NCBI GenBank assembly: GCA_032622095.1
Contig: CP136065.1
Location: 249,053,474 to 249,117,473 of the forward strand
From: Siphonodentalium dalli
Lineage: Eukaryota > Mollusca > Scaphopoda > Gadilida > Siphonodentaliidae
Direction: 5' to 3'
DNA length: 64,000 nucleotides
Shown here: positions 1-64,000 of the stretch, one piece after another
Position numbering within the stretch: the first letter of the stretch is position 1
How the letters are laid out: each line of letters begins with the position of its first letter
Program-made: the position numbers and the translations under genes
Notes under the pieces: model-generated
What the model was told of the DNA's origin: nothing
The model's database searches: none
What the model saw: only the letters and a program-made list of their open reading frames with translations

Positions 1-215
1 ACTTATGATGCTGGGTGGGATTATATTAGAATTCAGTTAATAGTGGGCTAACTTGTTATGCTGCATGGAATATATGGTATCTTAGAAATCAAGATAATAT
101 TGTGCTAACTTATGATGCTGGGTGGGATTATCTTAGAATTCAGTTAATATTGGGCTGACTTGTGATGCCTGGTGGGATAATCTTGATATGCAGAAGATTC
201 CTCCATCCACAACAA
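1..215. repeat. Degenerate ~53-bp direct repeats
   Basis: Four diverged copies of a unit of about 50-55 bp follow one another. Each begins near 'acttatgatgctgggtggga' and runs to 'gttaatattgggct'. The copies differ by point changes and small indels. The array may continue left of the window. No coding potential is seen. Confidence 0.6.
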
Positions 216-322
216 GGGTTAAATGGTGAAGGGGACAAAATTAACATCCATTTAAGATATTTTCACACAACTTCCAATTAAGAGAGCATTTAGTGGCCGA
301 ACAACGCACATGCGTGTAGGTG

Positions 323-538
323 TGTAAATATATTCGGGTTGTGCAACGCAAATGCGTGTAAATATATTCGGGTTGCACAACGCACATGCGTGCAGGAGTG
401 TAAATATATTCGGGTTGCACAACGCACATGCGTGCAGGAGTGTAAATATCTTCGGGTTGCACAATGCACAAATGCGTGCAGGAGTGTAAATATATTCGGG
501 TTGCACAATGCACATGCGTGCAGGAGTGTAAATATTTG
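323..538. repeat. 42-bp minisatellite, 6 copies
   Basis: The unit 'tgtaaatatattcgggttg' plus 'cacaacgcacatgcgtgcag' recurs with starts at 323, 357, 399, 441, 485 and 527. Spacing is mostly 42 bp. Open frames on both strands here simply read through the repeat and are not genes. Confidence 0.85.
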
Positions 539-596
539 TGAAGATACCAATGTTTCCGATTGACTTTTTTTAATGAGTATTTAGTAAAGAAAGGAA

Positions 597-726
597 AGCA
601 TGTTCAAGTTTCCTTCGACGAAAACCAGCCAGTGAAATCGGCTTGGATAATGCTTCAACATAAAACAGCATTGTTCCAACCTATTTCACTAGCTGGTTCA
701 CATCGAAGGAAACTTGGACAATGTTC
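597..726. mobile_element. Short palindromic MITE-like element
   Basis: A left arm (600-636, beginning atgttcaagtttccttcga) is matched in reverse complement by a right arm (683-724, ending tcgaaggaaacttggacaat). The short spacer gives a foldback structure typical of a MITE. No clear target-site duplication is seen. Confidence 0.55.
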
Positions 727-1175
727 CTAGCATGAGTATGAAAATAAAATCTGCTTTGATTCCTCTTGACTATAATCTATTTGATCATAATTCCTATATA
801 ATAGCCTATATATTAGTTCCCCCCACCCACCCATGGAGGCATCATCTCAGTCTATCAATGGGAATTCAAACGAAATGCTTTAACAGCATAGAGAAATGCA
901 AGAATGCTAAAACTAAAAAAATATAGCTTGGCAAAGTTGATACTTACAGCCATATTAAATATATAATGTAGTTTATCAAATGTGAAAAATGTAAATAACA
1001 ACGTTGTCAGTAACTGGCTATATAGTTATGCTGAGGATCGCTACTTCAAACTTGAGATAGTGTATTATATCAGAAAATGGTTACAATTCAATGCATTACA
1101 GAAAGGAAACAGTTAAAATCTGTACGGTAACATCGGGTCTCAAATATGGTGCTGGACATTTGCAGAATGAGTTCC

Positions 1176-1491
1176 CCAGAGGGCGAATTTAGTGATGATA
1201 TCCCTCCGTGCGGGCTGGCATAACCAAATTCACCCTCTGGGATCAGATTGAAGTTCCCCAGTTGAAGTTGGTGATGTTCACCCATTAGACACCTCGATTA
1301 TGCATTTTATCTTCTGCAAATTAGGGGATATAGAAACTGAACAGAAAGGAAAAAGTAACTGAAAACAATATTAATTTGAGACTATAGATACTTCCCAGAA
1401 GACGAGGCCTAAGCAGAATGAGGGTGAATTTGGTGATGCTAGCTGTGCGGGGTAGCATCACTAAATTCACCCTCTGGGGACCTCATTCTGC
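1176..1491. repeat. Two related hairpin modules
   Basis: At 1176-1246 and 1413-1491 there are imperfect inverted repeats sharing the arm 'aaattcaccctctgg' and its complement. The second runs from 'gcagaatgag' to 'ctcattctgc', so its ends are inverted repeats. They look like two diverged copies of one small foldback element. Confidence 0.5.
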
Positions 1492-1814
1492 AAATGTCAG
1501 ACACACTATTTCCAGGCTTTACTACCACTTCGTGTGTTTACTACATGTACAGTAATGCTCTAAGTAATCGACTACGTAACCACAGCAGAATTATGGGTAA
1601 CTTTTCAGGATTTAGTCGGAAATATGGCTTGTTGGCATTCATTGGAAAGCACTCCCCCGAGAGCTTTCTGATGAATGGCAACAATTTCCCCCCTCTCCCA
1701 ATCAAATCTCATTCTTTCGCTGCCTACTCAAAATATTATATTCGTCTTATTATTCAGTAATTTTTGTAACCAGCAGTGAGTTTTGATTAAAAATCAAATT
1801 TTGTTTATATTTAA

Positions 1815-2405
1815 AGGGGTACTGTACGCCATTTTCAATAAATTCCCGGTGATAACAACGATCTATTATCGATACTATATAGAAATATAAGTAATTTGAG
1901 TCGAAGATGTATTCTGTAAACGCTCAGGTTAATAGGCTATCTTAAAATTTAATAATTTAAAAGTTATTAATTTAATATAAATTGATTTTATGGCTCCAGC
2001 CATAAAATGGCGTCTCTTAAAATTGGAATTTCCGTGTACAAAACGTAATCAAATTATATTTGAGGGATACTGGATTAATAAAACAATTGCACACACGATC
2101 GTTTGAAACATTATGCTTATACGGGGAGAAAACCCAAGCCACTCATTGACTAGTGACCATACACTAACTTAAATGAGTATATGGGACTGCTAAGCATATA
2201 ATATAATGTTTATTTGATTCATTTGGTTGAAAACTGTACAAAAATTACTCGACAACGACAATTTGTATTTTTGCATTCCGGTAAATTTGCCATCCGTAAC
2301 ACTACTTCGTACTCAACAGACTTTCAAATAATGGAAAAATTGTTACCTTATTCTCCGACTCAGAGACTATAGAAACCAACAACAACATTTGGGTACAGTA
2401 TCCCT
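1815..2405. mobile_element. TTAA-flanked MITE (AGGGGTACTGTAC ends)
   Basis: The element begins AGGGGTACTGTAC and ends with the near-complement (read inward, AGGGATACTGTAC). It is flanked on both sides by TTAA (1811-1814 and 2406-2409). Exact TTAA duplications are the signature of piggyBac-superfamily transposition. No transposase frame is present, so it is non-autonomous. Confidence 0.65.
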
Positions 2406-2751
2406 TTAACAAACAGTCATTCCTTGGTATTGTTTGGAATTATTCAATGTAAATAGCGAGAACTTGAAACTGACTGCTGGATTAAGTAATGTCAAACCTC
2501 AGATGGATACAAAAAACATGTCTTTCCTGTTTGTGCCTAATTAATAAGGAGAAATACATTCCAAAATTAAACCCAATTAAATAATACATTGTTTTTATAA
2601 AAATAATGTCAATGAATTATTAAGTTATTACAGTATGACACGATATTTGCTGAAAGAATTCTTCCTCACATTTGGTTTATAAAAAAGAATATTTTTACAT
2701 ACCTACCTACCAATCCCCCAAAAATATGGGTCAAGATAGGGGAAACACAGA

Positions 2752-3353
2752 GTGACTGCGAGATCAGCTGCAGCCGGCTGCATCCGGAGATGGGACCTCG
2801 AAGTTACCGATGGCCAGGATATGTGACGTCACATTCCCACTAAATCCTGGATGCGAGCTGTCGTGCTACCGATTATTCCAAAATGGCAGATAAAAATGAA
2901 AATGTGGACAATGATTGAGTTAGTGCACCAAAGGAGACTAATCCGTTAATCCTAATCAGATAAGAGATATTTTAAATTTTTAACATTTGGACATCTCATA
3001 TACTCGTATGGAAAGAACAGTCGTAAATGTAAAATATAACATAAGTTCTGACCGGATAAGTTGACTTTGGTGGACTATGATTGAATGAATGAAAAAAGTG
3101 AATGTGTGGTTGATATGATTTTTATCTTTGGGTTTGATGGTTGTTTTATAAAAACACTTCATGAAACTATTTTGAAACGATGGAATTTATCGTTAATTTG
3201 ATTATTAAATTACAGGGAATACATATTGTTTGTATTGGATACTGAATATGGCATTCATTATCGCCGTTCCGTTTGAGATTCCTCGGAAATGGAAATGTAC
3301 AATAGTAATTCAATATCGGCTATAACAGAAGCTGCAGCTGATCTCGAAGTCAC
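2752..3353. mobile_element. MITE with GTGACT...AGATCAGCTGCAGC ends
   Basis: The left end at 2752 (gtgactgcgagatcagctgc) is matched by the right end at 3331-3353 (gcagctgatctcgaagtcac) in inverted orientation, with a one-base difference. The interior is non-coding. I did not find a convincing target-site duplication. Confidence 0.5.
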
Positions 3354-3375
3354 TCACAAAATGTTTTAAGGAACA

Positions 3376-3585
3376 GGCCTTAAAATCCATCAAATTTTAC
3401 GAGAATCAAAAGGAAGCGTTTCTACAGGGAATCAAGACTTTTTATCAGAATCAAAATGAAGCGTTTCTATAGGGAATCAAGACTTTTTACGTGAATCAAA
3501 ATGAAGTGTTTCTACAGGGAATCAAGACTTCTTACGAGAATCAATATGAGAATCATGATTCTGATTCTCGTCAGATTTTAAGGCC
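3376..3585. mobile_element. Small inverted-repeat element with internal 45-bp repeats
   Basis: The ends 'ggccttaaaat' and 'attttaaggcc' are inverted. Inside, a 45-bp unit beginning 'gaatcaaaatgaagcgtttc' repeats at 3403, 3448, 3493 and partly 3538. The combination looks like a foldback element whose core expanded in tandem. Confidence 0.5.
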
Positions 3586-3770
3586 CGGATAGCAGTCTTG
3601 AAATGTAGAATTTTACAGCATTCATTTAAATGTTGGTAAGCATGATCGTGGCTGATGTTCAGAAAAATATTACACTGTATAGATATGAATGTGAGATGGT
3701 TAGGGGTACCCTGGATGGTAAGAACAAGAGATGCATAGTGAATGAATGTCATCCCCAAAGATGTATTCAG

Positions 3771-6372
3771 GGTTCCAAGCTAATTAGTTAACCCACAGAG
3801 AGCCCCACATAGACTGGAGCAGACGATACTCCATAGTGCATGCTTCCATCTGTGAAGGCTCCCTGAAGGGTTCCAAGCTAATTAGTTAACCCACAGAGAG
3901 CCCCATATAGACTGGAGCAGACGATACTCCATAGTGCATGCTTCCATCTGTGTGGAGGCTCCCTGAAGGGTTCCAAGCTAATTAGTTAACCCACAGAGAG
4001 CCCCACATAGACTGGAGCAGACGATACTCCATAGTGCATGCTTCTATCTGTGTGGAGGCTCCGTGAAGGGTTCCAAGCTAATTAGTTAACCCACAGAGAG
4101 CCCCACATAGATTGGAGCAGACGATACTCCATAGTGCATGCTTCCATCTGTGTGGAGGCTCCCTGAAGGGTCCCAAGCTAATTAGTTAACCCACAGAGAG
4201 CCCCACATAGACTGGAGCAGACGATACTCCATAGTGCATGCTTCCATCTGTGTGAAGGCTCCCTGAAGGGTTCCAAGCTAATTAGTTAACCCACAGAGAG
4301 CCCCACATAGACTGGAGCAGACGATACTCCATAGTGCATGCTTCCATCTGTGTGGAGGCTCCCTGAAGGGTTCCAAGCTAATTAGTTAACCCACAGAGAG
4401 CCCCACATAGACTGGAGCAGACGATACTCCATAGTGCATGCTTCCATCTGTGTGGAGGCTCCCTGAAGGGTTCCAAGCTAATTAGTTAACCCACAGAGAG
4501 CCCCACATAGACTGGAGCAGACGATACTCCATAGTGCATGCTTCTATCTGTGTGGAGGCTCCCTGAAGGGTTCCAAGCTAATTAGTTAACCCACAGAGAG
4601 CCCCACATAGATTGGAGCAGACGATACTCCATAGTGCATGCTTCCATCTGTGTGGAGGCTCCCTGAAGGGTCCCAAGCTAATTAGTTAACCCACAGAGAG
4701 CTCCACATAGACTGGAGCAGACGATACTCCATAGTGCATGCTTCCATCTGTGTGGAGGCTCCGTGAAGGGTTCCAAGCTAATTAGTTAACCCACAGAGAG
4801 CCCCACATAGACTGGAGCAGACGATACTCCATAGTGCATGCTTCCATCTGTGGAGGCTCCCTGAAGGGTTCCAAGCTAATTAGTTAACCCACAGAGAGCC
4901 CCACATAGACTGGAGCAGACGATACTCCATAGTGCATGCTTCCATCTGTGGAGGCTCCCTGAAGGGTTCCAAGCTAATTAGTTAACCCACAGAGAGCCCC
5001 ACATAGACTGGAGCAGACAATACTCCATAGTGCATGCTTCCATCTGTGTGAAGGCTCCCTGAAGGGTTCCAAGCTAATTAGTTAACCCATAGAGAGCCCC
5101 ACATAGACTGGAGCAGACGATACTCCATAGTGCATGCTTCCATCTGTGTGGAGGCTCCCTGAAGGGTTCCAAGCTAATTAGTTAACCCACAGAGAGCCCC
5201 ACATAGACTGGAGCAGACGATAGTCCATAGTGCATGCTTCTATCTGTGTGGAGGCTCCCTGAAGGGTTCCAAGCTAATTAGTTAACCCATAGAGAGCCCC
5301 ACATAGACTGGAGCAGACGATACTCCATAGTGCATGCTTCCATCTGTGTGAAGGCTCCCTGAAGGGTTCCAAGCTAATTAGTTAACCCATAGAGAGCCCC
5401 ACATAGACTGGAGCAGACGATACTCCATAGTGCATGCTTCCATCTGTGGAGGCTCCCTGAAGGGTTCCAAGCTAATTAGTTAACCCACAGAGAGCCCCAC
5501 ATAGACTGGAGCAGACGATACTCCATAGTGCATGCTTCCATCTGTGTGAAGGCTCCCTGAAGGGTTCCAAGCTAATTAGTTAACCCACAGAGAGCCCCAC
5601 ATAGACTGGAGCAGACGATACTCCATAGTGCATGCTTCCATCTGTGTGGAGGCTCCCTGAAGGGTTCCAAGCTAATTAGTTAACCCACAGAGAGCCCCAC
5701 ATAGACTGGAGCAGACGATACTCCATAGTGCATGCTTCCATCTGTGTGGGGCTCCCTGAAGGGTTCCAAGCTAATTAGTTAACCCATAGAGAGCCCCACA
5801 TAGACTGGAGCAGACGATACTCCATAGTGCATGCTTCCATCTGTGTGGAGGCTCCCTGAAGGGTTCCAAGCTAATTAGTTAACCCACAGAGAGCCCCACA
5901 TAGACTGGAGCAGACGATACTCCATAGTGCATGCTTCCATCTGTGTGGAGGCTCCCTGAAGGGTTCCAAGCTAATTAGTTAACCCACAGAGAGCCCCACA
6001 TAGACTGGAGCAGACGATACTCCATAGTGCATGCTTCCATCTGTGTGGAGACTCCCTGAAGGGTTCCAAGCTAATTAGTTAACCCATAGAGAGCCCCACA
6101 TAGACTGGAGCAGACGATACTCCATAGTGCATGCTTCCATCTGTGGAGGCTCCCTGAAGGGTTCCAAGCTAATTAGTTAACCCACAGAGAGCCCCACATA
6201 GACTGGAGCAGACAATACTCCATAGTGCATGCTTCCATCTGTGAAGGCTCCCTGAAGGGTTCCAAGCTAATTAGTTAACCCACAGAGAGCCTGTCATAGA
6301 CTGGAGCAGACGATACTCCATAGTGCATGCTTCCATCTGTGTGGAGACTCCCTGAAGGGTTCCAAGCTAATT
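3771..6372. repeat. ~100-bp satellite array, about 26 units
   Basis: A unit of 97-100 bp starting ggttccaagctaattagtta is repeated head to tail with few substitutions; small length changes come from loss of 'gt' or 'tgtg' near the unit end. Within each unit, 'ttaacccacagagagcccca' and 'tctgtgtggaggctccct' form imperfect inverted arms around 'ctggagcagacgatactcca'. The core matches single dispersed hairpin elements at 8633-8712 and about 52960-53035. The array therefore appears to have grown from a TTAA-type hairpin MITE plus a short linker (ccaagctaattag). The last unit breaks off at 6372. Confidence 0.9.
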
Positions 6373-7053
6373 TTATCTAAGCCTATGTTACTTTTTATTT
6401 AGTTTCTTTAGTTTTGTAGTATATGATGTAACATGAACGATAAGTTCTACTTTATTTTGTTTGATATTAAAGTTTCTATGGATTTATTTCATATCGTTTC
6501 GATATTTTAGAGGGACACCAAAAATTATTTCGTTAATTTTTCAATAATTCTTTGGTATTTCTAGATCTACTTTATTAATTTTTACAATTTTTTCAAAGAA
6601 AATGATGATAATTAGAATATTTATGTTGTTGTAACTGAAGGTCTGGAACCCTGAATACATCTTTAAACATGTAAGAAATAGTAAACGTAACACTGGTAAA
6701 CAAGTAATTGTCGTAGATATTTCAACAAGTTAATTCGAGGGGGGCATTCGAACCCTCCTGGTTCCTAGGTAACTAGCTGAGCATGTTTGCTGCTGCTATC
6801 TAAATGGTTTTCACAAGAATTTGTGGGAAGGGATGTTGATAAAATTTCTGAGAAAAGTACCAAAATACAGAAAAAACATTGGCCGAAGAAATTTTTAGAC
6901 CAGTGCAAACACTGCTCCGATAACCTGCTAATATCAAGTAGTTTGGATTTTAAGTTATTTTTAATTAATATAATCATAAGCTGTCATTCACGAAATACTG
7001 TAAAACAATTGGTTATCACTTAATTAATCAATAAAATTTAATTCTCGATAACC
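6373..7053. other. Unique AT-rich spacer
   Basis: No gene is seen here. At 6742-6785, minus strand, there is a tRNA-like B box (ggttcgaatgcc) preceded by 'catgctcagctagtt', which could be the vestige of a tRNA-derived SINE. There is no foldable tRNA. Short open frames on both strands at 6765-7023 look fortuitous. Confidence 0.4.
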
Positions 7054-7057
7054 TTAA

Positions 7058-7449
7058 CCCTTTGCCCAACAAACCGGCCAAAACCGGCCAAATAAAGCTT
7101 CAACAGCCTAAAATATCTTGGGTCTGTCTCAATAAAACCATACAAATATGGATATCATTGGAACCGGCTCATTGACCACATTGTGATGGTTATAGTTATG
7201 CCCTGTGCCAATGCATTCTCTTATATATGCGAGTCGACCATAGGTCGCCTCGCATATATAAGAGAATGCATTGGACTAAAAAAAATCTTTTTTTAACTCT
7301 TTTTACCATTTTTTCTTACATTCTTTAACAATTTTATAATTTTTAATGTGTTAAGCCAATGCATTCTCTTATATATGCGAGGCGACCTATGGTCGACTCG
7401 CATATATAAGAGAATGCATTGGCACAGGGCCCTTTTGTTGGGTAAAGGG
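7058..7449. mobile_element. TTAA MITE family A, copy 1
   Basis: A 392-bp element flanked by TTAA (7054-7057, 7450-7453) with ends CCCTTTGCCCAACAAA / TTTTGTTGGGTAAAGGG. It contains two ~66-bp near-perfect hairpins (about 7206-7274 and 7356-7424), each with the stem ccaatgcattctcttatata and placed as mirror images of each other. The TTAA duplication and CCC terminus fit the piggyBac superfamily. It is non-coding. Confidence 0.8.
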
Positions 7450-7453
7450 TTAA

Positions 7454-8069
7454 TCGGTGTCGGTCATTCTTCCTGAAAGCACTGGCATCTTGTCATTGCA
7501 ATAATCAAAATGCAAATAAGCGCAATTGTTTATATACATGCCTGCTACATAGGTTTAAAAATACTTGAGGGCTAAAAAATAATTAGGACGGGTGAATGCA
7601 AACAAACCATACTTTTTTATGGCCTAACTTATAGTGAAGTGGACCAGGTAACTTATAGTGAAGTGGACCAGGTAAAATATGGTGAGAAGCTTCCTTAGTG
7701 TGACCTTGACATGTTAACGGGATGGCCTTGTTTTATACTGGTGTTTAGATTCCCAGAATGGCATTGTTTTATACTGGTGTTTAGCCAGATTTTTTTTTTT
7801 TACTGGTGTTTCGCGACATGTTTTATACTGGTGTTTAGTGAGTGAAAATATTTCTTTGGATATCGTTAGCAGGCACAAATACGAAATGTCAAAAAAATTT
7901 AAAGTAACCACCTCAAATGACGAAATGTATCAAAAATATTTTGCTAGACCTGGGGACATCGGGACATAAAAGGTGTTAATACTTTTATACTGGTCCAACC
8001 CAACCAAATTAGTTGGTCAAAAACACCGGAACCAACATGTATAAAAATGCAGCAAATTATTGTGTTCAA
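7454..8069. other. Intergenic tail of USP12/46 with short repeats
   Basis: This lies just beyond the USP12/46 stop codon on the minus strand and may include its 3' UTR. I do not see a convincing poly(A) signal. A short motif 'ttttatactggtgttt' occurs four times between about 7729 and 7836. 'acttatagtgaagtggacca' is duplicated at about 7627-7672. Confidence 0.4.
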
Positions 8070-8171
8070 TCATTCCTTGGACTGATAAAATAGAATGTAA
8101 CCCGATTCTGAGTTCTTCTGTAAGTCTGACGTCACACCATAAAATTCTTCTATCGTACTTGGATCTATTTT
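8070..8171 (-). CDS. USP12/46: USP12/46 terminal coding exon
   Basis: Encodes the last 33 residues, from [12 protein letters not shown] to [10 protein letters not shown], followed by TGA. Vertebrate USP12/46 ends in near-identical form (KIDAQAIEEFYGLTSD... YILFYQSR). The acceptor is ttatttcag and the exon begins in phase 0 after DDDVVD of the preceding exon. This part closes the USP fold behind the catalytic Asp. The acceptor is single copy. Confidence 0.95.
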
Positions 8172-8632
8172 CTGAAATAACAAAAAAGAATATTAGCCAA
8201 TTACATCTGGTAATTTATACGATTATTTCACTGTTATAAAAGTTGATATGTTTTTGTTTTTTATTCTATACATTGTACATAGAAGATGTGTACATATGGA
8301 AGATGGCCCAGTCAAGTCTGACTACAATATATACATTAAATTTGTTATTAAAACCAAATCAAATAGTCAGATTTAAGTCTGAAACATTGGTTATCCAGTT
8401 CGGAGATAAACAAATAAAAACCTGCCGGCAGGAACATTATGGTCATAAAATATGGAAATATAAACGAGCCTGCCGGTAACTTTTGGCCCTAAAAAATAAA
8501 TATAGAAACCTGCCTGTCTGCTTGCTTTGAAAAATAAAGTGTCTGAGAAACATATTATCAACTTTGTGTGGCTTTAGTAATTTTCATAATTTCTATTTGA
8601 TCAAACAACTGGAGTGTTTCACATCACTTTAA

Positions 8633-8712
8633 CCCTTTATAGAGCCCCACATAGACTGGAGCAGATGACACTCTGCAGTGCATGCTTCCATCTGTGTGAG
8701 GCTCCCTGTGGG
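8633..8712. mobile_element. Single copy of the gagcccc hairpin element
   Basis: The sequence follows TTAA and matches the core of the 3.8-6.4 kb satellite: 'agagccccacatagactgga', then 'catgcttccatctgtgtg', then 'aggctccctgtggg'. It lies in the last USP12/46 intron. It supports the idea that the satellite arose from a dispersed hairpin MITE. Confidence 0.65.
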
Positions 8713-8729
8713 ATAAATCTCTTAATTAA

Positions 8730-9121
8730 CCTTTACCCAACAAACCGGCCAAAAACGCCCAAATAAAGCTGCAACAGCCTAAATTATCTTGGGTCTGTCT
8801 CAATAAAACCATACAAATATGGATATCATTGGAACCGGCTCATTGACCACATTGTGATGGTTACAGTTGTGCCCTGTGCCAATGCATTCTCTTATATATG
8901 CGAGTCGACCATAGGTCGCCTCGCATATATAAGAGAATGCATTGGCCTAAAAAAAATCCTTTTTTTAACACATTTTACCATTTTTTCTTACATTCTTTAA
9001 CAATTTTATAATTTTTAATGTGTTAAGCCAATGTATTCTCTTATATATGCGAGGCGACCTATGGTCGACTCGCATATATAAGAGAATGCATTGGCACAGG
9101 GCCGTTCTGTTGGGTAAAGGG
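8730..9121. mobile_element. TTAA MITE family A, copy 2
   Basis: Same family and orientation as 7058-7449, over 90% alike by eye, flanked by TTAA (8726-8729, 9122-9125). It carries both mirror-image hairpins with the ccaatgcattctcttatata stem. It sits in the last USP12/46 intron, about 100 bp from the neighbouring exon's donor. Confidence 0.8.
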
Positions 9122-9226
9122 TTAAGACATAGTTTTGATTTTGTAAAATTTCTCTAAAGTTGGCATTATGTGTAGTATATCTCACCCCCTCTGTCTGAGT
9201 CACATATCTGACTGAATAATACTTAC

Positions 9227-9370
9227 ATCTACAACATCATCGTCAAACAGGAGCCAGAAGCCGTGGCTTTTGACGATACTGATGTAATGACCTCGATTAG
9301 GGCCACTTCCACAGTGTATCACAACAGCGACCAAGTCGTATAACCGGTCAGGATTTGTAGCATCATCAGA
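9227..9370 (-). CDS. USP12/46: USP12/46 exon with catalytic His and Asp
   Basis: Encodes 48 residues from [17 protein letters not shown] to [10 protein letters not shown]. It includes the His box [13 protein letters not shown] and the catalytic Asp in FDDD. The donor is GAT|GTAAGT and the acceptor ttattgcag. Both boundaries are phase 0. The first 32 exon bases and the acceptor are partly duplicated upstream in the intron (see 9339-9566). Confidence 0.96.
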
Positions 9371-9566
9371 CTGCAATAAAAATCATTATAGTTACACTCC
9401 GTATAACTGGTCAGGATTTGTAGCATCATCAGACTGCCATAAAAATCATTATAGTTACACTCCGTATAACCGGTAAAATCATTTTACCGGTAGTTACACT
9501 CGGTATAACCGGTCAGGATTCGTAGCATCATCAGACTGCAATAAAAATCATTATATTTACACTCAC
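9339..9566 (-). repeat. 63-bp acceptor-spanning tandem duplication (USP12/46 exon)
   Basis: Units start at 9339, 9402, 9465 and 9504. The first is the functional exon edge (32 exon bases, the ag acceptor and 31 intron bases). The 9402 unit is near-identical, the 9465 unit is a 39-bp remnant lacking the acceptor, and the 9504 unit is again full length. Each full unit keeps an intact AG after a T-rich tract in minus-strand reading. Confidence 0.9.
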
Positions 9567-9740
9567 ACACTGTGGAACATGAATGTAGAACTTACGTCAT
9601 GAGACGTCGTACAAGACCCCAACTTGCTTCCGAATGGTGTATATGCAACTTGCAACAAGCTACGAGAATAATGTTGGAAATTGGCGCTAAATGCTCTTTT
9701 AATCTGCCAGTTGATTCGGTTGAGTGTAAATATAAGTAAC

Positions 9741-10859
9741 TAGCGATGAGCCCGACGTTGTCCGGGCAATTAAAAACCAAATTTCAAGTCGATAGCTCTA
9801 CCCAGCCCGATGTTGTCCGGGCTATTCAAAAACCAAATTTCAAGTCGATAGCTCCACCCGTTTCCGAGATCTGGTCTGCGCAAGCGCGAAGCTGGCGTCG
9901 CACGGGCTCGGCGACCCGATAAAATTCGTATCCTGGGCAAGATACATTCACATACCAAATTTCAAGTCGATAGCTCCACCCGTTTCCGAGATCTGGTCTG
10001 CGCATGCGCGAAGCGGGCGCCGCACGGGCTCGGCGACCCGATAAAATTCGTATCCGGGGCAAGATACATTCACATACCAAATTTCAAGTCGATAGCTCCA
10101 CCCGTTTCCGAGATCTCGTCTGCGCATGCGCGAAGCTGGCATCGCATGGGCTCGCCAATACGACAACGTCCACCGCCTGGTCAAACTACACACACGTACC
10201 AAGTTTCGTCCCGATCGGTCGAGAATCGTAGATTTGTATAAATGACAGACAAACATACATACAAACAGACAAACAGACAGAGGTCTTCAAAATATATATG
10301 AGACTAGCCGATGAGCCCGACGTTGTCCGGGCTATTCAAAAACCAATTTTCAAGTCGATAGCTCTACCCAGCCCGACGTTGTCCGGGCTATTCAAAAACC
10401 AAATTTCAAGTCGATAGCTCCACCCGTTTCCGAGATCTGGTCTGCGCGAAGCTGGCATCGCACGGGCTCGGCGACCCGATAAAATTTGTATCCGGGGCAA
10501 GATACATTCACATACCAAATTTCAAGTCGATAGCTCCACCCGTTTCCGAGATCTCGTCTGCGCATGCACGAAGCTGGCGTCGCACGGGCTCGGCGACCCG
10601 ATAAAATTCGTATCCGGGGCAAGATACATTCACATACCAAATTTCAAGTCGATAGCTCCACCCGTTTCCAAGATCTCGTCTGTGCATGCGCGAAGCGGGC
10701 GCCGCACGGGCTCGCCAATACGACAACGTCCACCACCTGGTCAAACTACACACACGTACCAAGTTTCGTCCCGATCGGTCGAGAATCGTAGATTTGTATC
10801 AATGACAGACAAACATACAGACAGACAGACAAACAGAGGTCTTCAAAATATATATGAGA
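9741..10859. repeat. Dispersed repeat in two ~550-bp tandem copies with ~122-bp sub-repeats
   Basis: Two copies (9741-10314 and 10315-10859) each start 'gatgagcccgacgttgtccg' and end with 'acagacagacaaacagag' plus 'gtcttcaaaatatatatgag'. Within each, a GC-rich sub-unit containing 'tttcaagtcgatagctccac' and 'gggctcggcgacccgataaa' recurs two to three times. Its GC content contrasts sharply with the surroundings. The class is uncertain; the ACAGACAGAC-rich end resembles 3' tails of some interspersed elements. Long frames through it on both strands reflect the repeat rather than genes. Confidence 0.75.
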
Positions 10860-12165
10860 TGGATGTTGATTCCATTGAGGCAAGTTGATCTGACATTTTA
10901 ATGTTTGAAACGCTTTCGCATTCCACAAAAAATGTCAGACCAACTTTCATCGATACTAATGGAACGCAACCTAATCAACATCCATTACTTAAATAAATCA
11001 AGAAAGATCAGAGCATTATAAGAGAAGCAATGGCTATTTTTTAGTCATCAGATAATCTATTTTGAGTCATAAAAGGGTGCAACTCCATCAAAACTTACCT
11101 GAAATTTGAATTCAACCTGTACTATTCAATTGTTACCAATGTTAACTGCTTCATGAAATTCATTTCCACATTCTTCAATTTATCAACGGGACACAAGGGG
11201 CATAACCATATTAGGAACCATCGGAAATGACACAAACAACGTGCATTGTATCTTCATGATTAAAGACAATGTACAAAATATCATAAAATTCTGTTGAATA
11301 TTCAAGTTATCATGCAGAAAAGAAACTGTTTCAGAAGAATTGAGCATATACACACTCCTCTTATTACAGTCCCCCAAATTTCTGTTTGGGGGAACATCAG
11401 AAGTAACACATTTAAGAAGACCCCTGAACATTTTATAACGATATCCCACATCCATATCACATGTATGGCATATCACATGGGGCCTTGGTGGTAACGAGAA
11501 TCAAGCTGTAAATTTTTTTATTTCCATTCATTTCAGTTGAACATTTTTTTAAATTAATGACTAAAGGGTCTTCTACATTTAATTGCTATTTTAAAGCTAT
11601 ATAAAGTAAAGTAATTATCTCCAAACATTAGCTTTAGAACTTTGTTTAGCCTTTCTGTACTAAGAGGATTCTCCCACATATAAAAGTTATAAAAGTATAC
11701 TTTGGAATGGTCTATTATTTATCTGGAGGGATTTTCAGGAAAATTAAGCAGAGGCAGATAATACATAAGTACAGAAGGAGTCATTTTTATTGGAAGGAAA
11801 TGTTCAGATAATAAGATCAACAAACAACCTATGTCGAACTTAGTATCTGAACATTTCCTGATGGATAATTACTCGTCAATGAGTATTTAGTATTTAGAGT
11901 TAACACAAATGAATGGTGTGTCTCAAATTCAAATCTTTTCCAGTAAATAAAACAACTGCTGTAATAAGGAGCTTCACTATTCTGTACAACAAATAAGCTA
12001 CTCAGCTCATAAGTCGTCAAAACATTATTCTGCACATTTATACATGATCTACATGGCTCATTCATCAAACGCTATTCTGAATAAATGCTATCTCAAAAAG
12101 AAATGATGCTCAGTATGGTGTAACCAACCTAAGACAACTTTCAAAATGAAGACATAAATACTTAC
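10860..12165. other. USP12/46 intron sequence, no gene seen
   Basis: AT-rich intron between two USP12/46 exons. There are short inverted stretches: 'ccattgaggcaagttgatct' at 10873 opposes 'aatggaacgcaacctaatca' near 10959, and 'aggaaatgttcagata' near 11796 opposes 'tatctgaacatttcct' near 11844. These probably mark small MITEs. No exon-like frame is recognised. Confidence 0.4.
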
Positions 12166-12298
12166 TGTGTTGAAAAGCCTCAGCTCCAGAGGAAACACAA
12201 CCCTGTATGATAACTTTGTATATCTGTTAACATGTTCCATATATTTAAATCTTTTTAAATGTAAAGCTAGAATCTGTGGTAACTTTTTCACTCGCATC
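12166..12298 (-). CDS. USP12/46: USP12/46 exon (core palm segment)
   Basis: Encodes [18 protein letters not shown] then [20 protein letters not shown] and ELRLFNT. This is almost identical to the vertebrate [17 protein letters not shown] block. It begins in phase 2 (G completing an Arg codon) after gttgcag and ends in phase 0 at ACA|GTAAGT. The acceptor is single copy. Confidence 0.96.
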
Positions 12299-12746
12299 CT
12301 GCAACAAGATAAAACTTGTTTATTACATCTCTATTGGCAATTTATATATAATAAAGATTTTAAATATACAAGTGATAAAAACAGGTAAGCAGAGGTCGTG
12401 TCTGTACCATATTTATGGTGCCTCTGATCATCATAATACCCCATGAATAGATATTATCAACCCCATTACAATACATACATGTAGACCTACAGTTATTGGT
12501 ATTTCAAAAGTTAATATTGATAAACTGTCCTAATTCAGATCCAAAATAGTGAGTCAGAGAAGCTGAGATAGCCTTAGATTCTCTCTCAATGCTCATCATT
12601 TTCAAAACTAGTCAATGGGACGGGGACAGCTCCTCCCATACACACTCCCAACTCAGGCAATAACCCTTGGTGATGGTCAGAAAACAGGTGTCTCCAAAAA
12701 ATCATGCATCCATCCATGTGTTTGGTTTATATAAAATTAAGTAAAA

Positions 12747-13077
12747 GTTCGGACAACCACTATCGGAAACATTTCTGTTGTAAGAAGTAACCGGTAGTTG
12801 GACTGCACATGCTCACGCCAAGATCGCAAGTCCAAAAAAAATATCAAGCACTATTTGATTTAGATGCGAAATTGTGGCGTATCCTTGGTTACCTCCACTT
12901 GCGACATAATCGCAGTTGTGTGTACGTAAAAATTGTAGCTGGAAAGAGCATAGGGTAGTCAATCACATACTTATGAACAACCCATGATATCATCATCTAC
13001 GGCGACTTCGCAATCATGTGAACAAACTATCCATGATTTTGTCAGGCCCGATTCCTCCACTTACGATTGAACGTTCA
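12747..13077. mobile_element. MITE with GTTC(A/G)GACAACCAC ends, copy 1
   Basis: About 330 bp, closely similar throughout to 23534-23906. The termini (gttcggacaaccac, and ttacgattgaacgttcac at the right) are inverted, and internal blocks such as 'aaattgtggcgtatccttgg' are shared with the second copy. Non-coding, inside a USP12/46 intron. Confidence 0.65.
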
Positions 13078-13191
13078 CAAAGAGTTGTGTACTGCTTCAG
13101 GTTTTAGCATATTTATCTGCAGTACCAGTCTTAGCTTAAAATGATGTTTTGGTCAGTTGGTTTTTCAGTAAATTGGTTACTGATTACTGAC

Positions 13192-13352
13192 CTTTTCTGT
13201 GCCTCTTGCTTGCTGCAGCAGACTTCACAATAGTATTTATACTCAGAACAAAGTGTTTCTGTGTTACTGAATCCACGCAGACAGTGAGTTATTGAAGTGT
13301 TTTGCTCAACATCCACTGATAAATCGAGAAAATCTTCATCTTTACTGCTCAC
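13192..13352 (-). CDS. USP12/46: USP12/46 exon with second zinc-binding pair
   Basis: Encodes [20 protein letters not shown], then [20 protein letters not shown] and [13 protein letters not shown](R), nearly identical to vertebrate USP46. YCEVC supplies the second CxxC of the structural zinc site. The acceptor is tctcgcag and the donor AAAAG|GTCAGT, giving phases 0 and 2. It is single copy. Confidence 0.97.
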
Positions 13353-13399
13353 CTGCGAGAGAAAATAAATATTAATATAAACATATCACTTACATTTAA

Positions 13400-13673
13400 C
13401 CCTTCCATGACTGGTATATATGGAGCTTCCTGACATTTTGCGAAAACCCAGTGACAAATGCATTCTCTTATACATGTCTATATGTGTGTAGTCTCCCATA
13501 GGGAGCCTCGCATATAAGAGAATACATTGGCCTAACAATATATACCTTGACCTTGCAAGCCAGTGCATTCTCTTATATATACGAGGATCCCTATGTGAGA
13601 CTCGCAAATATAAGAGAATGCACTGGCACAGGATTTTTAATGCTGCACCAGCGCATCTCCCATCATGAAAGGG
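13400..13673. mobile_element. TTAA MITE family B, copy 1
   Basis: Flanked by TTAA (13396-13399, 13674-13677), with ends CCCTTCCATGACTGG and CATCATGAAAGGG. It contains two hairpins built on 'atgcattctcttata', related to but more diverged than those of family A. It begins about 45 bp upstream of a USP12/46 acceptor. Confidence 0.75.
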
Positions 13674-14023
13674 TTAAGAAATGACACACACATGTATAGA
13701 ATGGCTTACAAAATATGGATCTTCATGCAACACAAAATTGGGCTGTTTTCCAGTAACAAGTGCGTAACAAATATCGATAATGCCTAAAAACAAAATAGTG
13801 ATGTTTCCAGTGACCAAGGGGGAACAGGCAGAAATTATTTAATTTTTTTTTTGATACATCGATATATGGAGTATATTCATTCCCTAATATATGCCCCTGG
13901 CACCCCAAGAGGACATAATGAGCACATTACATTGTATTGGAAAGGATAATGAAGCCTTGGCAGTATTTTTTTAATAAAAAATGATCACAACATCAACTGC
14001 CGGTTGAACTGGCCCATATACAC

Positions 14024-15034
14024 TAGAGGTGCCACGATTATTGATTTTGATAATCGATCATCAATAATCGACTATAATCGATTAATCGTACCTAATAATA
14101 ATAACATCAGTGGAAGTATTCCGTAATCTGGCCTATTGCCATATTGGCTGGGTGCTGGTTAACTGCTATCGCTGCTTGTTTGAGGCAACGTCTGATGTAA
14201 TTTTTGTGTTAATAAAGACTAATGAGCACAATGTCTTCAATACAAGCACAGATCTCGGCGATGTCATGGTTATAATATTTGTGAGTTCATTGGAACGAAC
14301 GTAGCGATTAATTTAACAGCCAAACATACAAGCAAAGTAGGAATGCACAAAGGAATCTAATGTTACGGAAACTATAAGTTTCAGCGAACTTCCAGAGCAT
14401 GGATAACAATTACAAAGGTTGGCCCCCTCCATGCAAATTTCAGGACTAAGGACAAGTTAAGTATATGGTAATAGTCAATTTCATTTAGCAGTCACCACAC
14501 TATAAGCGATAGCCTGTACAGTACTAGTAACATCTAAGTATACTTATACAAACAAAGTATACTTGCTGCAAATGATACAGGGAGAATATCGCTGATTAAA
14601 ATGCTGTAGTTTCCCTGATTTTGAGAGAATGTCAATCAACTCCCCTTTGGGACAGTCAGCCCATTTCAAAGACATAGTGCCGTCTTTCTTGTAGAAATAT
14701 ACGATGTCGCATAAGTTCAAAGCTGCAGTACCGTCATGCAATTTGAAGATTATACAATGGCTCGAAGAGTAACCATGTCATCAAATGAACTGCCGGCTGT
14801 TTGCAACATATACTAGTAGTACTTAAGTTGTCGGAATCTCTTTGATACATTATCAAATGTTGTTAACCCCTAGGTTGTATATTAAACTGTGTAAAACAAT
14901 CAGGGTATTCAACATTAACCAACATTTTCCAACGTCAGAAATAAATAACGCAGATTAATCGACGATGGAAATGGTAATCGATTATCGGCTTTATCAACAG
15001 TTCATCGATTATACGATTAATCGTGGCACCCCTA
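14024..15034. mobile_element. hAT-type non-autonomous element, 8-bp TSD atatacac
   Basis: The element starts TAGAGGTGCCACGATTA and ends TAATCGTGGCACCCCTA. Perfect 8-bp direct repeats (atatacac) flank it at 14016-14023 and 15035-15042. An 8-bp duplication with T/CA-G-rich ends is characteristic of hAT transposons. Sub-terminal 'ataatcgatta' motifs recur on both sides. I recognise no transposase in the 1,011 bp. It lies in a USP12/46 intron. Confidence 0.85.
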
Positions 15035-15052
15035 ATATACACAAGGGCGTCA

Positions 15053-15380
15053 CCATCTTAAAACACTGACTTCCAGTGTAAATAATACAGATCGCGACTG
15101 ATCAACAAACTGTTTTACTATGATTAGAGATCGATGAACGTGATTTCTGTTGTTTTTTTGCGACTCGCCATCTTAAAACACTGACTTCCAGTGTAAATAA
15201 TACAGATCGCGACTCGCCATCTTAAAACACTGACTTCCAGTGTAAATAATACAGATCGCGACTCGCCATCTTAAAACACTGACTTCCAGTGTAAATAATA
15301 CAGATCGCGACTGATCAACAAACTGTTTTACTATGATTAGAGATCGATGAACGTGATTTCTGTTGTTTTTTTGTTTGCGT
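15053..15380. repeat. 49/115-bp tandem repeat
   Basis: The block 'ccatcttaaaacactgactt' plus 'ccagtgtaaataatacagat' starts at 15053, 15168, 15217 and 15266. The first and last copies carry an extra ~65-bp tail ('gatcaacaaactgttttact' onward to 'ttgtttttttg'). The motif acactgacttccagtgt is a small palindrome. It lies beside the right end of the hAT element. Confidence 0.8.
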
Positions 15381-15488
15381 TTAATAAAATTAGTAGGGGC
15401 GGATGTCTGGACAAGGGGCAGGTTACCGGAAACATCATTATTTAATTTTTAGGCCTAACTTCCAAAATACCAAGGGTGGTACACTTAC

Positions 15489-15613
15489 GGTTTCACAGTT
15501 GAGGCACCTTGTCTCGTTGGTCAAGGTTCCCTGGAATATGTCGTGCACCCACGTGGGATCTTTCCGACTGTTATTAGTCTGTGAGGTTTTTGTTTTGCCG
15601 CCAGTCTTTTCAG
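15489..15613 (-). CDS. USP12/46: USP12/46 exon with variable linker and first CxxC
   Basis: Encodes (A)EKTGGKTKTSQTNNSRKDPT, then WVHDIFQGTLTNETRCLNCET. The second half matches vertebrate DPTWV.EIFQGTLTNETRCLNCET. The first half is the poorly conserved polar linker of this family. Phase 1 start after atataacag, phase 0 end at ACC|GTAAGT. Cys164 and Cys167 form the first zinc-binding pair. Confidence 0.96.
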
Positions 15614-15900
15614 CTGTTATATGAATATAGGAACAAATACAGAGTTCATGGGGCTGATTATACGACATCTGTTTGACAGAAAGTAAATCTACATATTTTT
15701 ATCACATAATTAGCCCCTTCAGGGTTCCCACTATGAATTCAAAATGAAATTCAAGCACTTTTCAAGCACCTGGATATGTATTTTCAAGCACCATACTAGA
15801 ATAAGGTATATAGCTCAGGCAGTTAATAAAACCCAAAATTATTATCAATGGAAGGATACATTATAATAGAAACGGTAAAACAGATCAAATAATTATTTAC

Positions 15901-16502
15901 CTATTGGAAAACAACATATCCATGAGATTATCAGTGGCAGCCTGCTGAGTACAGTTCATTGCGAGTCCATTCATTGTTAAATAAACAACATATCCATGAG
16001 ATTATCAGTGGCAGCCTGCTGAGTACAGTTCATTGCGAGTCCATTCATTGTTAAATAAACAACATATCCATGAGATTATGAGTGGCAGCCTGCTGAGTAC
16101 AGTTCATTGCGAGTCCATTCATTGTTAAATAAACAACATATCCATGAGATTATGAGTGGCAGCCTGCTGAGTACAGTTCATTGCGAGTCCATTCATTGTT
16201 AAATAAACAACATATCCATGAGATTATGAGTGGCAGCCTGCTGAGTACAGTTCATTGCGAGTCCATTCATTGTTAAATAAACAACATATCCATGAGATTA
16301 TGAGTGGCAGCCTGCTGAGTACAGTTCATTGCGAGTCCATTCATTGTTAAATAAACAACATATCCATGAGATTATGAGTGGCAGCCTGCTGAGTACAGTT
16401 CATTGCGAGTCCATTCATTGTTAAATAAACAACATATCCATGAGATTATGAGTGGCAGCCTGCTGAGTACAGTTCATTGCGAGTCAATTCATTGTTAAAT
16501 AT
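15901..16502 (-). repeat. 74-bp tandem array with exon-like unit, 8 copies
   Basis: A 74-bp unit beginning acaacatatccatgagatta repeats from 15911 to about 16502 with very few changes. Read on the minus strand, the last copy encodes an open stretch (NCTQQAATDNLMDMLFSN) ending at a good donor, CCAATAG|GTAAAT (15901/15900). A possible acceptor, gtactcag, lies inside every unit. The phase does not fit as a cassette exon of USP12/46. It may be a captured or orphan exon; function is unknown. Confidence 0.6.
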
Positions 16503-17223
16503 ACACTTGCCCATGATTGTAAGGACCGAACAATGGAAAAATTCAATGGTTCATGCTCGATTAATTTTAATACAGGGCGCATCCATTTGTAATGCATGTA
16601 TTGCGCATGCTCGGGAATTACCGGAAATTAAGTTCGCGAAACGAAACTGAACTACTGCCGGTCTGATAACGTTGTATTGACGATCGCTAAATCTTTCGTG
16701 ATCGTCATTATCCTTAATGAATTAAGGCCATCTTCCCACTTAACATATAACAGTTTTGAATTCAAGCACTCATGCTCATTTTATTAAAAATCAAGCACTT
16801 TCATAATTTTCAAGCACCCGTACACTATGGCACCAAAACTCTATTCTAATACAAGGAAATCTTAAAATGACCTCCATAAATTTCACGTATGAAGAAGTTT
16901 CTGGTGGAGCATTATATGTATCAGATGCTATTCATCACATATCCAGGGAAGATAACCCCAACAACCTATTGTGCTGATATATCAATCTTGATGCCTGTTT
17001 TCAGAAAAAAGTGGCACTTTTAAAACCACATTATATTTCTTACTAAATCAGACTAAATCAAAATTTAATGGTATCTCAATTAATCAAACTGACTAGATAA
17101 TATATTTAAACTTATTAAATGGCCAACATAGAGTGCGCTCTGTAAAACATTTTTTTCATCTATTCCACCATAGAAAGATTTAAATCCCTTTTCAGATGAC
17201 CGTCTGTATAATAGATAAATTAC

Positions 17224-17304
17224 CTTGCAGCAAGTCAGCTACAGTGTTGAGTAAGTAGTTGAGGAATTCATGGGCATCTTGTTGCATATAGTTATCAAAC
17301 ACAG
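17224..17304 (-). CDS. USP12/46: USP12/46 exon: QQDAHEF block
   Basis: Encodes [18 protein letters not shown] and NTVADLLQ, the conserved USP segment after the Cys box (human [20 protein letters not shown]). It enters in phase 1 after ttttctag, leaves in phase 1 at CAAG|GTAATT, and joins EKTGG through a shared Ala codon. The 5' 20 exon bases and acceptor are duplicated once upstream. Confidence 0.96.
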
Positions 17305-17359
17305 CTAGAAAACAAAACAAATACATATAGTTATCAAACACAGCTAGAAAACAAAACAT
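17285..17359 (-). repeat. 39-bp acceptor-spanning duplication (USP12/46 exon)
   Basis: Two near-exact copies of catatagttatcaaacacag plus 'ctagaaaacaaaaca' at 17285 and 17324. The first is the functional exon edge (20 exon bases plus ttttgttttctag). The second repeats exon bases, acceptor and polypyrimidine tract further into the intron. Confidence 0.9.
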
Positions 17360-18562
17360 TATAATTATAATAGTGCTCAGCAGCGTTCACACTGGACCAA
17401 AAAATCTTTTGGCCAAATGATAATTTTATTGGCCAAATTAAAAAAAACTTTGGCCAAATTAAATCCTCATTTTTCGGAAAATAAATGTGTGAGCGAGGGT
17501 TTTAGTTATATTTTTTATTTTGTTCTGCCCATAGTAAGCATGGGTTATTATACCTTCCCAGGTCCAGAAAATATAGAGAGAACTTTGTAATGGATATAAA
17601 CTAATTTAATCTGATATAAAGAATGACAAATCAGACATTGTACTACCCGTACATCATATAGGGATTACCTAGAATGATATATACGATTTTAATATCGGCA
17701 CAATGTTTTTTAACAACACGCAGAACTACATATCCGATTCACATAACAATACGGAACATAAATACAGTCGAAACAAAAAGATAAAGTGATCTTACAAACA
17801 ATCATAGAAAGTCTTCGATTCACATATTCCACTGATTAGAGACTATATATATGTATAACCATCATAAACATGGCCAATACACATGTACACCGCTTGTCAA
17901 ACTGCTCTGGTTTTCATACCTTCGGTTGCAATAGCGTAGCAAGGGGAAAACACTATCTTGCGTGGTTCCTTACTTATTGTGCAAAGGTCGCCAATATCAG
18001 GTTGGCGGACGACTCATTCAATATCCAACTTCCTGCTTTTATCGAAATATTTCAACACATTTGACCAATAAAATTGGGGGTATGGACAGCCTATGGTAAC
18101 AATATACCTGATAGTTATCGTTGACTATGGTCTTTTGTTGAATATCCACACATACACCGTTGTATTTAGCTCCTATTCGATATTTGATAAATAACTAATT
18201 TCCGTGTTACCGGTTTACAATTACAGTGAAATCCAAAATCGAAATAAAATAGTCCAACGTGGGCCATTTTTCTCGATGCGGCGAAATCTGAGAATCAAAA
18301 CCCTTTTTTTTGGCCTTAATTATGCCTTTATTCCTTTAACATTAACAATTCCCTCACTCAACCCTTAATGACAGAAGCATTATGCTTCCTACAGGTTCGG
18401 ATTCAAGTTTAGTCTGCGGTCATAAGTATCTCACTTTCAAATTCAAATTGAACCATGATTGTATGTTAAAATGTATACTGAATACTTGCATTACCCTACT
18501 AGTACATGTAATCATAAAGGAAACCTTCAGTTACAATAAAATTATAAAATCTAGTTACAAAC

Positions 18563-18782
18563 CATTTTCTTTTCGTAGTCTTGTAATAAACTTTTTAGGA
18601 GCTAAGGTGCCGACTTTCTTCTTTTGGGTTGCTATACTGTAGAACAGGTCACCAAGGCAACTTAATAAAGTCTCTTTTTTTTGGTTTTTAAACTGCTGCT
18701 TGAATTGTAGAACTTTTTCTCTAAAAGGACGGCAGAAGTACAAGGCTTGTAGCACAGAGTTGCAGTAGCACGTGTTACCAAA
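18563..18782 (-). CDS. USP12/46: USP12/46 exon with catalytic Cys box
   Basis: Encodes 73 residues starting [20 protein letters not shown], with the nucleophile in GNTCYCNS, and ending [12 protein letters not shown]. This matches vertebrate [20 protein letters not shown] and PPKKFI.RLRKEN. The acceptor is atatttcag. The donor is the less usual ATG|GTTTGT; it keeps phase 1 into the next exon. The exon's first 40 bases plus acceptor are present three times in tandem. Confidence 0.96.
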
Positions 18783-18932
18783 CTGAAATATATAGAGAAC
18801 ATGTTTTAGGCTTGTAGCAGAGTTGCAGTAGCACGTGTTACCAAACTGAAATATGTAGAGAATATGTTTTAGGCTTGTAGCAGAGTTGCAGTAGCACGTG
18901 TTACCAAACTGAAATATATAGAGAATATTTTT
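18743..18932 (-). repeat. 63-bp acceptor-spanning triplication (USP12/46 Cys-box exon)
   Basis: Units start at 18743 (65 bp, functional), 18808 and 18871 (63 bp each). Each holds 'aggcttgtagcagagttgca', 'gtagcacgtgttaccaaact' and the acceptor region gaaatat. The two upstream copies lack the 2 bp (ca) found in the functional exon, so they could not be used in frame. Confidence 0.92.
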
Positions 18933-19208
18933 TTGACGAATTCAGAATATGAGAATTCTCATGCGAGGGTACAAGCAAATACCGATTTTCCACGAGTGGC
19001 TTACCGCGAGTGGAAATCGGTATTGGCTTTTACCCATGAATGAGAATTCTTTTATTCAATCAAAAGTCCTATCATACCAAATTGGTTACTTGGACATATT
19101 TATCCAGATCCAGATAATGCCAGTACAAACATTGCAGATGTTCTTTAGGACAAACTTTTTATAAGGATTGGAAAATGGATGAGATCATATGAGTACAAGT
19201 ATTACATG

Positions 19209-19886
19209 CAGACCTGTTTACTTTCCCGTAAATGCGGTCTTCAATGTCCAGACAAGGATTATAATATATCAAACAAGAAGCCATCCTTTTTTTAATAAAG
19301 TGTTTCTGTTCGTCCCGACCGACTGCTTTAAAATCGGCGACTCAAATTATTATATTGCCGATTTAAACTTTTTGTTTGTTTTTGTGTTGGTGAAAGTTCC
19401 GTCTTTGTGGTTTCCGTGTTTTGCATATGCAATAACAGAACGCGAATCGAACGGACCTCAAACAATTCTGTCAATGCCTATTCTCTTTAAATTCACCGAT
19501 GTTACCTGATGTTACTGAATATATTTTGCGACAAAATTATCCGAGAGCACCATTTTATAGCGTGCAAATATAGTTTTAATCGTTGTATTGCTTGTTCGAA
19601 ATAAAACGTGATCCATAACCGGAAAATCATAATTTTATTCCCAATGATTCAGTGATTTTAGAAATTAGATACTCTCCGTGTCAAGGCCGTTAATTATGGC
19701 AGATGCAAACCAAATACAACAAACAGTCTATGTGGCATTTAAATAAAAATATGAAGTTTTCTCCATGATACTGACATTGAAAAAAATCTCCCTATTTTTC
19801 ACTAAATCTCCCTATTTCTGAGGACAAATCTCCCTATTTCTGAGGATAAATCTCCCTATTTCCAATTTTGAAAGTAAACAGGTCTG
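19209..19886. mobile_element. hAT-type MITE, CAGACCTGTTTACTTTC ends
   Basis: The left end CAGACCTGTTTACTTTC is repeated in inverted form at the right end. The 8-bp flanks attacatg (19201-19208) and attgcatg (19887-19894) match at 7 of 8 positions, as for an aged hAT target duplication. A 106-codon frame from 19189 runs through it but resembles no protein I know. 'aaatctccctattt' repeats four times near the right end. Confidence 0.75.
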
Positions 19887-20414
19887 ATTGCATGCACTGA
19901 CGAAGGCTAAGTGTATTAATGTACGGTATAAAGTGTCAGTGAAAATATATCAATCATGCAGGCCTGATTATTTGAGGCAAACGACTGTTATCTAAAATGA
20001 AAATGCCATGAACGAAACACATGCCTAAGTTTTATAAATGCAGGTCTCGCGATAACTAATTCACACCTTAATTTTTGCTCAATCAAGTCCCAAAACGAGA
20101 CATTCAAATTTATTAATGTAGTTCAATGAGTTGCCCATCTGTAATTAATAATACCAGTTGTAGTGATTATAACAGTTTCTGTTACTCTCCTGCTAACCTA
20201 TGGTATGGGTTACCTAAGCACAAACCAGGCGAACGAAAAATAGGTTACAAGTAATTTTGAAACCTGCAGGCCTGTCATGACATGTCAAGTGTGCTGGTTA
20301 AGCATAGTGAAGTTACCATAATGAACCAAATAAAATCTTTTAAATTAGAATTTGTAATATGTATCAGTTTAATATAATTAATGAGACCTAAACGAGTAGA
20401 TCTATGTTACATAC

Positions 20415-20495
20415 GTTGACTAATCCAAAGTAGTGCTCATTAGCTGGAAATTGCTCTGAGCCAATTTCTTTCTCCAATTGGGATGCATTGGCACC
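20415..20495 (-). CDS. USP12/46: USP12/46 first visible coding exon
   Basis: Encodes [16 protein letters not shown], then [11 protein letters not shown], matching vertebrate [26 protein letters not shown]. It is phase 0 at both ends, acceptor ttttttcag and donor AAC|GTATGT. In USP12 the residue before GANAS is Met, so the start codon lies in an upstream exon that I could not identify in the ~9 kb to the right. Six acceptor copies precede the exon. Confidence 0.95.
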
Positions 20496-20930
20496 CTGAA
20501 AAAAAGAAGAATTAAATATAAATAAATTATGTATTATCATGTGGAGATTGAGGATATATAATTGGCACCCTGAAAAAAAGAAGAATTAAATATAAATAAA
20601 TTATGTATTATCATGTGGATATTGAGGATATATAATTGGCACCCTGAAAAAAAGAAGAATTAAATATAAATAAATTATGTATTATCATGTGGAGATTGAG
20701 GATATATAATTGGCACCCTGAAAAAAAGAAGAATTAAATATAAATAAATTATGTATTATCATGTGGAGATTGAGGATATATAATTGGCACCCTGAAAAAA
20801 AGAAGAATTAAATATAAATAAATTATGTATTATCATGTGGAGATTGAGGATATATAATTGGCACCCTGAAAAGAAGAAGAATCAAATATAAATAAATTAT
20901 GTATTATCATGTGGAGATTGAGGATATAAT
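20487..20930 (-). repeat. 74-bp acceptor-spanning array, 6 copies (USP12/46)
   Basis: Units at 20487, 20561, 20635, 20709, 20783 and 20857 are spaced exactly 74 bp apart and are nearly identical. Each contains the minus-strand polypyrimidine tract and acceptor (ttcttctttttttcag) with the first nine exon bases (ggtgccaat). Only the leftmost copy continues into the real exon. Confidence 0.93.
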
Positions 20931-21278
20931 ACAAGTGTCCATTGGCACCGCGGTGTATTTGCCGTTCGGCCCGCGGTGTCAGAGTTTGTAACTGCAGTTG
21001 AACACCGCGGCCGAACGGCAAGTACACTGCGGCCAAACGACAAATTCACTGTTGCCGAAAGGCAACTACCCTCGCGGCCAAATGGCATGTACACCATGGT
21101 TAGATTTTTGATTTGTATTGTCTTTTTTCAGTTTGATGAAAGTACACCATGGCAACTACACCATGCCAAATGGCGATTACACCGCGGCCCAACTGTATTT
21201 AGCCGGTGGAACCGTGGTGTAATTGCATTTCGGCCGTGGTGGCAACGCTAACCGCACCGCAGTTAAGTGGACACTTGT
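20931..21278. mobile_element. GC-rich MITE with ACAAGTGTCCA ends
   Basis: Ends acaagtgtcc and ggacacttgt are inverted. The interior has several imperfect copies of a ~20-bp unit such as 'accgcggccgaacggca'. A fragment of the same family occurs at about 44575-44630. It abuts the sixth unit of the USP12/46 acceptor array. Confidence 0.65.
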
Positions 21279-21378
21279 TTTGTCTAGCATGGTAAGTTTT
21301 AAATTCAATGATGCAAATGCTTTCTTTTCCGAATTCCTTTCGAAATAGTGCATGACATCTGATATATAAGGTAATTAG

Positions 21379-21636
21379 CCCTTCAATGACTGGAGCTTCC
21401 TGAAATTTTGCAAAAACCCTGTGCCAATGCATTCTCTTATACATGCGAGTCGCCCATAGGGAGCATCGCATATATAAGAGAATACATTGGCCTAACAATA
21501 TTTACCATGACCTTGTACGCCAATGCATCCTCTAATATTTGCGAAGCTCCCTCTGGGAGACGACTTGCATATATAAGAGAATGCACTGCCACTGGATCTT
21601 TAATGCTGCACCAGCGTAGCTCCCATCATAAAAGGG
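21379..21636. mobile_element. TTAA MITE family B, copy 2
   Basis: Ends CCCTTCAATGACTGGAGC and CATAAAAGGG, with two hairpins containing 'aatgcattctcttata'. The flanks read TTAG and TAAA, so the TTAA duplication has decayed. It matches 13400-13673 and 53667-53892. Confidence 0.7.
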
Positions 21637-22123
21637 TAAAGATACAAAATAGCCCTACCATATACAGTAGGAAGAAAGATATCCATTGGAAGAAAGATAT
21701 CCTGGGATATCTCCCCCACCCACCCTGGTTTTTGTCGGATCTGATTTAATCTGATGGATCAAACTCTGTTTGATTTCATCAGGAGAATCCAGCTCATGAT
21801 GATGGCAAAGCGCGCATTTTGCTTGTACCGTAACATGACCGATTGTCACATGACCAAAACCTCATTCAAAATGTTGGAATAGTTAGCGGCAACCGCTATT
21901 CGAAATTAAAGTCAAGAATTCAGGTCGATCATTAAGGAACAACGGCTGTAGACATGTGGGCCGAAAATTTGTGCTTATATATATAATAATCACAACAAGA
22001 GGGCGCCAGCTGTAGAAAGGTCTATATTACACATACGGCTATTGCTTGTGACCTCATTATATTATTAACATTATTATTTAATTTATTATTAATAAATATT
22101 AGTCTTCAGAAATACATATTAAT

Positions 22124-23203
22124 CAGGGTTTCCGTTACTACGGCTCAGCGTCTGTGGAATGGCCTCATTCCCCTCGCTGATAATCTGTTTGAGACACACA
22201 TGTACCCAAAGTCAATAGCAAAGAAAAATCTGACTGCAACGGGAGTTGGTGGGTTAGACAGAATACTGGTGAAAAGGCAGGTCAATTGAGCACAGTATGT
22301 TACCGGTACAGTGTAACACTTTGAAAAACTACAAAGGAATGTTTGGTGTGCAGTCAAATAGTGATGTTGTATACAGTACACATATGAACATGTAGCGGTA
22401 ACATCAAAGAATGCCGGTCTGCTGACTATGGATATTTTGTGCATGGGATTTCTGTGCATGAAACTACTTACGCTCGGAGATCCCATGCAAAACATATCCC
22501 CCATTATGGAGATAAAGTAAAGGTACGGTCAATAGTTTCGTTATACAACGTGGGGCCCCAAACACAAATGCATAAACAACGACGCACGTGTTCACATTTC
22601 CCGCCAAAACTCAATTATATCTCATAACACGGGGGGGCTAAAACTCTGTTCCATAGCAATGGTCGTCAGTACAGTTGTTGGAGTAATGCAGACTATTGAA
22701 CAAGCTACGCATTCAGAGTTTGAACGATTTCACTACCATTCATATTACGCCACTATAAATATCTTCTGTATGACCACAACGCATAAATAGTTTTACGATT
22801 GACAGAATATATCCTTTCGGTTTCATTTTCACGGAAGCCACCTGTTGAAATTTTTGGAAATACGTAATTAAATTCTCCTTGCTAGGTATTAATGGTCAAT
22901 GCATCTATAGATGCTTTTAGTGTTTAATTATACCTGTCGGAATCTTATAAATTTGTAAGCACTGTAATTGGTAGCTTGTTCATTTATTTAGTCTTCAATC
23001 AGACGGCGGTCTCACATGCATAATTTCGTGATCAAGTGCTGCTCTGGGTACTATCAACAGAATTAATGCACCCACGGAAATGATCAATGGATTGCTTTGT
23101 GAGTATCTCAGGGACAAGGTAATGACTACTTTTCAGTGACAAATACCAAAATTTTCTCCTGCTGAAATACGGACTCATTTATTTTCCCCTGGCGGAAACC
23201 CTG
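22124..23203. mobile_element. Non-autonomous element with CAGGGTTTCCG ends
   Basis: Begins CAGGGTTTCCGTTACTACGG and ends GGCGGAAACCCTG, the inverse. The flanks tattaat and tgttaat (7 bp, one mismatch) could be a target duplication. The same termini bound 36316-37658, so they are one family, probably hAT-like. A 119-codon minus-strand frame from 22504 lies inside; I do not recognise it. Confidence 0.6.
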
Positions 23204-23533
23204 TGTTAATATAAACCACCATGACTAGCTAAAGTAACGCTGAAGGGGTCACTCTCACCAAAAGAAGTGCTGAAGGGTACACAGGTTTTGAAAATATGCT
23301 GAAGGGTACCGGCACACAGGATTTGAAATCTCGTTCTAAATGATGTTTAGTTCTTGTATCTGCCATGATTTATGTTAGAGAATAATTGTTTACGTTCCAA
23401 TGAACATATCAAAATGAACTGAAAACAAACTGCTGATGGGCGCCAGACTTTCAGAAACAAACCCTGTGTACCCTTCAGCACATTTTGAAACCCTGTGTAC
23501 CCTTCAGCACTTTTTTTAGTGAGAGTTAATGAA

Positions 23534-23906
23534 CGTTCAGACAACCACGATTCAATCGTATGTGGAAGGATGTCCGTCGTAGGAAGTATAAATGGTAGTT
23601 AGACTGCGCACGCTCACGTCAAAATCGCAAGTCAAACAATAATATCAAGCACTGTTTGATTTTAGATTCTAAATTGTGGCGTATCCTTGGATACCTCCAC
23701 TTGCGACGTAATCGCAGTCATGTGTACGTAAACATCGTGGCTGGAAAGATCGCAGGGTAGTCAATCACATGCTTTATGAACAACCTACGATATCATCATA
23801 CCGGGTACGACGACATCGCAATCGTGTGAACAAACTATGTATACACGGTGACGATCTCGTCGGGCCCGATTCCTCCACTTACGATTGTATCGTGGTCGTC
23901 TGAACA
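23534..23906. mobile_element. MITE with GTTCAGACAACCAC ends, copy 2
   Basis: Left end gttcagacaaccacgattca and right end atcgtggtcgtctgaac are inverted repeats. The interior matches 12747-13077. Just to its left are two direct and two inverted copies of 'gtgctgaagggtacacagg'-like sequence (23250-23510), another foldback structure. Confidence 0.65.
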
Positions 23907-23950
23907 TTCACTTACCCCTTCAGCTATATAGTAACTGATAATATAATAGT

Positions 23951-24087
23951 GACATGTTACAGCCTTCATAATTGGCTACGGCAATCAGCATTGCCGAAGC
24001 AATTTGCTGAAGCAAACTGGGGCACGGCATACTGTTGCCGTAGCGGATTGCCGAAGCCAAACAATCTGAATTAAGAGGGCTGCATGT
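23951..24087. repeat. CTACGGCA hairpin element, copy 1
   Basis: Contains several copies of 'tgccgtagc' and 'ggctacggca' in both orientations. Related copies occur at about 25971-26060 and 27645-27740, all near 'agggctg' or 'cagccct' boundaries. Small MITE or foldback repeat. Confidence 0.5.
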
Positions 24088-24529
24088 TATCTGTAATAGT
24101 TAAATATAACTATTACTATTATAGTTGAGTTGAGGATGTTCCTGACAATGTTCAACAGTTTAGTAAATTTTGACTGTTGTTGACTAATTCGTGCAAACAT
24201 TGATTGATCGCTGTCAATTTAATTGTCTATGGCCAATAACACTAGCATAATCGAACACAATAGAATGTGATAGTTATAAAACAAGTCGACAATATTCGTC
24301 TATCGTGTCACTAACCATTTTTTTGGAGAAAGCGGGTTGTTTTATCGACAAACGAATACATGAATTTCCGACTTCATTTTTATTTTGGTCACGTGAAATC
24401 GCGTTGGTTAGAGATAAAAATTTGTTAAAAATTATTTTCCAAAAAATGTATCCTTATAAAATACCATTGTAAAGCTATGAAAAAAGGCATATTTTATCAT
24501 TATTTGTTGAAAATAAATCGTTATTTTTT

Positions 24530-24587
24530 TCCGGAACGAGCACCTGCGCATGCCTCCTTCTTTCTTTTCTATTTTCATCACTCGCAG
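24530..24587 (+). promoter_or_regulatory. Candidate RPL21 promoter and 5'TOP leader exon
   Basis: In order: CCGGAA (ETS-type), TGCGCATGC (NRF1-like), then a pyrimidine run cctccttctttcttttct, and a donor-like ctcgcag|gtgatg at 24587/24588. Ribosomal protein mRNAs start with such a 5' TOP tract and often have a non-coding first exon. It lies 5.5 kb upstream of the RPL21 coding start on the right strand. This is inference only; no transcript evidence can be read from the sequence. Confidence 0.3.
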
Positions 24588-24599
24588 GTGATGCATTCT

Positions 24600-27500
24600 A
24601 ACTGCATTTTAAAGCAAATATGACAATTATATCCACTGAAATAATATACAAGAAAGTTAAATAGTAGCCCTTTAATCACCTACAGTTAGTGGTAGCGTTA
24701 TATTTGATATATTGCCAAATTTATGCTCAAATTAAACATGAAATAGGTGACACGTGCGACTTTTACGTCTCCTTATTTCGACGTATATTTCGTAGCCTGC
24801 GGTATGAAGACGTCAACATCGTCTGTAGACTGTATCTGTAGTGGGTTCAGTGCAGTAATCATTTCATGATTTGTCTCCATCCTCCTCAAACATACGAAGC
24901 ATATATAGCCTGTATATTGCATTACGTCCAATACCAGTATCAGCACTTGGAACACCAGGAATTGACCAAGAACGTGTTCTCTGGAATATCCCAAGTGGGT
25001 GGAACTCGGTAGCCGACCCGAGACCACGGGGAACTTGTAGCAAAAAAATATTGAAATATATAACTCGTATACATGCCTAAGGGGGGGGGGGGGGGGGGGG
25101 GGGACATTAGCGCAGTACGGCCTTCAATGTTGATTTTCTGACTCGATGCACCGATTATGGTCGGATAAACGGTATTGTCGCGTATATTGCTACTTTCAAA
25201 AGTGATAGAAACCCTCCTTACCATGTACAATGCTGTAGAATGCCGATATAAACCTGTTTTATACTTTCAAGTGGTAGAAATCTTTCTAATCGATGCATAA
25301 ACATGGCCCGAATCGCCATTAATCGTGGCAACATATAATGCCCTCTTTCTGTTTGGTCGATATTCACGTGGCTTTGTTTACGAAAACACGGTCCGAAGAA
25401 AAAAAACATTGTCCGAAAAAGAGTCACATTTACTAATAGATAGGGGAACACCGTGTGCGTAACGTCACTATCACAAGTATAACGTACTCTGATAACAACT
25501 TATCGCCAATATCATGCTTAAGACATTTTAAACATATCATTTTCGGCTTGTACTAGTATTATTTTATTTTTATGAAAATGATTAACAAATGGGGTGATAA
25601 ATATATATAACATCAAATTGGCCATTTTCCCGTGAAACTTGGGACAGGTAAGCAAGGTGCAAAACTTGGTCGAATCTGAGTACGAACGTCGGGAGTGTTC
25701 CCCTATCGTATTGCGATAATCACCAACCGTGGAGTGCATGTTAATGCGGTGATTTGAAGCAATTTTCTCACTTCAAAGTATACCCAAGTTGTTTTTGGAC
25801 ATTCCACTGCATTTGACAGTGTAAGGAGGTTTTCATTCACTTTCGGAAGAAGAAAAACAAGTGACAATGCCGTTTACGCGGCCATAATCGGTTCAGTGAG
25901 TCAGAAATGCAACGAATTTAGGGAATCGGAAACCGAAAGTTGTCTAGCCTTGTCTTATATATGCATATTATGCAGCCCTGGCAATTCAGATTTGTTTGCT
26001 ACGGCAGTAGAATGCCGTAGCCAATTTGATGTGCTTCGGCAGTGACTACGGCATTTTTACATCCTGTGAAAACATGTTGTTTAATTGCTGTTTTGTCAAC
26101 ATTTGTATGACTAATCATAAAACGTTTACAAGAAGATGTGTACTATCTATTTTTTTCCTGGAATATATAAATCGTTTATGTGATACCCACTAAGAGTAAC
26201 CAGAACCACGGCCGTGGGATCGAATGACTATTGAATAATGACAGAACTTGCCATGCCCCGTTGTGAAATTAAATTATGCAGTTTCTTGAATGACGTTGCT
26301 TCAAAATGGCAAATTCCTTATTTCAAACTCTGTCACCAACCAGTATAATAAACCTGGACATGGATACATCATACCTGATTATCAGTCGTAAAGTTACGGG
26401 CACTTAGATGATTGGAATAGCAAATAAAACAAATATGTTTATACAATTTAACACTCAACGGTAAATAATCATAATGCGCGAGAACTCGTGACAAAGTGTC
26501 AAACATCAAAGCACTTATCAGGAACCGGCTGTCAGAATATATCACTGACGCACGTCAATCATTAGTGTGAAGTCCCGCCTTCCCCCAAGTTGAAACGAAT
26601 CGGCTCACTCGATTGGTTAAATTCAATTATCTGTCATCGTGAGCTACAAACATCTGCACTGATATTCAGGTATGATTTCTCTATGTCCAGTGTACAAGAG
26701 TTGCACCTTATTACAATTACTATTATATATGCAATTTAACCCACACCAGATGAAGGTAAAGAAGATAAAATTTATTTCATACGAAATAATTGATTAACAT
26801 GCACAGAAATAATAAACACCGCAGTGCACCGATGTCAAAGATCAATGTTGTTCACTGTGAATCAGGCGAACTAAATTCAATTCTTTGTTGGGAGAGGGGC
26901 CACCTTAAGTTGTTATAACTTGTCCCCAATCCCTTAAGTTGTTATAAATTGTCCCCAAAATCCCTTGTAAATTGAGTTACAATAAATATGTTTGAACCAA
27001 ACATACTTTAACGGAGTTTACTGACTTCAATAGATTGTCACATCACTGATCAGCAGCTGGCTGACCTATTTCCATCAATTAAACTCTGTTGTATTTGTAT
27101 AACCACGTGCCCGTGTGTATATATGTCAAGGATGCGACAGTCACTCACGCGTAACGGTAAACCCACATCACTCATTGGTCTTTGACACATTGTGATCAGA
27201 TCGCATGTGGGTACAGCGTTTTTGCTACAATGTTAACGCGTGTGTCCAGACTGGCTGCAATGCTACACCGTGACTAAAATACTATTTACTGAGCTGTACG
27301 GAGTGTACCAACTTTCTTGTAAAGCGCGGTGCACCTTCAAAGAAGCCGACATTGTCGATTATCCGGGATTGTTGAATTGACGCAGGGCTGCTAACATAAC
27401 TTGGATTCAATTTCATGGTGAATTTGTCACTTACCTTCGAGTTCCCGGTAGTCGGTGGTCATCAGCTACATAACTGTTTTAATCGAGGTATTTCTTTTGT

Positions 27501-27640
27501 CATGCACGAATTTGACCATGGGTAAGATAAATTTAACTCTCGTTTTTGTAGTTTGACTTTTCATTGTTTTGAGTCTATTCACTTTCAACTTTTGATGGAA
27601 TATTCAACTAGCTGAACGCCATACATGTCAGTGCTGGGTC
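24600..27640. other. Intergenic or intron-1 spacer, no gene seen
   Basis: Mostly unique AT-rich sequence. It has a 24-base G run near 25080-25103 and a ctacggca hairpin repeat at 25971-26060. Open frames here (for example 24773-25451 minus) are short and resemble nothing known to me. A donor-like ctgatattcag|gtatga occurs near 26670. Confidence 0.35.
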
Positions 27641-27644
27641 CGCA

Positions 27645-27740
27645 ATCCGCTACGGCAGTGTACTGCCGTAGTCGGAGCCGTTTACTTCAGCAAATCGCTT
27701 CGGCATTGCCGATTGCCGTAGCCAAATGCGAGGGCTGTAT
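27645..27740. repeat. CTACGGCA hairpin element, copy 3
   Basis: The palindrome ctacggcagtgtactgccgtag is followed by 'cttcggcattgccgattgcc'. Same family as 23951-24087 and 25971-26060. Confidence 0.5.
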
Positions 27741-27787
27741 TATGTAAACACTGTTTTCTACAAAGTGCGTGTGGCTGAGACTGGTGC

Positions 27788-28247
27788 TAATGGGGTCGTA
27801 ATTTTTTATACATAGATGCACACCGTGTGCATTTCTGTATACATAAATGCACACCAGTCTCGCATAGTGTCACTTGACAAGTTCATTGTCGTAGTGTTTT
27901 CTACACAAATGCACACGGGTTGATATTTTGTGTAAGTTAATTTTCTTCCGTTCAAACAACCATGCAGTTGATTCGGTCCCTGTTTAATACCAATACTAAG
28001 ATCAATATGCGACCGACTATCAATTTTATTGCAGTTTTGTCATTGTGATAAAAGAGTGCCTTTAATATCAGAACTACGGAAGAAAAATAGTCTGAATTGA
28101 AGCAGACGGCAATTATTTATGGCAACATTTCAATCTCGCACTGACTAAGACTGTTTTGCATATATGTATACATAAATGCACATGGTGTGCATTTATATAT
28201 AAAACGTTGCGACGACCCCATTAGTGAGACTAGCGACGACCCCATTA
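27788..28247. mobile_element. Palindrome-rich MITE with TAATGGGGTCG ends
   Basis: Left end taatggggtcg; right end cgaccccatta, occurring twice (ending at 28223 and 28247). Inside are palindromic blocks such as atgcacaccgtgtgcat and atgcacatggtgtgcat. No clear target-site duplication was found. Confidence 0.5.
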
Positions 28248-28920
28248 GGCCATATAAACTTAATAGTTTGTTTCTCAGGGAATTTTTTTTTCAAAGTGAT
28301 GATGGAGGCAGTTATTTATATTTATTATTTTTTTCAAATTAATTTTGTGGTGAGGCAGGTATTTATATATATAATATTTATCTGAGTCCCATATTAAGGA
28401 ATAATACTGGATATGGACACTGTAGTGAAACAAGACAGCTGACCATCATATATCCCCATAATAATCTAGATTTGTAATAAAAGTTGCATAGAGGAAACAG
28501 ATTGAGTTATTCACTCATGATGATGTGGAAACTACATCGGTGAAATTGTATGTAACTCAGGGTGACCACCAACCAGATCAAGCTTTATTGGAAGGAGTTC
28601 CACTGGACTACACATGAATTGATAATATAAAATCACAACAATAATTTATGAAATAAAAGGTTTATTTTCTAATTAATCAGACTTTCATAAAAATCTTGAA
28701 GTTTGGAATAGTGCTGATCCACAAACCAGAGTACATTACATACAATAGCCACACACTGTCAATGCTATCCGTTTGGAAGCCCACTTTCGCTTTGTTTTCA
28801 CCTAACCAGTCAATCATTGATTGAATGAATTAACTGCACAATTCGTCACGTTTGTTTTTCACATTTGTCTTACTGGGCAACACCACCTCCTTGCAACATG
28901 TCATCAGCACTGAGAATACA

Positions 28921-29310
28921 TCAACTAGTTCTTCCGATTTCTTCTTTGGTCACTCGAATTTGACAATATCGTCCGAAAAATTGCGCGACTTCAGAAAACA
29001 TGATGATCATGTCTCCTGCAACTGTGTCAAAGTCCCCTGTTTTCGTTTTTGAAACAACCAGTTCAAAATCATCGTCAATGTCTTTCGTCGACATGAAATC
29101 ACCAGCCATTTGACAAACAGTTTTTGATCTGTTGACTGATATAATTGTCCATTTGCCTTCCGATGCATTCTGCACGATAGAAATGTTCACCAAAGTCGCC
29201 ATTTTGTTATTATTATAAACAGGAAGTCCGTCGGAATTATCCGCCCTTGTTTGTGAATCTAACATTTGCTCCACAGATTTGCATGGAAATCCCCATTCAA
29301 AATTGTTCAC
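28921..29310 (-). CDS. Unrecognised open frame, about 129 codons
   Basis: An uninterrupted minus-strand frame with a protein-like, hydrophilic composition. The frame opens at a GTG; the first ATG gives a start at 29265 (MLDSQTRADNS), so it may instead be an exon or a truncated transposon gene. It contains DIDDDFELVVSKTKTGDF and ends KEEIGRTS. I see no signal peptide, membrane segment or known domain. A TTAA MITE sits just upstream (29324). Function unknown; it could be spurious. Confidence 0.3.
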   Translation of the reverse strand: MNNFEWGFPCKSVEQMLDSQTRADNSDGLPVYNNNKMATLVNISIVQNASEGKWTIISVNRSKTVCQMAGDFMSTKDIDDDFELVVSKTKTGDFDTVAGDMIIMFSEVAQFFGRYCQIRVTKEEIGRTS

Positions 29311-29323
29311 TTGACCTCCTTAA

Positions 29324-29478
29324 CCCTTTCAGTGCCAAGTCCGGTTTTTGTATCAACCCATATTTCCTTGATCATAGAGCTCTTTCCATCAATGTATCAC
29401 ATTATTATAATCAATAAATTTGAAAAATGATCAAGAAAATATGGGTTGATACAAAAATCGGACTTAGCACTGAAAGGG
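29324..29478. mobile_element. Compact 155-bp TTAA MITE with ~50-bp inverted ends
   Basis: Flanked by TTAA on both sides (29320-29323, 29479-29482). The arms begin CCCTTTCAGTGCCAAGTCCG and end CGGACTTAGCACTGAAAGGG and stay complementary for roughly 50 bp. Almost the whole element is a hairpin. It is a third CCCTTT/TTAA family in this window, probably mobilised by a piggyBac-type transposase. Confidence 0.8.
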
Positions 29479-30142
29479 TTAAAGTTACTCGGCCGTGGTA
29501 GCACATCGACCAGTGTGTCTATAACCAGAACTTGTACCTGCACTGAAATATATACAGATATACAGATCCAAATTTGCGAACATCTTGGGTTTTCAAATTG
29601 CCAAGAACCTGTTCATAACCTTTCTTTCATGAAAAAATCAAGAATTCTGGATTCAAATACACCCCATGTTCACCCGACATTGTGACAATTAGGGAGTGAA
29701 CATCCGCAGGGAGCTTTAAGAGGGAGGTAAAGTGGTAACATTTCGATGGGGAATTCAGTTTTAATTTTCTGGTAAAGTTCACTAAAATGTTACAAAGTGT
29801 AGGTGACCATATCATATCTTATTGGAGAGGTTGAATGCTTATAGTGATAGAGCAGTTTTGATTTTTGACCCAGTTTGGATATTATTAGGAAGTAGGTTAA
29901 CAGTACATGATTGGGATATTATAACCATAATTAAATAATCTTTTACTAATTAAAATGTACTATTACTTCCTTGAAGCAGAAACTAGACAGTTTTTGCCCA
30001 ATTTAATGCATTAAAATTTAAGCAGCCACCCGATTCGTCGTAACCTGACCCTTTTTCCTCCAATAACACAACTTAACAAAATCACAATCAATTAATGTTT
30101 TGCCCGAGTTAATATCTTCAATCACCTTTTTCAGATTGAAAA

Positions 30143-30271
30143 ATGACGAACACCAAAGGTTACAGGAGGGGTACTCGATACCTCTTCTCGAGGCAGTTCA
30201 GGAAGAAGGGCCCAATTCCACTTTCTACTTATATGAAAGTCTACAAAAGGGGAGATATTGTTGATGTGAAG
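30143..30271 (+). CDS. RPL21: RPL21 first coding exon
   Basis: Encodes 43 residues: [43 protein letters not shown]. Human is MTNTKGKRRGTRYMFSRPF and so on. The exon begins at 30135 after cctttttcag, with eight untranslated bases before the ATG, and ends in phase 0 at AAG|GTATGT. ATG 30143 is the first in the exon and matches the family start exactly. Confidence 0.97.
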
Positions 30272-31133
30272 GTATGTATTGAGTAGCCCTCGAAATCAGC
30301 TACATGTACAGCAAAAGGCAATAGCGTAGAAAAGGCCATATAAGCCATTTAATTTCATGCAGTTCGAAAGAAATGCTGTCCTAAGACAAATGCCAATTTC
30401 AAGGGCTGACTGAGCCAGGAAGTCCCATGAATTCATTTTTAGCTCAACTTGACAGTCAAGTTTGAGTTGTTGTGCACAGGACTGTTTGTACAAAAAGGAG
30501 TTCTAGGTTGAATTTTGCTCTACTTGTCTACACAATTTTCCCTGGCATCGCTGGCAATGAAGCCTGAGTTAAAGTGAGTTTAGTGTGCCTGTCAAGTACT
30601 TGTGTTCCTGATGATTAAATGAAACTGATTTTGACTTGTGAACATCTTGTTTCATTCACTCACTTCCCTCCACCTGTATTCAACCCCCGTTACTTTTTTA
30701 TAGGCAGTATGTTTTTTTTTAAAGCCTGTCAGGGGGAAACACACCAATTTGTTAGGCCCTATCAGTCATATACATGTATACAGTAACATGTAACTGTTGC
30801 GATAATATTGAACTGCCGATATATCGTGAAGAAAATAATGTATAAGACTGTGTTGGTTTTTATACCGCAGTGTAGACGATTAATCAAAATACCGTACAAC
30901 AGTACCGTGGAGTTTCAAACCACACAGGATTTTTGCCATTGGCGCCAATCAGATCTCACTCTATTGGAGATGGAAGTGTCCAGTCAAAATGATTAACATA
31001 TTAAAAACACTGACGTAATTTGGGAGTTTCAACTTCCTAGAAACCACAATCCGATGGGAGTATGCTTTGTAAAGAAGCTCTGGCAAACAAAACAGATCTT
31101 TTGCTATTGGAAGTCAATATTGATGTCATACAT

Positions 31134-31696
31134 TAGGGCTACAACAATACGCCCACCTCACGGTTCGATATGTATCACGATTTTTTGCAACGATACGATA
31201 CATATCGCGATGCATTCCAGACTGACCAGTTTACAACTTTGTGCTAATTGTGCATACGGTATTGTTTCGATGTTGTCAACATTCCGCACAGTCTTTCTCA
31301 AAGGTTCGAAAACCGAAGTGTTTCCATACAGGCGATTTAAATTTCGCCGGTGGCATTACAATTTTTGGAATTGACTCGCTTATGACCGTCGGAGAACTTG
31401 CAATTTAATCATAGTCGGATAGTTCCAACATGTTATTGATTTTAAACTTCAAAGGTCATCGACCCTCGTTATAGCGGAAGAACAAGAATTTTGATTGGTT
31501 AACAGAACAGGATACTATGGAAATATTTTGGTTACAGCCAATGAAAAGTGTTCTCTCAGTCAGAGTTCTTGGGCATGCATTTAGACTACAAAAATACGGA
31601 TCGAAAACGTACTGGAATAATTACGTAACAAACCGTGTATCATACCACCGGTAAACATCGCGATTCACCGGACCCCTGTGAATCGTTGCAGCCCTA
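31134..31696. mobile_element. hAT-type MITE in RPL21 intron, 8-bp TSD tcatacat
   Basis: Ends TAGGGCTACAAC and GTTGCAGCCCTA are inverted. Perfect 8-bp duplications tcatacat flank it at 31126-31133 and 31697-31704. It has internal 'cgatatgtatc' and 'gatacatatcg' arms. No transposase. Inserted about 70 bp upstream of the RPL21 second coding exon's acceptor. Confidence 0.85.
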
Positions 31697-31765
31697 TCAT
31701 ACATTAGTTGCTTATGTGTGTTATTTAGTGAACACTTGGATACCGGGTATCGCTTTATTTTTCAG

Positions 31766-31878
31766 GGTACAGGTACAGTGCAGAAGGGCATGCCACATAA
31801 ATATTACCATGGAAAAACTGGTAGAATCTTCAATGTTACAAAGCATGCTGTTGGTGTTGTCGTCAACAAGAGAGTGGG
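31766..31878 (+). CDS. RPL21: RPL21 second coding exon
   Basis: Encodes [20 protein letters not shown], then [17 protein letters not shown] and two bases of a Gly codon. Human has [20 protein letters not shown]. The acceptor is tttatttttcag and the donor GTGGG|GTAAGA. It leaves in phase 2, fitting the G that begins the next exon. Confidence 0.97.
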
Positions 31879-32539
31879 GTAAGAACAAGTCACAACTTAT
31901 CAAATACTGGGGCATGCCACAAATAATAATTGATTTAGGCTGCTATTATATATATATAAATCAACAACTTATATTTGATAATCACCCCATTTTATGAACC
32001 CCAATATAAATTACCTAGTATACAAATGTATAAAACAGATGACATATTGCCATGCCAAGTTATTTTTGATTCATGGTCGAATTTCAATCTGAATTTTTAC
32101 GGGGAAGATATTTTGTGCCTACATCTTAAAGTCTTGACAACTTGAACTTCTGTCCCAAAACTAACGAGATGAAATCAGTCTTTGAAATTGGTCGTGGAAA
32201 ACGCTGTGGCAACATGTGTAATCCAACATGCCACAGCATTAAATTTGCCATGGGACATTTTTCCCAATTTCGAGGGCTGCATATGAGAATTAAATTGATG
32301 CAATTGGGGACACTGATAAAAACATGATTTAAATAATTTAATTTACTACATCCAGCAAGCTTATTTGATTTTAATCACCCCATTTTATAAACGCTAAAAA
32401 GTAATAATTACCTAGTAATATATAAACATATTGACATAAATAAAAAAATCCAAACTGATGCCCACAGAAAAGTCTTGACAATTTGAATTTTATCCCAAAG
32501 CTAACAACATAAAATAATCAAGAACTGAGCAATTAGCAT

Positions 32540-33075
32540 CATTATACCCCCACAATTAGCATCACTATACCCCCACAATTAGCATCATTATACCCCCACA
32601 ATTAGCATCATTATACCCCCACAATTAGCATCATTATACCCCCACAATTAGCATCATTATACCCCCACAATTAGCATCATTATACACCCACAATTACATC
32701 ATTATACCCCCACAATTAGCATCATTATACCCCCACAATTTGCATCATTATACCCCACAATTACATCATTATACCCCCACATTTAGCATCATTATACACC
32801 CACAATTAGCATAATTATACCCCCACATTTAGCATCATTATACACCCACAATTAGCATCATTATACCCCCACATTTAGCATCATTATACACCCACAATTA
32901 GCATCATTATACACCCACAATTAGCATCATTATACCCCCTCAATTAGCATCATTATACCCCCACAATTAGCATCACTATACCCCCACAATTAGCATCATT
33001 ATACCCCCACAATTAGCATCATTATACCCCCACATTTAGCATCATTATACCCCCACAATTAGCATCATTATACAC
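32540..33075. repeat. 23-bp minisatellite, left half
   Basis: About 22 copies of a unit like 'caattagcatcattataccc' plus ccca, with scattered a/c and length changes. The array is interrupted by the hAT element and resumes at 37986. Confidence 0.9.
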
Positions 33076-33560
33076 CAGAGATGAAAGTTTGACGGAATTC
33101 CGGGATTTTCAACAAAAAATCACAAGTCTTCCGGAATGAAAATTAATTCCGGAATTATTTCATCAATATTCATTACTAAGCAGCTTTGGGTTATTGTTTC
33201 TTAAGATAACTACAAATCCGAACGAAAATTATAGGGGGGTGAGGTTTGCGAAGCGAAAATCGGACATCGATTAAGTTCGCCGGCAATTTGTTGTTCTTGT
33301 AAAAAAAAAAGCCGGCCGTTATTACGAGCACCGGCTGGCACCGGCTAACTTTTCAATTCACCGGTCACAGACAAAGTTATTTACGATGCCTCTGTTGATT
33401 GGCGCTGCTATTGCAAGAGACTCTGCGATGCTTCAATATCAGCCAATCGCGATGGATTATACATTGAAATTACGGTGCCGATCTGGCGCCAATATATTTC
33501 CAAGAATTCGAAGTGTTTATTGCTCGATCGGCGATAATTATTTTGTGTTATCGGCATTAA

Positions 33561-36157
33561 ATGATGGAATTGAAAAGTCAGGAAGATCTTTCGAAAAAGG
33601 AGGAGAATATTAAAAATAAATTTAAATGGAGCTGGCTTCAGGAAAAGGATGCTAATGGTGACTATTTGTCTGACTTTGTGCGAAAAATTGACCGTCCTGG
33701 CTTCGCAAAATGTTTGTGGTGCAACAAAGATATCAGCTACGGAAACGAAGGAAAGAAGGCCTTAAAAGTACATTCAAACTCAGTGCTACATCGTGGACAT
33801 CGTAAAAACATACAAACAAATCAGTCTCTACCTGCAACTTTCTTCAATGTAAAAGTCAAGCAGGGCATATTGCAACCAGAAGAAAAACAATCCCTTCCTG
33901 GTGGTGGTGATCGCGAAAGGTGCACTCTCCCCTATGGGGCACCTCTTAATGTGCATGATGGAAATCTGTGTTCCAATAACATTCGGAAGCCAGATGTGAA
34001 ACCTTTTGTGAACATTATTGATAGAAAATCGTATGCAGAAGGCCGAACATTGGCATTTTTGTGTGAGAATTCTCTTCCGTTATCACTTGCACCACATCTG
34101 ATAAAATATGCAAAGGAGATGGCTAGGGACCGTGCAGTACTTGGGGAGTTATCCATGGAGCGAACAACTGCAAGTTATAAACTCAAGGATGGATTGGCAG
34201 AAGCGTACCATAAAGCGCTTGTTCGTGACATGAAATATTCAACATTCTCCCTGAATAATGATGAGTGCTTAAGCAACAAAAATGAGAAGGTACTTTCCAT
34301 CCTTGTGTCGTATTTTAGTGAAGAGGAGGAGCAAGTTGTTGTCAAGCACTATGCTTCAGTTTCGATGAAAGTGGTGAATGCTGAGACTCTTATCAATATG
34401 GTTCTGGACTTATTCGATCAGACATTCCTCTGCATAATCTGATCTCAAACTTATCCGATTCAACTAATTATATGCGAGGTAAAACCAGTGGCTTCGAAAC
34501 TCGCCTTCGTGAGGAGGCATCACATCTGCTTGACATAGACGGTGATGTTTGCCATCATGTTCATAATGTTGTCAAGCATTTCACAAGCCATTTTGATGAC
34601 TACATCGAAAAACTCACTGATGATGTCCACATTGACTTCAAATGGTGCCCAGATTTACGTGACTATTTGGAGAGACTATGCTCACTGTTAGGCATTACTT
34701 ACAGTTCACCGAAAGATAGGATTGAACACCGGTGGCTTTCAGTTCTTGATGCCGTAAATCCAATTTTGATGATGTTGCCAGCCTTAAAACTTCTTTACAC
34801 TGCGTGGTTGACAAAGGACGATTCACAATGTTACCAAATAATGATATACTCTGAACTACTCGATGGACTAAGTGAAGGTGGCAAAAAAGAAGTTAAAAGG
34901 ATAATAAACCTAGCTCGCAATAAGAAGTTGACAGTAGCTGCTAAAGAGAGGAAAGTGAGAATTATTGAGAAGATTTACCACACTGATACAAAAACTGAAC
35001 TTTATCTCAGCCTGTATTCAGAAATTCTGCCACTTTTCAAATCATTCATCCTGACGTTTGAACAGAAGGAACCGTTAGTTCACAGACTTTATGACGAACA
35101 AGTGGATTTGGTTAGACACTTTCTGTCATGCTTGATCAAGCATGAAATAGTGCGAGATGTAAGCGATACAAAACTCAAAAGTTTAGATGTACATGATGAT
35201 GAGTCTCACCATTCATTACATAAAATGTATTATGGTGCAAATACAGAGATGCTGTTGAAAAAGTTCCGAAAATCAGACAAAGATTCTGGGAATAATTTCA
35301 TGGAGAAGGTGCGAGATGCCTATGTGGAAACCTCCGAATATATTCTGAAAAAGTTCCCCCTGAACAACAGGTTCTTGCGATATGTGTCGGCAATTGATCC
35401 AAAGGCAATTGGTCATGGAGTGACAAATGATGCACTCAAGAAATTGTGTACATTTTTCCCAAGTGTTCTGAAGGATTGTGATAGAAATAACTTCTTCATG
35501 GAATCATCAAAGATCCAGTTAGATCCTACGTTACCAGATGCTCTGGAAGTTGTGGATGGCCAACGGAAACCGGTCAGACTAGATTTGTGGTGGGCGAAAA
35601 TATTCAAGGATAACAAATATCCCACAGTTAGTAAGATTGTAAAAGCCTGCCTAAGTATATTTACATCACCACATGTTGAGCAGTCCTTTAGTAGTATGAA
35701 CTACATCGTAAACAAAACGACAAATAGACTGCACACGAGAACCTATTCGGCTTATCAAACTGTTCGTTATGAACTCCGATCGAAGAATAAATCTTCACTG
35801 GAGTTGTTCCATCGTGATGACATTCATCATGACAAAATAGACAAGAGTGTTTGTTACCATCTTCAAACCTCGTACGGTCGGTATAAGAAACAGTTGTTAA
35901 CTAAAAGAAATGAAAAGAAGGAGGAAACTGCTTTGCTTGAACTGCCAAAAATTTCCAAAAAAACAAAAACCACACATCAGAAGGCAAAACTGATAAAGAA
36001 CTCAATCATGTCTGTGAGGAAATATGGACAAATCAAGGAAAACATTTCTGCTACTAAACCACAATCAATTTATACAGTGACAGGTTCCAAAAGGAAATCT
36101 CCATGCAGTTCACTAAAAAACTACACAATCCCAAAAAGAAAGAAAATGGAAAAGTAA
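33561..36157 (+). pseudogene. hAT-like transposase, one frameshift
   Basis: Two frames, 33561-34442 (293 aa) and a continuation whose own ATG is at 34472, ending at 36157 (561 aa), are offset as by loss of one base near 34415-34430. The N-terminus has a BED-like zinc finger, CLWCNKDISYG ... HSNSVLHRGH (about residues 50-80). The RNase-H-like core shows an acidic residue in SLNNDECL (about residue 234). A second, in LSDSTNYMRGKTSG, lies just past the break. The end has the hAT dimerisation block: LWWAKIFKDNKYPTVSKIV, then SPHVEQSFSSMNYI. The tail is Lys-rich. A transposase broken at one point suggests recent loss of function. Confidence 0.85.
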
Positions 36158-36315
36158 ACATCTTATGTTTACCATACCTGTATGTACAGTGTATAGATGT
36201 GTTAACTTTATTTAATTTGCAACTTCAACTGACTCTAAAGGGAACTTTCCAATGTGTGTTCTATCTATGTGAAATTACTGCAGTACCTGTATGGACAACA
36301 GCACCTCTGTATAAA

Positions 36316-37658
36316 CAGGGTTTCCGCTAGGGATAAATAACTGAGGCCGTATTTGGGGGGGGGGACACTCAACGCGACGGGGCGACCATGGTTCGCTCCG
36401 TCGGGTGAAAATTTTGATGTTTGTCAGTGAAAAGAAGCAATTTCCTTGCACCTAAGACATGAAATAGGAACGTTGAAGCTACGTGGATAAAGTAAATTGA
36501 AACAGCGCATGTTTTTTGACACCAAATTATTTAGTTATTAATTTAGTATCTCCATCATCGCTGTTCAAAGGTCAAGGGTATCAGAATGTGAACCGGATTT
36601 CGTACCGGCTGTTTTTCGTACCGATATTCTGAAGTATACCGGTAGTTGGTAACCAAGAGGTCATTCCCCTCGATACGCTGGTTTGGGCGCAATTCCGTTT
36701 TGCAAGTAACTCCATGCATTTGAAAATGCATCTAATCTTCTCTCTGTTCGCGCCTCGTGTGGTGTTTGATGCGACTTGCATTTGTTGCATCACATTTCCC
36801 GAAGTAGCTGAAGCGGCAAAGTCAACGCTCGCCTGAACACAATCTACGTGATCGGTAGAATTCACATGCCTTTCAAACTGTCTACGTGGATGGTCAGTCT
36901 GCCGAACCCCTGTGTCCACCCAGGACAGACCGATTTGTTGCATTCTGGGCAGAGAACGGCGCCACTGGGAACATAGGGAGCAAATCCACCCCCTTTCTCT
37001 ATACTGTAATTTGCCCACGGGAAGATCTCCATCCATTTTCGACGTGACGAGACAGACGAACCACCTCGAGAAGATGTCGAATCAATACCTTGGCTATCAT
37101 CTACCATAACGGAAACTATGTTCGCTCCAGTCGACGTTGAAGCAATACATTGTCGATCATATGTTGCATCAGAAACTACGTTCGTAGAGTTTGGCGCATC
37201 GTCGGTCGGCAAGTGTCCAGGTCGCCCAGTAGTATAAAACGCAGTTATTTTTGCTGATCCCTGGGCATCGTTCGGTCGCAGTTTTCTTTTGTATAATCCA
37301 TCTTTGTGACTCATAATTAATTTTGTTTAAACGGACCGCTCGCAAATTTTGAAAGTATTCAACTAAAACTTCAATGTAACATGAGACGTGACGTCACGGG
37401 AACCGAGTGCGTGGGCAGTTTTTTTTGTCGGCAACGGTCCCTTTGATGTGACGATTGGTTTGTCTTTGACTTATGCCGACAAAGCATTACGATGGGTGAC
37501 CCATGCAACTGATTACGTATAGGCATAAAGTGCATATGTTAATCGCCCAGTGCCGGTGGCCACATTCCCGGGAAAAGAGGTTTGAGCTCGCCGGGCCATT
37601 ATTGGGGAGGGGAATGAGGCCGCTTGACGGCCGGCCTGCCGTAGTAGCGGAAACCCTG
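36316..37658 (-). mobile_element. Nested element with CAGGGTTTCCGCTA ends
   Basis: Inverted 14-bp ends CAGGGTTTCCGCTA / TAGCGGAAACCCTG, with gtataaa as a 7-bp direct repeat on both sides. It lies wholly inside the larger hAT element and so inserted later. Its GC content is visibly higher than that of its host. It shares ends with 22124-23203. It carries the N-terminal part of a transposase-like gene on the minus strand. Confidence 0.78.
36581..37314 (-). pseudogene. N-terminal fragment of a second transposase-like gene
   Basis: Two overlapping minus-strand frames (37314-36862 and 37036-36581) look like one reading with a frameshift near 36900. The first starts MSHKDGLYKRKLRPND and contains FPWANYSIEKGGGF and a CPECNKSVC pair. 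The second continues VRQTDHPRRQFERHVNSTDH, a Cys...His zinc-finger-like arrangement seen at the start of hAT-type and ZMYM-like proteins. No catalytic core follows, so the element cannot encode its own enzyme. Family assignment is tentative. Confidence 0.5.
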
Positions 37659-37985
37659 GTATAAATGCAAATGGTCTCAATCAATACTTTTTGAGGTATG
37701 GTTATCATTCTATCAAATATTTGTGTATGTTCTTAATCTAATAATATAATGAATTGGAGGATCTCCTAAAATATTGTGATATAGACCAAAATTTTGAACT
37801 TTCCAGCCAAAAAATGCCACTATAATAAAGCCAGAAAAGCTGCCAGGAGAGGCTGAGAATCAATCTCAGAGCTTCAAAAACCCTAGGCGGCCCCTGGACC
37901 CCGGCCAAAAATTTTTCGCCTCGATGCGCTCGGCTTCGCTGCGCTCTGTTTCAGGGATTTTAAGTGATACCCTCTTTCATCTCTG

Positions 37986-38435
37986 TTATACACCCACAAT
38001 TAGCATCATTATACCCCCACAATTACATCATTATACACCCACAATTAGCATCATTATACCCCCATAATTAGCATCATTATACATCCACAATTAGCATCAT
38101 TATACACCCACAATTAGCATCATTATACCCCCATAATTAGCATCATTATACATCCACAATTAGCATCATTATACCCCCACAATTACATCATTATACACCC
38201 ACAATTAGCATCATTATACCCCCACAATTAGCATCATTATACCCCCACAATTACATCATTATACACCCACAATTAGCATCATTATACCCCCATAATTAGC
38301 ATCATTATACACCCACAATTAGCATCATTATACCCCCATAATTAGCATCATTATACATCCACAATTAGCATCATTATACCCCCACAATTAGCATCATTAT
38401 ACACCCACAATTAGCATCATTATACACCCACATTT
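37986..38435. repeat. 23-bp minisatellite, right half
   Basis: Continuation of the array at 32540-33075: about 19 units of the caattagcatcattataccc type, some with 'ccccata' or 'catcca' variants. The two halves were one array before the hAT insertion. Confidence 0.9.
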
Positions 38436-39550
38436 CGAAGATAAATTGGGGGTGTATACTGGATTGACTTTGTCTGACGGTCTCCGCCGTGTTTGAGCAT
38501 ATATCTCAACCATGGGTTATCAGACCTGGATGAATTTGGTATGGAGGTTTTCCCAGCATGAAACAACATTTAAAAGAGGAGTAAATGATGTTCGCATTTT
38601 CCATTCTGAAATTATTACTATGTGTACGTGTAGCTTGTTGATAATGGGGGTATGACAACACCCTATGTGTATGTGTACCATAATGGGGATATGACAGCAC
38701 GCTGTGTGTACATGTAGCTTGTTGATAATGATCTATGCCAGTATCTTCGCCAGTGATGACTGATCATTTCATAAATTCTCTAATGCTTTCGCACTGGAGC
38801 AACGTGATGAAAAAGCACGTCAGACTGAGGCAATTAGTAATTTAGTATTACTCATTTGTTATCCTTGTATATACATCCTTGATAAGAGATGAGAATTTGT
38901 TCACACTCAATGAAGCAAGTAAATTTGAAGCAAGGAACACTCGTACTGAGTCCGTGCCTCCATAAATCTGATATATTATAAATTAGGAAAATGAATGTTG
39001 CCCTCATCCCATTTGCGTCATCTTGTCTTTAGACAACAGTTTACGGCACAATAGAATTATGGTGTCTGTCATTCTTTCCATCTGAAATTTTGTCACCCTG
39101 TCAATAACTTAATCTCGTGGAATTGTGCCTCTTTTGACTAGTCAATGTCCGGCTAATAATATTCGTAAAACTAGTAGTTATCTGATTGCTTTTAAACTCC
39201 ATGAAAATAAAATAGGGGTCAAGTTCAAATTTGTGTCATGTCTGGCCATTCTGAGAAATTTTCTTTCATGCTTCAAGATATTCTATTACACAGTTGAAAA
39301 TGTTCTCTTTCATTTATTTTTCAATTGTATTGGTTTAATATCAATCAGAAGACAGATACATTCAATTTACATTTTGATGAGAGTTGTGTGTATTTTGATG
39401 ACAGTTGTGTGCTGTTTTGCCTGTGATGACTCATAGCACCATAACTTGTGTTTTATTTAAACTCAAGAATGATGAAAAAGCACGTCAGACTGAGGCACCA
39501 TGAACGAGTAATCCGTTCAGTTGTACAGCAAGCTACTAATATAACCTGTA

Positions 39551-39883
39551 TAGTGATGTTCCGTTAATCGGAATCGGCATTGGCCGATCAATGCCAATAA
39601 TAGCCCGTCAGATATACCTTGCAGTTGAACATCGGCTTTTATCAATTGCCTAGTATTTAAGCGCAATATGCATATTACATATCACAATGTGGTCAAGGAG
39701 CCGGTTCCAATGATATCCATATTTGTATGGTTCTATTGAGACAGACCGAAGATATTTTAGGCTGTTGAAGCTTGTTTTGGCCGTTTTGTTGGGTAAAGGG
39801 TTATGGGAACAAACTCACAATATATATAAACATCGGAATTGGAAATCGGTCCGATGGGCTTTTTCATTATCGGAACATCGCTA
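39551..39883. mobile_element. hAT-type MITE in R1, TSD aacctgta, internally deleted
   Basis: Ends TAGTGATGTTCCG and CGGAACATCGCTA, flanked by aacctgta (39543-39550, 39884-39891). It is 333 bp and carries a truncated family A TTAA MITE (about 39680-39800). It occupies the same site as 42333-43486 in copy R2. Confidence 0.85.
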
Positions 39884-39935
39884 AACCTGTATGACAAACA
39901 ACTTCAATTTTATAAAGACTGAATTTGTCTATTAA

Positions 39936-40310
39936 CCCTTTACCCAACAAAACGGCCAAAACCGGCCAAATAAAGCTTCAACAGCCTAAAATATCTTCGG
40001 TCTGTCTCAATAGAACCATACAAATATGGATATCATTGGAACCGGCTCCTTGACCACATTGTGATAGTTACAGTTATGCCCTGTGCCAATGCATTCTCTT
40101 ATATATGCGAGTCGACCATAGGTCGCCTCGCATATATAAGAGAATGCATTGGCCTAACACTTTTTACCATTTTTTCTTACATTCTTTAACAATTTTATAA
40201 TTTTTAATGTGTTAAGCCAATGCATTTTCTTATATATGCGAGGCGACCTATGGTCGACTCGCATATATAAGAGAATGCATTGGCACAGGGCCCTTCTGTT
40301 GGGTAAAGGG
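39936..40310. mobile_element. TTAA MITE family A, copy 3
   Basis: Flanked by TTAA (39932-39935, 40311-40314), ends CCCTTTACCCAACAAA / CTGTTGGGTAAAGGG, with two mirror-image hairpins. Inserted near the R1/R2 junction. Confidence 0.8.
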
Positions 40311-40326
40311 TTAAAGGCCTTTATAG

Positions 40327-41391
40327 TAGGGTCCTGCGAATTGGAGATTTTGATCGAATCGAATATCGATTCGAATCATATCTGTATGTTGTATTCTCAA
40401 TTGGGCATGTTTTGTCAATGATTAGATGATTTGTGAAACGTTCCATGAACCACATGCAAGAAGTTAAATCATAACTTATGTGCCGATGAACCGTCATTTG
40501 CAATACTATTATTAAACTTCAATTGATAATTGATTAAAACGTCCAAGCGGCCGTCACGACGATTAATATATAACCACTAAACGGATTATTGGAACTAAAA
40601 TCACGCAAAATTTGTACAGATTGCATGTGCATGCAAAATTTCAAATCAACATTCGGAATCACCCGTTGTTATAAACTTTAAGATGCAACAACAGTCGCAG
40701 TGTAGCCTGTTTATGTAGTGCTGGATGCTTCTTGGACAGATGATTTCATAGGTGGGTCGTTGTCCCAGATGCTTACGATTTATACACCATGTTGCATTCA
40801 TCACATGTGTAAGTCTGCAGCTTTATCATGTTTAAAATAAAAATGAATAACGGATGACGTTTTGTCAAGTGTCAAAGAACACACCGAAATTGCAAGTAAA
40901 CTTCAAAAAGAAAACACCGCCAAAATGCAGTTTTCGATGCCGGAACACGTGTTGTTTAAATTCTGAGCTATATTACATAACGCGGAATCTGAGATGGATA
41001 GACAGCGGATAACGTTAGCGGTTGATCAGTCTCATAGCTATTATAATATACGCGCATCGTCGGTCCAACGGCGATCTCCGAGCTTTTGGCTACCATGTTC
41101 AAAGATAGAAATCAGACGTATTTAGTTGTCTTATAGTGGCTAATTGCTGTCTATACTTATATTTAATATATATAATCGCGATGCACAATGATAATTATAT
41201 ATACATATATACATCATTTTCTGTAATTAAATGGCACAAAACAGCTAAGATCGACGTGTGTACCTGCCCGTAAACAGCCTACTTTTCCATCAGTGTATAT
41301 TCGAAATTTCGAGTTGGCAATTTCGAATCGAATTTGTATCGATTTTGACTTTCGAATCTCGAATCGAATATCGAATATTCGCAGGACCCTA
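40327..41391. mobile_element. hAT-type element, ends TAGGGTCCTGCGAAT, TSD ctttatag
   Basis: 1,065 bp with inverted ends TAGGGTCCTGCGAAT and ATTCGCAGGACCCTA. Perfect 8-bp repeats ctttatag flank it (40319-40326, 41392-41399). Sub-terminal 'tcgaatcgaatatcga' is present on both sides. Inserted in segmental copy R2 only. No transposase frame. Confidence 0.87.
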
Positions 41392-42332
41392 CTTTATAGG
41401 AATAGCAAATAAAAGATCGCTTCAATTTGTGATGAATGCATACATTTCGAGTACCCATATTTCAATTTAGCACTGTGGAGGTACATGTATGCCAGCACCC
41501 GTGGTGTAACTCCTTGTTAATAATGATCTATACCAGACCATGTCTTTGCCAGTGATGAATGATCATTTCATAACTGCTCTAATGCTTTAGCACTGGAGCA
41601 AAGTGATGAAAAGCACGTCAGACTGAGGCACTTAGTTATTATTACTCATTTGTTATCCATATACATGTATGTATCAATCGTTGATAAGAAATGAGAATTT
41701 GTTCACGCTCACTGAAGCAAGTAAATTTGAAGCAAGGAACACTCATTCTGAGTCAATGCCTCCATAAATCTGATATATTATAAATAATAAAATGAATGTC
41801 GCCCTCATCTGATTTGCAATCCTCTAGTCCTCGGAAAAAAGTTTGAGCACTGTAGAATTGAGGTGTCGGTCATTATTCCATCCAAAAGTTTTAATGATAA
41901 CTTAATCGCGTGTATTTGTGCCTCTTTTCGACTTAGTCAATGTCTGGCTAATAATTTTCATAAACTAGTAGTTAACCTGATTGCTTTCAAACTCCATCAA
42001 TATAAAATAGGGGTATAGTTCAAATTTGAGTCATCTCTGGCCATTCTGAGAAATTCTCTTACATGATTGAATATAATTTAATTAAATTTTTCGATTGTAT
42101 TGGTTATCAATCAGAAGAGAAATACATTTTGATGACAGTTGTGTGTATTTTGATGACAGTTGTGCGCTGTATTTTGATGACAGTTGTGCGCTGTATTTTT
42201 GCCTGTGATGACTCCTAACACCATTACTTGTGGTTTATTTAAACTCAAGAATGATGAAAAAGCACGTCAGACTGAGGCACAGTGAACGAGTAATCCGTTC
42301 AGTTGTACAGCAAGCTACTAATATAACCTGTA

Positions 42333-43486
42333 TAGTGATGTTCCGATAATCGGAATCGGCATTGGCCGATAATAGCCCGTCGGATACTAATCGTACCTTG
42401 CAGTTGAACATCGGCTTTTATCAATTGTCTAGTATTTAAGCGCAATATGCATGCTTTAATAAACGTACACAATACAACTGTAGTATATTGTTGTAAAACG
42501 CAGTTGTAACAGCCTAAAAAGAAGCTATTGGCATCGTCCAAACAGTCTGATATGAAAAATATATAAGCATGGCAATACACCTGCCTGACATATCCCGTGT
42601 AATATGAAGTTATTAGTTTAATCACGTGGACACGAAATAGATTCAAAGAACAGCTGACATCATTACAATATAGTTTCCTTTGAGCATGTGCCATGCTGCA
42701 ACGTCACATGCTATGTCAATAATTTGAAGCACACACTGAATGAAGTAGTACAGTCATTATCAGAACTGTCTTCAATAACGACCAACATGAGGAGGGACAT
42801 GATTGGCTTTTTCATCTGTAGGGGACAATGGGTGAAGTAGTCCCAAATTGCACTTGTTTTTTTCTTTCTTTTTTCGCTCTGCGATTCACCATTGTTATAG
42901 TGATGCTCTCATTACAAGTTACGGCATACGCAATGAAATATGCTTAGCTCCACAGTGAGCCTCCACTTCGGAGTCAGTCTAGCGAAACAAAAATTGAGTA
43001 GGCGGAACTATAAAAGCTTCCCAGTTGTTGTTGTTAAAAGACAAAAGGTGTGACCATTGGGAATTTGGGAAATCTCAGACAAATATGAGATCAATTATTA
43101 TCCATCAATCTTAATTTAATTAATAATCATCGCCGTTCCATACATTGTCGCAACTTGAAAGTATTCAATCAAGACATTTACACCGCATTCAAGTGTTCCC
43201 CACACGGTCATAACATTACTCTTAGTTGGCATCTTTGATCTCTTTGTCAAACAACTACCGGTATACATGAAAGGCAGCGCACAACTGACGTTGGCAGAAA
43301 TACTTTTCCACAGTGTGTTTATATTTCTTTGATGTATTTGGCTTAGGGAGTGCAATGAGTGTATATAGGTCCATTATGGGAACAAACTCGCAATATATAT
43401 AAACATCAGAATCCGAAATCGGCCGATTGTGCCTACAGTTATCGGAGATGGGTATGATGGGCTTTTTCATTATCGTAACATCACTA
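42333..43486. mobile_element. hAT-type element in R2, TSD aacctgta
   Basis: Ends TAGTGATGTTCCGATAATCG and TTATCGTAACATCACTA; flanks aacctgta (42325-42332, 43487-43494). It is 1,154 bp, the longest copy of this family here. A 131-codon minus-strand frame at 42299-42694 crosses its left boundary and is probably fortuitous. Confidence 0.82.
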
Positions 43487-45280
43487 AACCTGTATGACAA
43501 ATAACTTTAATTTTATAAAGACTGAATTTGTCTTTAAAGGCCTTTATAGGGATAGCAAATAAAAGATAGCTTCAATTTGTGATGAATGCATACATTTTGA
43601 GTACCCATATTTCAATTTAGCACTGTGGAGGTACATGTATGCCAGCACCCGTGGTGTAACTCCTTGTTAATAATGATCTATACCAGACCATGTCTTTGCC
43701 AGTGATGACTGATCATTTCATAACTGCTCTTAATGCTTTCGCACTGGAGCAAAGTGATGAAAAGCACGTCAGACTGAGGCACTTAGTTATTATTACTCAT
43801 TTGTTATCCATATATGTATGAATCGTTGATAAGAAATGAGAATTTGTTCACGCTCACTGAAGCAAGTAAATTTGAAGCAAGGAACACTCATACTGAGTCA
43901 ATGCCTCCATAAATCTGATATATCATAAATAATAAAATGAATGTCGTCGTCCTCATCTGATTTGCAATCCTCTGGTCCTCAGAAAAAAGTTTGAGCACTG
44001 TAGAATTGAGGTGACAGTCATTCTTTCCATTCAAAATTTTTGTGATAACTGTCGATAACTTAATCTCGTGGATCGCCTCTTACGACTTAGTCAATGTCCG
44101 CCGTTTGTTCGGCTGATAATTTCGTAAGACTAGTAGTTATCTGATTGCTTTCAAACTCCATGAAAATAAAATGGGGGTCAAGTTCAAATTTGTGTCATGT
44201 CTGGCCAATCGGAGAAATTTTCTTACATGATTCAAGATATTCTCTTACACAGTTGAAAATATTCTCTTTCATTTATTTTTCAATTGTATTGGTTTAATAT
44301 CAATCAGAAGACGGATACATTTTGATGACAGTTGTGTGCTGTTTTTGCCTGTGATGACTCATAGCACCATTACTTGTGTTTTATTTAAACTCAAGAATGA
44401 TGAAAAAGCACGTCAGACTGAGGCACCGTGAACGAGTAATCCGTTAAGTTGTACAGCAAACTACTAATATAACCTGTATAGTGATGGCCGATAATAGCCC
44501 ATCGGATATTAATCGTACCTTGCAGTTGAACATCGGCTTTTATCAATTGTCAAAATAAAAAAAACGTTCTAATATACACCGCAGCCGAACAGCAAATACA
44601 CCGCAGTGCCAATGGACACTTGTTTGTCCAGCGGGGTATGTATAAATCGTTGGTAAGAAATGAGAATTTGTTCACGCTCACTGAAGCAAGGAACACTCAT
44701 ACTGAGTCCATGCCTCCATAAATCTGATATATTATAAATAATAAAATGAATGTCGCCTCATCTGATTTGCAATCCTCTAGTCCTCAGAAAAAAGTTTGAG
44801 CACTGTAGAATTGAGGTGACAACTGTTTATAACTTAATCGCATGGATTTGTGCCTCTTTCCGACTTAGTCAATGTCCGGCTAATAATATTTGTAAAACTA
44901 GTAGTTATCTGATTGCTTTCAAACTCCATGAAAATAAAATAGGGGTCAAGCTCAAATTTGAGTCCGCCTTGGCCATTCTGAGAAATTCTCTTACATGATT
45001 GAATATAATTTTTCATTTAATTTTTTGATTATTGGTTATCAATCAGAAGAGAAATACATTTTGATGACAGTTGTGTGTATTTTGATGACAGTTGTGCGCT
45101 GTATTTTTGCCTGTGATGACTCCTAACACCATTACTTGTGGTTTATTTAAACTCAAGAATGATGAAAAAGCACGTCAGACTGAGGCACAGTGAACGAGTA
45201 ATCAGTTCAGTTGTACAGCAAGCTACTAATATAACCTGTATGAGAAATAACTTTAATTTAATTTTAGTCTTTAAAAAAGA

Positions 45281-47120
45281 CCACACATTTCAAGTAAATG
45301 TAAAATCAGGAGCCTTGGACTTCTATGGCAAGGTTTTATCAATTTTTTCTCCGAAATTCATTAAAAATTATAGCCGCCTGCAGCCCGCATTTATTGCAGA
45401 ATTGTTTGAAAATTTAGTCGTGTTTAGAATCGCCTAGATTGGAGATATCAAATTTGAAAGATTTTCGATGAACAACATAGCTGCTGGCAGCCCGCATTTA
45501 TTTTTCTCTTTGCTTGACAAAATACTTTGGCTCACCCTACAGCCCACATCTCTCATCCGATCATCACCAAACTTCATATGGATCTTCTGGGTGACAAATA
45601 TATGTAGATGGGAGCGATAAAATTTTTCCGTTTAAGAACATGGCCACCAGAGGCCATCTTGGTTTTTATACGCCCGTTTGAAGAAAAAAACCGTCGTATT
45701 ATGTAAATGGGTTGTCCGTCCATCCGTCCGCTTTTGGTTTCCAGATGATAACTTTAGATTGAATCAAGTGAACTGAACCAAATTTGGTATATTAGTTTAC
45801 CAACCCAAAATACAGATCAAGTTCGAATATGGGTTTCGTCCGCATGATATTGACTGAGTTATGCCCCTTTTTCAACTTAGATTTTACCTGATATGCAGTT
45901 TCCAGATGATAACTTTAGATTGAATCGAGTAAACTGAACCAAATTTGGTATACAGATCAAGTTCAAATATGGGTTCTGTCTACATGCCCCACTCTACTCC
46001 AGAAACGGGCGTATTATGCCACACCCCGACGGCGTGCTCGTGTTACTCTTTGCATTTACTAAAATCATCAGCACACCTTTACAGGCCATAGCCATGATCC
46101 AATCATCACTAAACTTCATATGGATCCTGACCATTGGATTAGCCATCCAATTTTTCCAAAAATATTGTTACAAAACATCTTGAATTCCGCTCCGCGTAAG
46201 TGACCAGCTCATATAAAAAACAGTTGCCAATTGAAAGTGGTGATTCAATGTGAAAATACATTAGATCACAATGTTTACATAATTTAAAAAAGTAGTTATG
46301 CATTTGACCTCTCGAAATGGGTTTTTTTTTTTCGGTCGTAGCACTCATAAGGTATACATAAACAACACCATGTGGTCATAAATTGAATTAATTCTATCAC
46401 GTATTTTGTAAATTGAAAATTACATATATATCGCGAGATTTTCCGTGTAAGAAATGTTTAACTAATATAGGACCACATACAATAAAAATATGAACACATA
46501 ATAGTGATGGTATGTTGGAATATATTAACAGCACACGATGTCCTAAATCTGTTGAGTAAAGGTGCATTCGATTGTTTATGGGTGACTGTGTGTGTACTCT
46601 ATTGTTGGCATAGAAGCCGAACGTTGCCGACTAAACTTAGGCTTTCAGTTCAAACATAAACAAATCGATGTTAGTCCTAATAAACCAGAATATTCTATGC
46701 GTAATTTAACATGAAAATTAGATTATTGGTCATTATTATGACCATAAGATGTCACTCTAATATTATATAGGACCACTTACAATAAAAATAAACACATAAT
46801 AGTGATGGGATGTTGGAATATATTAACAGCAGACAATGTCATATATATATATATAGCATGTATTTATTTGTGGGGTAAAATCATTTAAAATAGAGGACAA
46901 TTCCCACCGCCAGGTATGGTAGTAAAGCCTGTTATAGAAATGGCACCTCCAGACGGTCTCTGGACATGAACCAGCATCTTGCTATCCCAATAACCTAATT
47001 GGTTGATGTACGAGCAGACTCGCTACATTGTCTGTAATAAGTGAAATTATCCCCTCTCAGAGTTGAGCTACAGTGTCATTGACACTTCCATTTTATTTGC
47101 TGTCATTAGTATATTATGAT
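45281..47120. other. Old dispersed repeats, no gene seen
   Basis: Contains 'atccgatcatcaccaaactt' blocks (about 45556 and 46099), a 'gtccgtccatccgtccgc' segment at about 45711, and a duplicated 'tttccagatgataactttag' plus 'attgaatc' (45737 and 45899). A ~75-bp block with 'acacataatagtgatgg' is duplicated at about 46470 and 46768. No coding sequence is recognised. Inside the RPL21 long intron. Confidence 0.5.
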
Positions 47121-47122
47121 TG

Positions 47123-48922
47123 GGCCAAAACAAGAACTTCTCTGTTTCCGATAACACTGGGAAAAATGTTCAGATTAGCAGGCAGCGATTTTTATTTTTT
47201 TTTATTAAACATTTCAGCCGTAAGCCATATAATAGTGTAGTCACAGTCCCATGGAATATGGTAGATCCATATGTATTGATAAATGGCCAAACATTGGATA
47301 AAAACATGTTGTCCCTTGAATTCATTCACTCTGAAGTAAGATCTCTACCATCGTTGAGCTTAACTACCAACTTATATTTACTTTTGGGATAGGGATAAAC
47401 GATAAATATTCACATTGACACTCTTAACAGGTAACTACTGTTATGCCCTAAGTAAATGGCCCATCTAACTGAAGTGGCACCCCAGTTTAACTGCGTTCCG
47501 TTTTAACCTAACCGCGGTTATAAGATGCGTTTAAAACGCAAGAGAACCGAATCAATTGTGCGGTTAAAACGGATTCGTCGCGGTTAAACCGGTATATGTC
47601 GCTCTTAATGGAACATATGGCGTGTCATGTTTTAGTTGCCATGCTTGTTAGACAAGTTAGCACAAATAACATGCCAGTGTCCCTTTCAATATTTTTTGTT
47701 GTGGATCTTCTATGTATTTTGGATAAATAGAACAGACATTCATATACCAATATTTTATGTTTTTGGGTTAACGGAAGATTGTGATGTATGGTGTGAAAAA
47801 ATAAAAGTGTTTTTGTGTGTTTTATTTATTTTTGGATTTCTTTTTATTATAATGTTGTATACTTTATAGTAGCCTTTTGGTGAAAATAACAGTTGGGCTA
47901 ACCCCGATGGGTAATCAGAATCCTTACGGCCCATTTTCGACTTTTAACCATCGATAAAATAAATATTTATATAATTATATATAAATATAATTATTCGACA
48001 ATTTAGCTGACGAGTGCCGGTCACTTTCAATGTAAGGAAAACGCGTTTAAAATGGAACAACCGCAAAACGGAAAAAACGCATTCAAACGGATCAAATGGC
48101 CACTGAATTTCAAACGGATTCGAGTGGAAAATTATATAAAAATATAAAGTGGGGGTTAGAGTCCCACACATGCATCATAAATGTAAAGTGAGAGAAATAA
48201 TACATAGTCACAAAATGCGTTTAAACGGAACAACCGCACTCTTCAAACATCGGGCATTATTCGGATATCGGAAACCCGATATTTAAATTTTCCGATCTTG
48301 CATTCGTTGCTATATAATCATAATTAACTACAAACGTGACACGCCAGCTAGATTCGCGAAATTGCGTATGTACTATTACTAGTATTAAATTCAGCACTCT
48401 ACTTTGCTTCAAACATAAGCATGTATTTTTTCACAAGCCGAACAACGGACGTATACTAGAACATATACGTCAAAATTATAAAGTTTTCAACAAGTCGGGA
48501 TTAAAACATAAAATATATCGTGTTGAGTACCGATGGTGATAACAAAAACATACAATCAACTCCTGGTCGATTATAAAGTTACCACTTTGCCGTGATCGCT
48601 AAAACACAAAACGATAACATACACTGGTAGATGCATGGGTAGTACCCCTCTCTTTCCCATTAAATATTCAAATACTGGAAGGTTAACGTTTACATGCGGT
48701 GTAACCGCAGTTAAGGGTTATTAACTGCTGTAACCTAACCGCATGTAACTGCAATGCCACCGCAGTTACGGCAAATAACTGCGGTGCGGTTACGGTTTAA
48801 CCGCAGTTGTAAACGGATTATAACTGCAGTTAATGGGTCATTTACTTAGGGCATAACAGTATATAGACTAGCCTTCTGGCCAGGCAGGGTATCGGAAACA
48901 GAGGTTTTGTTTTGGCCGTATA
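47123..48922. mobile_element. Two nested inverted-repeat elements
   Basis: Outer arms ggccaaaacaagaacttctc (47123) and the inverse ending gaggttttgttttggcc (about 48917). Within them, 47438-48859 has its own ends CTGTTATGCCCTAAGTAAAT and ATTTACTTAGGGCATAACAG, each next to TA, as in Tc1/mariner-type insertion. The inner element is rich in gttaaaacgg and accgcagtta motifs. No transposase is recognised. Confidence 0.6.
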
Positions 48923-49282
48923 CGCACCTTTTATGTGGATAACATTGTCCTACCTATGGCGGTATACTGTTCATGTTTTGATAATAAAATATATCTAGAT
49001 TAAAATCTGTTGAATATTTTAAATTCTTGTCATGGTTATTAATATTGGTATGTTGAGTGCCAACTGCCATTTAATAACATGTAAAAAAAAATAATGAAAT
49101 AATGTGCACTTTGTACTCACTGAATGTGTACAGCAGCAATTTTCGTACAATTTGGTTTTGTGTGGATCGTAAATGAAAATATCTCATTGTGAAAGTCTTG
49201 GGATATAATTATCTGGGCTGGTAAGCCTAACTTTCAGCACATAAATGTATATGTGTATATTTTTCCCTCATTTGTTTCAAAT

Positions 49283-52205
49283 AATTCACCTTTATCTTAA
49301 CAGGCATCGAATCATCCCCAAGAGAGTCAACTTGAGGGTTGAGCACATAAAACACTCTAATAATCCACCTTTATCTTAACAGGCATCGAATCATCCCCAA
49401 GAGAGTCAACTTGAGGGTTGAGCATATAAAACACTCTAATAATCCACCTTTATCTTAACAGACATCGAATCATCCCTAAGAGAATCAACTTGAGGGTTGA
49501 GCATATAAAACACTCTAATAATCCACCTTTATCTTAACAGACATCGAATCATCCCTAAGAGACTCAACTTGAGGGTTGAGCATATAAAACACTCTAATAA
49601 TCCACCTTTATCTTAACAGGCATCGAATCATCCCTAAGAGAATCAACTTGAGGGTTGAGCATATAAAACACTCTAATAATCCACCTTTATCTTAACAGAC
49701 ATCGAATCATCCCTAAGAGAATCAACTTGAGGGTTGAGCATATAAAACACTCTAATAATCCACCTTTATCTTAACAGGCATCGAATCATCCCTAAGAGAA
49801 TCAACTTGAGGGTTGAGCATATAAAACACTCTAATAATCCACCTTTATCTTAACAGGCATCGAATCATCCCTAAGAGAATCAACTTGAGGGTTGAGCATA
49901 TAAAACACTCTAATAATCAACCTTTATCTTAACAGGCATCGAATCATCCCCAAGAGAGTCAACTTGAGGGTTGAGCATATAAAACACTCTAATAATCCAC
50001 CTTTATCTTAACAGGCATCGAATCATTCCCAAGAGAATCAACTTGAGGGTTGAACATATAAAACACTCTAATAATCCACCTTTATCTTAACAGGCATCGA
50101 ATCATCCCTAAGAGAATCAACTTGAGGGTTGAGCATATAAAACACTCTAATAATCCACCTTTATCTTAACAGGCATCGAATCATCCCTAAGAGAATCAAC
50201 TTGAGGGTTGAGCATATAAAACACTCTAATAATCCACCTTTATCTTAACAGGCATCGAATCATCCCTAAGAGAATCAACTTGAGGGTTGAGCATATAAAA
50301 CACTCTAATAATCCACCTTTATCTTAACAGGCATCGAATCATCCCTAAGAGAATCAACTTGAGGGTTGAGCATATAAAACACTCTAATAATCCACCTTTA
50401 TCTTAACAGACATCGAATCATCCCTAAGAGAATCAACTTGAGGGTTGAGCATATAAAACACTCTAATAATCCACCTTTATCTTAACAGGCATCGAATCAT
50501 CCCCAAGAGAATCAACTTGAGGGTTGAGCATATAAAACACTCTAATAATCCACCTTTATCTTAACAGGCATCGAATCATCCCTAAGAGACTCAACTTGAG
50601 GGTTGAGCATATAAAACACTCTAATAATCCACCTTTATCTTAACAGGCATCGAATCATCCCTAAGAGAATCAACTTGAGGGTTGAGCATATAAAACACTC
50701 TAATAATCCACCTTTATCTTAACAGGCATCGAATCATCCCTAAGAGAATCAACTTGAGGGTTGAGCATATAAAACACTCTAATAATCCACCTTTATCTTA
50801 ACAGACATCGAATCATCCCTAAGAGACTCAACTTGAGGGTTGAGCATATAAAACACTCTAATAATCCACCTTTATCTTAACAGGCATCGAATCATCCCTA
50901 AGAGAATCAACTTGAGGGTTGAGCATATAAAACACTCTAATAATCCACCTTTATCTTAACAGGCATCGAATCATCCCTAAGAGAATCAACTTGAGGGTTG
51001 AGCATATAAAACACTCTAATAATCCACCTTTATCTTAACAGACATCGAATCATCCCTAAGAGACTCAACTTGAGGGTTGAGCATATAAAACACTCTAATA
51101 ATCCACCTTTATCTTAACAGGCATCGAATCATCCCTAAGAGAATCAACTTGAGGGTTGAGCATATAAAACACTCTAATAATCCACCTTTATCTTAACAGG
51201 CATCGAATCATCCCCAAGAGAATCAACTTGAGGGTTGAGCATATAAAACACTCTAATAATCCACCTTTATCTTAACAGGCATCGAATCATCCCTAAGAGA
51301 CTCAACTTGAGGGTTGAGCATATAAAACACTCTAATAATCCACCTTTATCTTAACAGGCATCGAATCATCCCTAAGAGAATCAACTTGAGGGTTGAGCAT
51401 ATAAAACACTCTAATAATCCACCTTTATCTTAACAGGCATCGAATCATCCCTAAGAGAATCAACTTGAGGGTTGAGCATATAAAACACTCTAATAATCCA
51501 CCTTTATCTTAACAGGCATCGAATCATCCCCAAGAGAATCAACTTGAGGGTTGAGCATATAAAACACTCTAATAATCCACCTTTATCTTAACAGGCATCG
51601 AATCATCCCTAAGAGACTCAACTTGAGGGTTGAGCATATAAAACACTCTAATAATCCACCTTTATCTTAACAGGCATCGAATCATCCCTAAGAGAATCAA
51701 CTTGAGGGTTGAGCATATAAAACACTCTAATAATCCACCTTTATCTTAACAGGCATCGAATCATCCCTAAGAGACTCAACTTGAGGGTTGAGCATATAAA
51801 ACACTCTAATAATCCACCTTTATCTTAACAGATATCGAATCATCCCTAAGAGAATCAACTTGAGGGTTGAGCATATAAAACACTCTAATAATCCACCTTT
51901 ATCTTAACAGGCATCGAATCATCCCTAAGAGAATCAACTTGAGGGTTGAGCATATAAAACACTCTAATAATCCACCTTTATCTTAACAGACATCGAATCA
52001 TCCCTAAGAGAATCAACTTGAGGGTTGAGCATATAAAACACTCTAATAATCCACCTTTATATTAACAGGCATCGAATCATCCCTAAGAGAATCAACTTGA
52101 GGGTTGAGCATATAAAACACTCTAATAATCCACCTTTATCTTAACAGGCATCGAATCATCCCTAAGAGAATCAACTTGAGGGTTGAGCATATAAAACACT
52201 CTAAT
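49283..52205 (+). repeat. 79-bp acceptor-plus-exon array, 37 copies (RPL21)
   Basis: Exon-edge starts run from 49304 to 52148 in exactly 36 steps of 79 bp. Each unit holds 21 intron bases (aatccacctttatcttaacag) and the first 58 exon bases, coding (G)HRIIPKR(V/I/L)NLRVEHIKHSN. Only the last unit runs on into the rest of the exon. Copy 1 retains ataattcacc upstream, probably the original acceptor context. No length variation is seen across 2.9 kb, implying recent or homogenised expansion. Reading through from any earlier acceptor meets TAA in the following spacer. Confidence 0.97.
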
Positions 52206-52298
52206 TGCCGTCTGGATTTCTTGAAACGAGTTGAACAAAACGACAAAATAAAGGCTGAGGCAAAGGCTGGTGGTCCAAGACTAATTCTGAAACGACAG
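52148..52298 (+). CDS. RPL21: RPL21 third coding exon
   Basis: Encodes (G)HRIIPKRINLRVEHIKHS, then NCRLDFLKRVEQNDKIKAEA and KAGGPRLILKRQ. Human reads [20 protein letters not shown]. It starts in phase 2 at the 37th acceptor of the array and ends in phase 0 at CGACAG|GTATGT. A dispersed MITE begins only about 10 bp past the donor. Choice of the last acceptor is forced: any earlier one adds units with in-frame stops. Confidence 0.96.
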
Positions 52299-52307
52299 GT
52301 ATGTACC

Positions 52308-52638
52308 ATAGAGGATCTCACATGAGTTTCTATTTTATACGGAATTTATCAACCGAGTTCACTAAATTCGATTTGAGCCGAGGTTTACCGAGGCTCAAAT
52401 AGAATTTAGAGGACGAGGTTGATAAATTACTTATAAAATAGGACGAGTTTGAGATACCTTTTATCACATGATCAAATAAACCCGAAGCAACGCGAAATAT
52501 TCATCGAAAACAACAATCATAAACTACAGCGATCGCAAGTGATTTGAAGAACGCCGTGACGTCATCGCACGCGCTGATATTAAACGTGTCTATTACCGAT
52601 AATTATGAAACTGCTTTTATGGCCAAATTTTGTGATAA
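52308..52638. mobile_element. MITE with nested hairpins, copy 1
   Basis: Nearly identical to 62395-62715. Contains 'ttcgatttgagccgaggttt' opposed by 'gaggctcaaat(a/c)gaattt', and arms 'tctattttatacggaattta' and 'gataaattacttataaaata'. Placed at the very start of the last RPL21 intron. Confidence 0.7.
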
Positions 52639-52816
52639 AATGAGTTACTTCATCATGCTATCTTTTTTTTTTACAATTTGTTACAAAATAGAAGTTTTCT
52701 ATTGACAAATTAACCTACCTTTACAAAAATATGGAGATAAAGAAACAACTAAGTTTGACGGCCAGCTTATATATGACCCGCCATATCAAATCCAGTCGTA
52801 AGTCGGGATTTTTTTT

Positions 52817-53333
52817 ACCCTGTGCCAATTCATTCTCTTATATATGCGAGTCGACCATAGGTCGCCTCGCATATATAAGAGAATGCATTGGCCTAATAAT
52901 TTTTTACAATTTTAATAATTTTTTCTTGTATTCTTTAACAATTTTAATAATTTCACCCATACAGAGCCCCAGACAAACATGAGCAGACGACACTCTTCTA
53001 TGTGCTTCTATATATGTGTGGGGCTCCCTGGAGAGTAATGCATGTTTTTTATTTTATGTCCTAAAAATTGTAAGAAACATTTATTTAAAATAAAATGATA
53101 AAAAATTGTTAGGCCAATCCATTCTCTTATATATGAGAGGCGACCTATGGTCGACTCGCATATATAAGAGAATGCATTGGCACAGGGCATAACTGTAACT
53201 ATCACAATGTGGTCAATGAGCCGGTTCCAATGATATCCATATTTGTATGGTTCTATTGAGACGGACCCAAGATAATTTAGGCTGTTGCAGCTTCATTTGG
53301 GCTATTTTTCTGGGCGTTTTGTTGGGTAAAGGG
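52817..53333. mobile_element. TTAA MITE family A, copy 4, with nested hairpin element
   Basis: Inverted relative to copies 1-3: it ends gttgggtaaaggg + TTAA at 53333. Both 66-bp hairpins are present (about 52824-52890 and 53113-53182). Between them a gagcccc...ggggctccct hairpin (about 52966-53032), related to the 3.8-6.4 kb satellite unit, has been inserted. The left terminus is missing. Confidence 0.7.
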
Positions 53334-53340
53334 TTAATTC

Positions 53341-53484
53341 ATTAATTTAACTTATTTACATTTAAGCTTGGTGGACATATAGTCAACACGAGGAGGAACG
53401 CTCCATATTAATTTAACTTATTTACATTTCAGCCTGCTGGCCCTCTTGCTGGACATATAGTCAACACGAGGAGGAACACTCCAA
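53341..53484 (+). repeat. Acceptor-spanning duplication at RPL21 last exon
   Basis: 'attaatttaacttatttaca' plus ttt occurs at 53341 and 53407. Each is followed by exon sequence ggacatatagtcaacacgag plus gaggaac. The upstream copy has aag in place of cag and lacks about 12 exon bases, so it is a decayed duplicate. Confidence 0.88.
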
Positions 53485-53522
53485 CCATCTTGGAGCCCAT
53501 CAAATACGAGTTTATTGCATAA
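53433..53522 (+). CDS. RPL21: RPL21 last coding exon
   Basis: Encodes PAGPLAGHIVNTRRNTPT then ILEPIKYEFIA and TAA. Human ends LLEPIPYEFMA. The acceptor is tttacatttcag, phase 0. The poly(A) signal AATAAA at 53527-53532 nearly abuts the stop, implying a very short 3' UTR, as is common in ribosomal protein genes. Confidence 0.96.
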   Translation, partial: PAGPLAGHIVNTRRNTPTILEPIKYEFIA

Positions 53523-53554
53523 CTCAAATAAATTATAAATACCAGTGATGTGTC

Positions 53555-53660
53555 ATTCAATTTCTCTATTAGAGTGGGTTGACTACAAGGGGCGAACTGG
53601 CTTCAATTTCTCTATTAGAGTGGGTTGACTACCAGGGGCGAACTGGCTACAACTTTCGAA
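53555..53660. repeat. ~54-bp direct duplication
   Basis: 'caatttctctattagagtgg' plus gttgactac..ggggcgaactggct is present twice in tandem immediately downstream of RPL21. Confidence 0.8.
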
Positions 53661-53666
53661 CCTTAA

Positions 53667-53892
53667 CCCTTTCATGACTGGAGCTGTGCTTGTGCAGCAT
53701 TAAATATTCTGTGCCAGTGCATTCTCCTATATATGTGAGTCTCCCATTAGAGCGCCTAGAATACATTGGCTTACAAGGTCAAAGTAAATATTCTTAGGCC
53801 AATGTATTCTCTTACGGGAGACTTCCATATATAAAATAATGCATTGGCACAGGGTTTTCACAAAATTTCAGGAAGCTCCAGTCATGGAAGGG
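53667..53892. mobile_element. TTAA MITE family B, copy 3
   Basis: Flanked by TTAA (53663-53666, 53893-53896). Ends CCCTTTCATGACTGGAGC and GCTCCAGTCATGGAAGGG are near-perfect inverted repeats. Internal hairpins on 'gtgcattctc' are partly deleted. Confidence 0.8.
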
Positions 53893-54068
53893 TTAAATGT
53901 TATTTAAACCAGTACCAAGTTCACAGGGTTTCGGAACTGATTGTAATTTAAATGGCGATTCAATTTGGAATCTGTTGCCCTATTCGAGTGGATTCAAAAT
54001 TGGCTGTCTTGGTTCGAATTTCATCAAATTCTTTTCAATCCCATGATTTCTACAGATCCTAATGTTTT

Positions 54069-54960
54069 TAGCTCACCCGAGACGAAGTCTCAGGTGGAGC
54101 TATTGTCATCACTCCTCGTCCGTCCATCTGTCCGTCAACAATTCTTTGAACATCTTCTCCTCTGGAACCATAAGACCGAATGGGTTCATATTTGGTGTGG
54201 ATGTTCCCTAGGTGACTCTCATTCAAATTTGTTCAAATGAGGTCACTGGGTCAAATAGTTGAGAAGCCAGGGCCATAACTCTTTCCCACCATAGTAATTC
54301 CTTTAAACTTCTTCAGAACGATAAGATCGAATGGTTTCATATTTGGTGTGGATGTTCCCTAGGTGACTCAGATTTGTTCATATGGGTTCATATATGGTAT
54401 GAAGGATCCCTGGGTGACTGGGGTTCAGATTTGTTCAAATCAGGTCACTGCGTCAAATGTGGGCGGAGCCAGGGACATAACTCCAAATTTTATTTTTTGT
54501 TTAACCAAAAAAAAAAAAAATATTTAAAAAAAAAATGTTTTTTTATTAAAATATTTTTTTTTAAAGAAGGAAAATATGTATTTAACTCCATGATCAATTA
54601 TTATGCCCCCGATCTCCGATGGAGATTTGGGGGTATATAGTGGAGCCCTCCGTACGAACGTTTCAACTCATAACTTTGGTTTCGCTAACTCAATTCAGTT
54701 GATCTTTGGTATGCTAATAGACCAGCCGCGGGGACAAGATTTCCCCATAACTGCGGTTTCGTCCGCCCATTTTTTCCAGAGTTACGCCCCTTTTTGGACT
54801 TAGAAAATTCAGGTTTTCTGCTACTTTTTTTGGTTTCCAGATGATAACTTGATTTTGGATTGTTTACTCATGAATAACATAACTTTACAAAGTGCCATTT
54901 AATAAGTATTTGCACAAAAATAAGAAAAATCCTCTCTGATTGTTGTCGGGGGCGTTACCT
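54069..54960. repeat. Old dispersed repeats (cgtccgtcc type)
   Basis: Starts 'agctcacccgagacgaagtc', includes 'ctcctcgtccgtccatctgt', several degenerate copies of 'atttggtgtggatgttccct', and 'gatttgttcaaatcaggtca'. A second repeat beginning ttatgcccccgatctccga follows at about 54601. Such blocks are non-coding dispersed repeats, probably eroded transposons. Related degenerate copies occupy 58.6-59.3 kb. Confidence 0.5.
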
Positions 54961-54970
54961 CCGCCCAGCG

Positions 54971-56347
54971 GTGCACTTGTGTATGGAGCAAAAATGGTTT
55001 ACGAATGATTGCTTAACCCTGTATACGGATGCTGCCGGCTCTTTAGGCTTTAGTGGAATCTTCGGTAACCAATGGTTTTACTCAGCATGGCATAGCGATG
55101 TATCAGAAATCAACATCGCAGTGCTTGAATTATATCCTATAGTGTTGGCAATGCGTCTGTGGGGCCATACTTTAAAGAATAAACAGATATTATTTTTCTC
55201 CGATAATCAGGCGGTGGTTAGTGATCAATAAACAAACAACTAAGGAAAGGAATATATTGGAGTTATTACGTCAGTTAGTTTTGATATGCATTCAGAAGAA
55301 CATACATTTTAAAGCGAGGTATGTTCCGGGGAGAGACAATAGGTTGGCTGACTCTCTTTCTCGATTACAGGTACAGGAATTCAGGCGTTTAGCCCCCGAT
55401 TGCGATCCACATCCAGTGTCCATCCCAGTCGCGCTCCATCTCAAGAACTTAATCAAACCATGAACACTTTATTACAGAATGCAATATCACCGGCAACTCA
55501 TAAAGCCTACAGTAGTGCCTTGGAAAAATTCAATTTATTTTGCGCTCAATACCAATTACCGACCACAATGCCTATCAAACCTAACAATTTAGGTTGGTTC
55601 ATAGCACATTTGTTTAATCGGAAATATGCTGCAAAGACAATTTCTTCAATCATGTCGGCGATATCATATGTCCACAAAATGCATCACCTACCTGACCCAA
55701 TGCAGTCGTTTATGCTGCAAAAAATATTGGTGGCAGTACGAAGACTCCGACCGTCAATTGACGTACGTTTACCAATCACTCAATCTATTTTGCATAATCT
55801 AGTGCGAGCCGTACGACCATGTAGTGACACATTTTATATCACTCATCTATATGAGGCTCTGTTTACATTTGCATTCTATGCATTTGCTCGGATAGGAGAA
55901 CTGTGCCCGCCACAAGCAAACATGCAAGCAAATGTTTTGCAGCTGTCAGATGTCAGCGACACGATTCTGTAACAACAGTCACTTTCCGCAAATTCAAACA
56001 CAATATCGATGGTAAACCTCATTATCACGCTACCATCTTCAAGCCAGTCGAATTTTTGCCCAATCAGGTTATTACGGCGGTATATTGAGTTGCGAGGCAC
56101 ATCAAATGGCCCTCTTTTCATTAATAGTGATAGCACCCCAGTATTACGTTCACAATTTGTCAATAAATTGCAGCAATGTTTGGCATATTTAGGCTTGGAT
56201 TCCACTAATTTTAAAGGCCATTCATTTCGGATTGGGGCATGTACATGGGCCGCTGAGAAGGGTTTTTCTGATGCACAGATTAGACTAATGGGGAGATGGA
56301 GGTCAGACGCTTTTAAGCATTACATTCGTAGTCAACCATTATTATAG
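54971..56347 (+). pseudogene. 5'-truncated DIRS-like retrotransposon: RNase H + tyrosine recombinase
   Basis: Frames 54971-55231, 55221-55463, 55400-55972 and 56009-56347 are one decayed coding region with at least two frameshifts (near 55215 and 55970). The first part is an RNase H: LTLYTDAAGSLGFSGIFG, then LELYPIVLAM, FFSDNQAVV, and later ARYVPGRDNRLADSLSR. The last part is a tyrosine recombinase: SPATHKAYSSALEKFNLFC, AFARIGELC (first Arg), GHSFRIGA (HxxR) and GRWRSDAFKHYIRSQ (Tyr). RNase H followed by a tyrosine recombinase is the order of DIRS/Ngaro retrotransposons. The reverse transcriptase is missing. It cannot be active. Confidence 0.85.
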
Positions 56348-56389
56348 GCAGAATTCAGCAGATAAATTATTGGTCAATATCCTCATACT

Positions 56390-57220
56390 AGCCTGGAGGG
56401 AGGAGCTTGGTCTCCAGTCTTGCAGGGCTAGACTGGGGACACAATGCTTCAATTTTAAGCTTAACATTAATATTGAGGGCGGGGCTGAGTCTCTAGTCTT
56501 GCAGGGCTAGATTGGGGACAAAATGCTTCAATTTGAACAAACGTTTTCAATCATAACCCATTTAATTCTTTATGTCAAGATAAACTATTGGTCAATAGGC
56601 TCAATACTAGTCCGTGTGAAGGGGCTTCGTCTCCAGTCTTGCAGGGCTAGGCTGGGGACAAAATACATCAATTTTAAGCTTAACATTAGTATAGAGGGAG
56701 GGGCCCAGTCTCCAATCTTGCAGGGCTAGATTGGGGACAAAAATGCTTCATTTTAACAAATGTTTTCAAAAATAATCTGTTTAATACTTTGTCAAGATAA
56801 ATTATTGGTCAATATGCTCAACATTAGTCTGGGGAGGGGCTGCGTCTCCAGTCTTGCAGGGCTAGGCTGGGGACAAAATGCTTCAATTTAAGCTTAACAT
56901 TAAGTATAGTGGGAGGGGCTGAGTCTCCAGTCTTGCAGGGCTAGATTGGGGACAAAATGCTTCATTTTAACAAATGTTTTCTATTAGTATAGAGGGAGGG
57001 GCTGAGTCTCCGGTCTTGCAGGGCTAGATTGGGGACAAAATGCTTCATTTTTAGGGCAGTGATATTTAAACTATTAACAGCCGTGATTGCCGATAGTCAC
57101 CCTCATATAACCTATACATTAAGTAAATTTACCTCTTGTCAGTTTTGCAGGGCTAAAACTGGCACAAATTTTTTCATTCTACTAGTAGTTCGGTCGTTCT
57201 TGCAGGGCTAGATCGACCCC
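56390..57220. repeat. Nine hairpins sharing the loop TTGCAGGGCTA
   Basis: Hairpins at 56410-56440, 56489-56519, 56629-56659, 56708-56738, 56844-56874, 56923-56953, 57006-57036, 57139-57162 and 57192-57217. The loop core is constant (tgcagggcta). The stems vary but remain paired, for example ccagtc/gactgg, ccaatc/gattgg and cagtttt/aaaactg. They lie directly 3' of the recombinase fragment, so they may be the non-coding 3' part of that retroelement. Spacers contain aaaatgcttcaatttt and taagcttaacatta. Confidence 0.85.
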
Positions 57221-57237
57221 CCCCCCTTTTTTTTCTA

Positions 57238-58212
57238 TGTTGTGGGCGTGATGAAGTCTTTCAACTTCATCTGTGGCGGTCTTTTGGTCGCCCGCAACAT
57301 TATTTTTAGGTTATGTAAATATTCTATTTCAGGATTCGTTATGTATATAAATATTTTATGATTTTCTATATAAATGTCCCATCTCAAAAACACAGCTGAT
57401 GGGAGCCATATCCACAATAAAACAATGTCTTCATCTTTCTTCACTCTAACCCTGGGTCGTTATGCATAAATATACATTCGCACGTAGTCGTGTGTTTTTA
57501 TGCTTAACGTCACAGACGATCATTGCTTCCTAGTTCAAATAGTTAATTTGGTTACGATTATAAGAACCGGAAGTTGCGCAGTGTAACGTTAAATCAGGTC
57601 CGCGCACACATTCGAAAGACGCTGTGCAATCAACGATATAGATTCTAAGAACAGCCAGCATCGCAAGACAGCGGCTGTTACTTCATTACGCTAATTACTA
57701 ATTAAACATTCTCATTGGTTGATGAGTTATTACGAGGGGGGACAGCTTGAGAAATCTAAAAGCTAATAGGATAGCGTCCTTTCACAAGAACTTTCGTTGG
57801 GTGTAGGACGCAAAAAGTTTTCGTCGTGGTTTTTCCTTGCTTTCTAAGTTTCAACACGTTTTGTTTAAATTCACAAACTTTTACAACACACAATTTTTAG
57901 TTTCTTGGCCCACCACCACCCCATAGAGCACCACCTTTTCTTCAGAGGCGGTCTTTTGGTCGCCCACAACATTATTTTTAGGTTATGTAAATATTCTATT
58001 TCAGGATTCGTTATGCGGTCTTTTGGTCGCCCGCAACATTATTTTTAGGTTATGTAAATATTCTATTTCAGGATTCGTTATGTATATAAATATTTTATGA
58101 TTTTCTATATAAATGTCCCATCTCAAAAACACAGCTGATGGGAGCCATATCCACAATAAAACAATGTCTTCATCTTTCTTCACTCTAACCCTGGGTCGTT
58201 ATGCATAAATAT
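57238..58212. repeat. Split direct repeats, ~200 bp twice plus a partial third
   Basis: A block from 'gcggtcttttggtcgcccgc' through 'aggttatgtaaatattctat' to 'cctgggtcgttatgcataaa' occurs at about 57275-57474 and 58015-58212. A 66-bp partial copy sits at about 57949-58014. The identical minus-strand frames in both copies (starting MKKDEDIVLLWIWLPSAV) just reflect the duplication. Split direct repeats at a 3' end are a known feature of DIRS/Ngaro elements, which would tie this to the fragment at 55-56 kb. Confidence 0.75.
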
Positions 58213-61200
58213 ATATATATTGTTTAACATTTTTTGAAAATTGAAAAACTAATGCCATTACATTTCTGAAGGTTGTGCCCCCTGGCCCTTCACTCAATTT
58301 CACTGCTTCTGCCACCCTGGTCCCAAAAATAACATTTACTCAAATTCTTGACGGAGAATCATTAATAAGAAGCATTTACTTTGGCTCTAACTGTATGCAG
58401 GTATGCCTACACATGTCAAGTGAAATCTGACATTTTTATAAACATTCCCTGGAGATCTGCTAGAGGTCATTAATTCCCAATTACAACAACAATCTATCAT
58501 ATGTATTGTTCAAATCTTTCAACAGGACATTTAACACTCCCACATCCACCACCTCTCAAGAACATATTTGGCAAACTTGAAAAGTGTCCTTTGAAAGAAC
58601 CACCAGCTCTATTTAGCTCATATTTAATATTGAGGCTCCTTTGGTGATTGGGATTCAGATTTGTTCAATCAGGGTCACCAGGTCAAGTAGGTGCAAGGCC
58701 AGCACATTACTCTTTCTCTCCATATTAATTCATGATATGTCTTCTATGCAAGAACCAAATGGCCTAATTTGCTAATATTTGGTATGAAATTACCTTGGGT
58801 GACAGATTTGTGAAAATGGGATCACAAAGTAAAATAAGGGCAGAGACATAACTATTTCCCTCCATAGTAATTCTTAAAATATGTTTGCAAGAATTAGTTA
58901 GCTTATTTAGCATGGAATGTTCTTGTTTGACTGCAATTCAGATTTTTTTTAATGGGGTCACCTGGTCAAATAGGGGCCAAGTGAAGGACAGTTTCTCTCT
59001 TAATATGCTTCCTTCACAAGGGCCATCATATCAGGTCTATTTTACTGATATTTAGTATGAAGGGTTCTTTGGTGTCTGGGATTCAAATTTATTCAGATGG
59101 GGTCACCAGGTTAAATAGGGTGGGACCAGGGACATAACTATATGTCTCGATAGTAATTCTTAAAATGTCTTCTCGAGAGGTTTGACTATTTAGCTTACAT
59201 ATAATATGGAGGATCCTTTAGTGACTGAGATTCAGGATTTGTTAAAATGAGGTCAACCTGTCAAGAAATGGCGGGGCTATGGGGAGTTCAACACTTTTGT
59301 GTTGAATAAAATCATTGAAATACCAAATACATTAAAACATCTACCTTGGAATCACCTGACCGATTCATCTGACATACATGTATGGTTTTTGGGTCCATGG
59401 ATAATTGGGCTTCAAACATGTCTAAATGGTTTTATAAAAAGGCACTTGTGAGATTGGATGATCAGTAGTGTACAGTTGGTAATTTCAAGGTGGATTTTCA
59501 CCAATCTACATACATGAAGTCTCTCTAGCCACATATCCTGTTTAGATTTACTTCTTTTAAAGTGATTATGAAAAGTTCTGACTTGTGGTCTCCCAGAGTC
59601 CCAGTTTTATCAGTCTTTGCAGTCTGGTGAGCGACCCCACAGTCATTGACTGTCTTGTTATGTAACAACTTTGAAGCTCAATATCTTGCAGTTGGTCATC
59701 GTCGAGATTTTAATGATCTTCGGTGTGCTGATGAGCCTACAATGGGGGAAATAATATTGATAAACAGCTGGTTTCGTCCATTTATTTTTTCCAGAGTTAC
59801 GACCCTTATTGAGTAATTGTACATAGTGTGATAATGATTTTACTCTTTGCATGACTAAATTCTTTCGGCAAACCCTGCTGGCCACATCCCTCTTCCGATG
59901 GTCACCATTGGATCTTTGGGGTGGCTTCTAAATGGGACCTGTCAATTTTTTCCCAAAATTATGTGTAGCCAGCCATCTCGTTTACAAGGAAATGTGGGGT
60001 TTTTTCTGAGTTATTCTCTATATGAGTTTATCGGATCTGGATGAAATTTGATATGGAGGTTTGCCATCTCGAATACGGTCAAAAGAGCGCCCATTGCCAC
60101 CCAATGATGTTTGCATTATAACGTGTGCACAGCATGCCATTGCGCGATTCACTAGCCAATCAAAAATGAATTGATAAACAGCACTTCTTAGTGACAGCCC
60201 ATCTGTTTCAACTTCATTTCTTTTTCTTTGGAAATAATCTGGTTTGTCACTCATTTAGCATCTACCTTTTGCTATTTGGTTCTCCTGCGACTGATTATAT
60301 TATATGAAATAACTTCGATTACAGTTATGATTTAAACTGAAATGTTTGAAGACAAATTTACTGTAACGTGCATAGAATTTGTCTTCCAACATCTTGCATA
60401 AATGCGAATTACCCAATCGCTGCCAATAGCGCATTTATGCGAATTCGGGGGTGCACCTGGTATAAGGGATGTAATTCTATTGTTTTGTTACATTACAAAA
60501 GGGGTTCGGTTATTTTCTTTTGAGTGATGGTGTGCGTTGATAATTTAGAATAAAGGTCAGTTAAGGTTATGCTGCCTCTGAAGTTCTATGAGTACAGTCC
60601 AAGCCAGAATATACTGTTGATGAATTCATTTTTGGTGGGATGCGATCGATGAGTGGAAAATAAGCATCATAATTGTTCCCATATGAAAAAATACAACAGC
60701 TTTATGTACAGTAGTGATACTAAACTATACTATTACTATAGTATAACATGTTATACTGTAGTAGATTATAGTTTTACTACAGTACATTATAAAGTTCTGT
60801 GATCTACCATAGTTATATAAGGATTAACTGTCATGTGGACTGTTTTTATGGAGATGTAAGTGGACATAACTTGTGCAAAACCCAAAATCCTTATATTTAT
60901 ATACATTTAGCGAAAAAGCCACTTTTGTAAATGTATTTAAATCGAAAAGTGTATCGTGACAAAAACAGCCCAAAATACCCAAAAGCACCCTTGGCAAAAG
61001 TTAATAGGAACAATTTCTCTTCATATTGAAACCCGATGATGTATCAAGTCAATCCTGCGCGAGTCCAAATGCGCCCAAAACATTACGCGTTCGTCTTTCC
61101 AAACCCAATGACGTATCGATGGTGTTGTGAGCTTGGTGTTATGAGCCGTTGCGCATTCACCGAGAAATAACTGCAACTAGACAGGTGGGCGCCGACCAAT

Positions 61201-61400
61201 CAGAATGCTGGATTTAGTGATGACAACACTTAGTATGTAAATATATTATAGTAATACTATGATAAAAAAAACTGCTGAAAAACATAAAGCAAATGCACAA
61301 GATGGCCGCCAAGGTCACGTGACCCCTATGACATTTAATGGGTTTCCACGGCGGCTGGTGATAGGTCATTGCCATATATATGGGAGAACTGGGACAATAT
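58213..61400. other. Degenerate dispersed repeats, no gene seen
   Basis: 58.6-59.3 kb holds five or so worn copies of a motif like 'tggtgactgggattcagatttg' followed by 'ggggtcaccaggtcaaat'. 59.6-60.3 kb resembles the block near 46.1 kb ('ttttacaaggaaatgtgggg', 'atcggatctggatgaaattt'). 60.7-60.8 kb is rich in inverted tatactata and tactgtagta. No coding potential is recognised. Confidence 0.5.
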
Positions 61401-61406
61401 ATAAGA

Positions 61407-61552
61407 AATAAACGGCGGTTTCAATGTGGTCATCGGATTTTGACCGCGAGAAAAAATCAGCAAACTGCATGAACCCCGAAGGGGTTCATGCGGAGTTTGC
61501 TGATTTTTTATCGCGGTCAAAACCCATGACCACGTTGAATCCGCCGTTTATT
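61407..61552. repeat. Long near-perfect hairpin, ~70-bp arms
   Basis: Arms begin ataaacggcggtttcaatgt and end ccgccgtttat. The centre is tgaaccccgaaggggttca, a tight palindrome with a 3-base loop. The arms include tttgaccgcgagaaaaaatc and its inverse. Probably a foldback MITE. Confidence 0.8.
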
Positions 61553-62049
61553 ATTTATATTTAAATACTTAAATTCATTATGAACTAGGATTGTCTGTCT
61601 TTCCCACTATTTATTCATCTATTTAAATGAACGCATGGAGTTCAGTTCAGAGTGCGAATCCTCGTTTTTTGGAAAACCAAACATTTTGAGAATACGTTCT
61701 TGAAGAACGGAAAAAAACGCAATTTCACAGTTTAGTATACACATATGACAAACTGTCTTGTTTAGCTAGTAACTAATGTAGACGTGTTGATTTCAAGAAT
61801 GATAACTGAAACTAACAATTAAGTTTCGGTTGTGTATAAGAAATCGACAACCCGCCGTTCTACCATAATGATATATTTGTGAGGTTGGGGGAATATTTGT
61901 AGCGGTAAAGAAAATGATAAGTAACGGGATTTTTGAACATCAACGTTCAGTAACACCGGGCAACAACACTGATTATAGACCAAAATAAATTTCTTGCCAA
62001 ATTCGGACGTACTATATAGATACTCAAGCAGTCGGCAATGTCCGACAAT

Positions 62050-62150
62050 CCCCGGTCATTTCCGGGACCAATGTGTTCATAAACCTATGAACGACATTGG
62101 AAGTGACGTCACGTTACGTTCATAGGTTTATGAACGCATTGAATAAGGGG
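62050..62150. repeat. Inverted pair around gttcataaacctatgaac
   Basis: 'tgttcataaacctatgaacg' at about 62072 is opposed by 'cgttcataggtttatgaacg' at about 62117, with a tgacgtcac motif between. Small foldback repeat. Confidence 0.55.
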
Positions 62151-62394
62151 GCTTGTCTACCGTAACGCTATGGGGAAATCGGAAGAGATATCGGGTGTAT
62201 GTAAATATATAAATTTAACCAATTATTTTGGTAATTGTACATAACTGCTGAAAGGCTGTATGGTATTAACAAACACACTGGAAGATATCGGCTGTCTGAT
62301 TAGCATATTACAAGGGAGATAACTCAATTAAATGAAATGTTTTTTGGGGGGTGAACTGGGCCAGTGTGGGTCGGCCAATTTGGTGGTTAAATAA

Positions 62395-62715
62395 ATAGAG
62401 GATCTCACATGAGTTTCTATTTTATACGGAATTTATCAACCGAGTTCACTAAATTCGATTTGAGCCGAGGTTTACCGAGGCTCAAATCGAATTTAGAGGA
62501 CGAGGTTGATAAATTACGTATAAAATAGGACGAGTGTGAGATACCTTTTATCACATGATCAAATAAACCCGAAATATTCATCGAAAACAACAATCATAAA
62601 CTACAGCGATCGCAAGTTATTTGAAGAACGCCGTGACGTCATCGCACGCGCTGATATTAAACGTGTCTATTACCGATAATTATGAAACTGCTTTTATGGC
62701 CAAATTATGTGATAA
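62395..62715. mobile_element. MITE with nested hairpins, copy 2
   Basis: Second copy of 52308-52638, differing by a few bases and a short deletion ('gaagcaacgc' absent). High similarity over about 310 bp points to recent movement. Confidence 0.7.
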
Positions 62716-63873
62716 ACAATATTCTCAATTCAAATCCATAAATTTATAAATTTGGATGCTAAATATCATAACAGAGAAATTGAATATCAAAGATATCTGA
62801 GATGTTCACCTCAGGACAGATTAAAGTATAGGCAAACATACTTAATAATTTCACATGAGGCCCATGGTTTGCATTCTCACCAACAAGAATTTATTGTAAG
62901 AAATATATGTACGGTACATGAATGTAGCTAGTATAGGCCCACTTCATAATTCCCAACTGCACCCCCCCCCCCCCAACTCCACAACCAGACCCACAAAATT
63001 TCCATATTTGAGAAATTCTATCTGCACCATACATGGATTGGAAGGTTTCCAACTGTTGCAAATATTCGACCTGACTTCACCCCATGAGGTTGGAACATTT
63101 CCACTGATGACCATTTGAGTCAAATATATTAACTGCAAGTACATTTCACACTAAATTCTGGTTGCAATTGACACTACCAAAATAATTCAACTTCTCTTTG
63201 GTCTGATATTTCCAGCTCAATATGTTGTGTCAGGCATGAAATCTCCAACTATTGAAAACATTGACCAAAGTTGGGAATGCAACACCCCAACCCCCATGTC
63301 GTCCCCGATTCACATGTTGACAAACTGACCATGTCCCAGTTCTCCCCACAACCTCAAAATGCATATCAATATTAATTCCAAGAATAAGCAGTAGTAATTG
63401 AAATAAAGTAATTATTTTGTCATTAACTAATATAGTTTTGCCACGTGACTGATATGTTGAAGTTATATGTATGTATGCTTTCAACCTAGATGCCACTAAA
63501 ATCAAAGCGTCTGTCTAAAAAGATGATTTTGATGTCTTATTTCGCATACAATTAAATTTGCCTCAAATCAAAACTTTGAGCAACTTGAAATATCATTTTG
63601 TTTGGGTATTTCATCAAGCATCATGGTGCATGAAACATCAGTTTGAATTGTCACTGCAATTTCAAGCCACGCCCACTGTCCCAGTTCTCCCCAGTCTCCC
63701 CTACCCCCATGGAAGTTTCAACTAAATACACTAATAATTACTCTATATTTATTGCATTTATCAATACCCATATACATGTACATAAAATACTTGTATTAAC
63801 ATCCAGAATGCTTGGCACTGGGGCGTATGTCCATGTGGCGGGGTGGCAGCAAGAGTTAATCAACAGTTCATTC
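62716..63873. other. Unique sequence with weak repeats, no gene seen
   Basis: A C-run near 62965, and two copies of 'gtcccagttctccccac' or 'cccagtctcccc' at about 63334 and 63679, suggest an eroded repeat. Open frames at 62918-63144 and 63230-63505 are short and unrecognised. Confidence 0.4.
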
Positions 63874-63877
63874 TTAA

Positions 63878-64000
63878 CCCTTTCATGATTGGGAGCTGTG
63901 CTGGTGCAACATTAAAGATCCTGGGCTAGTGCATTCTATTCTATATGGGAGTCTCACTGGCTTGCAAGATCAAGGTAAATATTGTTAGGCCAATGTATTC
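63878..64000. mobile_element. TTAA MITE family B, copy 4 (cut by window end)
   Basis: Begins after TTAA (63874-63877) with CCCTTTCATGATTGGGAGCT, then 'gtgctggtgcaacattaaag' and the start of a hairpin (gtgcattctattctatat). The right end lies outside the window. Confidence 0.75.

Follow-up and report, generated by a model that had tools for sequence, protein, structure and literature searches.

Tandem arrays across six of twelve splice acceptors in two neighbouring genes, USP12/46 and RPL21

Introduction

What does it mean when, in two neighbouring genes, half of the splice acceptors that can be placed lie within tandem repeats that carry the junction itself? The window (the whole 64-kb stretch of DNA that was analysed) raises this question for two divergent genes, USP12/46 on the minus strand and RPL21 on the plus strand, which were placed by translation and homology as follows.

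20495-20415, 18782-18563, 17304-17224 and 15613-15489, minus strand: USP12/46 coding exons (first coding exon left out)
13352-13192, 12298-12166, 9370-9227 and 8171-8073, minus strand: USP12/46 coding exons, the rest (gene part 8073..20495)
30135-30271, 31766-31878, 52148-52298 and 53433-53521, plus strand: RPL21 exons (5′ non-coding exon left out)

These exons supply 12 acceptors, eight of them in USP12/46 and four in RPL21, and 10 donors, seven and three respectively, the donors of the first USP exon and of the 5′ non-coding RPL21 exon being excluded.

The host is relevant to what follows. Among the records compared, the best identity of the window's USP protein is 90%, to two gastropods, and that of its RPL21 is 75%, to a bivalve. 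In the USP12/46 tree the window stands among ten lophotrochozoan rows and away from Branchiostoma, with support (93/95) just under the program's mark, while in the RPL21 tree, most of whose deep forks are unresolved, two Branchiostoma rows are separate from all others (100/100) and the window lies loosely next to Octopus (83/86). Affinity to Branchiostoma is ruled out by the two trees, and from its protein sequences the window would group, loosely, with lophotrochozoans. An exact match to a dispersed repeat of the window was not found in viral_contigs, and of the 24 stretches of genome_contigs that matched an RPL21 pattern search, none (0/24) encodes a relative.

Six duplicated acceptors

A first-pass annotation of this DNA had claimed that six of the 12 acceptors lie in tandem arrays of 2-37 copies, and Tandem Repeats Finder (TRF) together with a lag scan confirms it. 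Four of the eight USP12/46 acceptors and two of the four in RPL21 are affected, the exon-part lengths below being taken from the ends of the arrays.

20487..20928, minus strand: array before USP12/46 exon 20495-20415; 74-bp spacing, 6 copies, each with 9 bp of exon (TRF and lag scan)
18743..18933, minus strand: array before USP12/46 exon 18782-18563; 63-bp spacing, 3 copies, exon part 40 bp (TRF and lag scan)
17285..17358, minus strand: duplication before USP12/46 exon 17304-17224; 39-bp spacing, 2 copies, exon part 20 bp (lag scan, missed by TRF)
9337..9564, minus strand: array before USP12/46 exon 9370-9227; 3 copies at spacings of 63 and 102 bp, exon part 34 bp (TRF and lag scan)
49280..52205, plus strand: array before RPL21 exon 52148-52298; 79-bp spacing, 37 copies, exon part 58 bp (TRF and lag scan)
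53341..53483, plus strand: duplication before the last RPL21 exon, 53433-53521; acceptors 66 bp apart, 2 copies, exon part 51 bp (lag scan, missed by TRF)

At all six the AG is in register across copies, and it is kept in every copy aligned. The units are unrelated and their spacings differ (74, 63, 39, 63/102, 79 and 66 bp), which supports the earlier view of separate events at the individual acceptors. Six separate local tandem duplications took place, each taking in the last part of an intron and the start of the exon that follows, and some expanded, to as many as 37 copies. At 18782 both upstream copies share a 2-bp deletion, and at 53433 the upstream copy has a 12-bp deletion, each absent in the coding copy. 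As to homogenisation that spares the boundary units, a mark of mirages (see below), the ends of the large RPL21 array differ: two variants are peculiar to its first copy, while its last is of the common type.

A further array, at 15909-16505, was weighed as a possible seventh case at an acceptor. At its end stands a donor-like G/GTAAAT, but the array is not counted, because the possible 42-bp exon, read by eye, runs into a stop in the phase set by the exons on either side.

Unaffected junctions and the contrast with donors

Local alignment of the 40 bases around each junction against 400 bases on either side gives scores of 41-80 for the six affected acceptors. The other six (15613, 13352, 12298, 8171, 30135 and 31766) score 15-19, with no recognisable copy within 400 bp, and for 2000 random positions in the window the median is 17, with 17.5% reaching 40. 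The split between affected and unaffected junctions is clean, so that no half-decayed class blurs the count.

The companion claim, that none of the 10 placed donors is duplicated, also holds, with no recognisable copy within 400 bp and scores of 13-19 (for this and for the chance test the donor positions are accurate to about 2 nt). How far this amounts to an exclusion of donors is another matter. Weight attaches to the direct contrast with acceptors alone (Fisher one-sided P 0.012, post hoc and from two neighbouring genes), since the expected number of duplicated donors at the background rate is 0.313/12 x 10, or about 0.26, with which 0 of 10 is in accord. For that reason, and given a donor-side case in amphioxus, BflGb9 (PMC3087553), the exclusion is weak.

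Excess over the local background

The chance tests were run in four settings, post hoc and on two neighbouring genes. Arrays cover 11-17% of the window, for which a coverage model expects 1.4-2.1 acceptors inside arrays versus the six observed, with binomial P of 0.001-0.010 and rotation P of 0.001-0.006 across settings. With units up to 130 bp the coverage is 16-17%, about two acceptors are expected, and the respective values are 0.007-0.010 and 0.004-0.006; limiting units to 90 bp lowers the coverage to 11% and brings both P values to about 0.001. Array growth inflates the coverage, however, and for a junction to be duplicated it must have lain in the founding segment, so that a second model counts founding events. 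On that model lambda for 12 acceptors is 0.25-0.33 versus six observed, and the Poisson P is 3e-7 to 1.4e-6. The acceptor excess in the window exceeds the local background, as a post hoc result from two neighbouring genes and not as a genome-wide rule, so that the annotation's term ‘systematic’ goes beyond what the two genes can show.

The background itself is rich: the 64 kb contain 27 arrays whose unit is no longer than 130 bp (score 24), 21 of which are away from acceptors. Regional coincidence is a rival to be taken seriously, though we would not expect it to be the answer. In a repeat-rich genome, duplications would be frequent in these two genes, and the window would stand out because several happened to fall on acceptors, without any connection to 3′ splice sites in general. 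The abundance of arrays elsewhere is what it would predict, the coverage-based P values (just 0.001-0.010) leave room for it, and the feature was chosen after being seen, in two adjacent genes. Its difficulty is with the founding-event model, where six acceptors stand against an expectation well below one, and with the absence of partial copies at the other six acceptors and at the donors.

Origin of the arrays

The joints between copies, where run length can be compared with the spacing from the lag scan (done for three of the six acceptor arrays), show a surplus of 4 bp at 17304 and of 2 bp at 20495, and an overlap of 3 bp at 52148. Four non-acceptor arrays give overlaps of 1 bp (57948) and 5 bp (53556), and 1 bp (23459) and 2 bp (26903) extra. 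With little homology at the joints, and acceptor and other arrays alike in this, the simplest view is of one mutational class followed by expansion. Founding would have been by error-prone local duplication, through end joining or slippage with little homology, as for the window's other small arrays, and growth may have proceeded via slippage or unequal exchange. The upstream copies would then have been turned into intron by splicing that goes mainly to the last copy, the sole one joined to the full exon.

Put together, the reading preferred here, to which a probability of roughly 0.55 is given, is that the arrays are mirage-type minisatellites (the term is taken up below) from six local duplications, with the last copy mainly spliced, and that duplications are likelier near working acceptors or exon starts. 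The excess would most likely reflect a raised rate of founding duplications near functional 3′ splice sites or exon starts, with loss of those that spoil coding sequence.

What could single out such sites is more difficult. A weight matrix built from only 12 sites shows no excess of acceptor-like motifs in the 21 non-acceptor arrays (mean rank p 0.57, with 0/21 under 0.05 and the two lowest values 0.055 at 57948 and 0.083 at 19804), and the matrix scores of affected (2.3-12.2) and unaffected (1.1-13.8) acceptors overlap. On these two grounds acceptor-like sequence alone is unlikely as the cause. What is left is either regional coincidence or a process linked to functional acceptors or the beginnings of exons, for whose basis one can only guess at paused polymerase, R-loops or nucleosome edges. 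The broader proposition is that, in this genome, tandem duplication concentrates on functional 3′ splice sites through a process coupled with transcription or splicing rather than with sequence alone, that this process has arisen or been retained independently in amphioxus, and that it feeds intron growth and perhaps gain; this is speculative and on balance doubtful. Passages of PMC11718197, PMC8724738, PMC4039745 and PMC10946897 contain nothing that bears on the cause of the acceptor excess.

Orientation and selection

Two arguments attached to the arrays by the first-pass annotation fare less well. The statement that copies extend towards the intron with the intact exon last is true as description and carries no information, since, whenever an intron end and an exon start are duplicated together, it is necessarily the last copy that stays attached to the remainder of the exon; as evidence for a process, intron-ward copies are rejected on this geometry. 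The proposal of selection tolerating only this configuration is unsound, as tolerance cannot bring acceptors to a rate higher than that of neutral DNA. Where a human reporter library offered two equal donors, splicing went predominantly to the first, and no order preference was reported between two equal acceptors (PMC6783452). From the first-donor preference, a duplication at a donor would mostly leave the mRNA intact, and the analogy suggests, should the human rule hold in this animal, that duplication of a donor would be no less tolerated than that of an acceptor.

Reading frames and choice among copies

Translation from the upstream acceptors runs into a stop at 20495, 9370, 52148 (five of the 37 copies examined) and 53433, whereas at 18782 and 17304 the extensions are open and in frame. 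At the four sites with stops, normal protein needs the last copy, and we infer that the last copy would be the main acceptor in the cell; the upstream copies at 18782 and 17304 could also be used, their frames being open. Pulling the other way, the upstream acceptors are nearly equal to the last one in sequence (weaker at 9433 and 53367), and this near-equality, taken with the human equal-acceptor data (PMC6783452), would predict mixed splicing.

Stops of this kind are also what would be required were the arrays kept for a function, with the acceptor copies recruiting splicing factors or, as unproductive splice sites, lowering gene output. Retention of the AG in all aligned copies would suit such a role too. 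We regard it as improbable, however, with units that are unrelated across sites, copy numbers of anything from 2 to 37, and open extensions at two of the six sites. Moreover, variable positions in the large RPL21 array have a similar density in the intron part (3/24) and the exon part (7/55), so that splice signals are not specially kept.

Known systems

Repeats of this general structure have been described. Amphioxus ‘mirages’ are tandem repeats that straddle an exon-intron boundary, on the donor or the acceptor side, and their units measure 10-72 bp in Adh3 (the earlier cases) and 150-160 bp in globins; they are unstable in length, and by RT-PCR regular splicing is undisturbed (PMC3087553). 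The likeness to the window arrays is close, with boundary-spanning repeats, units specific to each site, splice signals kept and copy number variable, and in the window too the unit contains the exon-intron boundary, its 39-79 bp being within the reported 10-160 bp (PMC3087553). The BflGb6 gene has an acceptor-side mirage, as in the window, in which minisatellite-like duplications take in the 3′ end of an intron and the 5′ part of an exon, with six and three units in two haplotypes (PMC3087553). The mirage hosts are cephalochordates, whereas the window is not Branchiostoma, and in BflGb9 it is the 3′ boundary of exon 2, a donor side, that is duplicated, unlike any of the window's 10 placed donors (PMC3087553). 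One amphioxus mirage was aberrantly assembled in a genome draft (PMC3087553), which lends a certain precedent to assembly error having created or inflated the arrays, but substitutions and indels distinguish the copies here, and with two-copy cases present (17304 and 53433) this explanation is very improbable.

Human tumour duplications apart, no boundary-spanning arrays in animals beyond amphioxus were found in the open-licence literature searched. Those in NOTCH1 are somatic tandem duplications over the intron 27/exon 28 acceptor and share the anatomy of the window arrays, the unit comprising an intron end and an exon start, in one case with 70 bp intronic and 26 bp exonic (PMC6160438, PMC9355983). 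They are, however, cancer-selected and in frame into protein (PMC6160438, PMC9355983), whereas the window's duplications are germline and would lead to stops at four of six sites. Only at 18782 and 17304 do the window's open extensions resemble the NOTCH1 type in frame. For six of 12 acceptors in two genes, the density is without counterpart in the literature searched. In the human interferon-induced gene 6-16 a minisatellite supplies several splice donors, and its copies are used in transcripts. There too a splice site is multiplied, but on the donor side, as against the acceptor side in the window. What is new is thus the host lineage and the density at acceptors, the structural kind being already known from the amphioxus mirages (PMC3087553).

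If acceptors are duplicated far above neutral DNA in a second, distant lineage, mirages are not peculiar to amphioxus, and public genomes would allow a mutational process that responds to splice sites to be tested. The RPL21 array is also of interest in its own right: with 37 near-identical acceptors ahead of a single exon in a housekeeping gene, it offers a natural test of the spliceosome's choice between equal 3′ splice sites. As a separate observation on the copies of that array, of the eight exonic changes among the 55 exon bases compared, five are synonymous, versus 22-35% expected, which is suggestive of coding-like variation.

Variation among the RPL21 copies

Among the 37 tandem copies (49280-52205) that span an RPL21 acceptor, five of the eight exonic changes are synonymous, as against an expectation of 22-35%, a pattern that would fit copies which arose from the coding end or underwent exchange with it.

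Other arrays and open frames

Further features of the window are the following.

3769-6372: array of 26 copies of a 100-bp unit
15909-16505: array of eight copies of a 74-bp unit, within a USP12/46 intron
32530-33073: array of a 23-bp unit, inside the 20-kb RPL21 intron
34385-36154: open frame in the same intron, matching the hAT transposase dimerisation region with a score barely above the cut-off
37986-38432: array of a 23-bp unit, also inside that intron
55352-55969: open frame matching Phage_int_SAM_1, the N-terminal domain of tyrosine recombinases; probably a mobile element

By eye, the 100-bp unit resembles dispersed sequence near 8630-8700 and 52960-53030. The 23-bp unit is apparently common to both intronic arrays, which lie 5 kb apart, and the end of the 74-bp array coincides exactly with a donor-like G|GTAAAT.

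Gene neighbourhood

RPL21 adjoins USP12/46 in the window (8073-53521). Names of relatives suggest the same adjacency in Batillaria (BaRGS_00004839/00004838), Solemya (ScPMuIL_011067/011068) and likewise Ridgeia and Paralvinella, and, judged from these names, the pairing would seem to be an old gene neighbourhood.

Follow-up and report, generated by a model that had tools for sequence, protein, structure and literature searches.

The window analysed here, a stretch of DNA of 64,000 nucleotides, carries a gene for the ribosomal protein eL21 (RPL21) in which the start of one coding exon stands, together with the splice acceptor before it, 37 times in a row. This raises the questions of which acceptor is used, how the array arose, and whether it is a device of RPL21 or one instance of something more general in this genome. 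Four coding exons (30143-30271, 31766-31878, 52148-52298 and 53433-53522) join to encode a complete eL21 of 160 amino acids. The predicted protein matches the Ribosomal_L21e model (PF01157) with 155.6 bits against a cut-off of 27 and aligns end to end with eL21 chains, which bears out the original prediction that the gene is intact all the way between its ATG and its stop. The donor proposed at 31878 was likewise affirmed, as the coding exon before the array ends there and is followed by GTAAGA. No structured RNAs or snoRNAs were detected in the RPL21 introns at Rfam gathering scores, either in positions 26000-60000 or in the whole window. A second RPL21 locus (locus B) lies 246 kb downstream on the same contig and contains the same array with 19 units. 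The features of the window are as follows.

30143-30271, plus strand: first coding exon of RPL21 with the ATG, donor GTATGT; identical at locus B
31766-31878, plus strand: second coding exon, donor GTAAGA; identical at locus B
31879-52147, plus strand: intron, 20.3 kb and including 36 exon-start copies if, as we infer, the last acceptor is used
49280-52205, plus strand: the mirage, a junction array with 37 copies of a 79-bp unit made of 24 nt of intron end and 55 nt of exon start
49304-49358, plus strand: exon-start copy of unit 1, behind the original intron, without the CTCTAAT heptamer
52148-52298, plus strand: third coding exon, 151 nt, joined to the 37th acceptor, donor GTATGT; identical at locus B
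53341-53405, plus strand: upstream duplicate of the last exon's acceptor and first bases, decayed here (AAG in place of CAG, exon piece shortened) but intact in locus B
53433-53522, plus strand: last coding exon, stop TAA

TRF resolved the array at 49280-52205 as 37.0 copies with a period of 79 and 98% matches. A direct scan found 37 acceptors of the form T[ACT]TTAACAG, always spaced by 79 bp, with first exonic bases from 49304 to 52148 and with the AG intact in all 37 units. Both confirm the head-to-tail arrangement of 79-bp units, each with its own acceptor, that had been claimed from the sequence. The intron-end part of most units ends with CTTTATCTTAACAG. Only from the 37th copy is the complete exon with its donor reached (52148-52298, then GTATGT), again as predicted. 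The earlier division of the unit into 21 and 58 nt, compared to 24 and 55 nt here, reflects nothing but a 3-nt AAT match at the unit joint, which makes the placing of the unit boundary ambiguous. All 56 matches of the unit in the genome, in a search that skipped very common words, fell inside the two RPL21 arrays (37 and 19). As the unit consists of RPL21 exon and intron end, and no match lay elsewhere, a repeat borne by a mobile element is not supported.

Individual units in the window differ from the consensus at 0 to 4 positions, and the mean difference is 1.1% in the window array and 1.7% in that of locus B. Inner units display 3 variant types over 24 intronic positions and 14 over 55 exonic positions, some of them with damaged codons, and the unit variants of both arrays gave no sign of selection preserving the inner acceptors. 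Since the units are only 1.1-1.7% away from their consensus, few losses of the AG are to be expected. The intact acceptors in all units are no evidence of use and are explained by recent homogenisation.

When the upstream acceptors were joined to the donor at 31878, an early stop followed in 54 of 54 cases (36/36 in the window and 18/18 at locus B). This stop falls at codon 106, within the intron end of the next unit, or at codon 83 for one unit of locus B. Consequently only the exon-adjacent copy keeps the frame, a feature of mirages, and just 1 of 37 and 1 of 19 acceptors yield the full protein. Because all upstream acceptors lead to early stops and no RPL21 loci beyond these two were found, the exon-proximal acceptor at 52148 is presumably the one used. 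In the mechanism that we propose, the spliceosome would join the donor at 31878 to this acceptor and the other 36 copies would leave with the intron. Exon definition is the likely reason, as the last acceptor alone has the next donor at a distance typical of an exon (151 nt). The upstream acceptors would generate exons of 230 to 2995 nt with a TAA in the next unit, and the resulting transcripts would be substrates for nonsense decay. First-come splicing, on the other hand, would favour the first acceptor and would count against use of the last one. YNYTRAY is a loose branch-point-like consensus, and the heptamer CTCTAAT, which fits it, occurs at the unit joint 23 nt before the AG of 36 of the 37 acceptors in the window and 18 of the 19 at locus B, being absent at the first. 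A branch-point-like heptamer also precedes the last RPL21 exon, but not exons 2 and 3. Its absence could weaken the first acceptor; as it provides no choice among the other 36, we attach little weight to it.

The Pfam model and two protein queries retrieved two RPL21 loci from the 2.2-Gb genome of 9 contigs. Genome-wide, these searches, from which gaps, withheld stretches and weak matches can hide copies, detected no array-free or intronless RPL21. The coding sequences of the window and locus B differ at 1 of 483 nt; three exons are identical and the one difference, in the last exon, leaves the protein unchanged. Five flanking or intronic pieces diverge by 0.75, 0.87, 2.29, 2.81 and 3.46%, with the locus B end of the 3' flank piece set 78 bases early, which adds gaps only. 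One unit in the window array and one at locus B share a combination of three variants (13C>T, 16T>C and 40G>A), and the other variants are private to one locus, a pattern of concerted evolution characteristic of mirages. Since both arrays include such a unit, the array must have existed before the two copies separated. The original prediction had named another intact RPL21 locus as a finding that would refute it. Such a locus does exist, but it offers no array-free rescue, as it contains 19 units of its own and is probably the other haplotype.

Judging from the sequences, the two loci probably represent haplotypes of one gene that the assembly retained next to each other, with unit numbers of 37 and 19, although allelism is probable rather than proven. 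The alternative, a true duplication at a spacing of 246 kb in an animal with two RPL21 genes, each arrayed, appears unlikely to us, yet it is the rival that deserves most consideration. It would be in line with two copies on one contig that are colinear across the window and differ by many indels. A 100-N gap separates the loci (C5:249250945-249251044), and the gap alone is no proof against a duplication. The 3001 bases beginning 16 bases to the right of it match C5:249019372-249022380 over their full length with about 100% identity; the first 1959 of them are a repeat present at many places and the rest matches this region only. Moreover, the sequence left of the gap matches further downstream (C5:249391977-249394939) in inverted orientation, which also speaks for a duplication. 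Nevertheless, a match of all 3001 bases to one other place is what an overlap between contigs would produce. Further near-identical exon pairs were found about 270-330 kb apart, each on one contig (C6:54136960/54462445, C7:209492704/209786494 and C9:79527119/79799851), which argues against a true duplication, and these pairs may, like the RPL21 pair, be unmerged haplotypes.

The last RPL21 coding exon also has a duplicated junction: its acceptor and first 53 nt are present twice with a period of 78. Locus B has kept the two acceptors intact, with exon copies at C5:249352328 and C5:249352406 (L007 6304-6496). Similar junction duplications were not found at RPL21 exons 2 and 3.

Arrays of this anatomy have been described in amphioxus as mirages, tandem units that span a splice junction and in which either exon edge can be copied (PMC3087553, PMC3902484). 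The amphioxus BflGb6 gene has 6 and 3 units on different haplotypes (PMC3087553), PGBD5 was added as a further case with Adh and troponin C cited alongside (PMC3902484), and somatic length instability has been reported for amphioxus Adh3. According to these reports regular splicing is undisturbed by mirages (PMC3087553, PMC3902484), and the amphioxus authors proposed them as a source of new introns (PMC3087553). The RPL21 array resembles mirages in that its units span a splice junction, repeating intron end and exon start in tandem in 37 units in the window and 19 at locus B. It is unlike them in these unit numbers, in its location in a ribosomal protein gene and in the lack of any array-free copy in our searches. 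Moreover, the host of the RPL21 array looks molluscan whereas amphioxus mirage hosts are cephalochordate, and the frequency of junction arrays was here estimated across a sample of exons, unlike in the amphioxus work. The molluscan affinity is suggested by a myosin exon of this genome, which aligned best with scallop and squid chains (207.9 to 198.6 bits), followed by a tarantula chain (177.6 bits) and vertebrate myosins (about 151 bits or lower). The original remark that no described gene was known with this many acceptor copies was incomplete, as the structure has precedents. The kind is already known from amphioxus; what is new is the probable phylum, the scale and the presence in an essential gene for which no array-free copy was found. 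No junction arrays in molluscs were found among the papers listed in a literature search by title and abstract opening, which covered few subscription papers.

A duplication of the intron 7/exon 8 junction in human CBS was reported to be spliced with strong preference for the distal copy, so that the upstream exon piece is removed (PMC2630376, citing others). The passage concerned says 'donor' for this duplication, whereas Romano 2002, among the references of that paper, has 3' splice site in its title. Like RPL21, this is a tandem copy of a 3' splice junction, but it comprises two copies only and is a single polymorphism and no minisatellite. The 31-bp VNTR of human CBS at an exon/intron boundary is comparable to the RPL21 array in having units that carry a splice site, and differs in being on the donor side, with a shorter unit and at one locus. 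Tandem genomic duplication has also been described as a route to intron gain, for example in the potato RdRp gene (PMC4974935). There, as in RPL21, a tandem duplication copied splice signals, but a new intron arose inside coding sequence, while in RPL21 an existing junction was multiplied and the old intron grows.

To estimate how common junction arrays are in this one genome, the flanks of exon matches of two families, myosin head and kinesin motor, were read. The sample of 118 exons consisted of 80 of the 103 listed kinesin matches and 38 of the 80 listed myosin matches. Forty myosin matches were taken and two (L056 and L058) dropped due to cut flanks; the kinesin matches were picked by hand before their sequence was seen, leaving out further copies of near-identical exons, including some in long open frames, as well as a portion of the weakest matches. 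Exon edges were defined by the ends of the profile matches, except for 20 loci at which they were set by eye. A script flagged 19 loci with repeats across a match edge, of which L132 and L041 were removed by eye since their arrays end just before the acceptor; L070 was added by eye because the profile match overran the exon, resulting in 18. The protein kinase family (PF00069) turned out to be unsuitable as a survey set, as 96 of the 135 listed matches belong to one cluster of 0.78 Mb (C2:149826753-150603706), most of whose frames are near-identical, about 281 aa long, and span the whole domain with no intron. Myosin heavy chain genes form a cluster as well, with about 11 copies resembling one another within 1.3 Mb (C4:274219458-275508405).

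Tandem copies were present within the stretch examined at 32 of the 118 kinesin and myosin exons. Tandem copies of the splice junction itself, judged by eye, were present at 18, about 1 in 7, in a sample that is small and partly paralogous and in which the paralogous L027 and L029 may be one event. These exons and the most extensive array are:

Donor-side junction copies: L027, L029, L051, L070, L087, L090, L105, L107, L113, L117, L121, L128, L133
Acceptor-side junction copies: L049, L126, L135, L136, L137
L144 14-1321 (C2:63733000-63735400), minus strand: kinesin exon end and donor (GATTTAGCAG/GTAACT), about 39 x 34 bp

At the kinesin donor of L107, 30 of the roughly 39 copies of the 34-bp unit contain the exact donor motif. 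About 19 copies were counted for the myosin donor of L051, 13-15 for the myosin acceptor of L049, 7 for L136 and 3.6 for L090, and the L105 kinesin exon occurs in three near-identical versions with arrays of 14.5, 11.5 and 14.5 copies. The exon content per copy can be small (about 4 nt in L070 and about 6 nt in L136), and the upstream copy of L126 has lost its AG. A stop occurred in the profile-matched frame of 27 of the 118 loci, including L051, L070 and L107, in most cases because the match extends beyond the exon. Two further arrays near myosin exons were not counted: L146 1084-1369, with a donor-like unit ACCAG/GTATGTCG (26 bp x 11), and L145 1984-2118, with GGAG/GTATGG (55 bp x 2.5).

Tandem repeats covered 19 of 236 junctions compared to 22 of 236 points 150 nt into the introns and 6 of 236 points 60 nt inside the exons; the 19 edges include an acceptor-side array at L105 whose exon content is doubtful. 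Special targeting of junctions is thus unsupported (19/236 against 22/236; Fisher p 0.62, computed with 18 against 22), and splice junctions look neither targeted nor spared by tandem repeats. We claim no donor bias among the arrays, although 13 of the 18 exons are affected on the donor side (binomial p 0.096).

These data bear on three other explanations of the RPL21 array. Unproductive splicing is known in ribosomal protein genes, and the array might act as a rheostat of regulated decoys, in which transcripts spliced at upstream acceptors are lost to nonsense decay and array length sets RPL21 output. The early stops behind 54 of 54 upstream acceptors and the differing lengths of 37 and 19 units would suit such a function. 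We nonetheless consider it improbable, as the inner units are without sign of selection and comparable arrays occur in unrelated genes at an intron-like frequency, which indicates a mutational habit and not an RPL21 device. As far as the reading frames go, RUST-type decoys in RPL21 amount to a potential for early stops. Still less credible, and indeed very unlikely, is that the RPL21 copy in the window is a non-expressed duplicate and its array harmless decay. A second locus does exist, as this would require, but it has the array too, both loci encode the same intact protein at 1/483 nt difference, and an array-free copy was not found. That the assembler inflated the repeat number is in our judgement the least probable explanation of all. 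An assembly may miscount the units of an array of 2.9 kb, and the region includes a gap and probably unmerged haplotypes; yet two separately assembled copies are both arrayed, with different unit variants and numbers, and many further junction arrays exist elsewhere in the genome.

We therefore interpret the RPL21 array, with considerable confidence, as a mirage that would have grown by exchange or slippage, that would be spliced at its exon-proximal acceptor through exon definition, and that reflects a genome-wide habit. The minisatellite would have been born by a tandem duplication that covered the 3' end of the long intron together with 55 nt of exon start, and its length would then have been altered by unequal exchange or slippage. 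The array would be a single instance of tandem duplication that occurs throughout the genome and includes splice junctions roughly as readily as intron sequence. With somewhat less assurance, though we favour it, we propose that in this probably molluscan genome junction arrays are routine, affecting about 1 in 7 sampled exons with up to about 39 copies and including an essential ribosomal gene, with no indication of selection clearing them from junctions compared to introns. If this rate holds genome-wide, mirages exist far outside the cephalochordates. The genome would then constitute a natural experiment: by extrapolation, it would hold thousands of series of near-identical splice sites, each won by the site nearest the exon. 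The choice among identical neighbouring splice sites is usually tested with designed minigenes; a genome rich in junction arrays whose order is known would allow distance rules, exon definition and first-come kinetics to be studied with ordinary RNA data. RPL21 would be the sharpest case: the gene is essential, and its output falls unless 36 of the 37 near-identical acceptors are passed over. The arrays also bear on intron growth and gain, since each of them converts copies of coding sequence into intron.

Within the window, 17% of the bases lie in TRF arrays, or 13% without the RPL21 array. Another large array, at 3769-6372, consists of 26 copies of 100 bp, and the region's second copy contains a corresponding array.
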